Of a DNA stretch of 64,000 bases, positions 1 to 64,000 are shown piece by piece. This stretch comes from Lyophyllum atratum (Eukaryota > Basidiomycota > Agaricomycetes > Agaricales > Lyophyllaceae). The stretch spans positions 496,001 to 560,000 of the forward strand of contig JACGCN010000009.1 in NCBI GenBank assembly GCA_014905825.1. The letters run 5' to 3'. The translations under genes were made by a program, and so were the position numbers. The notes beneath the pieces were generated by a model, which was not told the origin of the DNA, made no database searches, and was given only the letters and a program-made list of their open reading frames with translations. Positions within the stretch are counted from its first letter, which is position 1; each line of letters begins with the position of its first letter.

Positions 1-1
1 G

Positions 2-211
2 ATTCCAGGCACTGAGAAGGGAGACCCTGACAAAGCGATGGAGGCCGTAGTAGACGTGGTTAGAGGCGAGGGTGTTGCGAAGGGTCGGCCATGGCCCGGG
101 TATCTCGTCCTGGGAGAAGATGCAGAGCAGAACGTGAGGGACAAGTGCAACAAGATTTTGAGGGTGCTTGACGAGTGGAAGGACGTCTCCTGTGGTGTCA
201 ATTTCGATTGA
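2..211 (+). CDS. Short-chain dehydrogenase/reductase, C-terminal fragment
   Basis: An open frame runs from the window edge to a TGA at 209-211 and encodes about 69 residues. It contains GEGVAKGRPWPGYLVLGEDA and ends with VLDEWKDVSCGVNFD. This pattern (VVRGEGVAKGRP, then a 'V..KC...L..L.EWKDV' tail) resembles the C-terminal end of fungal NAD(P)-dependent short-chain dehydrogenases of the 1-oxoacyl-reductase-like type. The Rossmann domain and the Ser/Tyr/Lys active site would lie upstream, outside the window, so substrate and activity cannot be judged. The assignment rests on this short tail alone. Confidence 0.6.
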   Translation: MPGTEKGDPDKAMEAVVDVVRGEGVAKGRPWPGYLVLGEDAEQNVRDKCNKILRVLDEWKDVSCGVNFD

Positions 212-724
212 ATTTGTCCTGAATAGGTATGCCATTAATCTCAACTGACGTCTCCACACTAAACTCCCTATCTCTTGCCAGATATGTATCCGTCCGATGG
301 AGATTTCCTCTGGAACCTACTATCATAAGTCCCTCGTTCAGTGGATAACTTACATTTTTGAAAGAGCATCATAATCTAATACTCTTCTTCCACTTTTTGA
401 TGTAACTTGGGCCATTTCCTTGTCTTCTTCACTCCTCGTTCCGCCTCTAATATATCCAGGATATTGCAAGACCGGTCTTGGCCGATCTTTCACAGAAGCA
501 CCATCATGTATGCTCATTAGAGTATGTCAGACCCTTATGGCTGGGTCACTGGGTGGAAAATGTCATTGTCATGCCGTCGATTGGCAGGTTGGAAGCGCGT
601 TACACCCGCCCAATGCCGTGGAAGATCCCACAAATGGGATTAGCCAAACGCCACATCCTTAAAGATATCTGGACTCTGAAGCACAATCCCCAGCTAACTT
701 CTGTTTACTAGCCGCCTTCGTTGA
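212..724. other. Intergenic region upstream of the P450
   Basis: No recognisable coding sequence. Two overlapping plus-strand frames of about 80 codons show no family resemblance. The stretch presumably holds the 3' end of the dehydrogenase transcript and the promoter of the P450. Confidence 0.6.
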
Positions 725-2816
725 ATGGACTATCTCTTCCCGGCTCTGATTATCTCTATTTCCTGCCTGGGTCTGGTCTCGTGGCTCTTACCATCATGGA
801 GCAAAGTCAGTCACCATCAATCTCGTCGTAATACTACCATCTCACCCAGCCCCAAAAAGCTTGACATCCCTACCATTGGATTCGACGGCTCGTTCACATC
901 GTACTTCAGCGCGATTCGCTTTGTGAGAGAGGGCAATGTCGTTCTACAAGAAGGTTGTCGAAAGGTGCGTGATCCATATGCTGGACTATAATGGCCCTAA
1001 TCTTGGCCCTTCTCGTAGTACAAGAATACCGCTTTCAAAGTACCACTGATGGACCGCTGGCTGGTCGTATTAACAGGTGACGGCATGTTTGAGACCTTGC
1101 GCACAGCACCAGACAGAATTCTTTCTTCCTGGGATGCCATAAGAGATGTGTGCTCCCGGCAAAATCCATCAGCTCCTCAATATCCCTAACTTCTCTGCAG
1201 CTTCTTCAGATTGACTACACGCTTGGTCGCCAAATGCTTGGAGATCCATATCACATTAATATCATACGAACAACACTCAACAAAAACCTTGGAAGCCTCC
1301 TCCCACTTATGTTTGACGAAGCTGCTCACGTTTTCGAGAGCGAGATTGGGTGTAAACTTCGCGAGCAAGGTACGTCAATCGATACCTTTCGTGAACTCGC
1401 TCTAATTGAAGCCGATTCAGAATGGACCCCAATCGCTGCCGAGCAAACATTTACACAAATTGTTTGCCAAGTCACCAGTCGTTCCTTCGTGGGGCTTCCC
1501 GTATGTGCGTAGAATGTGATAAGCCCATGTCTAGCCCTTTTACGTGGTGCCTAGGTCGGAACAAGGAATACTGTAAGCTGAGCATACAGTTCACCACGAA
1601 TGTGATGACTGCGGCGGCCATGATCAATCTCTTTCCTGTCATGCTGAAGCCGTAGGTCTGATATTCCTGCACTTCCCCTGTTTCGCTAACGACGCGCGAA
1701 GTTTCGTTGGTGCATTATATAATAAGCTATCGGGCCATCAAGCGAGGATGCTCAAGCTTCTTGGTCCTGAGATAGAAGCGCGAAGGAGGAGATATGAGGA
1801 ATTTGGCGTGGACTACGCCGATAAGCCCGTGAGTAGACTGGTATTGCTGTCACCCATATCTGGTCAACTCTGATTTGCCAAAATTAGAATGACATGCTTT
1901 CCTGGGTAATGGAGTCGGCGACGCCGGGGATGGAACAGACTACGAGTTCGCTTGCCCTTCGAATGTTGAATATCAATTTTATGGGGATCCACTCGACATA
2001 TGTGGTACGCCATCCGCCATTATCTCTCGCCGATACATAAAGAAATGAACCGAAAACATAGTCGTTCGCAAATACGGTGTACAATTTGGCATCCCAACCT
2101 CATTACTTAGAAATTCTTCGAGACGAGATTGAGACGTGTCTCGACATGTCTGAAGAACCTGGCCAGTGGACCATCGAGGACATCGAGCGCTGTGTAAAGC
2201 TCGATAGCTTTCTTAAGGAGTCGCTCCGCTTGAATGGCCTTGGCGCAAGTATGTTCAACAACACTTCTGTTTGTCCGAAAGACCTAACTGACGTACCATC
2301 ATTCAGTCGCCTTACCTCGAAAGGCGTTAGTACCTGTAAAACTCCCTGACGGAACGATCATGCCCACTGGAACGATCATTGCTGTAGCGGCTACAGCGGC
2401 ACATCTAGATAGTGCCCATTATGATCGAGCTGAAGAGTTCGATGGTCTTCGATTCGCAACATTGCGCAAAGAAGGAGCATCGGGCGAAGATGCTTGTGGA
2501 GGAGAGAAAGACGCAAAATATCGCCTGACAAGTGCTGGCCCGGGATTTCTTACCTTTGGAGGTGGAAAGCATATATGGTAATTTCACCTGTTGCTCTTCA
2601 GGAAAAGATCTCCTAAAATGCATCCTTTGGTCCAGCCCAGGTCGATTTTTTGGGTCCTTGGAGCTCAAGTGTCTGCTGATTCATCTGCTGCTCAATTTTA
2701 ACGTGAAGATGGAGAACGAAGGCGTGCGGCCGGACGACGATTGGATGGGCCCAACCAGCATGCCTTGCAGACGGGCAAAAGTCCTGTTCAGGCGCAGGAA
2801 GATAGCCTCAGTCTGA
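725..2816 (+). CDS. Cytochrome P450 monooxygenase
   Basis: Haem-thiolate monooxygenase, expected to be anchored in the ER by its hydrophobic N-terminus (MDYLFPALIISISCLGLVSW). The gene has about nine exons. Joining them across GT...AG introns gives the signatures in order: an I-helix region (GMEQTTSSLALRMLNINFMG), the K-helix ExxR motif (FLKESLR), the PDGTIMPTGTIIAVAA strand, and the haem loop TFGGGKHICPGRFF. The haem-ligand cysteine codon is split by the intron that starts at about 2579 (TG | C). The reading frame stays open after splicing and ends at 2816, giving a normal-length P450. The 'DYTLGRQMLGDPYHINIIR' stretch and the general layout resemble basidiomycete P450s annotated as ent-kaurene-oxidase-like. 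The substrate and CYP family number cannot be assigned by eye. No neighbouring pathway gene in the window suggests a cluster. Confidence 0.9.
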
Positions 2817-3401
2817 TTATGAGTACCAGTATCGCTAGTGCCTACTTGACGTGTTGATGGAAACTTATCGAAATTATATAGAAGTCTGGTCATACGCTAC
2901 CTCCACGTCTCGTCCGTGTGTCAGAACCAGAGGTGTGTGTGACATCCAGGAGATATTATCGTCGATTGGAAGTTTTCAAAAGAAAATCGAACCTAGGTTC
3001 TGCAACGGATTCATCTTCATTTTAGCCTTTGAGTCACGAATCCACAAGGGACGATGGCAGCGTCTCTAGTGTACTGACACTGAACAATAATGTAGGATTT
3101 CGTGAGGATGCTTGTGAAGACGTCTAGAACAAGCACTCGCGGAATAACGTGGCGTGCCAGTGGCTCTGGAGGGGCATGGTGGCAACATAACTTGGCGGTA
3201 TCCCATCTTATCTTATCTTAGGTTGAGGGAAGACCTCCCCTGTTACAAATCCGGTCTGAACCTTGACCGGGGTACAGGAAACCTAGCGTGGCGTTACAGC
3301 TTCTTGCAATTAACTCGGTCCGACAGCCTGGATTCACATACAACGATGCATATCATACATGAACAAGACCTTCAAAGTTGATAAACGTACTCAGGGCCTC
3401 A
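2817..3401. other. Intergenic flank left of the copia insertion
   Basis: No coding sequence recognised. It includes short TTATCTTATCTTA runs near 3205 and a G/C palindromic stretch (CAGGGCCTCAGGCCC) at the insertion point of the retrotransposon. Confidence 0.5.
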
Positions 3402-3406
3402 GGCCC
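3402..3406. repeat. 5-bp target-site duplication of copia element, left copy (GGCCC)
   Basis: GGCCC immediately precedes the TGTTGG start of the 5' LTR. The same five bases follow the ...CAACA end of the 3' LTR at 22862-22866. A 5-bp duplication is usual for Ty1/copia integration. Confidence 0.9.
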
Positions 3407-3543
3407 TGTTGGAAGTCGGGCTGCCGCCGACGACAAGTCCGAATGACGACGTCGTCTGACTCAGTCAAGAGGGAAAGAAAATTTACTTACAATTTTCCTT
3501 GCAATTTTACTTCACTTACTAATAGCTTAATTTCAAATTAGAG
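3407..3543 (+). repeat. 5' LTR, upstream part (137 bp)
   Basis: Identical to the first 137 bases of the 3' LTR at 22633-22769, from TGTTGGAAGTCGG to AAATTAGAG. The rest of this LTR lies at 18337-18428, because KDZ-1 inserted after ATTAGAG. 137 + 92 = 229, exactly the 3' LTR length. Confidence 0.97.
3537..3543. repeat. 7-bp target-site duplication of KDZ-1, left copy (ATTAGAG)
   Basis: ATTAGAG occurs once in the intact 3' LTR but twice here, at 3537-3543 and 18330-18336, flanking the insertion. The flanking base differs on both sides, so the duplication is exactly 7 bp. Confidence 0.97.
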
Positions 3544-4023
3544 CACCACTCCCTAGCAGAGTGATATATCATATACCTCAATTGTATAACTTTTGGTCAT
3601 GTATCAAACCCTACAATATGAGACAAACATGATATATCACGTATTACAACAGCTCATCCACCTCAGCCACCTCAATTCAAGCTCAGCTGTCCCTCCCACA
3701 TTGCCGCCGCCCATCCCACCTATGTATATTTATAAATAGTCCCATCATCCCGCCCAGAATCATCCGCCATCATTCTGTCCACCCCTCCCCGCCATCATGG
3801 CCCGCAGATTTATAAATAGTCCTATCATCCCGCCAGAATCATCCGCCATCATTCTGTCCGCCATCACCCCGCCCCGCCATCATCGCCCCCTCTCGCCGCC
3901 ATCATTTCCCTTCGCCGCCATCATTTCCCCTCGCCGCCATCATTTTGCCCTGCCGTATCACTTCCAACTCTTTCTATTAATAACACTCATTTGCCATCAT
4001 TTCTACGGTCAGAGAGACAACAT
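3544..4023. repeat. KDZ-1 left subterminal region
   Basis: Non-coding end of the transposon. It holds GTGATATATCAT at 3561-3572 and ATGATATATCAC at 3629-3640, which are candidate transposase-binding palindromes. From about 3740 to 3960 there is a degenerate CCGCCATCAT microsatellite. The transposase gene ends at 4024 on the opposite strand. Confidence 0.8.
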
Positions 4024-7000
4024 TTATTCGTCCTTATCATCACATGGCTCCCAGCGTTGTAGAATTAAGGGGACCTCCGCCCAGTGAGCCTGAAACCGGT
4101 ATTTAAGCTTTAGTGCGAGAGCCGCCTGCTGCTGAGAATACGCAGCAACACCTTCCATGGTCATGGAATCCAGGCCCATCCTCCGACACCGCTGCTCCAG
4201 CCACCATCCAGCTTTCCATGAGAGGGTTGCCAGTACCCGACGCATTTCCTCCTGCAGTAGCTCGACTTCTTCAGCCCACCTCATTGCCCTAGCTCTGGCG
4301 CGACACCATTCGATCCGTAAACCTAAAGCTTGTTTTAGTACCTCCGCAACGGCCACATCATCAAGCGCTCACCATCGTTCAGCTGGGGATCCTCATCATT
4401 CACGGCAACCACCCCTGGAGCCGACCAGATCCAGGACGTAGTCTTGCTCCCCTCCGTCTCACCGAACATTCCCTCCGACAATGCTCGGATATCCGTATCC
4501 CTCAGTACCCGGATCGTGGTCTCCCAGACTGGTGTTTGTCGTCCCTGGGAAAGTACGACCAGTGCTTGGCGTGCTTTGCGGTATTTATTTGCAGCCCTTC
4601 TGACGGCCTCGTTCGCTGTACCAATGGCTACGTTGGAGCGGGTATTTGCTTTGACTCCGCGTGAGTATCAATCTTTGTGAGTATAAAGGTGAGAACGTAG
4701 TCGTAAGATGCGTCGAACCTCCTCCAGTGCGTCATTTGCCTGTCCTTCTCTCAACCTCCATTCGTACTCTTGCAGCGCCTCACTGACCACGATTCCCTCC
4801 TTCTTTAGGTCGGAAGGAAGCCATAACGGGATATCGTGGGCTTTTGTAGCAGGTAAGCCGTCCGGACCCACGTTCTGCATCGCTTTAGCTCGCTGCCTCG
4901 CCGCCTCTGGAAGAAATAGCATTTGGATCTCTATCCACGATGATATCTTGCGCCGAAGTTGATTGGAGCGCTCGAGAAGACTTGAGAGCTGGTTGGCTGT
5001 CGGATGATCACCCAGATCTGCGGTATCAGCAGCTAACTTGTGTCTGATCAGGGGGGCAGCTTAGCTATCATAGTCGCCAGAATAAGATGGATATCACATA
5101 CTGCTCATCTGCCAATGCGAGACCGTTTGCGATCATGACTGTCGGATGATGATCGTGGACATGCTCCGAGTTCTGATCGTTCAACCCTTCCTTCACTGCC
5201 ACCTCCTGCGCGAGCTTCAACCGCACGTCACGCTCTGACATCACTAAGGACAGCATCAGCGATTGAAGGGTACAAGTATCAGGAGGGAACAAATACCTTT
5301 GCTGTTCGATCTATAAGGATTCGCTGGCGGCTCCGGTTTCCAAGAATCCCTCTCCCATAAGTCGACCGCGTCGCCCCATAATTTGAAAACCTGGGGCGGG
5401 ATGCTGTTCTCAAGATCCCTCAACGCGGTCGCATACTCGACTCGTGCAGGTGCCGCTTCTTTCAGCTTCGTTAGCAAACGCGAGCCTTTTACTTCACATC
5501 AATAAATGCCAGAATGAATCAATAGACATAGCAACGCACCAAATTGAATAACCTTTTTCCAGTTCCAGTCGTTGAAGTGATCGTCGAGGGTGTCGCGTCG
5601 TGCCCCTGGACCCATTTCCTTTGTGCTTTGTGCGATTGGGTTGATGTTGGCCCACCCACGTTCAGGCGCTTCCCCGTCTGTCCTCCCGACGCCCTTCACC
5701 AGGTTGAATGAATACAGGATGTTGCAATCCTCGATATGGGCAGGTAGATGAAATTTTGGGACGAGGAAGGACATGTATTTCACGCTACCCGAGAGGTGAA
5801 TTTCATGTGGGTAGCTTAGCATTCGCTCACGTAGCTTTTTGTGCCATTGGCATACGATATTGTAGGATACTACGATTGTTTGGATATTTGTGTCGCGAAG
5901 ACTACTGAAAAAAAGGTAGTCCATATTCAAGTATCTAGGGCTCGGTTCAGGTGACTGATTCTGACGCACAGGTGCAAGACTTACCTTTCTCCTTTCTGTA
6001 AATCGCCGACCCCGAGTGGCCGTTTGAAATCATGGCGCGAGCAATCGATAGTTCCCGCGCCTGATGCTGCTAGACCCCGGGCCTCTCGATCTGGTTTGTT
6101 CACCGCATCGTGCGACACACAGTCACTTCGCTGGTGAGGGCTTTATTCAGATATGTATAGTGTAATAAAAACAGGTGACATACATCTTGCTTCTGATCCC
6201 AACGCGCCTTAAGATAGTCCTTGTAACCGGTTTCTTCGACAAAAAATGCCCAACCTCCCCCTAGACTAGGATCACGTTTGTCGGATGATACGATCTTCCG
6301 CTTGAGCCGAAAATTGGCATCCATCCCTATGAATAGCGCATAAAGATATCTAGAAATAGACAGATCAGCATTGAGTGAGTTCATGACAAGTAAAATTTAC
6401 TTTTTGTCTTCCGGCGCCATTTCCCAATTTGGTGGGAGGTTGATACCGGGTTGTGGGCATGCAGTACATGACACCGCACATTGACCCGGTCTTGTCGCGA
6501 TAATGCCGTCCGGTTCGTTCCCAATGGCAGCGCGTTTCAGCATCTTCAGGTGACGCCATTGACGGACCATCCACATGAACTCATCATATCGATCCTATTT
6601 TTGAGAAAATTGAGCTCGGGATTCTGATGTAAGGAGAATGACATACTCGAGGTACGTACAGACCGGTGTTATCGGTCTCTCGGGATATGGCACCGAAAAA
6701 CTCATAGGCGGAACATTTCGACTCGAAGGAAAGAAGCTGAAAGTGTTTGAGGCAGTTGAATGTTGTCGCTGTTTGTGGTTGAGTTGCGGTCGACGGATAA
6801 AGGCGAGCCCTCAAAAGCTGGAGGGGGTCGTCGATGGCTTGCTCGCATTTGCAGAAATCCAAGCCCACTTCATGAATGCCGTATGAGTCGACAACCACAA
6901 AGTCGTCACCTTTTGCGGGTTTCGGGTTAAGGCAACGTTGACCTGGCGGATGGTTCAATTGTATGCGAAGCCCCAGCTTCTTCAAAGTTTCGTCTTCGAA

Positions 7001-7671
7001 GAAAAAACCATTCCATTGCTAAGTACGCATTAGCATTTAGTTTAACACGCGAGAAGAAAAAAAGCATACCTCAATGCGGTGGAAAGGATTACGTGCATGC
7101 AATAACACCATACAGGGAGCACATAAGAGCGGACCAGGGAGACAGTCGACACAGCGGTATTTAGCGGGCAGGGGCTGACCACAAGGGCAACAAGTATTTG
7201 TATATTCACCCCGCCCTTCAAGGCGAAGGAACTCGTCGAGAAATACTTGGCGATCTAAGTCTACCCACGTTTTCATTGGATTTGGAGTGTCCTGTGAAGA
7301 TATCAGTCTAAGGAATGTTCAACACCTATAAGGACACGTACTAATGCTGAGCGGGTACGCTGTTTTGTCTGCAAGCCATGTTCTTGGTCCCATCCATCCC
7401 AATACCCTGGTTGCATAAACTCGAAGCCTTCCAACATATCCTCCGAAGACGAGACCCCTATGTTCCCGACACCGCGAACTTTCGATGGAGTAGTCGAGCT
7501 TTTCTTCGGGGAAGCGGCTCCAGCAACGGCGCCGGTTGTAGTTCTTGTCCCTCCATTAGAAATGACAGAGGTCGTATGGTGGAATAGGGTTTTTCGAGGC
7601 CGTGGGTCATCGTCCTCGTCCTCATCGCTGGTATCCGGGTACACCACAGACTGAACTTTGGGGCGCTTCAT
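4024..7671 (-). CDS. KDZ transposase with N-terminal CxC2 cysteine cluster (KDZ-1)
   Basis: Multi-exon minus-strand gene. N-terminus: MKRPKVQSVVYPDTSDEDED and a low-complexity linker (about 7671-7320; an upstream in-frame Met lies at 7836). Then a CxC2-type zinc cluster (CCPCGQPLPAKYRCVDC, LLCAPCMVLLHARNPFHRIE; about 7260-7060), and the CxC2 second half (GIHEVGLDFCKCEQ, LQLLRARLYPST; about 6985-6640). The RNase H-fold core follows: GMDANFRLKRK (about 6320), then SYNIVCQW (about 5850), VPKFHLPAHIEDCNILYSFN, and GRTDGEAPERGWANINPIA followed by RRDTLDDHFNDWNWKK. The C-terminal helical region (LRIEWCRARARAMRW, EEMRRVLATLSWKAGWW) ends at 4024. The conserved SYD aspartate, probably the second catalytic acid, is Asn here (codon AAT), so the enzyme may be inactive. 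Exon joins were inferred from the sister element and are not all proven. Confidence 0.88.
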
Positions 7672-7824
7672 GCGTGGAATAGGAGGCCCGAGATACCGGG
7701 TGCGTGCACGAGATAATTTCGATTGAATCACAGATTGTCGAATTAGCCGAAGGTCTCGGTTATAATAAGGTGCAAGTATCTGTCGGTGATATATCACAGC
7801 TTGAAATCCGTCCCCACTTACAGC
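7672..7824. promoter_or_regulatory. Divergent promoter between KDZ-1 transposase and Cys-rich gene
   Basis: About 150 bp separates the probable transposase start (7671, minus) from the start of the plus-strand Cys-rich gene at 7825. The two genes therefore must share a short bidirectional control region, unless the transposase uses the upstream Met at 7836. It contains one GGTGATATATCAC-like palindrome near 7785, similar to the subterminal repeats, so the transposase could bind its own promoter. That role is inference. Confidence 0.5.
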
Positions 7825-8297
7825 ATGGCTAAGCAAGCAATTGAGAAGCGCACCCCTGCCATAGAAGGTGAGTCACATTGTGCATTGTAACAGTGCTGGC
7901 ACTCACAGTCATAACTTTTAAACGTCAAGAAACGAAATCTGATGCAGAGGTAGGGAAGGAGGAAGAGGTCTCGGTGGAAAGCGTCGTGGATGAGCTGGAT
8001 CGGCTGAAGATAGAGCGGAATTGCGATTTCTGCGGGCGGCCGAAGGTCGCGAAGGGATGGGCCCTGTTTCCGGCAAAAGCATTGCGGGATCGCTTGAAGG
8101 AGGGGGAGGAAACTGTGGAATGGGAGGACTGGACCACGCAAAGGCGCCGCGTCGTCTGTAGGGCCTGTATTGAGGCACTGATCGACGAGGGAAAGGAGAC
8201 ATTCAGAGGGTTGCGCATAATAGATGCGTGGTGGCCGGAACTGGAGAAACCGGTCGGGTGGAAACACAGTGACGGATGGGAGGCCGATGAAAGTTAA
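7825..8297 (+). CDS. Small Cys-rich (CxxC...CxxC) protein, KDZ-1 cargo
   Basis: Two exons: MAKQAIEKRTPAIE, then a GT...AG intron ending at about 7929, then the main exon. The protein is about 136 residues. An acidic N-terminal helix leads to NCDFCGRPKVAKGWALFPAK, and about 45 residues later to VVCRACIEAL, a likely four-cysteine zinc site. A Trp-rich tail (DAWWPELEKPVGWKHSDGW) follows. It shares 'CDFC' and 'GW..FPAK' with the minus-strand gene at 12622-13307 of the same element, so the two look like paralogues. I do not recognise a named family. A DNA-binding or transposase-partner role is only suggested by its position next to the transposase promoter. Confidence 0.7.
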
Positions 8298-8387
8298 TCC
8301 GTACCCGATGATCTGCAAAAATGTATATTAGAATGATACCGTTGCAGCGCTTCTAACTCACCAAAGACCAACCCCCCTGACTCACGC

Positions 8388-8785
8388 ATGGCAGAATCAC
8401 AAGCGCCTGAAGGTAATACCGCGAACATTGAGCGCCGGCCGAAACTGACCAGCTGCTAGGAATGATGCGCTGCCGCTTTTGTCGCCCCGGTCCTCTGTCC
8501 ATCTCACAGAACAGTAACCGCCGCACGCGATCGCGTCATATCTGGGTAGATGTTGACGTGAACGAGCTATGTTCACAAGGTCTCCCCGCATACTGGAGCC
8601 GTTTCATTGACCAGCATGGAGTCGAAGGACTGATATGTTATCTGTGCCTGATGTTAGCATGGGAGGATCATATGGACTTTACCGTCGGACAAACGGGAAT
8701 GACGCACACGGCAGATTGGAGGAAAGAGATCTTAGCAGAGGGATGGGGACAGGGGCGTAAATCTAAATCTGGAAGTCGAGCTTAG
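8388..8785 (+). CDS. Second small Cys-rich protein, KDZ-1 cargo
   Basis: Start MAESQAPE in a short first exon (8388-8412), then an intron to about 8459, then MMRCRFCRPGPLSISQNSN and 49 residues later LICYLCLMLAWEDHMDF, ending at 8785; about 116 residues. CRFC and CYLC would form a four-cysteine metal site like those of the neighbouring Cys-rich genes, though the rest of the sequence has diverged. It lies 90 bp after the first Cys-rich gene on the same strand. Function unknown. Confidence 0.6.
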
Positions 8786-8929
8786 CCACGGCACATGCAC
8801 AGCACCTAATCATGACGTACCTTACACCATATGGTTCACTATTATTATGAATTTCGCCTTCTTAATAAACTGATTGGAAAAAGGCGAAGGCATATTTCAA
8901 AAAGAGTATAACAAATTGTCCGATGGTAA

Positions 8930-10690
8930 CTAACGATGGATTACAATACGACGAGCCCCAACCCTCCCAACCTTCGTGAACATGTCCAACCCCTTCTCCC
9001 ACCGACCAGCATCGATCTCCGCCTTCTCTGCAATGCCGGCGCGGGTGGAAATGAAGGAAGCGACTGTTTGGAAATGATACGAGACCCAGCGAAAGAGACC
9101 ACCCGCAGCATATTGAGTGAGTGATAGCCGTGTTTCGTCGGGGCCAACAGGGGTGTTGCCGTGTTCAACAGCACCCGAAGGGATAAGAGCGGTGGAGCCA
9201 GGGGGAAACTCGACGACGAGTTTCAGAGAATATAGAATAAGGTGTCCACCACGCTTAGAGTTGTACGAACCCATTGCGGTGAGGGCACAGAGACCATAAC
9301 AGAGATTACCTGCGTCAAAGTGACGACAGGTGCAAGTATGAGGACCACAGTTGAAGGTGCAGGCTGGAAAGATTGAATTATTGAAATTGTGTTCGAGATT
9401 GGGATGGTGTTGGAAGAGCGACTGGAGGATGTCCGCATAATAATTGTACAACTTGGGGGCGAAGGAAGCGAACGTGCCTGAAGAGTGTTGTCTTAGCATA
9501 GAATAGGGGAGGGGGACCGAGATGGGGAGGGGGAATCGTCTCCGATGAGGGGAGGGGGGGATGAATCACGCGTACTTGATTGAAAGCCCGCGATGCGACG
9601 GATGTTGCGGTCGGAAAGGAGACGCCGAACCAAGCGGCCGCATGGACCACTGTGAACAAGGTTGCCAGGTTTCTAGAAGATTTCCGTCAATGCGTTCGGA
9701 AGCGCATGGACCACATGGAGCACGTACCGTCTGGCCCCCTCCGTAAGATACTCCTGTCGCGAAGGCGGCAAAATTGCCCCGACGGTGGTTCACGTCGTCC
9801 TCGTTGATCGCATCTGTCCTGATTGCGTGTTCCCGGGCATCTTCCATCGCAGAGGTGGCTCCCGAGATGACGTCGTCCCAATGATCATCTTCAGGGCATC
9901 CAGGAAAGCCTGCGATGGCGCGTCCCTGGTCATCGACAATCGAGAAAGGCGTCCTACAAGAAAGGTTTGAGCATAGGAAAGTGAACGGAGACCTGCACAC
10001 GTACCTTCCGTCCCACTCCACCAGACCGAACCCTGCATCCAACAAGTCCTGCAGCTCATCTGGCTTCCGCGGAATCACCGTCTTCCCCATCTTCCCCTTC
10101 TTCCCCTTCTTCCCCCTCTGACCCTTCCCCCGTTTTCCCTTCTGTCTGAAAAACCCTGTCCATGCCCCTCCCTTGGTGTTCGGAAGTGTTGCCGCATTGA
10201 TCCCGGCCTTGAGCGGTGCCGAAAACAGTTGGGCTTTGGCGGATTTTGAGGTGCGGACTGGGCGGCTGAAAGGAGTTGCGGACACCGCCGCAAACGTCCG
10301 TTTCTTGCTGCGCTGGACTTTCTTGTTCATTGACTGACGTTGAGCTTCGATGGTACCAGCACGCGTGTTGGGATGTACGTGAACAGAGGTGGTGGAAGGG
10401 TGATGAATGTCAAGACCTTCGTGGGAGAATGTTGGGCCGTCTGTGAGGGGTGCGCCTTCAGCATCGTCGCCATCGGCGGGTTCCTGGAGCATGGCCCCAT
10501 GCATCAGGGTGTCAAAGCTATCAGAGATACGGACGGGAGGGCCGTGGTGAAGGGTGGGGCTGGTGACGGCGGAAACCCGATAGGGTGCGAAGTCATACGC
10601 CGAGAACGAGGCTCCTGAGCGGGTCTAGACCATGGTCAGCATATCTGACCATGAAAGAAAGAGTTTGTGCCTTACCTGACCGTGAGGCAT
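8930..10690 (-). CDS. TET/JBP-family 2-oxoglutarate/Fe(II) dioxygenase (KDZ-1)
   Basis: Predicted nucleic-acid-base dioxygenase. TET/JBP enzymes oxidise 5-methylcytosine or thymine in DNA using 2-oxoglutarate and Fe(II). The start MPHGQ at 10690 is split by an intron. The N-terminal half is low-complexity and basic (KRGKGQRGKKGKKGKMGK), consistent with nuclear DNA binding. It is followed by GFGLVEWDGR, GNFAAFATGVSYGGGQT and, after an intron, NLVHSGPCGRLVRRLL. The double-stranded beta-helix lies in the last exon (9499-8930): HFD (the HxD iron ligands) in CRHFDAGNLCYGL, then GGHLILYSLKLVVEFPPGST, the distal His in GAVEHGN, and the 2-oxoglutarate-binding Arg in DETRLSLTQY. All catalytic residues are present. 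The KDZ-2 copy has the same architecture. In mushrooms TET/JBP genes are expanded and often lie inside KDZ elements (established knowledge). Confidence 0.87.
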
Positions 10691-10790
10691 TGTTAGAGCG
10701 ATGATATGATCTAGTGCGAGGGATAAATGAGTCAGTATAAGGTACCCAGCAAAAGATGATGCAAAGAGGAGGCGGATCAGCACATACACC

Positions 10791-10889
10791 CGCCGTAGGG
10801 CCTGTGGCAAGTCCCAATGTACGGGCGCAGTGCGATAAAGGAAAGTAAAACCGCCGTAGGGCCTATGGCGAGTCCCAATGCACGGTCTC
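10791..10889. repeat. Short direct repeat upstream of the TET/JBP gene
   Basis: CCGCCGTAGGGCCTGTGGCA at about 10791 recurs as CCGCCGTAGGGCCTATGGCG at about 10852. Each copy is followed by AGTCCCAATG. Period about 61 bp, two copies, in the probable promoter of the minus-strand dioxygenase gene. Confidence 0.75.
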
Positions 10890-11289
10890 ACTCACCAGAG
10901 GGAATTTCGGAGGAAAGGTTTCGAAGTGCGCCATATCCAAAGGCGCTGCCATTTTATAGCCAAGAGCGGGAGTTTGAGAGCACGGGCCTGTCTAGGGAGC
11001 AGTGAGATGGCTAGGGGGCTAGGGGGCGGTGAGACGGAACAGGGTCATCGGCGCGGAAGAGGGGAGACGGGGAGAGATAAGGTCCAGATCCAACTTGCAC
11101 AATCGGTCCGGTCGCAATCATGTTCAGGGCAGGCTGACAATCTTATCTTATCTCATCTTATCGTCGCATTTCTATGAGAAACCTATCACAAACTCGGTGT
11201 TTATCTCTATCATAACTCACTTAGGCCGCCTAAGTATCAGAAACTGTCTATGGTTGCGGCAGTATGGTTACACCTTCCTGCATTTAATG

Positions 11290-12140
11290 ACTATCGCTGG
11301 CTGTAAGCCTCGTTCTATACACTTCTTTTGTATCTAACATATTTCAGGCAAATCCTACGTTCAGTTATCCCTTCAAACATTCAAGCTATCCTTCAAGTGT
11401 TATCCGTTCTGCGGTATCGTCGTTTTGCTAACCTTTCAGACATTCAGTTACACCGTCCAAGTCATTGAACGGCTATCACTGCATGTAAGTCTGGTTCTCT
11501 ATTCTCCCTTTGCATGCATCCGACTTTGTTCTTGTGAACCTACGTTTGGTTACACCCTCGAACATTCACTTAGCCCTCCGCCCTTTCGTCAACCCTTCAA
11601 ACATTCGGTTACATCGTCAAATCCGTCCAACAACTCTCCTTGCACATAAGTCTCGTTCCTTTGTCGCTTCACATGTATGTAACCTCGTTCAGGTCAATCC
11701 TACGTTTGTTTAACCCTTGGAACATTCACTTAACCCTCCGCCGTTTCGTTAACCATTCCAACATTCGGTTACATCGTCAAATCCGTCCAACAACTCTCCT
11801 TTCATGTAAGTCTCGTTCTTTTGTCGCTTCACATGTATCTAACCTCGTTCAGGTCAATCCTACGTTTGTTTAACCCTTCGGGTCTCGTTAACCCTTCAAA
11901 CATTCGGTAACACTGTCAAATCCATTCAACGACTATCGCCAGCTGTAAGTCTCGTTCGATTATGCCTTCTTATGCATCTAACCTCGTTCAGGTCAATCCT
12001 CCGTTTGTTTAACCCTTCGCCGTCTCGTTAACCCTTCAAACATTCGGTAACACTGTCAAATCCATTCAATGACTATCGCCAGCTGTAAGTCTCGTTCGAT
12101 TATGCCTTCTTATGCATCTGATCCCCTTCAGGCGTATTCT
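11290..12140 (+). repeat. Tandem array of 140-185 bp units carrying splice-like signals
   Basis: Five to six diverged units. Each contains TGTAAGTCTCGTTC, then about 30 nt later CTAACCTCGTTCAG|GTCAATCC, then TTTAACCCTTCG and AACATTCGGT. In the last units the GTAAGT-to-CAG interval is 47 nt with CTAAC 10-15 nt before CAG, exactly the shape of a basidiomycete intron. The interval between 'introns' is 92-93 nt in those units and has stops in all frames on both strands. No protein is encoded. It may be an amplified piece of a spliced transcript or simply a satellite. Confidence 0.8.
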
Positions 12141-12621
12141 ATGTTTGGGTTATGCCTGCGAACATTAAGTCACAGTCTCAAATGCATGCGACGACTTCTC
12201 AAGTTCAAGTCAATGTCTATCCACGTGTAATAGAACGTCCCTTAGGTTCATTCCGCATGCATTTAAGTGGAATGTCTCTCTGCGGGTGCTCAGCACCTCT
12301 TCGCTTGCTTTTCCTGTCAGTACTAATCATTTGTTCACAGCCAGACATCCGACACCCCATCTACCAGTTTCCCTACTTCTACGTCACCAGCCTCATCAGC
12401 TTTACCAGCGACTCCTGTGAGCGGCAAGGATTACAGTGCTAGGATTTGCAGGTTAGATGCCCGCCGGCTTTCACACTATCTCGGTAAGGTGTGCTCTACT
12501 CATTCAAAGATTCGACTGCTCATGTTCTTCTACATCCTTCTAGCTTATCTATACCTAAGCCGACGACTTTGAACAAATGAAACTAAGTTCGTGCCGCTAT
12601 TGAACAAATGAAACTAAATTG
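12141..12621. other. Non-coding spacer in KDZ-1
   Basis: No recognisable gene. A 16-bp direct repeat (GAACAAATGAAACTAA) occurs twice at about 12572 and 12602, just before the 3' end of the minus-strand Cys-rich gene. Confidence 0.5.
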
Positions 12622-13307
12622 TTATTTCTCGTCCGTCACCTCTCGGCCCACCACTTCTTCGCTGTTCTCTCTCTTTGCAGGGAAGACCCACCAACCAAGG
12701 CTTCGATCGTCGCATTCTCTGTGCGCCATCTCCAAACAATAGACACAGAGCTGGCGGTCTAACCCAAAGTAATCCACGCAGGGCAGTACAAAACGATCGG
12801 GATCGAGTATGCGGGACATGTCCAACTCCGGCAGAGCAGCTTCGATACGAAATGCCTCGGCGACACGAACACGGGTTTTATCCGAGACTCTGCCTATCAC
12901 TCGGGTACAGATAGTCCCAGTGCAGAAATCGCATCGTACCCAAGGTGCCGGCTTGGTTGGACCTGGTTTAGGGTATGAGTGTAATGCGATCACGTAGAAC
13001 CCTTTGCACCATACCTACGGGCCTGCGTGTTTCTTCATTATCGGATTCGTCGGCACTGGTTAGGGTGTCTTCCGACTGCGGCGATTCGTCGGCACTGTCT
13101 GTGGTGTCTTCCATGAAAGGCGATACTGGTGGGACGACTTCTGGCTGGGATGGGACCTCTGGCAGGTGAATATAATCCTTTTTCTTTGTGCGGGAGTTTA
13201 GAGATGATTGACGGAGATCCAGACCTTGATAGATGTCAGTTTTGATTGAGAAGAGATGAGTCTGCTGTCATACGTGGGCCTGTAGCTTTGGACTGATCTT
13301 TTGGCAT
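12622..13307 (-). CDS. Third small Cys-rich protein, KDZ-1 cargo
   Basis: Start MPKDQSKATGPR at 13307, an intron ending at about 13225, an acidic Ser/Glu/Asp-rich stretch (TTDSADESPQSEDTLTSADE), a second intron near 13010-12970, then a Cys-rich C-terminal exon. Cysteines occur in WVRCDFCTGTICTRV and QLCVYCLEMAHREC, and the tail is SLGWWVFPAKRENSE. The GWWVFPAK motif matches GWALFPAK of the gene at 7825-8297, but here it follows the second CxxC rather than the first, so the family may be circularly rearranged or only loosely related. Family name and function are unknown. Exon boundaries near 13000 are tentative. Confidence 0.6.
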
Positions 13308-13449
13308 GGGTATGTTGAAGGGCGTAAGTTTGAAAACTGGACATGATATCTATATATACCACCCAAATTGATCACGCATTGTGAACCATCTCGATCGATG
13401 TTACAGATTCAGTAAGGACTTACTAAATTACAAATTCTTGTTAACCCTC

Positions 13450-14008
13450 ATGTCTGAAAGTGCCAAATACCCTGCCTCTACTCAGGCTGCTCGCCGACAA
13501 GCCTCAAGCAACTACTACTATCGGTATGTGGACACACCTGGAACCCTCAACACATTTTACCTTACTTCTTACTAGAAACCGCGAGGCTTGCCGGGAGAGA
13601 GCTCGAGTCGCAGCTGCAAAACGTCGCGCAGAAAAGTAAGAAAAATTCCTTTGACCGTACCGAGCTCACCTACTCCTTAGGAAGCTAAAAGTCATAGCAG
13701 ACACACCCTCCTCGAAAGACGAAGCTGGCAGCTCTGCCCACGTGCCCCCTCGTCTGCGACATACTGCTCAGAATGAGTCGCTCAAGGCCGCTAGGGAGCA
13801 GGCCACTAGGGCAAAGTATGACCAATTCATGAAGAGTCACTATGTTCTTGACTACGCCTTAGCGGAGAGATCCCTCGGGTTTGTAGCTCCGTTTTACTGG
13901 CACTTGAGGCAAATCGGGCTGATATTTCATGCGCTTAGGAACTTCGAAGTTGCAGCCGAGATTGTGGACGAGTGGAACATCGCGCACCATCTCTTGCATG
14001 AGGAGTAA
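13450..14008 (+). CDS. Small basic 'YY...R-rich' protein (KDZ-1 core cargo)
   Basis: Three exons: MSESAKYPASTQAARRQ...NYYYR (13450-13523), NREACRERARVAAAKRRAEK (about 13576-13635), then a last exon from about 13681 to 14008; about 150 residues. The first half is a very basic helix with the pattern Y-Y-x-x-N/H-x-E-x-x-x-E-x-x-R-x-R, which recurs at the N-terminus of the KDZ-2 gene at 30148 (YYQKHPEVKEKNRERQRRRR) with an intron at the same place, after the YY. The C-terminal half (FMKSHYVLDYALAERSLG, YWHLRQIGLIFHALRNFEVA) is helical and not recognisable. A DNA-binding accessory role is plausible from charge and conserved position, but not shown. Confidence 0.7.
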
Positions 14009-14231
14009 AAAGGAGCAGATCGTGTTTCATATCGTAGAGTAAAATATTTACCATGACCGTCGCATGGTCTTGTTTTTCAATTTCAAATATAGACCCGATG
14101 TGAGATCAATCGGTCGGCTTTTATTGAGGCAGAATAAGTGATATATGACGTGCTTACAGTTGGATGAGCATAGGTAATATATTACATGTCTATGGGACAA
14201 CGAAGTCTCGCACATCGAATTCCTACCCCTC

Positions 14232-17004
14232 ATGGCTCCTCGACACTGGGCATCTACTGATCAGCTTCAATGGCTAGAAGAGAGGCTGAGTACTTACCTT
14301 GTGGTGTATACAGCGAAGCAAAATGATGGTAAGAACAGGGGGCTTGGAAAGTTCTTCAATGACGTGAACCGGGACTGGTTCCAACAATGGACGGAATTGG
14401 ATGCTTGTATTGCGGCCGGGAAGATCCCAGAGGGGGCGGTTAGGGCTGACGATTCCAACTCGTGGAGTGACGAGCTCGAAAAAATTTGGAAGGATGCTGT
14501 TATCACACGTCAAAAAGTGAGCACTCCTTATAACAAATTGAAAACTCACTAACTCACATCCGAATGACAGCAACTGAGAAGTTGGTTCAGAAATTCCGAA
14601 AAGAGGGTTACCGGGACCCAAGGCACCGCTCGGCGAAAAAGCACCGGTCAGATGCTCTCCCTGCTGAAAGGCTCGCGGACGCGTTTACACAAGGCAGAGG
14701 AAATGTATCAGATCAAGTACAAGGAAAAAGTAAACTTACTTATCAATGAGGCGCTTGGCAGGACCGGTGGAGAGGGTAGTAAGGGAAAGGGCCGTGGAGA
14801 TGTCGAGGGCGAAGGCGAATACGACGATGATGGTGAGGGCGAGGGTGAGGGTGAGGGTGAAGGCGAGGATGAAGGGGAAGGCGACGGTGAAGGCGAGGTT
14901 ACGGGCGGCAGGAAGTCGCGTGCTTCATTGTTTCTCACGACGAGGCATGAGGTGGTTCGGAAGGCATGGTTAGCGGAAACAGAGGAAGTCAAGGAGGTCG
15001 TACGGCTGGCCCTGGAAGAGGAGAAGAACCAGAAGGCGGCGATGCTTGAAGGGAAAAAGGAAGGCCTGGAACGCACCCCTGAACAGCGCAAATTGTAAGT
15101 CTAAGTTTCACATTAGAGACCTGCTAAACATGTTAACGAACCCTTGATAGTGCGATTGCGCACCAAATAACTCTTATGGAAGCCGTCTGCGAAGAGATCC
15201 ACCGACTTACAGGATGGTCGACGGTGATAGTCGCAGGTGGGCCCGATCCGTCGCAAAAGGAGAAGATTAGATTGCAGACGTCAGTTCTTTGTCGTTGTTT
15301 ATATTGAAGTCCACTTACACGCGAATTCAGCGTCAGTTATGGTACCAATCAAGACAACAAAAGCTACCCTATCAAATACAAGGCAGACAAGCTTGCTTTT
15401 GACGAGTCTTACACTGGGTGGTTAAGAGAGGTTTATCGTAAGTTGACTAGTCTTTCTGCTTGGATGAAACAAAAGCCTCAATCCTTTTATTAGCGAAGCA
15501 CGGTATTCATGGACGCCGAGGTTTATCCGGCTCTGAGAGCAATGAGCGGATCGCTGATCCGTCAAATTTGTTGATCGCCTTTGACAAGAATGATGAAGAA
15601 TCATCGACTCCGAACCGTACCTCATCGACTCCGGACCGCACCTCCACTGCTGATATCCCTGGACCGATTTCAAAGCCTTCCGACGTGTCATCGACTTCAA
15701 ACACGGGTTCAGCCACTTCGACTCCGTCGACTCCGAAGCATAACTCCAGGGCTGGAATCGCTGAACCGATCTCAGATCCTTTCGCCTCTCAGGCCGACGT
15801 GGACACTACCACAGCTACTTCAGAATCTCTATCGGGCGGTGCGGATCAATGGTCTATTTTTGACCATGATTTCACATTGGATTCAGATCAGATAGGGGAT
15901 CCCGAGGCGACATCGACAACCAGTATACCCGTGCCATCAGAAACAGTCGGCAATCCGTCGCTCATCACACCCACCACGACGCACAGCACACATGCACAAG
16001 GCGTAGCGCATCCTGCCGTTCCTTTCTCCACAGTCGATGGCTTCTCGTTCAGCAACGAATTGTTCTCAGATTCCCTGTCTGATTACGAGACCATCACTGA
16101 GCAGCTGAACAGAGCCCACCCAGCCCACTCGATGACCACTCTTCAACCTCCGGTCCCCCTTCCCCCTCCTATTCCGATGTATCAGAGTTCTACTATGCTA
16201 CCGGCGCCGATGAACTTTTTCGGGACACACCCAGCACCCCTTCCAAATTCGCCATCGACAAGCGAATTCCACAACTTCTTTCTCCCTGATCAGTCACTTC
16301 AGCAGGCACCACCATTTCCATTCCATATGAACACTCCGATGTCCAACCACCATCAAATGGCCTCAACGCTACTTCATCCCATCTTCGCGGGCTTATCCAT
16401 TCCGTCTGCTCCAGCCCCTGCGCTGCCGGATCCTGCTCCTTCAAGTGTGCAATTGGCTGAGCTGGATGAACTTGAACAGGCTGCACTCGGACCTGTCGAT
16501 CGCGGAGACACGGGCTTCCCTATCACCCGACCTGCGTTACCAGTGACCAAGGTTGGAGTGGAGATTGGAAGCGGACGTGGACGTGGGGGTGGACGTGGAC
16601 ATGGGGCTGGACGTGGACGTGGAGGTCGAGGTGGAGGTCGAGGTGGTGGTCGAGGTGGGAAGAAGAACATAGGGACGGACGGGGTAAGCTCAAGCCCTGC
16701 CTCGGCTGGCCCGGATCAGGTTCAGCCGCCCAGTCGTGGACCGGATCACCATATCGATACCACGAACAATGTTGCCGATGCTACCGCGAACGCCCCAAAG
16801 ACCACGTCACCTAACCCAGCTGAAGAAGACCCGACCGACACTGTTGGCCTCCCATCGCGTGCGAAGCGTGTTATCAAACCCGCTCGAGATATGGATGGCA
16901 TCGCAAGACCACTTCCAGGAGAGGCTGCTGCAGCACGTGCTGCTGCTGGCTCCTCAAAGCGGAAAGCTGCTGGTTCGGCCTGCGCTTCGTCCAAGAAGAA
17001 GTGA
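14232..17004 (+). CDS. Large uncharacterised WF..W / AGGP / LAFDE protein (KDZ-1 core cargo)
   Basis: About five exons. N-terminal module: HWASTDQLQWLEERLSTYLV, then FFNDVNRDWFQQWTE (exon 1, to 14516); QLRSWFRN and LLKGSRTRLHKAEEMYQIKY in exon 2, followed by an acidic Glu-Gly repeat and a long charged helix. A later module reads RLTGWSTVIVAGGPDPSQ, VSYGTN and KLAFDESYTGWLREVY. The last exon (from about 15494) is a long Ser/Thr/Pro-rich region with a GRGRGGGRG-type RGG box at 16570-16660 and a basic tail (SSKRKAAGSACASSKKK) resembling a nuclear localisation signal. The KDZ-2 gene at 32690-34963 has the same motifs in the same order with matching introns, also at the right end of its element. 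This looks like a widespread but unnamed mushroom family, possibly a nucleic-acid-binding transposition or regulation factor. Confidence 0.75.
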
Positions 17005-18329
17005 GTGATCTCCGTTATTCTGTAGACACGGGGCGGGCTTACAACAATTCTGCAGGGGTAAGACGACTTAGTCGTTCTAAAGTACAGTCTATATACATGT
17101 CCTGAATACATACGTTACCTTGCAAATAAACTCTTAATCAGGTCTTCAGATAACAGTTACAATGCGTGATATAACATGTTGCAGAGAACTTACGAGATTT
17201 CGAGAGTATGTAGATGATATATGACCTTCTACAACTGAAGACATAGTATGGTAAAACTTCGCTACAGGTGGGAGGGAATGTGTGGATGATATACTACCTG
17301 CTACAACTGAAGGCATAGCACGTAAAAACTTTGCTATAGGTGATATATCACCGGAGTCAAACGTTAGATGATGTATCACCTGCTACAACTGGAGACATAG
17401 CGCACCAGAACTTTGCTACAGGTGATATATCACCCATAGAGCACCCTGGAAGTCACTACAGAGGTGATATATCACCAGTTTCACCATACAGAGGTGATAT
17501 ATCACGGACAATAGAGGCGATACAGGGATATGTGAGATAGGCTAGCAACAAGAAAGTGATATAACACTACTTACAATGGTATGTTGGTATCATCGAGTTC
17601 AAACGTGCTGGAGGCAAACATTCATGGGGAGCCGGGGAGTGGAGAAGGGCCCAAAGAGGGGTCGGTGGGAAATTTGACGAGCGTTCAGGGAGGAATGCGG
17701 AGGAGGGAAATGTTCATGGGGGACCTGGAGCACGGAGGAGGAAAGAGGAGTAGGTGGGAGAGGATCAGCGGGGTGGCGGGGTACATAGAAGGGCGTAGAG
17801 TCACGAGTGAATGGCGGACCGTGGCGGGAGTACATATGGCCGTGACTACATGATGAGCTGCGAGAGCGGGGTGGGGTGCGCATCCGCATAGAAGTGGCAT
17901 CCATAGATGGAGATCCCGCCGTGTCTCACGGCCCTGTCCAAGCGCGCAGTGTATTGGAAATACAGCCTAATTGGGAAGGACCGGTTTTGGAAATCCCGCT
18001 GGATCGCACCGACGTGGCCAAGGATCCCAAAATAGCCGAGAGGCGGGGTATATTTCAAATGCAGCCCAATTGGGAATGAGGGAGCGCCAGCATGGAGGCC
18101 GACACTGTAAAAATATCGTGTGAAATCAACAGCAGGTGGCATGGACGGGCAATTGCCGGGAATGAGGACATGCCGAGGTGTGCCGAGCCCTACAGCAGCT
18201 TTCAAGGGCGTGATATATCACGAAGGGCATGATATATCACCTTCCTTAATAGACATTGTAGACATTGATGCATCACCAAAAGTTTTACGACTGTGGTCAT
18301 CTGATATATGATACACGCTGCTACGCCTG
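17005..18329. repeat. KDZ-1 right subterminal region with palindromic repeats
   Basis: Non-coding. GGTGATATATCACC palindromes occur at 17339-17352, 17421-17434 and 17463-17476. Variants lie at 17493-17506, 18209-18222 (CGTGATATATCACG) and 18229-18241, and CTGATATATGAT is at 18301-18312, 17 nt from the tip. Around 17213, 17284 and 17369 there are about three copies of a 70-95 bp unit containing CTACAACTG.AG.CATAG and CTTTGCTA.AGGTG. These are likely transposase-recognition arrays, with many more copies here than on the left end. Confidence 0.82.
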
Positions 18330-18336
18330 ATTAGAG
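18330..18336. repeat. 7-bp target-site duplication of KDZ-1, right copy (ATTAGAG)
   Basis: Second copy of ATTAGAG. It joins directly to TACAGTATATAAAGG, the continuation of the copia 5' LTR. Confidence 0.97.
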
Positions 18337-18428
18337 TACAGTATATAAAGGCCTCTTCGAGGCCGTAGAATAGTTTACTAATACATTAACGTTCCCCAAC
18401 GTTCGAAGTCAGCTTATAAAGTTCAACA
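18337..18428 (+). repeat. 5' LTR, downstream part (92 bp), with TATA box
   Basis: Identical to 22770-22861 of the 3' LTR. It starts 6 bp before a TATATAAA box (18342-18349), continues with a small hairpin (GGCCTCTTCGAGGCC) and ends ...GTTCAACA. KDZ-1 has therefore separated the TATA box from the upstream LTR sequence that would act as enhancer. Confidence 0.95.
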
Positions 18429-18446
18429 GGTTATGGGCCCCGATTG
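18429..18446 (+). other. Primer-binding site of copia element
   Basis: Directly after the LTR stands GGTTATGGGCCCCGATT. Its complement contains GGGCCCATAACC, which fits the anticodon stem-loop (CAU) of initiator tRNA-Met. That suggests priming by an internal tRNA-iMet fragment, as described for copia itself. Confidence 0.7.
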
Positions 18447-18559
18447 CCTTAACTAAAGAAACAAGTACTGGTTCGATCTCATCTCTCTACTCGCCCTCTA
18501 CTCTCTTATCTGGCCGAAATCTTCGTATCACTTAATAAACAAACGCGCACATTGACGTT

Positions 18560-21500
18560 ATGTCCGAATCCTCGAATGCATACAGGATCGAGCCCTTGAA
18601 GGGCGTCGAAAACTACGCCGTGTGGAAAATCAAGATGACCGACATCCTTACAGATCAAGGTCTCGTCGAGTACGCGGACGGCACTAATAAACGTCCTGCG
18701 GAAACTGAAATGACTTCCACGGCCGGTTTGTCGTGGAGCACGAAGGACCGGAAGGCCCTATCCACCATTCGATTGCGCGTCGGTGATGGCCCGCTGGTTT
18801 ATATCGCGGGGTCGAAGTCGTCAAAAGAAGCCTGGGACGCGCTGAGCGACATGTACGAAGCGCGTGGACCCATAGGCATAGTTACGGTGCGCAGGAAGTT
18901 GTTCCGTGCGCAGTGCGAGGAAGGAGGAGATGTGGAGGAGCATATCCGCTCGATGCGCGGATACGTCGAAGAATTGGCCGGCCTGGGATCGAAAGTCAAC
19001 GACGAGGATTTCTCAATCACGTTGCTTACCTCGTTGCCCGATTCCTGGGACCCATTCATCTCGGCTGTCGACACCGCAACCCTCAAAGAAAGTCACAAGT
19101 TGATCGCGCGCGTCCTCGAGGAGGATCGTCGCATTCGCGCGCGGAACGGTGGCGATACAGCCTTGGCAGCGAAGTACAATCCTAACGTTACTTGCTACGA
19201 GTGCAACGAGAAGGGCCATATCTCGACTCACTGTCCTAAACGGAAGAAGGGTGGAGGTGGCGGTGGGAAGAGTGGAGGCGGAGGTAACTCTGGAGGCGGA
19301 AAGAAGAGAGGTTTTAGAGGTGGTAAAAAGAAGAAGGAAGAGGGGGACTCACCGAAATCTGACCAGGCCCATCAGGCATCAGACGACTACGCGTTCACAT
19401 CCTTTGATACACCCGACATCGCTCTGCCCGCGCTCACGTCGAGTTCGATTCTAGCCGACTGCGCCGCGACATCTCACATCTTCCGAGACCGCGCGCAATT
19501 CTCTTCATATGTCGACACACCAGGTCACCAAATCAAAGGCTTTGGTTCGACTGCTGGTATGGGACGCGGCACTGTCAAACTTACATCTAAAGTTGGCAGT
19601 AAGGATATGACAATCACCCTTCGGAATGTCGTTCACGCACCTGATGCCCCCTATAATCTGGTCTCTGTCAGTCGGATGACCGATGCTCGCTTCTCTCTCA
19701 AGTTTGAGGGGGAGAGCCTTCGCATTTTTGCTCCGGACGGTTCCACCGATGTTCTTCGAGGTCGCAAGATCGGGCGTCTGTACAGTCTTGATGTGCGTAT
19801 TCAGACACCAGATGTCGCCCTTGCCGCGAAGACGGGTCGTTCCTGGAAGCAGTGGCATCGCATTTTTGGGCATATGGCGATGGCGTCGGTGAAGTTACTG
19901 AAGAGGAAGAGTATGGTTGTAGGAATGGAGGTGGACGAGACTGTAGGTGCGAGCGCGGAGTGTGAAGCTTGCATCAAAGCGAAGCACCATGTGGAGTCCC
20001 TGCCAAGCAAGTCTGAAACGGTCTTCGAGGAGATCGGGGAGATGACGATGGCCGATCTGTGGGGACCCGCGCGCACTACAGGGATTAGGGGTGAGCGATA
20101 TTTCGCTGGGTTCACGGATGGAAAGGGGAGACGCACCGTCACATACTTCCTGAAGCGGAAGACGGATGACGAGACCGTCTCAGCCATCGCAAAGTATCGC
20201 GCGCACGTCAAAACTCAGACTGGGAAGGATCTAAAGACAATCCGGTTTGACAACGGGAAGGAGTTCCTAGACGAGAAAGTGCGTGCGTACCTGGCTGATC
20301 ACGGCATCCGCATCGAGACGACTGCCCCTTATTCCTCGGCCCAAAATGGTGTGGCAGAACGTGTCAACCGTACCATCGTGGAGCACACCCGGGCTATGCT
20401 ATTTCAGTATGACCTTCCAAAGTTTCTTTGGCCCGAGGCTGTTGCATATGCCACTTACCTAAAAAATCGCTCGCCCACCCGTGCGTTGAAGGATAAGACA
20501 CCAGAGGAGGTGTTCACAGGGAAGAAGCCGGATGTGTCGAGGTTGGAGGAGTTTGGGAGGAAGTGTTGGGTTTTGCATGAGGGAGGAAACATTAGCAAGC
20601 TGGAGGCGAAGTCGCGGGAGTTCATCTTCACGGGTTTATCAGATGAATCTCGTGCCTGGCGCTATTTTAATCCAGGGGCACGAATGATCCAGACGTCTCG
20701 GAACGTCATCTTCCCCACGGTCGCGAACTCGGATCACACTGCTATCGAAGGTGTTGACCCTTTGCCGCTCGAGGGGGAGCAGGGAAATACTAGCGAGCAG
20801 ACTCCAGGTCAATTAGAAACGACCGAAAACACCGAGTCCACCAAAACCATCACCAAAACCATTGCTACGCCACCACCATCACGTATTCCTGTTCCAATCC
20901 CATCACGCGAGCCGTCGACGCGCATTGCTGGATTACAGCCACAGAACTATCGTGTTCTAAATAATCCCGCAGCCCGAGGACCTCGCGAATGGCAGCACCA
21001 CGTGCCGGAAAGCCCTGACTCAGGGAACATCGCTTTTATCGACATTCCGGACTTCGCGTTCCTTGGCGATGATCAGGATGAGCCTACTAGCGTTAATGAG
21101 GCGCTCTCTTCTGACATCTGGCGCAAATCGATGGAAACCGAGCTGGATCAATTGAAGCGACTTGGCACATTCAAACTCGTTGACTTACCTCCGGATCGAG
21201 AGACTGTGAAGTCGAAGTGGGTTTGGAAGGTGAAGAGGGACGGAGATGGGAAGTTCTTGAAGGCGAAGTCGAGGTTAGTTGCGAAGGGCTTTACTCAGAA
21301 GCCAGGGGTGGATTTCTCGGAGACCTTCGCGCCCGTGGTACGCATGGATTCGCTCCGTTTACTCATTGCGATCGCTACCGCATTCCGACTCAAGATCCAT
21401 GTTGTGGATATCGTCGGCGCGTACCTCAATTCCGAATTGAAGGAAACCATTTACCTCACACAACCTCCTGGTCTCGGAGACGGCACCCCCCGCGTTTGGA

Positions 21501-22672
21501 GACTCCTTAAAACGATTTACGGACTCAAACAATCTGGCCGGGAGTGGAACAAGCTTCTCGACTCCCTATTCCAGTCGCTCGGCTACACGCGTCTAAAAAA
21601 TGATCACTGCGTCTACATCCGAGGCACTGGCGAGTCTACCGTCGTTATTGCAGTCCATGTCGACGACATGACTATTCTCACGTCATTAGACGAGATGGTC
21701 GACCAAGTCAAGCGCGAAATCAACGGCCGCTTCGACATTACCGACCTTGGTGAAGCCAACCAGATTGTTGGAATTCACATCACCCGTCATAGGAATGGCG
21801 ACATCACTCTCTCGCAGGAATCTTACCTGCGGAAGATTATCCAGAAGATGGGGCTCGAGAACGCAAATCCAGTTCACACGCCGATGGACGTCAACGTCAA
21901 ACTCCAGAAACATACAGGAGATACTCCATTAGACGAGCGTCTCCGCCACGAGTATCAGATAGCTATCGGCATGTTGATGTGGGCCGCCATATCCACGCGA
22001 CCCGACATCTTGTTTGCGGTACAACACTTGTCCCAGTTCTCGACCCATCCGGATCCCGAGCATTTCACGGCCGCCAAGCGAGTTTTTCGGTACCTCAAAG
22101 GCACCATCAGCCTTGGACTCACATACTCCCATTCCGCTTTCGATGACGACAGGATCATCCGAATTTTCTCCGACTCTGATTGGGGAAACAGTCCCGATGA
22201 TCGTCGTTCCGTCGCTGGGTATGTATGTATAGTTGCCGGTGGACCTGTTACATGGAGCTCCAAGAAGCAACAAACCGTTGCTCTCTCCAGCATGGAAGCC
22301 GAGTATATGGCTCTGAGCCATGCGACCCGCAAGACTCTTTGGCTTAGGTCCCTGCTCGATGAAGTCGGACTCCTCAATGACGGACCAACGGATCTTATAA
22401 CCGACAATCAATCCTCCATCATGTTTGCCAACAATCCGGTATTTCACGCCCGAAGCAAGCACATTGATATTCGGCATCACTTCGTACGGGAACGAATTAC
22501 TTCTAACGAAGTACAGTTATTCCATTGCGCATCAGCTGACAACCAAGCGGACATCTTCACGAAACCGCTGCACCGCCCTGATCACGACGCGAAGCTTCAG
22601 TTGCTGGGTATGATATCGGACTTGAGGGGGAGTGTTGGAAGTCGGGCTGCCGCCGACGACAAGTCCGAATGA
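18560..22672 (+). CDS. Copia gag-pol polyprotein, intact
   Basis: Single uninterrupted frame of 1370 codons. Gag ends with a CCHC knuckle (CYECNEKGHISTHC, residue about 212) and a Gly/Lys-rich linker. Protease motif LADCAATSHIF (about 299) keeps the catalytic Asp but reads DCA where most retroelement proteases have DSG or DTG. Integrase: HHCC zinc site (WHRIFGHM...CEACIKAKH, 430-475), then D, D, E in MADLWGP, IRFDNGKEF and NGVAERVNRT. Reverse transcriptase: VVDIVGAYLNSELKETIYL (about 949) and AVHVDDMTIL (about 1033). RNase H: IFSDSDWGNSPDDRRS, SSMEAEYMALSHATRK and RSKHIDIRHHFVRE. The stop codon lies 40 nt inside the 3' LTR. All enzymes look complete, so the copy could be active if its split promoter works. 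Confidence 0.96.
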   Translation: MSESSNAYRIEPLKGVENYAVWKIKMTDILTDQGLVEYADGTNKRPAETEMTSTAGLSWSTKDRKALSTIRLRVGDGPLVYIAGSKSSKEAWDALSDMYEARGPIGIVTVRRKLFRAQCEEGGDVEEHIRSMRGYVEELAGLGSKVNDEDFSITLLTSLPDSWDPFISAVDTATLKESHKLIARVLEEDRRIRARNGGDTALAAKYNPNVTCYECNEKGHISTHCPKRKKGGGGGGKSGGGGNSGGGKKRGFRGGKKKKEEGDSPKSDQAHQASDDYAFTSFDTPDIALPALTSSSILADCAATSHIFRDRAQFSSYVDTPGHQIKGFGSTAGMGRGTVKLTSKVGSKDMTITLRNVVHAPDAPYNLVSVSRMTDARFSLKFEGESLRIFAPDGSTDVLRGRKIGRLYSLDVRIQTPDVALAAKTGRSWKQWHRIFGHMAMASVKLLKRKSMVVGMEVDETVGASAECEACIKAKHHVESLPSKSETVFEEIGEMTMADLWGPARTTGIRGERYFAGFTDGKGRRTVTYFLKRKTDDETVSAIAKYRAHVKTQTGKDLKTIRFDNGKEFLDEKVRAYLADHGIRIETTAPYSSAQNGVAERVNRTIVEHTRAMLFQYDLPKFLWPEAVAYATYLKNRSPTRALKDKTPEEVFTGKKPDVSRLEEFGRKCWVLHEGGNISKLEAKSREFIFTGLSDESRAWRYFNPGARMIQTSRNVIFPTVANSDHTAIEGVDPLPLEGEQGNTSEQTPGQLETTENTESTKTITKTIATPPPSRIPVPIPSREPSTRIAGLQPQNYRVLNNPAARGPREWQHHVPESPDSGNIAFIDIPDFAFLGDDQDEPTSVNEALSSDIWRKSMETELDQLKRLGTFKLVDLPPDRETVKSKWVWKVKRDGDGKFLKAKSRLVAKGFTQKPGVDFSETFAPVVRMDSLRLLIAIATAFRLKIHVVDIVGAYLNSELKETIYLTQPPGLGDGTPRVWRLLKTIYGLKQSGREWNKLLDSLFQSLGYTRLKNDHCVYIRGTGESTVVIAVHVDDMTILTSLDEMVDQVKREINGRFDITDLGEANQIVGIHITRHRNGDITLSQESYLRKIIQKMGLENANPVHTPMDVNVKLQKHTGDTPLDERLRHEYQIAIGMLMWAAISTRPDILFAVQHLSQFSTHPDPEHFTAAKRVFRYLKGTISLGLTYSHSAFDDDRIIRIFSDSDWGNSPDDRRSVAGYVCIVAGGPVTWSSKKQQTVALSSMEAEYMALSHATRKTLWLRSLLDEVGLLNDGPTDLITDNQSSIMFANNPVFHARSKHIDIRHHFVRERITSNEVQLFHCASADNQADIFTKPLHRPDHDAKLQLLGMISDLRGSVGSRAAADDKSE
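22621..22632 (+). other. Polypurine tract
   Basis: TTGAGGGGGAG immediately upstream of the 3' LTR start (TGTTGG at 22633) is the expected plus-strand primer site for copia reverse transcription. It lies inside the coding frame. Confidence 0.75.
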
Positions 22673-22861
22673 CGACGTCGTCTGACTCAGTCAAGAGGGA
22701 AAGAAAATTTACTTACAATTTTCCTTGCAATTTTACTTCACTTACTAATAGCTTAATTTCAAATTAGAGTACAGTATATAAAGGCCTCTTCGAGGCCGTA
22801 GAATAGTTTACTAATACATTAACGTTCCCCAACGTTCGAAGTCAGCTTATAAAGTTCAACA
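22633..22861 (+). repeat. 3' LTR (229 bp)
   Basis: Begins TGTTGGAAGTCGG and ends GTTCAACA. TATA box TATATAAA at 22775-22782, followed by the GGCCTC/GAGGCC hairpin. Uninterrupted, so it serves as the empty-site reference for KDZ-1. Confidence 0.97.
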
Positions 22862-22866
22862 GGCCC
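22862..22866. repeat. 5-bp target-site duplication of copia element, right copy (GGCCC)
   Basis: Matches 3402-3406. Confidence 0.9.
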
Positions 22867-23513
22867 CGAATGGCCGCGCCCAATTCTCAGGATGTAAAAG
22901 CAGAATTTAAAATAGTACTCATACAAAGACTCACATTGTATTGTCTCCCTGCACTACTTTTGAGCGTGCATTAGATCATTCGGTTGTCCTGATTAGTTGT
23001 AAGTAAGTACTGTTGCAGTGGTAACAGGTGGCCCGGAATCCAGTATATCGCAAGGCAACTATAAATTAGTTCACCACCACTCATTCATGAATGTCATCAG
23101 GAGTATCCGCGCAGAAATTAGACGTGCACACAGAAAGGCTAATCTGCAGGCTAGTTTGCCGTATGTACGCATGAGAGTGTTTTGCGCTAATCGCTTGTGC
23201 CGTGCGACGCAAAAATCCAACAAAAATTTTAAATCGATGTCTTGCACACGCCAGTGCCACGCCAATTTCTCTGGGTCTATCATTTGATCGCTATCAATTT
23301 CTCACCAAAAGTGTGGAATGCAGATCTCGACTTCGGCTACGGATCCTCGCCCTTTCCGCCCATTGAATACATATGGCTTATCCAAATTCCGTGCTCTGCT
23401 CCAACCCGACTCTTGGCCGGGACGAGAACAATGAGTCAGAAAGTTGACGACAACGGTAGCGCTGGCCATCAAGGAATCTACATAACTTCTCAAGGAAGAT
23501 CTGCTGCGTAGCA
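22867..23513. other. Short host spacer between copia and KDZ-2
   Basis: No recognisable gene. After removal of both elements this stretch would join the promoter of the ABC transporter gene at 36355 on its right and the P450 downstream flank on its left. Confidence 0.5.
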
Positions 23514-23520
23514 GACTCGC
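23514..23520. repeat. 7-bp target-site duplication of KDZ-2, left copy (GACTCGC)
   Basis: GACTCGC at 23514-23520 is repeated at 36197-36203. Both copies happen to be followed by CA, so the visible identity is 9 bp. A 7-bp duplication with a CACC... element start is chosen because it matches KDZ-1. Confidence 0.85.
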
Positions 23521-24008
23521 CACCTGATGCTGGCGTGACTTCGCGAACCCACGCTCTGATGACATCAGATAGGGTTCGCGAACCTGCCTCTAATCTAGAG
23601 GATGACTTCGCGAATATTGCCTCTAATCAGAAGGCGGTATTCGCGAATATTGCTCTAGCTTAGAAGCACCCTACGTCCTTCCGCACACCCATTCCCGCCT
23701 ATATCGCTCAATATGGATATGCTGGTCCCTAATACTCGAGCTCATCGTTCAGAGCAGTCGCGCCCCCACTTCCTCATTGGGACGACCTCCATTTAGGTAC
23801 AACTCACCCCGCCCTTCCGTTCCGTGTATTCGGATCCCGATTCCCGCCCTTCAGGTCGGCAAATGCGCACCCCGATTCCCGCCCTCCAGGTCGGCAAATG
23901 TGCACCCCGATCCCGCACCCGCCTTGACCGTAGCAGGCATATTACGGAACCCACTAGGACGAGCAAAATAGTGTATATTATGTATTATTACCTAGTACAG
24001 TATAAAAA
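23521..24008. repeat. KDZ-2 left subterminal region
   Basis: TTCGCGAA palindromes at 23540-23547, 23575-23582, 23607-23614 and 23640-23647, some extended to GGGTTCGCGAACC. At about 23840-23905 a 37-bp unit (CCCGATTCCCGCCCTYCAGG then TCGGCAAATG) is tandemly duplicated. No gene. Confidence 0.82.
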
Positions 24009-27000
24009 TCACTGTTCTTCCTCCGCATCGTCGTCGCCCTTCTCGGCGGTCTGGACGTCTTCCGGTACCAGCAAGCCATGCCCCTGTGCGACGAATGTGG
24101 GTACATGGTGCCATAAGTGAGCAGCGCGGCGCCGCATAGCAGAATACGTGGCAGCCTGCTGGTATGCGTAGGCCCTCCTCCCTTCTGCTGTTGCCCGATC
24201 ATCGTACCTGCCCGCAGAACAGACCACTAGCGTACGGCTTTCCCATTCCACCGCCTTATGGTTAAAGAAGCGGTCAACCCTCTCCATTTCCTCCAGGAGT
24301 AATCGAACCTCCTCTTGCCATCGGTCCGCACGAGCTTTGCCCTTACACCACTCAATGCGGAGGTCTGTCAGATATATGCTCTGTGAGAAAAATATCTACA
24401 GAAGATGATGAGGAACGCACCGTCCTGGAGGAGGTCGTCGTCCTTGTATTCCAGATCTCCCAGCCGTGTCCATATCCAGGACCCCCTGTGACGACCCTGT
24501 GCGGGCCCGGGTCGCACACGGACACTCGGATCCGCCTCGCCCATCGCCCTGATATCCTCACGGGCTAGCAGAGGATAAGCATCCTCCCAGCCAACCTTAT
24601 CCAACGCTGGTGCAAGACCCTCGATTGCTAGACGAGCTGCACGGTACTTCGAAGCGGCGGCGGCGATCTTGACCTCAGTACGGTCGATGATGCCTCTGGA
24701 ACGAGTATTATGGCGCTGACCACGTTGGAAACGGTCCTTGTCGATGTAGAGGTAGGAGCGGAGACGAAGGCCGTCACGAAGCTCCGCAAGTGCATCACTG
24801 GCCTGGGCATTCCGAAGTTCCCATTCCATCTCACGGAGACGAATGTCGCAAGGGACGACAGGGGCCTGTAAGCGAGATGATGGGAGGGCGCGTGGATGTG
24901 AGGAGGAGTGAGCAAGGGCGGACGGGAGATATAGTGATACGTCCTCCGTGGGGTCACTATCGTGATCGTCTGCTTCAGCGTCACGCGTGCGTATGGTAGC
25001 AAGTGCAGGCATGTACAGATGCTGGACCGCAATCCATGCATCAATCTTCCGACGCAGAATGTTGGACTGCGTCTGAAGCTTAGACTTTTGCTTGTCCGTC
25101 GCATGCTGGCCCAAAGCAGCTCGATCCACAGCAAGGCGGCGTCTAGAGTACTCACTGAGCGATAATAACACAGATTATAGTCGAATACATACTGTTTTTC
25201 CTCAAAGTCAAGGCCCATGGTTATGAGCTGCGATGCCGAGATCTCTTCATGAAGCGCATAAGCCCGACCGGCCTTGGTATCCTCGCTCTCCTGAAGAGCG
25301 AGCTTTTTCCGAACAGCATCCTGAGAAATGACTTGCCAAGGGTTAGTAGCAGTAAGGTGGGACAATGACTGGCAACATACCTTGAAACTTCCGCTCGAAA
25401 GGATTCGGTCCCTTCTCATTGCTTTCCCTCACTTCCCACGTCGACAACTCGGCTCGCCAGCGGCCAGTAATTTCGGGGTCGAGCCCGGCGTTGAATTCAT
25501 CGTGAAGTTGTCGGTGATCATTACCTTCTACTACAGCCTCTTCTATCTTTCGTAGTAAAGATGCGCCTGAGTATAGATTACGTTAGATATATGCCCTCAA
25601 AAAGAAGAATGAATAGCTTACCCATGAATGATGTCTTCTTCCAATTCCAGTCGCCGAAGTGGTCGTCGAGAGTATCTCGACGACTTCCGGGTCCCATTTC
25701 TCGTGTGCTTGTTGCAACCGGATTGATGTGGGACCAGCCGCGCTCAACACCTTCGCCATCCGTGCGTCCAACAGAGGGGTTAAAGTTGAAGGAGTAGATG
25801 GTCTGGCATGCCATGATGTGGGCGGGGAGGTGAAACTTGGGAATGTAGAAGTAGAAATGTGTAGTATCGTCGGCATTGATGTGCATCTTGTGCGGGTACT
25901 TGGCCATCCGATCCCAGACATGCTTACTCCACTGGCACACGATATCGTAGGAAACAACAATCTCCAAGAGGTCGATGTCCTTGAGCGACCCAAAAAAAAC
26001 AGAATCCATCGTAACATATCTGGAAATTTCTCGTCAGAAATATTGATTATGACAATCGTGAAGTACGCACCGTTCTCCTCCAATGAGATCTGCGACTGCG
26101 AGTGGGCGCTTCACATCGTGCCTTGCACAGTCAACCGCAGCTACACCCGTTGCCGCAAGCCCCTTAGTCGCACGTTCCGCATCGACGGCCTTGTGGTTGG
26201 AACAGGTACTACGCTGATAGCAAAGTCAGAATTTTATAGAGATTGACAATAAGAATGATTTACCTCTTGCACTATAAGCTTATCAAACGCTTTGAGAAAC
26301 GATTTGTACTCCACTTCCGGTAGAAAGTATGCCCATCCCTTGCTTAAGCCCGGATCGGCTTCATAGGATGACACTTTTTTCCTTTTCAGGCGAAAGTTCG
26401 CGTCGATGGCGAGGAAGAGACGGTATAAAAATCTAACATGATAAAAACTATTAGAAAGGGTTAATTCTGAGAAGACGAAGCACTCACCGATCCTCGGGAC
26501 TAGCATTCTTCCAGCCCTCTTTCAAATTGATCCCAGGCTGCGGGCATGCGGGGCAAAGAACGGCACACTCCCCTGGTTTTGTAGCCACGGTGCCAGCTGG
26601 ATCATGGCCACGCCCCGCACGCTTGAGCATCTTCAGATGCCGGTACTCGCGCACCATGGTCATGAACAAACGATACCGATCCTGGAGGTGTTCGTCAGCA
26701 TAGGAAATATGTTATAGCACGGAATCTTACCTTTGGTGGTGACACCCCTGTATTCTCAGTGAGACGCTTGAGAGAATTATAAAATTCAAATGCGGAAGCC
26801 TTCGATTCGAAGCTGAGAAGCTGAAAATGTCGAAGCACAGCCAGAGTGGCTGCCGTGCAGGGTCGATCAATGGAGGCGGGGAACCAGTGATATCGAAGAA
26901 GTTGAACGATGTGGGGTTTCGCCTGTTGGCAGCCGCAAAAGTCGACCGCAACTTCGTGAATTCCATTGGTGTGGACGACGACGAAGTCGTTGACCGGGTA

Positions 27001-27777
27001 AGGGATGGGGCAAGAATCATCGAGAGGGTGACCTAGAAGGACTCGGAGGCCGATAGACTTCAGACTAGCTTTTTCGAAGTAAGTGCCTGTCCAACGCTGT
27101 CGAGGAAAATATTCAGGGACTAGGTAAAAAATGACAACGAAGAGAACGAACCTCGATTTCATGGAGGGGGTTGTGCCGATGCGTAGACACCATACACACC
27201 TGGCATAACAGGTGGCCGCCAGCGCAATCGACACATCGATATGATGCGTGGTGAAGCTCGGAGGTTTCTGTATGGCCAGGGCAGATATCAGGGTGGTCTC
27301 CACGCCCTTCAAGACGCAGAAATTCCGCGAGGTAAAGGTCCCGATCCGGTAGCCATTTTTTCAACTGGTTTATCTGGCAACGGTCGAGTGAGACGGTGAC
27401 GAGTGTGAAAAATTGGAATGTACTAACACGAACTCTTGCACGCTTCGCAGTGACTCTCTCAGCCTCCACTTCAGCGACATAGGCGGGATCGAGGGTAGGA
27501 TCGAGGGTAGCGTCGGCATCCAGAGATGAGAAATGTTCTGCAGATTGGTCGTTCCAAAGGGCAGGGTCGTCCGCCGGAGGCACTACGGTAGAAAGTGCTT
27601 GATGCGGAGTGGGAACATTGAAGACGGTGGTAGAGGTACTGTACGCGTTGGCTTGTGGGGGGAGGCGATAGCGGGTTGAGATGATGGTAGATTGGGAAGG
27701 GGTTTGGGTTTCATCAGAGGCCACAGCAAACATCCCCCACGACGACGAGCCTTCTTTCTTGGGTGGTGTGTTGACAT
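24009..27777 (-). CDS. KDZ transposase with N-terminal CxC2 cysteine cluster (KDZ-2)
   Basis: Multi-exon minus-strand gene. CxC2 cluster: FLRLEGRGDHPDICPG, YRCVDCAGGHLLCQVCMVST, HRHNPLHEIE (27330-27150), then GIHEVAVDFCGCQQ and TENTGVSPPK. The core has all three predicted catalytic acids: LAIDANFRLKRK (about 26400), VVSYDIVCQW (about 25940) and GRTDGEGVERGWSHINPVA followed by RRDTLDDHFGDWNWKK (to about 25620). The C-terminal helices reach the stop at 24009, with an acidic end (EKGDDDAEEEQ). The conserved-looking start MSTHHPRKKARRRGG at 27777 is out of frame with the downstream MFAVASDETQTPS by one base, at a run of five Gs (27733-27737). This may be a frameshift, a sequencing error, or a sign that translation starts at the MFAVAS Met (27733). 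Otherwise it appears intact and is the better candidate for an active enzyme. Confidence 0.88.
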
Positions 27778-27892
27778 TGACGCTAAGGGAGAAGGAAAGG
27801 GCACTGCTGCGTCAATGTGGAATCGAGGTCCCGGTTCGACGGCATCGGACACTGTCCATGTGGATTGTGCATCAGGTACTTTCAAATTCGAC

Positions 27893-28174
27893 GGCATCGG
27901 GCAACTCACATGAACATCAGACAAATACTGCCCGAACAAACGATTCAGAAGTGGTGCATCCATATGCACCGCTGGTGCAAATCAAATAATCTGATCAGAT
28001 TTTAAAAATAGAAGTACGATAAGCATATGCATTCGTTGGCATCGGACAACTCACATGAACATCAGACAAATACCGCCCGAACGAACGACTCAAAAGTGGC
28101 GCATCCACATGCACCGCTGGTGGAAATCAAATAATCTGATCAGATTTTAAAAATAGAAGTACGATAAGCATATG
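27893..28174. repeat. 137-bp direct duplication between KDZ-2 transposase and TET/JBP
   Basis: Copy 1 at 27893-28029 and copy 2 at 28038-28174, both starting GGCATCGG and ending GATAAGCATATG. They differ at a few percent of positions. The array lies just upstream of the minus-strand transposase gene and downstream of the dioxygenase stop, so it may double a promoter segment. Confidence 0.9.
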
Positions 28175-28177
28175 TAA

Positions 28178-29749
28178 TTACAGCCCCAAGTTCCGGAACA
28201 CTGCCTTCCGGTCCCTCGCTAGCTCGTGGAACTTGGAAAAAAAATTGAACCCCTGACCTCGACTCACATTCATCGCCTTCATCCTCGCCTGCCAAGTGTG
28301 AGGATGCGACTCCTTGATGGACGCATCAGTGACACAACCGTGGCTCACCCAACGAAGTAGACCTCCTGCACAATACTGAGTGAAAGATACGCGCTCCTCA
28401 CCAGGCTGGATGGCGGTGTTGCCGTGGCGAAGGAGGGCGGAAGGTATGAGGATCGTGGAACCACGCGGAAACTCGATGATCAATTTCAAGTCGTATAGAA
28501 TCAAATGACCACCGCGTTTCGAATCGAAATGCCCCCCAACGGTCACAGCGCACAGATTGTACCTGGAGTTCTTGCCGTCGTTGTGGAGTACCGTGACGGT
28601 CTCCGGACCGAGGTTGAACGTTCCAGCCGGGTAAACCGAGGAGGAGAAGTTCGCTTGGAACTGATCTCTCTTCTTGCCTGCAAACATGAGCACGGCTAGG
28701 TGGACCGCGATGTCTTCGTATATGCGTGGGGCGATATATCCGAGAGCTTCTGTAGTAAAACCAAAACCATTTGATATGTATTCATAGTAGATAATTACAT
28801 AGTTCACATACGGGACTGGAAAGCCGCTACGCGTTCAACATGGTCGTTGAGGAGGAGGCTATCGATGAGCTGTTGCTCCTCGCGTGTGTGGACAAGGTTT
28901 TGTGGCTCCTGGAAGGGTTTCGAAAAGTCAGTTAGATAAAGTTAAAGAACAGCGTTGAACTCAGAACGTACCGTCTGGCCACCGCCAAAGGATATCCCAG
29001 AGGTCAAGGTAAAATAATTACCACGAGGATGTGACCCAGCAACAGGTGAGAATGTACCCGAGGCCTGGCCGATGAGACGCACAGCCTTCAGGGCATGTTC
29101 GAAGCCCGTCACGACGTCGGACCATGGTCGCGACTCGCTAGTCGCCGATTCGCTAGTCGCCGATTCGCTATCGTCCCCATCCCCGTCGTCGCTGTCGTCC
29201 GAGACGAGGCCGGGCATGTCGGACGTGTCTAGCGTGTCCATACGACTGTCGAAATCGTGGGAGAAGTTGTTGGATGGGTGTTGGGGTGCGGGAACGGCTG
29301 GCACGCCTGCTAGGAGCCCGAAGATGCGTGCATCTGTGTCTAAAAGAGCATAGGGGGTACTTTATGATCATTAGCCTAATCAAAAATGTTTCTAAGTAAG
29401 TAAAGAACGCACATGCCATCCCACTTGAAAAGCCGGTAACCACCCTCCTTCCTGAGGTCCTGTAGTGTCGGTACTACTTCGGAGTTTGTTGGGACATCGG
29501 GCATGGTCCAGCCGCTGGTGCGCTGGGGGAGATCATCGAGGTTGAAGGAGGTTTGGATGGTGCCGAGCGGCTCGACGGTGGGCGGTGAAAGAAAGGGTCC
29601 AAGGTTCGGATGATCTGTTTTCGGAAATTGATGATCAGCGTGGCAAGTCGGTCCGAGATAAACAATGACGTACGTAGGCCTCGATGGTCCTGAAACCGCA
29701 ACCCAGAGTTGGTACAGCCTGGAGCGGCTTCGAAGTGGAGGCGAGACAT
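28178..29749 (-). CDS. TET/JBP-family 2-oxoglutarate/Fe(II) dioxygenase (KDZ-2)
   Basis: First exon MSRLHFEAAPGCTNSGLRF (29749-about 29672). The next exon carries TVEPLGTIQTSFNLDDLPQ and EGGYRLFKWDGM (to about 29413). Then an acidic Ser/Glu region, RGNYFTLTSGISFGGGQT, NLVHTREEQQLID and the catalytic C-terminal exon. Iron ligands: HND in VLHNDGKNSRYNL and His of LLRHGN. The 2-oxoglutarate Arg is in GEERVSFTQY, and the family core GGHLILYDLKLIIEFPRGST is complete. It lacks the Lys/Gly-rich stretch of the KDZ-1 copy. Expected nuclear activity is oxidation of modified bases in DNA. Position directly after the transposase gene on the same strand matches KDZ-1. Confidence 0.87.
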
Positions 29750-30147
29750 TTTTTGTCAGGAAAGGTGGGAGGAAAAGGTGGGAGACAGAAAAAAGGTGGG
29801 AGACTAAAGAATCAAATTTAAAGAACGAGGTTGCTCACCGTGTGTGTGCAACCATATGGGTGAGATCATCGAAATCGAGATTGATGTCTCGGCAAATTAG
29901 AAAATTAAGGTTGCTGATGCGTGTGGTTGCTGACCTTCCCGCGTTTCCAACTTAGCATGTGGGCGTGGCGTACAAGGAAATGCTCCTTAGATTGGTTGGA
30001 AATCACGGTACACAACCGCAAGAATAGTACATACTGGTAGTGTTGCGTACATTTAAGTCGGAAACATTCGAACACCACCTTTCACCACCTTTTCACACGC
30101 CGGTTGCACGTCGGTAAACTTAGAAGTGGGAAATTCAAAGTCCAAAT

Positions 30148-31326
30148 ATGACTACGAGTAACACCAAGGCGACACTGAAGAAAGGAAAAGACGGCTTGAC
30201 CAAGTATCAGCGCTATTATCAAAAGTATGTACCGTATTCTTGTTATTATTCATTTAATTAACTCGATATTCGTAGGCATCCAGAGGTGAAAGAAAAGAAC
30301 CGGGAGCGACAGCGTCGTCGTCGTGAGCTAAAATCACAGAAGGATGCTGCACCATCCACAATTGCCAGTACCGAACCTAGCGTACAGATTTCTGAATCGA
30401 CCATGCTCCCTCCCCCCACAGAACCCGTCCCAGTATCTGAGCTTATGTCCCCCCTTCCCGACTCGTCTGAAGAGTCCTCCACCGACTCTTCCACTTATGA
30501 ACTCTTGACACAAGATATCGCTGTCGAAGACGGGCCGCACACCACGGATACAGCAGCGGCCGAGCTCGACATCGAGACCCATAATCCCCCCCACTCCCTC
30601 CCGTCGGACTTCCACCGCACCAAGTCCATTCACCCGGAAGCACTACTGGGTAACATGATCAACAACCTGGTTGACTATGATGGAAAGAAGCCTTACCCGA
30701 CGCAATACCTTGAGCTTGATGTCCTCCTGAAATTACATACAGCAGTTTTGAACTGGGCTAACGGATGGGGAGGTGTCACGTACTGGAGCATTGGGCTGGA
30801 TAAGTCGTTCAACCTGGCAGTGGAGGAGCGCCGTGTGGAAGTTTGGCGAGCACAACTGCATAATCACGCGGCGCGAGGACGCCGCATGCTCAGCCGACTA
30901 CACTTCATGGATGGAGACTTACCCCTGGAGATGTGGAAAATACGAGAGTTGTGGCGGATCCAGATTGAATTGGTGGAGATCCTCGTCAAAGGCATCACCA
31001 TTCTGGAACTCAAGACCTCGATTCTCCCAAGCCTCTGCACAGTGGTATATGCTGAATCAGACAGCGCTGTCGAAACTGATGGTGGTGAAACCGATAGTGG
31101 TGACGAAGGGGAGGACGAGAACGAGAACGACGACGACGACAACGACGAAGACGAGGACGAGGACGAAGATGAGGACGAGGACGAGGGGAACGACAATGAC
31201 AAGGACAATGACGAGGGCGAGAACAACGACAACGGCAACGAAGTCCAGGGCGGCTATGTGTCAGATGACGAGTCCCATCACGAATGGTACTGTATGGGTA
31301 TGCACGAGGGACCATGTGTATACTAG
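30148..31326 (+). CDS. Basic 'YY...R-rich' protein with acidic tail (KDZ-2 core cargo)
   Basis: Exon 1 MTTSNTKATLKKGKDGLTKY then QRYYQK (30148-30224), intron to about 30276, then HPEVKEKNRERQRRRRELKS. About 370 residues. The N-terminal basic helix and the intron after YYQK match the KDZ-1 gene at 13450. The middle part has a Ser/Thr/Pro-rich linker and a helical segment (LLKLHTAVLNWANGWGG, EVWRAQLHNHAARGRRMLSR, MWKIRELWRIQIELVE). The C-terminal 80 residues are almost wholly Asp/Glu/Asn repeats (31070-31230), followed by HHEWYCMGMHEGPCVY. I do not recognise a named domain. A basic N-terminus joined to an acidic tail is common in chromatin-associated proteins; this is only a suggestion. Confidence 0.75.
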
Positions 31327-31450
31327 CTTCAGTACAACTTAGAATTCAAGACCGCGATGAAGGGAACGGCGTCTATTGCTGTGCACAGCAGGCTACAAAC
31401 GGCGAAGATGTATGTACGTCTACATACATACACAGTGAGGGAGATATGAT

Positions 31451-32419
31451 TCAAGCTGCAGCGGCCCCAGCGGCAGGGGGGGGTGGAGGAGGACCGGAAG
31501 GGCCGGGAGGGTGAAGCTGGTCCCTTCCCACATCGAAGGTGATCTTGTACACCTTGCCAAGGGCAAGAGCCTCGTCGTACGCTGCCTGTGCCTTCGCGTG
31601 CGTCGCATAGCGTTGGGCAAACCCACCTGGGACACCTGTTGCGTTGCCCGCGAGATTTTGCCTAACGAGTTTGATTAGGGTGCGATCCAATCATGAGACG
31701 AGGATATACATACGATCCGCGATGCACTCCGGGATTTCGGCCAGAAATCACGGCATACCAGCGATCATCGGCAGGACCTTCCGCCTCAGGCTGAGCACTC
31801 GTGGTGGTGACTGCAGGCGGGGGGATGGGGTCTGATGGTAGGTATATTAGACATGCGGTGCACATGAAGGGATAGGGGTTACTTACCGCCTAACTCGGAG
31901 GGAGTGGGTGTTTGCGTCCAATCGCTCAGGGTGCTGCTCGCAACGGAGATCGCATCCGAGTGGAAGTCCGGATCAGCGAGATCCGGCACGCGAATTGGAT
32001 CTTCTGTTTAAAAATAGAATTTGAATTTAAGCATTAACCTATTTTGAGGTGTGATGATCAGACGTACGTTCCAGAACGAGATAGCCCATGCGGGCACACA
32101 TGTCTCGAAGTTGCTGAGGCAGATCTGCTTGCGGGACAGCGCTATACCCCATTGCGAGGGCGACCTCTGAAAATAAACGGTAAGCAGTGAGTAGCAAGTA
32201 TGAGATCCAAGTACATACCGTTGGGGATGGGCACGCGAATATGAACAAGAGCTGCACATGAACGGTTAGGAACGACGTAGCTAGAACAACACTGACAGAC
32301 ATACCATCTTGAGCGGTCCGTAATGCCATGGCGAGGACGCGGAGGGCTTCAGCAGTTCCTGAACACGAGGCGCAAGGCCTCCGTCCACCAACTGCCTGCT
32401 TTCCTTTGTCGTCGGTCAT
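31451..32419 (-). CDS. RNase H1 N-terminal (Cauli_VI-like) domain protein, KDZ-2 cargo
   Basis: Start MTDDKGKQAVGGRRPCASC at 32419, several short exons, stop at 31451. After an N-terminal helical part (MGYSAVPQADLPQQLRDMCA) and a Pro/Thr linker comes DDRWYAVISGRNPGVHRGS, and after an intron GVPGGFAQRYATHAKAQAAY then DEALALGKVYKI. This is the pattern of the small RNase H1 N-terminal domain that binds RNA/DNA hybrids or double-stranded RNA (WYAV..GR.PGV ... G..G....Y.T...A..A...A). No RNase H catalytic domain follows; the tail is poly-Pro/Ala. Stand-alone copies of this domain are numerous in agarics. Its presence only in KDZ-2 marks it as variable cargo. Confidence 0.72.
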
Positions 32420-32689
32420 GTCGAAAGAGAGAGTAGATGGTGATCTGGGTTTCACTTAACATCGATCAAATGAGGTGGCTATTTATCTTATTGGAATGGA
32501 GTTTACCGAGGTGTGGTCGTGCTTGAGCGTTCAGGTGCCTCCTTCCTTACCATGTGTCAGAGGAGCATCATGGGACATTGTTATGAAATTCGGGAATCGG
32601 AATGTGAGGGAGGACCGAGAGGAAGGAGGAGTATGTCAATATGAGAAATAGATCGATATGGTTAATCCCTCACCTTCAGTGTCGCTTCT

Positions 32690-34963
32690 ATGGGTGGTCA
32701 ACGCTGGACTACTGATGAAGAACTTGCCTGGCTGCAGTCTAAGCTACCTGCATATCACGAGTCCAGGCGACGCGACCGAGTCTCGCGCTTTTTTACATCT
32801 CTTATCGAGGACTGGTTCCAGGAGTGGCCTGAGGAAGGGCGGGTCTTCCCCGATATCGACAAAGGCGAGCTGGATGCAGATCAAAAGCAAAAAGTCAACA
32901 AGGCGGTCAAAAAGCGCAGGAATGTACGTGTGACTAACCTATTTCGGTATACGAGACTGACTGCGATGCAGCAATTACGCGCGTGGATGATGCGCTCTGT
33001 AGGGAAGGAGACGCGGTCAACGGCATCCGACTTCAAACAGCTCATGCAGGTGGTGAAGAAAAATCAGCCTCGAAAGCGAACTCTCCAGCGTGTAGAGGTC
33101 TACCAAAAGTATTTTGGTGATAAGAAGAAGATAGCGGCCGCCGTTGAGGAGGCCATGAAAACCGCTACCGAGGAAGACACGGTGATGGGTATCCGTCGTA
33201 AGGTAGTCGTGAAATTCTTGGACCAGGAGCCGCCAGAGATACACGCCGAGGTTGACGCGAAGGCAGAGGAGCTGAGGGGGCAGAGGCAGGCCGAGGTTGA
33301 GACGCTGAAGAAGATAGAGAACGATGAAGAGGCTGGCGCTGCGAGAACACCGTCTCAGTACCACGAGTACGTCGTTGAGGATTTATTACTGCTCACTGAA
33401 CTCACGACATCCTTCAAAACACAGGGCAATCAAATCACTTCCTGCAATGCTCGCCGCTGCGATGCGGCCCCTGGCAGACGCGACAGGATGGGTCTTTTTT
33501 GTTTCGGCTGGTGGTCCTAATCCTGACGTGCATGGGACAATCTTTATGGAGTCGTATGTGCTCATTACTCTGTCAGACCATTGTCAACTTCTAATCTCTT
33601 TCCAGGTTCTACTATGGGCGTACCTCGGAAGTTGGAAATGACTTTCAAGACTCGTACTTAGCGTTTGACGAGAACGTACAAGATCCCTTTGGTAAACATG
33701 TGTCGAATTGCTTCCGTATGTATCCCTACTCTAGCTTGGTGTGAGTCCATAGCGCTGACCGTAACTTAAGCCCCAGAAGTTCGTCTCGAGCGCGCATTAC
33801 CCCATAAAGGCATGCAACCAGTGGGCAAATCCAAGGCCTATGATGTAACGGTCGGTATACCACGCGTAGATACAGAGTTAGACTCACAAGTTGTGGTGGA
33901 TGCGCCCTACCGAATGGATAGCATAGAGCCACCCTCGGACGACGACAAAACCCATGACAGCGACGGCAGCAAAGGGTCTGATGGATCAAGATCAGATGAC
34001 GATGAGGAAGAAGACTTCGGGCCTGAACCGACGCACCTGGTCGCCCGCGCGTCCCCGACGCCTCCTCCACACACGCCTCCCCCTCCTCCATCTTTGCCTC
34101 TGCCTCCCCCTCAACCAACGCACCCAGTCGCCCGCGCATCCCCGACGCCTCCTCCACACATGTCTCCCCCTCCTCCGTCTGTGCCTCCCCCTCCCCCTCC
34201 CTCTCAACCGTTCGTACCTCTGCCTCCCCCCCCGTCTGTGCCGACTATGTTCCCAAATGCTCCAGGCGGGCCGAGCTCCCCGATCGAGCATGCATTTCGA
34301 CGCATGGGCCTTCCAGCTGAAGACGCGCGTCATGATGATCATGATGCAGATGAAGGGTTCCTTGATCCGCAGTTCCGAACACAGCCTCTGATTCCTCCCC
34401 CCATCCCACCACTCGACAGCGCAATCCCGGAATCCCTGGCCTCTTCCCAACCTTCGATCCCTCCTCCTCACCCTCCTCCTCCCCCTCCCCCTCCCCCTCC
34501 TCCCCCTGCTCCTCCCCCTATCCCTCCCCCGCCACCCAAGCCAGCAGCAGTGAAACATACCAAATCAAAAAAGAAGGCACCGGCACGCGGGAAAAAAGGT
34601 CAGGTGTCTGATCAAGATCAAGACTATCTATTAGCCGGCGCGACAATCTCCGAACCCCTCGTGGTTAACCAGCCAACCGACAAGCCTCCAGAACTCACAC
34701 GCGCTGAGAAGGCCAAGGCGACACGACAGGCCAACAAGGAGAAGGCCAAGGCGTTGGAGGAGGTACGAAAGGAGAAGGAGAAGGTAACCGGGCGTCGCGA
34801 GCGCGTTCCGGTACGCCATCCTGATGGTGAGGTCATCGAACAGCCGTGGGCGAACTCCCATAGATCCGCTGCCGCTGCCGTGCCTGACCCTGAGTCCACC
34901 GTTCCCGCAAAGCGAAAGAAAGCAGCGGCCTCTGGGAGTAAGTCCAAGAAGCCCAAGAAGTAG
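32690..34963 (+). CDS. Large uncharacterised WF..W / AGGP / LAFDE protein (KDZ-2 core cargo)
   Basis: Homologue of the KDZ-1 gene at 14232. In order: RWTTDEELAWLQSKLPAY, FFTSLIEDWFQEWPEEGR; after an intron QLRAWMMRS, LQRVEVYQKYF and a charged helix; after another intron ATGWVFFVSAGGPNPDVHG; then FYYGRTSEVGNDFQDSYLAF-DENVQD. The C-terminal half has a long Pro-rich region (34060-34540) and a basic tail (KRKKAAASGSKSKKPKK) like a nuclear signal. The KDZ-1 copy has Gly/Arg-rich sequence where this one is Pro-rich, so only the N-terminal and AGGP modules are conserved. Function unknown. Its conservation in both elements argues for a role in the transposon life cycle. Confidence 0.77.
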
Positions 34964-35066
34964 CTGTAGATAATATCTGTTAGTAGATACTTGGAAATAT
35001 ACATGCCTTGGGCGTACTTGATATGATTGGATGCATAAATGTTGATGGTACCCCTCACAAGGAATA

Positions 35067-36060
35067 TCAGCCTGAACATCTTATCTTATCAGGTTGCTGA
35101 TAACGACTTAGAAAAAATTGCTCGAGTGCAAAATCTGTCGGATTGGGATTAGGCAACATAAAATAGACTATGGAGGGGAGAGACGACACAGGGAACAGTA
35201 ATAACATGATTATAGACTTTATAAGATATCTATATGTAAGTGAGTGGCTGGGTACAGGATACCAAGTGCGTGCAGTAGTACCCGGTAGGCCGGCCAAAGC
35301 AGGATCCAAGCCATGGATCGACGAAGAAATTGGCATAGCACACCTAGATATGTATGCCATAGTCGTATCGCAACGTAGGATGCTCGATTGAGGGTGGAGG
35401 CCGCCCCGAATGCGGAGGGACCAGAGGAGGAGGAGGAAACCGGGTAGGTGGTAAGCGGTCCCCGAAAACGGAATGTTTTGCTCGCTGTACCGGTCGACGA
35501 CCTGGGCCCATTGCGTAGCTGGGCATGTAGAGGCGCGGAGTGCTGTATCGAGGGGGGAAGCCGCCCCGAGCGCAGGGGAACCCGGAGGAGGAGGAGGGTT
35601 TCGGGTAGGGTAAGCGACGACCAAAAAAGGAACGATTTGATCGCTGTCCCAGACGACGAGCGGAGCGGAACCGGAGGTGTACCGGTCGACGACCTGGGCC
35701 CATTGCGTAGCTGGGCGTGTAGAGGCATGGAGTGCTGTATCGAGGGTGGAAGCCGCCCCGAGCGCAGGGGAACCCGGAGGAGGAGGAGGATTTCGGGTAG
35801 TGGTAAGCGACGACCGAAAAAGGAACGATTTGATCGCTGTCCCAGACGACGAGCGGAGCGGAACCGGAGGGGGAGGAGGATTTCGGGTAGTGGTAAGCGA
35901 TGACCGAAAAGGGAACGATTTTGATTGCTGTACCAGACGACGAGCGGGGCCTATCAAGTGGCGGTGCACGTGGGGGGGGCGGTGCGGCTGGCGGGAGCAA
36001 CCGAAACAGTGGCGGTGCACGTGGAGGGCGCGGTGCGGCTGGCGGGAGCAACCGAAACGA
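35067..36060. repeat. Minisatellite region in KDZ-2
   Basis: From about 35395 to 35955 a unit of about 192 bp is repeated (for example CGGTCGACGACCTGGGCCCA at 35491 and 35683), with a shorter derivative near 35840-35930. At 35958-36057 a GC-rich unit of about 48 bp containing GGTGCGGCTGGCGGGAGCAA occurs twice. Long open frames on both strands here (one of 317 codons on the minus strand) are products of the repeat and resemble no known protein. Confidence 0.8.
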
Positions 36061-36196
36061 GGTGGGGAAAGGAGGGTTCGCGAACCTATTCGCGAACCCT
36101 CCCTCTAAGGGTCGTCCTTGTGATCAGAGGAACGTTCGCGAACCCTGTTTGATCTCATCAGAAGATGGGTTCGCGAATTATTGGTTACATAGCCTG
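36061..36196. repeat. KDZ-2 right subterminal region
   Basis: TTCGCGAA palindromes at 36078-36085, 36090-36097, 36135-36142 and 36170-36177, several extended to GGTTCGCGAACC. The last one is 19 nt from the tip, the same as on the left end. Confidence 0.85.
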
Positions 36197-36203
36197 GACT
36201 CGC
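36197..36203. repeat. 7-bp target-site duplication of KDZ-2, right copy (GACTCGC)
   Basis: Matches 23514-23520. It lies 151 bp upstream of the ATG of the ABC transporter gene. Confidence 0.85.
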
Positions 36204-36354
36204 CATCCGCTGACGTGGCTCTACGTGTGCGCTCTCGAAACTATCGTTTCTCTCTGTGAACTATAACGCTCGTATAACACACGGTTCCTGACCGATACGT
36301 GTCCACCGGAACCTGCCACTATAGGCGACCTAGGTGGAACTGCTTGCTGGTGGC

Positions 36355-42570
<6,216 letters not shown>

Positions 42571-42876
42571 ATATATGTTCCAATATACCCCCTCCACTCA
42601 TTTTAACAATTCTCCTTTGCGAACTAGCCTAGATCCCCCACTGCAACCCCCCATCATCTACGTAACCCATACTCGCTTACATTGACTTGGCCATTCCGCT
42701 CGCGGAATGGGTCATATCTTTATATCAAATATTTACTGTAGTTCATAGTAGGTCTAATGTCCACACCCCCACCCCGAGAATAATAACATCGAAGGTCAAG
42801 CCGTTGCTGACTTTCTTCCCGCAAACCACCGCCTAAATTTGAATTCAAGCTTGACATATCATCCCATGCTGATCCC
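42571..42876. other. Intergenic region
   Basis: About 300 bp between transporter copy 1 and the sucrase/ferredoxin-like gene; no gene or clear motif seen. Confidence 0.5.
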
Positions 42877-43801
42877 ATGTCCCTTCCACTTCCATTCCCA
42901 AAATCTATCACTCGTCTCCCTAATTGCAGGTCATTCGCCACGACAATATCACGTTGGACGACCGCGAGTCAGGATGATGGCCAAGAGAAGCCACTGTTTG
43001 GCACTGTGCCGTCCCACCGAGCATACATATTCCTTCATGCCACGGAACCACCCGCAACCTTCCCTCCTCGAATCTCTACCCCTCTGCAACGGGCTCTGCA
43101 GCGGAAGGTGCTGAGATGGGGCGGGATTGTCAATTTCGCGTGGTATGGACCAGGGCAACCGACCTCAATTTCCGGACACTCTTCTGCCACTGCGTTCTCA
43201 ACTTTAGGCGGACGCCTCGACATACCCGAACTTACTTTGGAAAACTTGGACGAAGTAGAAGAGAAGCTTAGGAAGCATGCTGAGGGCCCACTGGTGAAGC
43301 AAACTTCGGAGGAGATTCATCTCTATGTGTGCACTCACGGTGCTCGGGATTGCCGCTGCGGAGAGCATGGAGGAGAAGTGGCCAATGCATTGCGTGAAGA
43401 GTTGACGCGTCTCACGAAGGCTGATCCTTCTGGCATCGCTAGTCGCGTTAAATTAGGGGAAGTGGGACACGTCGGCGGGCATGAGTTGAGTGGAACCCTC
43501 GTCTGCTTAGATCAAGTTCTGACTCGCTTTTGGATCCAGATACGCAGCTAATCTGCTGATTTACCCTCATGGCGAATGGTACGGCTCTTTTTTTCTGACT
43601 GTACCAGACATCTTATCACTACGCAGGCTGGGCATGTTGAGACCTGGCGATGTTCCAGCGGTCCTAAGGGAGATCCTCGACCATCCTATCCAGCCATTTG
43701 GTCCAGAAGACAAGCCTCTTACTCCTTCTCATTGGCGAGGACGTATGGGCCTATCGAAAGAAGAACAGATGGAATTGTTCGCGTCCCATGGACGGACCTG
43801 A
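42877..43801 (+). CDS. Sucrase/ferredoxin-like (thioredoxin-like Fe-S) protein
   Basis: Start MSLPLPFPKSITRLPNC, with an Arg/Ser/Thr-rich N-terminus that could be a mitochondrial presequence. Core motifs: AYIFLHATEPPATFPPRIST, HLYVCTHGARDCRCGEHGG and VKLGEVGHVGGH, then across two introns YAANLLIYPHGEW and LGMLRPGDVPAVL, ending FASHGRT at 43801. The CTHG.RD.RCG and GHVGGHK/E-YAANLLIYP motifs define the Suc_Fer-like family, to which the yeast proteins Apd1 and Aim32 belong and which binds a [2Fe-2S] cluster through Cys and His. The exact substrate is unknown. Introns are at about 43490-43541 and 43578-43625. It ends tail-to-tail with the glycosidase gene, 51 bp apart. Confidence 0.88.
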
Positions 43802-43852
43802 TTCAAACTACATTTACGCCCTTCAATATAGCCCGAATATCAATCATACTTC

Positions 43853-46287
43853 TCATAGAGCCTTGCTTAAACCCTCCGCACGCACGGTCCAACCATTCGT
43901 CGGAAACCCAGGAGCGTCTCCATCACTGCCATCCCAGCCATTGGCCATCATGGCAACGGCGAGAAGCAGAGCACCGGAACCAGGGAAATAGGGTGTGGGT
44001 ACTCTGACACCACCGACTGGCATCCCAACATCATCAAAGGCGAAGAGTGGATGCAGCAACCACTCTATCGCTTTCTCTTGGTTTCCGTTACGTGCTGCTG
44101 ACATAGCAAGCATTGGGAAATCCCATCTAAAAACTTGTTAGCAATGAATCTCCATCGCCGAAAACAGGTAGCTCACCCCCAACAATCTGTGATATTCCAA
44201 TGTGTCCAGACCTTCTCAGCAGTCGCCTTTGCTATCATCACGTTTAAACCTGGTGTTGGTGGGAGCCAGCCATGCAGGCCGACAAGGGCCGGATGGTCGC
44301 TGGTGTATTCCGGGTCCGTCCAAAAGTTGCTCTCTATACCCTCGTAGACCGCGTATGTCCCGTTGTCCACCGGAAGTTGAGCAAGCTTGCTTGCGACAGT
44401 TGTCCATTCGCCCGGAACGTCTTCCCCCAGTTCCGTCATCCACGTCGAGGCGATCCCCAGACCCAAACGCCAATACGCGAGCTCGAGCGCAGGGTTCTGG
44501 GTGACATTCGGACTGGTATCCTCGCTGACGACGTACATGGGCGGCCCGATGTCATACACCCCTGTCGTCGTATTATGCCACGCAAACGCTGCCATCCAGT
44601 TGGCCGTCTCTCTCACGACATCTCTCCACTTCTCCAACGTCTCTCGCACTGGGAACGCGCGATACTCGTACACAGCGAAGATGAGAGGGTGGGGCTGCTG
44701 CCAGATGAGGAGATTGTTGATCTGCCCTGGCGCGGAACGGCCTGGGGGATCGGTCATCTTGGGCCATCGAGCACCTGCGGCCCAACCCTGTTGCGCTTGG
44801 GCACGTTTGATGGAGCTGTCGAGGAAGCGTGCGTAGATGCTGCTCGAGCGGCGGAGGAGATCCCAGTTGTTCCAAAGCGCCCAGTGCGCGCTGTGCCAGA
44901 AGTACATTTCTGTGTTGCAGGTCAACACCTGAGTATTCTACGTCTATGGGGGACGACGCTGCTCACCCATGTGGAATTTACTATCATGGGGTATATGCAA
45001 CTAGTCAGCGGGGGTCATTATATGCAGCGGTCTGGAGCACTCACCCATACTAGTTGGGAACCAGACACAAAACAACAGAAATCGTCAGACAGGACGATGA
45101 CACATAACATAACGCGGACGCACCCAGCCGTTGTTCACCAGGCCCGACTGTTGTCGCAGGTCGTCAGCTACAGCACCTCAAGTTTCGGGAGTTCAGCGCA
45201 TCACCTCCTGAGGGGGCGAGTCACCCGCCTCGTTCACTCTCATCAGATATCGCGATAGAATGATTCTGCGCTGCAGCTCCACTGCCCGAGGATCCGTCGA
45301 GCCCGTCAATACATCCACGAAACCACTCCGCGTCCAATACTCCTCCCAGGCCTTCGCGGAGTCTGCAAAAATGTCCACCGCGGGGTTGATCTTCTTCGTA
45401 GTGCCGTGGGGGCTGTAATCCACTGTGATGGAGAAACTGGAAGACCTGTCAAGAGGTCGAAGGCTATATCGGTGGGCCATAGGCGCATCTCGTGAGATGC
45501 TAAACCTATCCCCAACGATGCGTGTGTCGAATACAGCCGAATCCATTGTATGCACGATGCTTGCGCTTCCAGTCCCAGTCGTCTCCAACACTGTCGTATG
45601 ATTCGCCGCCGCGTCCCAATTCCCGACGAACGGGGCACTGAATTTGGCTTTCCCATCGTTCCAGGGGAAATCCAAGAACACACCGAGTCTCCCACTTCGC
45701 AGGAGAGAGGATCGAATCGTCACCCCGATACTGCTCGTCTCATCAGCAGCGGCTATCTGCACCGTCATCCGCGTCCCTCGGAACACGAACCGGCTCGTCA
45801 TCGTTCCCGTCCACAAGTCGAGTTCCTGCCGTATGTCGGTGAAATCCGAGCCGGACACATTCAGCAGTGTACCCTCCGCCGACCAAAACGCCAGCCCCAC
45901 CCGCCCCAGATTGACCCTGTTGGGGTTCGAGATCAACCACTGCTCCACCCCCCCACCACCTCCAAAGTCGTACTGGACGGGCCGCCCGTGGCTGAGCCAG
46001 CTGACGCCGTGGTACGCTTCGAGGTCTGCGATGGTTTTGCCCGGGGGGAGGGTATCGTTCTTCCATGCCCAGGATGACATGATGGCGAAGGGGTGCAGTG
46101 TTTGGAGCCCGGTTATGTCTGCGCCGAAGGCGAAGTTGCCGTTGCCGACTTGCATTGGGGTGCTTGTGTTTTGGAGGAAGGCATGGCGTGTGGGGTTGAA
46201 AAGGGTGACTAGGGGATGGCGGGGGATGGGTTTTTGGAAGCCGTTTGTGGGGGCGAGGAGGGGTAGGATGGAGAGGAGGAGGAGCAT
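43853..46287 (-). CDS. Secreted six-hairpin glycosidase-like protein
   Basis: Signal peptide MLLLLSILPLLAPTNGFQ, then PLVTLFNPTRHAFLQNTSTP and MQVGNGNFAFGADITGLQT, as in fungal six-hairpin glycosidases related to the GH65/GH95 clan. Exon 1 runs 46287 to about 45226, then SGLVNNGW, micro-exons (see below), EMYFWHSAHWALWNNWDLL (from about 44910), VGLHGWLPPTPGLNVM, and a last exon WDFPMLAMSAARNGNQEKAI ending at 43853. About 720 residues after splicing. The peptide W-YG-KFHM-EMYFWHSAHW is assembled from four exons. The substrate cannot be stated; an (alpha/alpha)6 barrel acting on cell-wall or plant glycans outside the cell is the family expectation. It is divergent from the PhzF gene (339 bp). 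Confidence 0.83.
44967..45049 (-). other. Two micro-exons of the glycosidase gene (5 and 14 nt)
   Basis: Minus-strand TATGG at 45045-45049 and TAAATTCCACATGG at 44967-44980. Each is flanked by AG before and GTGAGT/GTGAGC after. Joined between ...GGCTGG and AAATGTAC they read W-Y-G-K-F-H-M-E-M-Y, the conserved peptide of this family. Skipping either micro-exon would shift the frame. Confidence 0.8.
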
Positions 46288-46626
46288 GGCTTGGAAGACT
46301 TCGAGCTATGTTATGCGTTTATAAGGTGTTCTGGCGGCCCGGCATCATATTGGCCATCTTGTGATCTTTCCGATACTTCTTCCTGGAGCCGTGGTGGACA
46401 TTGGTGTGGGAGTGTTGGAATGAGTGTTGGAATGCATTGGCGTGCCATGAGCTTCACTTTTTTCCAAGTGCATTTCAAACTCGTCGCTGTTGGCATAGAA
46501 GTTTTCTATTAGGGACGATGGTCAGATGATCCTCGACTGAGATGTCGTGATCGCATTCTGAGTCAGAGAACAGTTCCTTAGACCACAAGATGTAGCCGCC
46601 AATCCCCACGTCGCATTCCGCTCACT
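46288..46626. promoter_or_regulatory. Divergent promoter region, glycosidase / PhzF gene
   Basis: Head-to-head spacing of 339 bp between two start codons on opposite strands. A repeated GAGTGTTGGAAT occurs twice at about 46411-46433. No other element could be assigned. Confidence 0.45.
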
Positions 46627-47514
46627 ATGGGCCTGAAACTGCGCTTCGTACAACTGGATGTGTTCACCACTACTCGCTTCCTAGGAAACCCGCTTGCCAT
46701 CGTACACCTCCCCGAGAAAGTCGAGCTCTCCCAGGTCCAGAAGCAACGCATAGCAGCTGAATTCAACCTGTCCGAAACCGTATTCCTACACGAATCCTCC
46801 GAATCCGATGCACCCACCACGATCGACATCTTCACTACCACAGAGGAACTGCCGTTCGCGGGACATCCTACGATCGGGTCGGGGTGGTATTTGCTATCGC
46901 AATCCCCGGGTAAGGATACGGTCACGTTGAGGACTAAGGCGGGGGACATCCCTGTCGTGCGTAATGGGGAAAGGGTGGTGTTACAGGTTCCCATCGACTT
47001 TAAAGTCCAGGACCCGTTCTCGCAACTCAGTTTGAAGGCGCTTCAGCCCCGACTGGGGGATGCGGATTACGTCAACGGCAGGGGCGGAGCAGAGGCGATG
47101 GTGTCGATAGTCAAAGGGATGACCTTCGTTCTGTTGCAGCTCGCGAGTGAAGAGGCGTTAGCAGCCATGCAACCCTACCCCTCGCGCTTCATCACAGCCA
47201 GCCTGGGAGAGTGGGCTGGCTTCGTGGGTGTCTACGCGTTTTTTGAGCGGGGGGATGGGGTGGTGAGGACGCGGATGTTTGATGGGACGTTGGAGGATCC
47301 GGCGACTGGGTCTGCGGCGGCGACGTTGGGGGGTTGGTTGGGGAAGAGGAGGGGGGAGGGGAGATGGAAGATTGAGATTGTGCAGGGGGTGGAGATGGGG
47401 AGGAAGAGCGAGATTTGGGTGGAGGTGGTGGTGGGGGGTGATGGAGAAGTTGAGCGTATTGATTTGGGAGGGGCGGCTGTGGATGTTATGGAGGGCTGGA
47501 TTCAGGTCGATTAG
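46627..47514 (+). CDS. PhzF-family isomerase-like protein
   Basis: Single-exon gene of 295 codons, the usual length for the phenazine-biosynthesis PhzF-like family. Motifs: RFVQLDVFTTTRFLGNPLAI at the N-terminus, FNLSETVFL with the expected catalytic Glu50, ELPFAGHPTIGSGWYLL (residues 74-90), and the C-terminal lobe RMFDGTLEDPATGSAAATLG. Two diaminopimelate-epimerase-like lobes are implied. Fungal members are mostly uncharacterised isomerases; there is no phenazine pathway nearby, so the name reflects the family only. It lies between the two transporter genes, but co-regulation is not shown. Confidence 0.92.
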   Translation: MGLKLRFVQLDVFTTTRFLGNPLAIVHLPEKVELSQVQKQRIAAEFNLSETVFLHESSESDAPTTIDIFTTTEELPFAGHPTIGSGWYLLSQSPGKDTVTLRTKAGDIPVVRNGERVVLQVPIDFKVQDPFSQLSLKALQPRLGDADYVNGRGGAEAMVSIVKGMTFVLLQLASEEALAAMQPYPSRFITASLGEWAGFVGVYAFFERGDGVVRTRMFDGTLEDPATGSAAATLGGWLGKRRGEGRWKIEIVQGVEMGRKSEIWVEVVVGGDGEVERIDLGGAAVDVMEGWIQVD

Positions 47515-47788
47515 CGAATTCGCGCTTGTGCGGTTGATATACATGGAATCGAGGTCTGGACGTCATCCGACGCGCCCTTGGGTCATATCTCGCAAGAATA
47601 CGAGTGACCTCATCGTGGGGAAGCTCCAGTGGTTCAAAAGAGAGGGTGAATGTACATTCATGTTTGCCAGCGCCCCCCCGCAGTCGGCCTGGGGTAGTTT
47701 TGATATCAAATACTACATATTCCGATATTGAATGTGGATGCTGTGGGTACGTAGCCTGACGGAAATATTGACCGCGAGGGCTGGTGCG

Positions 47789-47824
47789 ACGCGTCGCAGT
47801 GGTACGCGTCGAAGTGGTACGCGT
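47789..47824. promoter_or_regulatory. Three evenly spaced ACGCGT boxes upstream of ABC copy 2
   Basis: ACGCGT at 47789-47794, 47804-47809 and 47819-47824, exactly 15 bp apart, within repeats of GTGGTACGCGTCG. ACGCGT is the MluI cell-cycle box bound by MBF-type factors in ascomycete yeasts. The 300-bp distance to the start codon suits an upstream activating site, but a simple microsatellite is equally possible. Confidence 0.4.
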
Positions 47825-48127
47825 CTTCGGCTGTACGGCGAGGTCGGCGTGATCATGTCACCTGTAATCGTCAGCATATGCCGTGCTGACTCATCGTCTC
47901 GAGCGCGTGGAACACAATCTGGCCCCGCTGATTGGCTGGCGAATTTGATTGACGGGTGCCGTTGTCTGCGTCACCAGTACCTTGTGGACTCACTGCCCGT
48001 TTTCCAGGAATAGAACCCACAGCTGAGAAACCATCTCGAAGACCAGGCCCGCAGGCATGCGTGTTCCTTGATCTCGTATATATACCTCGAGCCACCGCGC
48101 TCCTCCCTCGAGTCAGACGGCCGAGTC

Positions 48128-54359
<6,232 letters not shown>

Positions 54360-54600
54360 GTAGCAGGTTGCGCTTGACTGGAGGATTTTTACTACATATA
54401 ATAGCATACATAATTTATCTACATAAGGTTCACGAAACAAGTATGGAGGATAGTACGGTGCTGGGTATGTCAGGCGTGTCAGTTCATGGGACAATATTGA
54501 GGATAGCATGGTACGTCCAACCGAGGCGTGTCGCCTTTAAAGCGCGCGCGCCAGCAGTAAGCTAAGACCCCATATGCTGGACTTCCGTAGGTTCTGAAAA

Positions 54601-55811
54601 TCACTCGCAGAAATCGCCCTTTAGATGTTCTAGACAGGCAAGGATTCCTGGAATGACCATCGGGCGATCACATTCCTGTTTGACATCGGAGAGAAAAAGC
54701 TCTGCCTGCCTACGGGCCTGCCGCTCGAGGATGAGGTCAGTCTTGGCCTTGACTAGCTGCGCACGAATATCTGTTGCACAGAAGTCGAAATCACCTTCCA
54801 GATGTTGATAGGCTTCAATACGTACCGTGGCCCGGTTCACCCATCTCGATTGGTGAAGAAAGTCTCTTCAACTGTTCCTGAAGAGCGGAAGCTCGAAGGA
54901 CCAGTGTGGTCAACTCTTGACGAGTCTCGAAAAGATCATCTTCCAACATGACTCTGACTCCCGCTTTGGGCTTTTGCGGTATCGCGTGCTTGAAGCCAAG
55001 TGGGCGAGGAGGGATGTCCAACAAAGGATCCATTTGGGATCCATCGGACCCAAGAGATGGCTCCTCCTTGCTATCCTGTCCAACCTCTCATTGAGAAATC
55101 ATTCTATATCGTCTCAGAGATATTTACTCGCCTCTAGCGACGCGTGGATATCCTTCAAGGACTTCATAACGATGTCAATCCGGTTAACTGCTGGTGAGCG
55201 GTTACCTGCTGGTGAGCGTAGAGCTCGCGGGACGCCCGAATCAAGTTCTGGTCGCTCGGGAGAGAGCTCGCGCGTCTTCCCTTTTCGCGGTCTCTCAGGT
55301 TCGCTCGACCTTCGAAGATCTCCAAGAGACGTCCGTCGGGTTCGGATGGGGCTGGAGTGGCTGGGGCCACCTGGATCGCGTTTTCCTCGCTTTGCCGAGT
55401 CCTCTTGTTTTTCCCTGCCTTGCGCTCGTTCATAGCTGCGAGACCGTCTCTCGCAGCTATGAACGAGCTCGCGTTTTCGTCGCTTGCGGAAGTCCTCGCG
55501 GTCGCCCCGTTCCGGCGTTCGCTCAGGGCTGCGAGACCTATGATAGCCTCCGAATGGATTACGCCGTGTTTGTGGGAGGCTAGAATTACGAGGAAAGGTA
55601 GAATGGCACCTGGAGTTCGTTCATAGCTGGGAGACCTTCGGTAAGTCTCAAATGAGAGTTTTCTGGGTTGCGGGGCGCCAGAAATTCGAGCGTGATCCTG
55701 GAGCGCAACCATGCGTTTCTCCTCCTCCCGCTGCCGTACCTGGCCCCCCCTTAACCGTACTTCGCGGTACGAGAGGGTCTTACTGTGAAAGAGTGACACT
55801 GAGCGGCGCAT
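54601..55811 (-). CDS. Hypothetical coiled-coil protein, gene structure uncertain
   Basis: Three overlapping minus-strand frames probably belong to one spliced gene. The first (55811-55164) contains internal repeats of about 26 residues, for example GLAALSERRNGATARTSASD and GLAAMNERKAGKNKRTRQSE. The second (about 55033-54815) reads VMLEDDLFETRQELTTLVLR. The third (54840-54601) reads DIRAQLVKAKTDLILERQAR and ends LEHLKGDFCE. All are charged and helical. I recognise no family, and the first part may instead be repeat sequence. Exon borders are not resolved. Confidence 0.35.
55424..55468. repeat. Perfect 20-bp inverted repeat, 5-nt loop
   Basis: GCTCGTTCATAGCTGCGAGA at 55424-55443, then CCGTC, then its exact reverse complement at 55449-55468. 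Related single copies (TTCATAGCTGGGAGACC) occur near 55618. The hairpin arises where two repeat units of the surrounding sequence meet head to head. Confidence 0.9.
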
Positions 55812-58800
55812 AACAAAGCGTTAATGCGACCTACACGCAGCAAATTCCTTTTGCATTAATGAGAACATCATCGATATCCTGTTCCTTGACGATCTTTGCG
55901 ACTGTGTAGTGCAAAGGCTAGATGGTAGCTATGAGTTATCAATGGATTAGGAATGAGACCGCCATCAGCTACCGAATCCTTCTTCGTCGTCCATGAAACA
56001 AGAATTCCATCCGCTGTGAGGTCGCGAATATTCCTCTCCGGGGGGTGTGGTAGCTTTAGCAAGGTGAAGTCTTGCCGTACTTCAAGTGCCACATCCTTCT
56101 TGTCCATTTCGAGCAACCGTTTGATGCGACGGTGCTCATACTCAACCTGGACGAAGATGTCAAGCATGGTGGTCGCTATCAAAGCTATCGATAGCACTCA
56201 CGAACAAGCGCCTCAGAAGCGTCACGATATTGACATGAGACGCCAGAACGTTTCCATAGATGGAACTTCAACAATTCCCATGGAACGCCAACCCTGTCAG
56301 GTACTTGAAGTTTGAGCTTGAACGTCTGAACAAGCGCCTGAGGACTCCCACTGGAAGTCTGTTGGGTTGCATGGCCTGCAGGAGCTGATGGAGTGGGAGC
56401 CTCTTGATATACTCATTGTATACTCAGTTGGTACTTCCAAGTCCGCTCCGACGTTTCCGTTTCGATTGCCGACTCTGCTTGGTATTGTTTTTATCTATCC
56501 TTCTAAGTTAGCTCTTGTCTGCTCTCGTGCATTCATAATTCGCCAATATTGGAGGGGAGAGTCAATGTATAAGCGTAGGTGGCCTTGATCCTCGCAGCTG
56601 TTCCTCGCCGATTTTTATCAGGATCTGGAGCCTAGTCTTACTTGTGCCACAACATGATTTGTCGTTGGGCGACTGAAAGCCCCATAGCAGTTGAAACCCT
56701 AGGGACACAACATATCGAGTTTAGGCCAGGAGTTCAGATAATATTAGGCTCGTTATGCAATGTTGCCACAGGTCCTGGCCTAGAAGACCGCCAAGAGTGG
56801 AAGCAGCTACAATTCGGTCCAGTGGTGACAATACCTGTGCCGTCTCTTGGCCGTTTCGTTCCAATCGACGCCACATATCGCGCTCCCAAAAGCTTTGCAA
56901 TGCGACCTATTCAATTTTCTATTCGACAGTCGACTATGATTCCTTCCTGCTTGGCGCCGATCTTGGTGGCCATACGATCATAACAATCAATGATGACCAG
57001 CATCAAAAGTATAATGGGTCGGATGAGACTTACCTGGCGCTTCAATGGCTCTGCCTCGACCTACCCACAATCACGATTTCATGCGGAGCGCTCCCAGTGT
57101 TCCTACACGATTCATGATTTTCCGCTTTCCAGGATCCATAGCCCCCGACGTGTATTCTGGCACGCGCTATACCAATCCTGCGCTGGGAGTACCGCAGAGC
57201 AAAACTAGTCACGCCCTCTGCTGATCTGCAACATCAGGCGGTTCCGAGACTGTCGACGCGCGGACCTATTGTGATGATGACCAGTCTGAATTCCAAAAAC
57301 GTTGGACACGGCCTTGGTGATAACGCGGACGATGTGACTGTTACAATCGCCACTTCAGCAGAAGGAGATCTAGGACAACCAGGCCTCGCGATACATGCTA
57401 ATCCACCTACGAGGAAAGGCCAGCCTTTCTCCTGTCTTTTGGTGTTCCCTACTTGGGTGGCGAGCCCGAGCCCAGCACTTTACGTGTCAAACACGGCGTA
57501 TCAACTTGGCTTATCGACTCCAGCATCCGTCAGAGGGGTCTTGACCGCAGCTCTTCACGACGCTCATCAAGTGGAGCCGTCTAGACCACCGTGTCGCGTA
57601 CGGAGAAGTACACACTTTTACAGTCATTGATGACGGGATAGGGATCGGGATATCTGTACCAGAACCAAATCCAAAGTACGTTTACGAAAACGCACGTTCT
57701 ATACAATTCGAAATTCCATTGCATACTTACACCATGCCTCGATGCAGTTCCTGGTGCTGTCGTCTTCGTGTCTGGGAGAAGGAGCAGTGCTGCGGCCTCC
57801 AGCTCCACCCGTATCCAACATCTGCCCTCTGCCCAGCTACGCGTCGGGTCGCTATCGGACTTGGTCGGACCGTACTCAGTCGAGTCATTCCTTGACCACT
57901 CGGAAGCCCGTGCATGCAATGGTCCGCGATTATGCGCCGCGTGTCTCTGGTGTCACATCCCACCACCGCCTTCCCTGCGTTTCGGTGCAATGTATCTGTT
58001 AGGTGTCATCTTCCGCTCCAAATCCGATGTGTATCAACGTGCTCGGTATCGTCAGGGGATCCGTGAGGACGGTTGGCGCTAAGCTAGGCATTCTACTGCC
58101 TTTCCCCCCCTCACATCCGACTGTCGTGTACTGCTTCATCCTATCAGGGATATATAGGCGACTCGAGAGCAAGGGATACGTCTGCCTACCTGAGGACAGA
58201 TACCGGGAGTGCGATTCTTGGCATCTCTATTTTGCAATAGAGAAAGAAACGCGCTGTAGGCGTTGTGGCGCCGAACCCCGTCCAGAGGCACATCCTAGCA
58301 TTGAGGCTCTGATCTCTATAGATAACTGTTCCAGATATGGGTGCCTCGTGTATATCGCGTGTTTTCCTGGTCCACGAATAGTATCCAAACGGACGCCCAT
58401 TGCCCAACCCATGTGCGGTTGTCATACCTATGTCCGCCTTGTATTGGTGTATCTTTGTGAACCTGGTGTGAAGGCGTGTCCCGACTCCTCGAGGCAGCTG
58501 AAAGGATTTAGAAGCGCGTCTCTTCCGTTCGGGACAACCCATGGGATTACAAGGGCCTATTCAACATATATCTTCACAGTGGCAGAGGATGCACACAAAG
58601 AACTTGATCGAAGATGCACAGTTGTCGCGGAACTTGGGGGTCCTGCGCAGGTTCTGTGAAATGAACCGAAAATTATAGTTCCGTCATACCAGGGCGATAA
58701 GATTCAGATCCAGGAATACCGATCTCCGGGATCGTAATCGCGCAAAACGTGGACCGATCGATTGTTAGGGCAAGATCCCAAGAGAGATCTACCGCTTTTT

Positions 58801-59777
58801 TGAAATGACAGAGTAAACACGAGTATTTTTCATCCCCACAACTGTCGAGATTATCGATGAGGGCTGTGATAGCGCTGGATGCACGACAAAGGGTGATATG
58901 TAGAAGGTAGTGAAGAAGGTAGTGAAGAAGACCAAGCAAGTGATAGGGGATGATGTATTTCATGATCGTCTTGGTTGTGGGAGAGGGAAGCGTCTCCACG
59001 ACATGGTCCTGTGCTTGTGGAGACAAAGTTCTGTCCATGGGAGGTCGAGGTCGAAAGACAGGCGGGAACCGGCACGAACCTGACCTCGCCCCTAGGTGGA
59101 GCGTGGTGCCCTGTAAAATTTGTGCATATCGGATGTCGAGTGCAGGGCCAGTTCCGCGGGTTTCCTTGAATTTTTCACGTCCGCAGGGACACGATCGTGG
59201 ATAGCGATTAGGATGGTCGGCTCCAGTGGGCTACAAGAGCATATGTGATGAAAATTCTCAAGGTGGCCTTGATTTCGCCGACATCCAGTAAGTTCTCCGA
59301 CACGCTGTCTCAGCCGCATAATTTTGACAGGCCTATGAGAGCGCATCAAAAAGATGTCCGCGCTGTACCTGGCAGTGAAACGATCAGAATTGATTCGAGC
59401 TCGACGTGGCACGAGGTGCTTTGTTTGGTTCCGGCGATAGCCCTAACCCTAGCCCAGGGGTTTTATTTTGCAATTGTTTCTCGAGGAGCACGTCGGTGGC
59501 ACGCCTTTCAATCAGTTCTGAGATAGAAAGGGAGAGAAGGACCGAGATGGATCTGGGGGGTAATACCCGCAACTAGAATGCTTTGAAATGGATTAAAAAC
59601 TCATGTATGAAGGCTAGGGATGTTGTTTGTAAGCTGTACAGGAGTGGTTTCCATATTTGGGCTTACGTCCATTGTCCTATATATCCATCATCGTTTCAAC
59701 CGAATTTTTTCCCCTTCGCCCTGTTCCACTTCAATTTTCTTCCACCACCCTAGAGGTGCTTTCAACTGGCTGGTCTA
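55812..59777. other. Gene-poor stretch without recognisable genes
   Basis: Open frames exist, for instance plus 57271-57630 (120 codons) and 58003-58659 (219 codons) and minus 56197-55868. None shows a family signature, consistent exon series or catalytic motif that I can name. The plus-strand piece with LTAALHDAHQVEPSRPPCRV may be a decayed gene. No transposon ends identified. Confidence 0.4.
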
Positions 59778-61286
59778 ATGCTAACTCTTAATCCCGGTTC
59801 AGCCTGCGATGTGTGCGCCGAGGAGTATGGCCCCCAATGCCATCCTCACTCAATTCCGTGTGGTGAGTCAAAAAAACTCATTCCACGCTCTGAAAAATTT
59901 CTTACCCATGCAAAATTCACTTCCCCTGCAGGCCACGTCCTGTGCGCGAGTTGCTGCAGTACCATAGTTGAAAAGACACCCTCACGCCTCTTGCCTGTCT
60001 GTCCCTTCTGTCGCGAAAATTTCACCGGCGACTCCATTCGGCTCATTCGAATGGATTTCACGTCGAGCGGGTGGAGTACTCCAAGGCGCATGCCCCAGCA
60101 TCCCATTGAGTCGAGTCAGACTGACTTTGCAGATATGTGGGCAAGAAAGACGGAAAGACTGTTGCTCTCCGAGGGTTGCTCTCGAACCCGTCTGGAGGCA
60201 CGTCGGCTTGAGGACAAGGTGGCGAAGGTCGCCGCCAAAAAATGTTCGGTGGAGGAGGTTTCGACCCTCCACAGAGAACTCGAGGAATGGCTCACGTCTG
60301 ATGTGAAGGATGATCAAGTATGTCCCCTGTCCCTTTGACCACAATATGTTCCTGACCATTGCTTTAGACTTCCCTTCATCTCAGTGCCGCGCTCCTAAGG
60401 GCCATCCTCATGAACCATCTTGCGCATTCCGAAGCCAGTAGGAATGCGAAGACCGTCGAAGCAAACCTCAAAGCAAAGGTCGACGATCTGGAAATAACAA
60501 CTGAAAAACTAGAAGCCGAATTACGAAAGTGGGTTTCCCTGTTCCTTCCGTGCTTAATTTTTTTCAACTGATGTCCCTTATATTTTATTCGCTAGACAAG
60601 TGAGCCATACTATAACGTAATAATTAACATCCCACTAATCACTTCTCTAGCGCCAACAATATGCACAAAAGGCGCAGGATTACCAGACGGTCTGCGTGGA
60701 GCTAAACCGATTGAAAGGGTCGTTATTGCCAGCGGACTCTCGCCAATCTGCGACCTCACCAACACCGCCATCGACGTCCCCTGTGCCACCATATAGCCCA
60801 TCAACACAATCACCAATTTCACGATTCAACTCCGTTCATCATAGGTCCGCCTCGATGACTTCACGACCGTCTACGCCTGTTACGCCCTCGCCTTCACGAA
60901 CCTATACTCCAGCGCCTCTCTCGAGGTCTCAAACACCTGCTCCCCTCAGGTCCCAAACGCCTGCGCCACCGTTGGCCAGGTCCCAAACACCTTCCGTACG
61001 ATCACATACACCGTCCATACGGGCATACACTCCTGCGCTCCCCCCTTTGCGCACGACCACACCGGCCCCTAGCCTCCTGCGCATGCAAACCCCTGCGCCA
61101 CCTCCTATCCCTCCCAAGCCCCGCAGGTTGTCTACACCCTCGCCCCCCAAAATGATGCGCTCTACTTCGGAAGAAAAAGCTGAACTCCATCAACGCTGGA
61201 TCCCGCCTGAGATGGAGCAATCCAAGTATATGGGCCGCCCGCCCTCCCGCACAGCTTCGTATAGCTCGCGCTACCAGTCCCCTTAA
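59778..61286 (+). CDS. RING-finger protein with coiled coil and Pro/Ser/Thr repeat tail
   Basis: Exon 1 MLTLNPGSACDVCAEEYGPQ continues to HPHSIPCG (59778 to about 59862). After an intron come GHVLCASCCSTIVEKTPSRL and LPVCPFCRENFTG. Together C-x2-C...C-x-H-x2-C-x2-C...C-x2-C form a C3HC4 RING, expected to bind two zinc ions and an E2 ubiquitin-conjugating enzyme. Three further exons encode a coiled coil (LEARRLEDKVAKVAAKKCSV, TVEANLKAKVDDLEITTEKL). The last exon (from about 60650) is low complexity with repeated SQTPAP/RSQTP units, PPIPPKPRR (a possible SH3 ligand) and a C-terminus PPSRTASYSSRYQSP. Likely a cytosolic or nuclear ubiquitin ligase; the substrate is unknown. An extra upstream exon is possible because CTAAC...CAG precedes the first Cys. 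Confidence 0.8.
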
Positions 61287-63412
61287 ATGCCTTGCGTCTT
61301 GGACCATTTTATTCGGAACACCATTGTCCTTCGCGTGCATGTATCTTATTAGCCGTCTATCTACGTATCGTCTTGACTCCTCGATTGGATCATCCGGATC
61401 ACACTCATCTTCATTGTACATACCTTTATACCCCTTCACTTCTACTGCGCAGACGTGACCTTCACTTTCCTTTCCATCGTCGCTCCTTTCTTCATTGCAT
61501 CATAATCGTTATTGGGAGCATCCGCTCTCCTGCCCTTTGCCCCGTACTCGTCGTCTGTGTTGTTATCGCTATCTTCTATCCCATAGAGCTGAACAATTAT
61601 ATCGGCACCCTCACCATTCTTGTAGCATTTCCCTTTATTACTCGCTAAAGTTCGTTTATCCGCGTTCATATACTTACATACTGTCTCGCCTTATACTACT
61701 ACACCCCCGTATAATGTCAATGCTTTGCTTTTTTTTAACAACCGAAGGCCTGGATCGTGCACGCCGGGAAAGCCTCATGGTAAACATGTGTCTGTCAGTG
61801 ACCCTGCCGAGCGCGTGGATGTCTACGTCGCGTTCCGTAATCCTGGACAAAGTTACGGTAGACTCTCGTGCACCGTCATGGTGCTTATCTTGTGTCAAGC
61901 TCTCCGGTGAGTAGGGGGACAGAAGCACTTGCCGTAATCTTGAGATTATTCTAGGTTCTAACCCGGAGTTGGGACTTACCTAGCACCCTCTGTACGTATA
62001 CAAGGACCCTGATAACGGCAAGCAAGCATGTGGTAAATAACTGCCGCATAACCACGTTTTCATATGACGGTGTGGGGAGAGTGCGTTCGCTGATCGAGAA
62101 ATGAGAGGCACGGAAATAACCTTTTTGACTCCCAGGCGTCATTAAAGATGAAGTCGTCTTTGAGGTCATGGGGCCTTCTTTTGCTTGAGACATACTGTAG
62201 GTCGTCCTTGTACATGCGGTGTTAATGTCGAAGATTCGCTAGCCATCAGTGGTTGGTTGGTGCCACAGATACAGATCGCCAGTAGCAGTGATCAATGGTG
62301 GATATACTTTGGCCGTCCGCGCTATTCAATCTTTGGCCATGCACTCACCTGGTGGCCTAGTTGCCCCGGATGCAATACGAAGGTCTCTAATTAGGTCGAT
62401 AATGGGATATATGGTGGTGCTATTCAGGGTCGCGTTGATCGCCGTTTCGTTTCAGAACCACAATACAAACATGCCAGTCGCTTGAACGCTTACTGGCAAT
62501 GATCCAAAGTTTCGAGCGAATATGCACCACCTCCCGCCCTCCAACACCACTGTCCCGGCGGTGGTCGCCACTCCGTCGGATTTCACACTTGATAACTGAA
62601 GGACTCACATGGAAAAACACCTATAGATGTCAGAAGTCCATTAAACTGTTAATGCAACGGGCTGCTTATTTTCCTTCCATACCGCCGTTCTGAATTAACG
62701 GTAATGCGCGCAAATATCATATCGCTTCGGCGAATCCCAGGAATCAAGAATCGTCGAAGTCATGGCAGATATCGGAACAAGAGTGATCGTACCGGATTAT
62801 TGACGAAATTAAGGTCTTCTCGGTGGGAGGTAGAAGCGAATCATATATCGCCGAGTGAGAGGATCTCCATGGAGGTTGTAGAGTCTATTCCACAGGCCGG
62901 AAAACATGCCGGCCGTCTTCGCTGTTGTCAACATCGAAGACGACCCATGTCACCTCGGCGGCCTGGCCCTGCACGAATCACGGAAGCCCAGATAGGGCTA
63001 GATAGGGTCACAAGACAAGACAATGAGACGACTTCGTGGGTGATGTGGAAGAGGGAGAAGCACGCAGGACTCGGATGGAAATGAGACGTGGCAAGTGCGA
63101 CCACATTCAATGCGTGTTGGGTACCACTGGGCCAGAACGTCTGATGTGGCACGGGTTTGAAACAAATCCTGGAAATCCTGGGGAAATCAATCCGTGCTCC
63201 GACTTCCGCACTCCGGACGGAGGCAATTGATAGCGCGGAATCAGATATTGATAAGATACAGCAGTGGCCGATAAGATCAGTGGGACGTCGTCAGCAGCGA
63301 TCATGAAGATGGTATTGCACGATACTCGATAATACATGGCGATGGGAAGTACTGTCACTGAATATTATACACATAAACGGGCATGCGTTCTGAGCTTGCG
63401 TTCTGGCAGGAT
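61287..63412. other. Intergenic sequence, no gene recognised
   Basis: Short frames only on both strands, none with family resemblance. The first 400 bp are T/C-rich and may be the 3' UTR of the RING gene. Confidence 0.45.
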
Positions 63413-63805
63413 CTATGCAGCAACGTGGCTGCTATCGTTCGGTACCTGCACATTGTGGACCATGAGCTCATAGACTATGACTGTTGAAAGATCATACGTT
63501 TGCTGTAATGCCCAGCGCCTTTGCCAGAGCATCGAATTCATCTTTGGTCGGCTTTTGCTTGGCAGTGCAAACTGTGCGAATGGAACGTGATGCATTGGCA
63601 GGCGTCGCTCGTCAAAAAAAAAGGGAAACGCACTGTCGATAACATGCTGCTCAGTCTTGCCAATCTTCTGAGCGATCGCTGCATAGGAGAGTCCTGTATA
63701 TAGCCAACCTCAGCAAAAGGAAGTGCGGGGAGTACATCGCTGGTCTTATGTACCTGATTTGTCCTTCGCAGCAGCGAGAGCGGTGCACTGTGGGTCTGGG
63801 GCCAT
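63413..63805 (-). CDS. Stand-alone cyanase N-terminal domain protein (truncated cyanate hydratase)
   Basis: Four exons: 63805-63754, 63693-63634, 63571-63498 and 63445-63413; total 219 nt, 72 codons plus stop, all in phase with GT...AG introns. Exon translations: MAPDPQCTALAAAKDKS; LSYAAIAQKIGKTEQHVID; CTAKQKPTKDEFDALAKALG then ITAN; VPNDSSHVAA. This matches the N-terminal helical domain of cyanate hydratase up to the linker, where a full enzyme (about 150-160 residues) would continue into the catalytic domain carrying Arg, Glu and Ser. Here a TAG follows directly, and I find no catalytic domain in the next 400 bp. It therefore cannot degrade cyanate alone. It may be a truncated duplicate or a small helix-turn-helix-like protein. 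Confidence 0.82.
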
Positions 63806-64000
63806 GGTTATGTGCCAGTGAGGATTTGCAGCGGGGGGTGAAGGTTGATGTGGTTTGGGAGTTGGAGAGGGTTTGTAAAGCGAACGAAGCTCTATAACCG
63901 CAACGGGTCCGTGCCCAGAGCGGATAATGGAACCGCTGCAAGTGACCCAGGCTGGATAGCCGGTCTGCTTCAACTTGAACTTGTGCGAAGAAACGTCAGA

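What the first reader, a model, noticed from the sequence alone, without database searches (positions are those of the whole stretch)
3544..36196. Two diverged KDZ elements share a four-gene core: transposase, TET/JBP, basic YY protein, WF..W/AGGP protein
Order and strand are conserved (-,-,+,+), although protein identity and non-coding sequence have diverged. KDZ-TET/JBP association is known. The constant presence of the two uncharacterised plus-strand genes suggests a complete functional module, perhaps DNA demethylation plus transposition accessory factors, rather than random capture.
Basis: partly seen in the sequence, partly recalled or inferred. Interest (0 to 1): 0.88.

Follow-up and report, generated by a model that had tools for sequence, protein, structure and literature searches.

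The report
Mushroom transposons with constant partner genes
Two large jumping genes in a mushroom genome carry the same two unstudied partner genes as their relatives in that genome, while the DNA-demethylation-like gene beside them is often missing, which points to the partners as working parts of the jumping machinery.

Summary
Confirmed and sharpened. Window 3544-18329 (A) and 23521-36196 (B) are two Kyakuja-type KDZ transposons with exact ends: 7-bp target duplications, CA..TG ends, CxC2+KDZ transposase, TET/JBP-like dioxygenase. Both carry a small basic "YY" gene and a "WF..W/AGGP" gene on the other strand. In the one genome searched (inferred: Lyophyllum atratum), each of the 30 AGGP loci found has a YY gene just upstream on the same strand; 26 of 30 show the order KDZ-YY-AGGP, divergent, within 12 kb (27 of 30 lie near any KDZ, against 14 of 124 Copia loci). 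AGGP and transposase have co-diverged (Mantel r 0.95, 15 elements). TET lies between in 16 of 26 and was not detected in three lineages. Neither family matches Pfam; an AGGP model holds an HMG-box-like domain, which fits the "divergent HMG" partner I recall from Iyer 2014 (not held). Best explanation: AGGP and YY are DNA-binding transposition partners acting on lineage-specific subterminal palindromes, TnpA-like. B also holds a fifth gene with an RNase H1 N-terminal domain. Function is inferred.

The parts
3544..18329 (.). Element A, Kyakuja-type KDZ transposon with both ends, 14,786 bp, CACCAC...GCCTG
   Evidence: 7-bp TSD ATTAGAG; removal of A plus one TSD gives a Copia LTR 229/229 identical to its other LTR
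3537..3543 (.). Left target site duplication of A (ATTAGAG)
   Evidence: sequence
18330..18336 (.). Right target site duplication of A (ATTAGAG)
   Evidence: sequence
4027..7872 (-). Transposase of A: CxC2 (in 6587-7018) and KDZ (in about 5502-6396); outer limits of ORF pieces, exon model not made
   Evidence: Pfam CxC2 E 4e-43, KDZ E 4e-42; ORFs
8933..10624 (-). TET/JBP-like 2OG-Fe(II) dioxygenase of A; outer limits of ORF pieces
   Evidence: Pfam Tet_JBP 21.3 bits, below cut-off 34.9; HxD...H conserved
13450..14008 (+). YY_A, 153 aa, exons 13450-13523, 13576-13635, 13681-14008
   Evidence: copies
14232..17004 (+). AGGP_A, 851 aa, exons 14232-14516, 14571-15094, 15151-15279, 15331-15437, 15494-17004
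   Evidence: copies
3562..3639 (.). Left subterminal TGATATATCA sites of A (2)
17341..18239 (.). Right subterminal TGATATATCA sites of A (6); one more site inside at 7787
   Evidence: 9 in A against 0.013 expected by base composition; none elsewhere in the window
23521..36196 (.). Element B, Kyakuja-type KDZ transposon with both ends, 12,676 bp, CACCTG...GCCTG
   Evidence: TSD GACTCGC; copy on C2 with identical ends and TSD ACGGTGA
23514..23520 (.). Left target site duplication of B (GACTCGC)
   Evidence: sequence
36197..36203 (.). Right target site duplication of B (GACTCGC)
   Evidence: sequence
24371..27811 (-). Transposase of B: CxC2 (in 26698-27360) and KDZ (in about 25581-26521); outer limits of ORF pieces, exon model not made
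   Evidence: Pfam CxC2 E 5e-42, KDZ E 1e-40; ORFs
28181..29834 (-). TET/JBP-like dioxygenase of B; outer limits of ORF pieces
   Evidence: 42% identical to TET of A, HxD...H kept; no Pfam match of its own
30148..31326 (+). YY_B, 375 aa, exons 30148-30224, 30276-31326
   Evidence: homologs in Crassisporium and Tephrocybe
31454..32419 (-). Fifth gene of B with RNase H1 N-terminal domain (PF01693); outer limits of ORF pieces
   Evidence: pieces joined by hand across a presumed intron: 21.2 bits against cut-off 21; the single exon piece 13.3; ORFs
32690..34963 (+). AGGP_B, 684 aa, exons 32690-32923, 32972-33366, 33425-33553, 33606-33715, 33777-34963
   Evidence: 86% identical protein in Crassisporium funariophilum
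23540..23647 (.). Left subterminal TTCGCGAA sites of B (4)
36077..36177 (.). Right subterminal TTCGCGAA sites of B (4)
   Evidence: 8 in B against 0.19 expected by base composition, all within 127 bp of an end, none elsewhere in the window

Best explanation
A and B are two old lineages of Kyakuja-type KDZ cut-and-paste transposons with a fixed three-protein core: the CxC2/KDZ transposase, AGGP and YY. Shown in this genome: the gene order, its constancy, the co-divergence of AGGP with the transposase, and purifying selection on AGGP. Inferred: AGGP is a DNA-binding and bending partner (HMG-box-like middle domain, perhaps an HTH-like N-terminus, basic tail) and YY a basic nuclear partner; they recognise the lineage-specific palindromes packed at the ends, help the transposase pair and cut the ends, and perhaps control its promoter, as TnpA does with TnpD in En/Spm (recalled). 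The TET gene, and in some lineages an RNase H1 N-terminal-domain gene, are exchangeable cargo, probably against silencing, that is not needed for transposition itself.
Confidence: 0.6

Rival explanations
1. AGGP and YY are anti-silencing or regulatory factors (like the sequence-specific anti-silencing protein of plant Vandal elements) rather than transposition partners: they bind the element's own motifs and keep it transcribed, with TET where present.
For: Fast divergence of AGGP (A-B 23% against 58% for KDZ) and lineage-specific motifs fit a factor that follows its own sites; Vandal anti-silencing is described in the introduction of PMC12730594.
Against: Constancy across the lineages with or without TET is more than expected of an optional anti-silencing gene; element A's motif has no CpG.
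Confidence: 0.22
2. One reading: all four genes form one demethylation-plus-transposition unit.
For: TET lies in the same slot and orientation in 16 of 26 elements and its catalytic HxD...H is kept.
Against: 10 of 26 elements in three lineages show no TET by three searches; a direct look at one element each of lineages C and D found none. Very diverged TET genes could still be missed.
Confidence: 0.1
3. YY and AGGP are passenger host genes or TE-island neighbours without function for the element.
For: KDZ loci lie in regions where Copia is also over-represented (14 of 124 within 12 kb against 2.3% of the genome).
Against: Fixed order and strand in 26 of the 27 loci near a KDZ, location inside exact TSD-bounded copies, co-divergence and purifying selection.
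Confidence: 0.03

Closest known systems
TET+ Kyakuja DNA transposons of Agaricomycetes (Kojima 2025, PMC12730594, main text parts 1-5 of 7 read)
   Same: KDZ transposase, 7-bp TSD, 5'-CA..TG-3' ends, no TIR, TET/JBP gene, agaric host
   Different: The parts read do not describe YY or AGGP partners or subterminal palindromes; figures and supplements were not seen. It treats TET+ families; here TET-less sister lineages keep the other genes
KDZ elements with additional proteins including a divergent HMG domain (Iyer et al. 2014 PNAS; abstract recalled, paper not held)
   Same: AGGP is probably that HMG-type partner, judged from the predicted fold
   Different: Cannot be checked here; whether YY, TET-less lineages or co-divergence are treated there is unknown to me
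Cryptococcus KDZ1-KDZ3 (PMC12810828, passages)
   Same: KDZ transposase, 9-11 kb
   Different: They have 139-241 bp TIRs, 4-8 bp TSDs and a CxC1 cluster; A and B have no TIR, 7-bp TSD and CxC2
En/Spm (CACTA) TnpA/TnpD system (recalled)
   Same: Transposase plus second element-encoded protein; clustered subterminal binding sites
   Different: No relation of the proteins is claimed; palindromic motifs rather than TnpA's motif; function here only inferred

Membership tests
Kyakuja-type KDZ transposon | KDZ transposase domain | tested here: met
   PF18758 E 4e-42 (A) and 1e-40 (B)
Kyakuja-type KDZ transposon | 7-bp target site duplications | tested here: met
   ATTAGAG (A), GACTCGC (B), ACGGTGA (B copy on C2); the C97 copy of B shows none
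Kyakuja-type KDZ transposon | CA..TG ends without terminal inverted repeats | tested here: met
   CACC...CCTG in both; first 30 against reversed last 30 bases match at 15 (A) and 18 (B) positions, no continuous TIR
Kyakuja-type KDZ transposon | Transposase groups with Kyakuja rather than Dileera or Zisupton | not tested
   No named reference transposases at hand; only separation from 7 other KDZ loci of the genome was tested
TET/JBP dioxygenase (Pfam Tet_JBP) | Score above the Pfam cut-off | tested here: not met
   21.3 bits against 34.9 in A, no match in B; 4 of 6 copies match at E 0.1 or better
TET/JBP dioxygenase (Pfam Tet_JBP) | HxD and distal H of the Fe(II) triad | tested here: met
   H82, D84, H135 invariant in 6 copies including A and B
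AG-type TET | Gly/Ser and Asp at the CcTET 331 and 337 positions | tested here: inconclusive
   Counting from HxD gives Asn and Cys in A and B, but CcTET itself was not aligned
HMG-box protein (AGGP middle domain) | HMG-box fold | tested here: inconclusive
HMG-box protein (AGGP middle domain) | HMG-box sequence profile | tested here: inconclusive
   No HMG model among the families listed for 13 domain sequences (filters drop most matches above E 0.1); no HMG chain in a PDB profile search at E up to 10
RNase H1 N-terminal domain protein (fifth gene of B) | PF01693 above cut-off | tested here: met
   21.2 bits against 21 for hand-joined pieces of B, only just; 46.2 for hand-joined pieces of the C84 gene

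The most novel reading that the evidence does not exclude
Kyakuja elements are built from a fixed three-protein transposition machine (CxC2/KDZ transposase, HMG-box-like AGGP, basic YY) that reads its own subterminal palindromes, plus exchangeable slots for counter-silencing genes: TET against DNA methylation in the slot beside the transposase, and an RNase H1 N-terminal-domain protein, possibly against RNA-based silencing, in the slot between YY and AGGP. Lineages combine these differently (A: TET only; B: both; E: RNase H1-type only), and AGGP may guide TET to the ends.
Probability: 0.2. Interest if true: 0.8.

Novelty: new variant of a known kind. Interest (0 to 1): 0.55.

Why it matters
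TET-like genes are numerous in some mushrooms and their role in transposons is open. Separating a constant core from optional cargo gives a direct test: which proteins move the element, and which only protect it from silencing. If AGGP and YY are obligatory partners, transposition assays or genome annotation that use the transposase alone miss part of what makes these KDZ elements move, and a family of agaric "hypothetical proteins" gets a role.
Full report
What is in the window. The window lies in a 64.76 Mb, 151-contig genome. Its contig C13 is 1,772,675 bp long, and two YY-family proteins named Lyophyllum atratum come from a contig of exactly that length, so the host is inferred to be L. 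atratum, an agaric. Element A (3544-18329) and element B (23521-36196) are bounded by perfect 7-bp duplications. A is inserted in a Copia element: removing A and one ATTAGAG gives an LTR identical over 229 of 229 bases to the other LTR, with GGCCC on both sides of the Copia. Identical LTRs suggest a young Copia, and A is younger still. A copy of B on contig C2 has the same ends and its own duplication, ACGGTGA; the C97 copy has both ends but no matching duplication, and for the C67 and C13 copies only one end was found in the fetched stretch.

Genes. Both transposases carry CxC2 and KDZ. The dioxygenases keep HxD and the distal histidine but score below the Pfam cut-off in A and not at all in B, so they are called TET/JBP-like. 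AGGP is a five-exon gene in both, with the same intron phases. YY is a small gene whose first exon, of 24 to 28 whole codons, ends in a phase-2 intron in the elements of lineages A, B, D and E that I modelled; beyond that motif the lineages hardly align, so YY is one family by motif, intron and position rather than by overall similarity. Neither AGGP nor YY shows a Pfam domain that I would trust.

Genome-wide association. Loci were clustered by hand: 65 KDZ, 30 AGGP, 25 YY, 80 TET-like and 124 Copia (recounts them); searches added 8 YY loci, 33 in all. Within 12 kb of a KDZ hit lie 27 of 30 AGGP, 29 of 80 TET and 14 of 124 Copia loci; KDZ neighbourhoods of that size cover 2.3% of the genome. 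For the C72 AGGP locus the nearby KDZ belongs to another element, so 26 of 30 have a KDZ in the expected place. All 30 have YY upstream on the same strand; 26 show KDZ-YY-AGGP with KDZ divergent; TET lies between in 16 of 26, always on the KDZ strand. The exceptions are C141:1116k and C72:437k (TET, YY, AGGP, but no transposase in the 8-9 kb fetched on that side) and two AGGP copies on C61, whose likely transposase lies about 35 kb off. Of 33 YY loci 30 have AGGP and 29 have a KDZ within 12 kb; the three without AGGP are C119:15k, C77:607k and C57:21k. Counts are lower bounds, as the tool scores only best candidates, and the queries came from KDZ elements.

Lineages, as I sort them: A type (7 ordered elements, with TET), B type (9, with TET), C (2), D (3) and E (5), the last three without detected TET. 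In C and D this was checked directly in one element each. In E (C84) the slot beside the transposase holds a different unidentified gene. A further arrangement on C72 at 439-452 kb has KDZ minus, TET plus and a very diverged AGGP gene plus, found by eye and supported by hhalign (97.5%, E 6e-12); so some KDZ loci counted as AGGP-free may not be. 38 of 65 KDZ loci had no AGGP in 12 kb. Seven of these were compared: they are three distinct sequences, 24-35% identical to the element KDZ domains, set apart by a branch with support 1.000, and without a match to the CxC2 region in the 2.4-3.7 kb held. The other 31 were not examined one by one. The association is thus with one branch of KDZ, as far as sampled.

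Co-divergence and selection. Across 15 elements with both pieces at hand, pairwise identities of KDZ and AGGP correlate at r 0.95, permutation p 5e-5. Near-identical copies and elements without a fetched KDZ piece were left out, and some sequences are partial (C109 KDZ, C1 AGGP). AGGP dN/dS is 0.34, 0.16 and 0.36 in the three pairs with dS below 1; five other pairs are saturated and give 0.09-0.18; of seven YY pairs two, between A and the transposase-less copies, give 0.63 and 0.67, four give 0.18-0.31 and one could not be computed.

A fifth gene. Between YY and AGGP on the opposite strand, B has a gene whose hand-joined pieces reach 21.2 bits against a cut-off of 21 for the RNase H1 N-terminal domain; the equivalent in the E element on C84 reaches 46.2; the C72 piece reaches 18.3, below the cut-off, and the D candidate on C119 has no match. 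Its role is a guess.

Other species. AGGP relatives were found in Crassisporium funariophilum (86% to B), Mycena vulgaris, Infundibulicybe gibba and Tephrocybe rancida; YY relatives in Crassisporium (72 and 84%), Tephrocybe and three unnamed records. In Crassisporium an AGGP piece (P0003) and a YY protein (P0008) come from contigs of the same length, 718,464, which suggests linkage there too. No other genome could be searched for context.

Known or new. PMC12730594 (parts 1-5 of 7) describes TET+ Kyakuja elements with the same ends and duplications and does not mention these partners in the parts read; its figures and supplements were not seen. [quoted passage not shown] I recall that Iyer's abstract mentions a divergent HMG protein; the paper is not held. 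So the existence of an HMG-type partner is probably known, while the constancy of AGGP plus YY, the optional nature of TET and the co-divergence are what these data add. I found no description of them in searches, which cover only part of the literature and of which only a few papers were opened.

Noticed in passing
window 31454-32419 (-); L051 460-957 (+) and following exon; L014 4921-5325 (-): A gene with an RNase H1 N-terminal (PF01693) domain lies between YY and AGGP, opposite strand, in B and in the E element on C84; a sub-threshold candidate lies beside the AGGP gene of the C72 element. Possibly a second kind of counter-silencing cargo.
   Followed up: partly
P0001, P0007, P0008 against window B: AGGP and YY of element B are 86% and 72-84% identical to proteins of Crassisporium funariophilum, a different suborder of Agaricales: a candidate for horizontal transfer, not tested against host genes.
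   Followed up: no
window 3407-22861: Copia element with identical LTRs and GGCCC duplications, its 5' LTR split by element A; both insertions look recent.
   Followed up: yes
L010/L011 (C141:1103-1121 kb) and L012/L013 (C72:422-438 kb): A-type copies that keep TET, YY and AGGP but show no transposase in the fetched 8-9 kb on the expected side.
   Followed up: partly
L051 2322-3024 (+), C84: An unidentified spliced gene with a WF..YP motif sits on the transposase strand where TET lies in A and B.
   Followed up: no
G000 C97:86721-98784: A B-type locus with duplicated TET and YY pieces, ends present but no matching target duplication.
   Followed up: no
window 42811-43548 (+), 46582-47511 (+): Ordinary host-type genes beside the elements: sucrase/ferredoxin-like and PhzF-like.
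   Followed up: no
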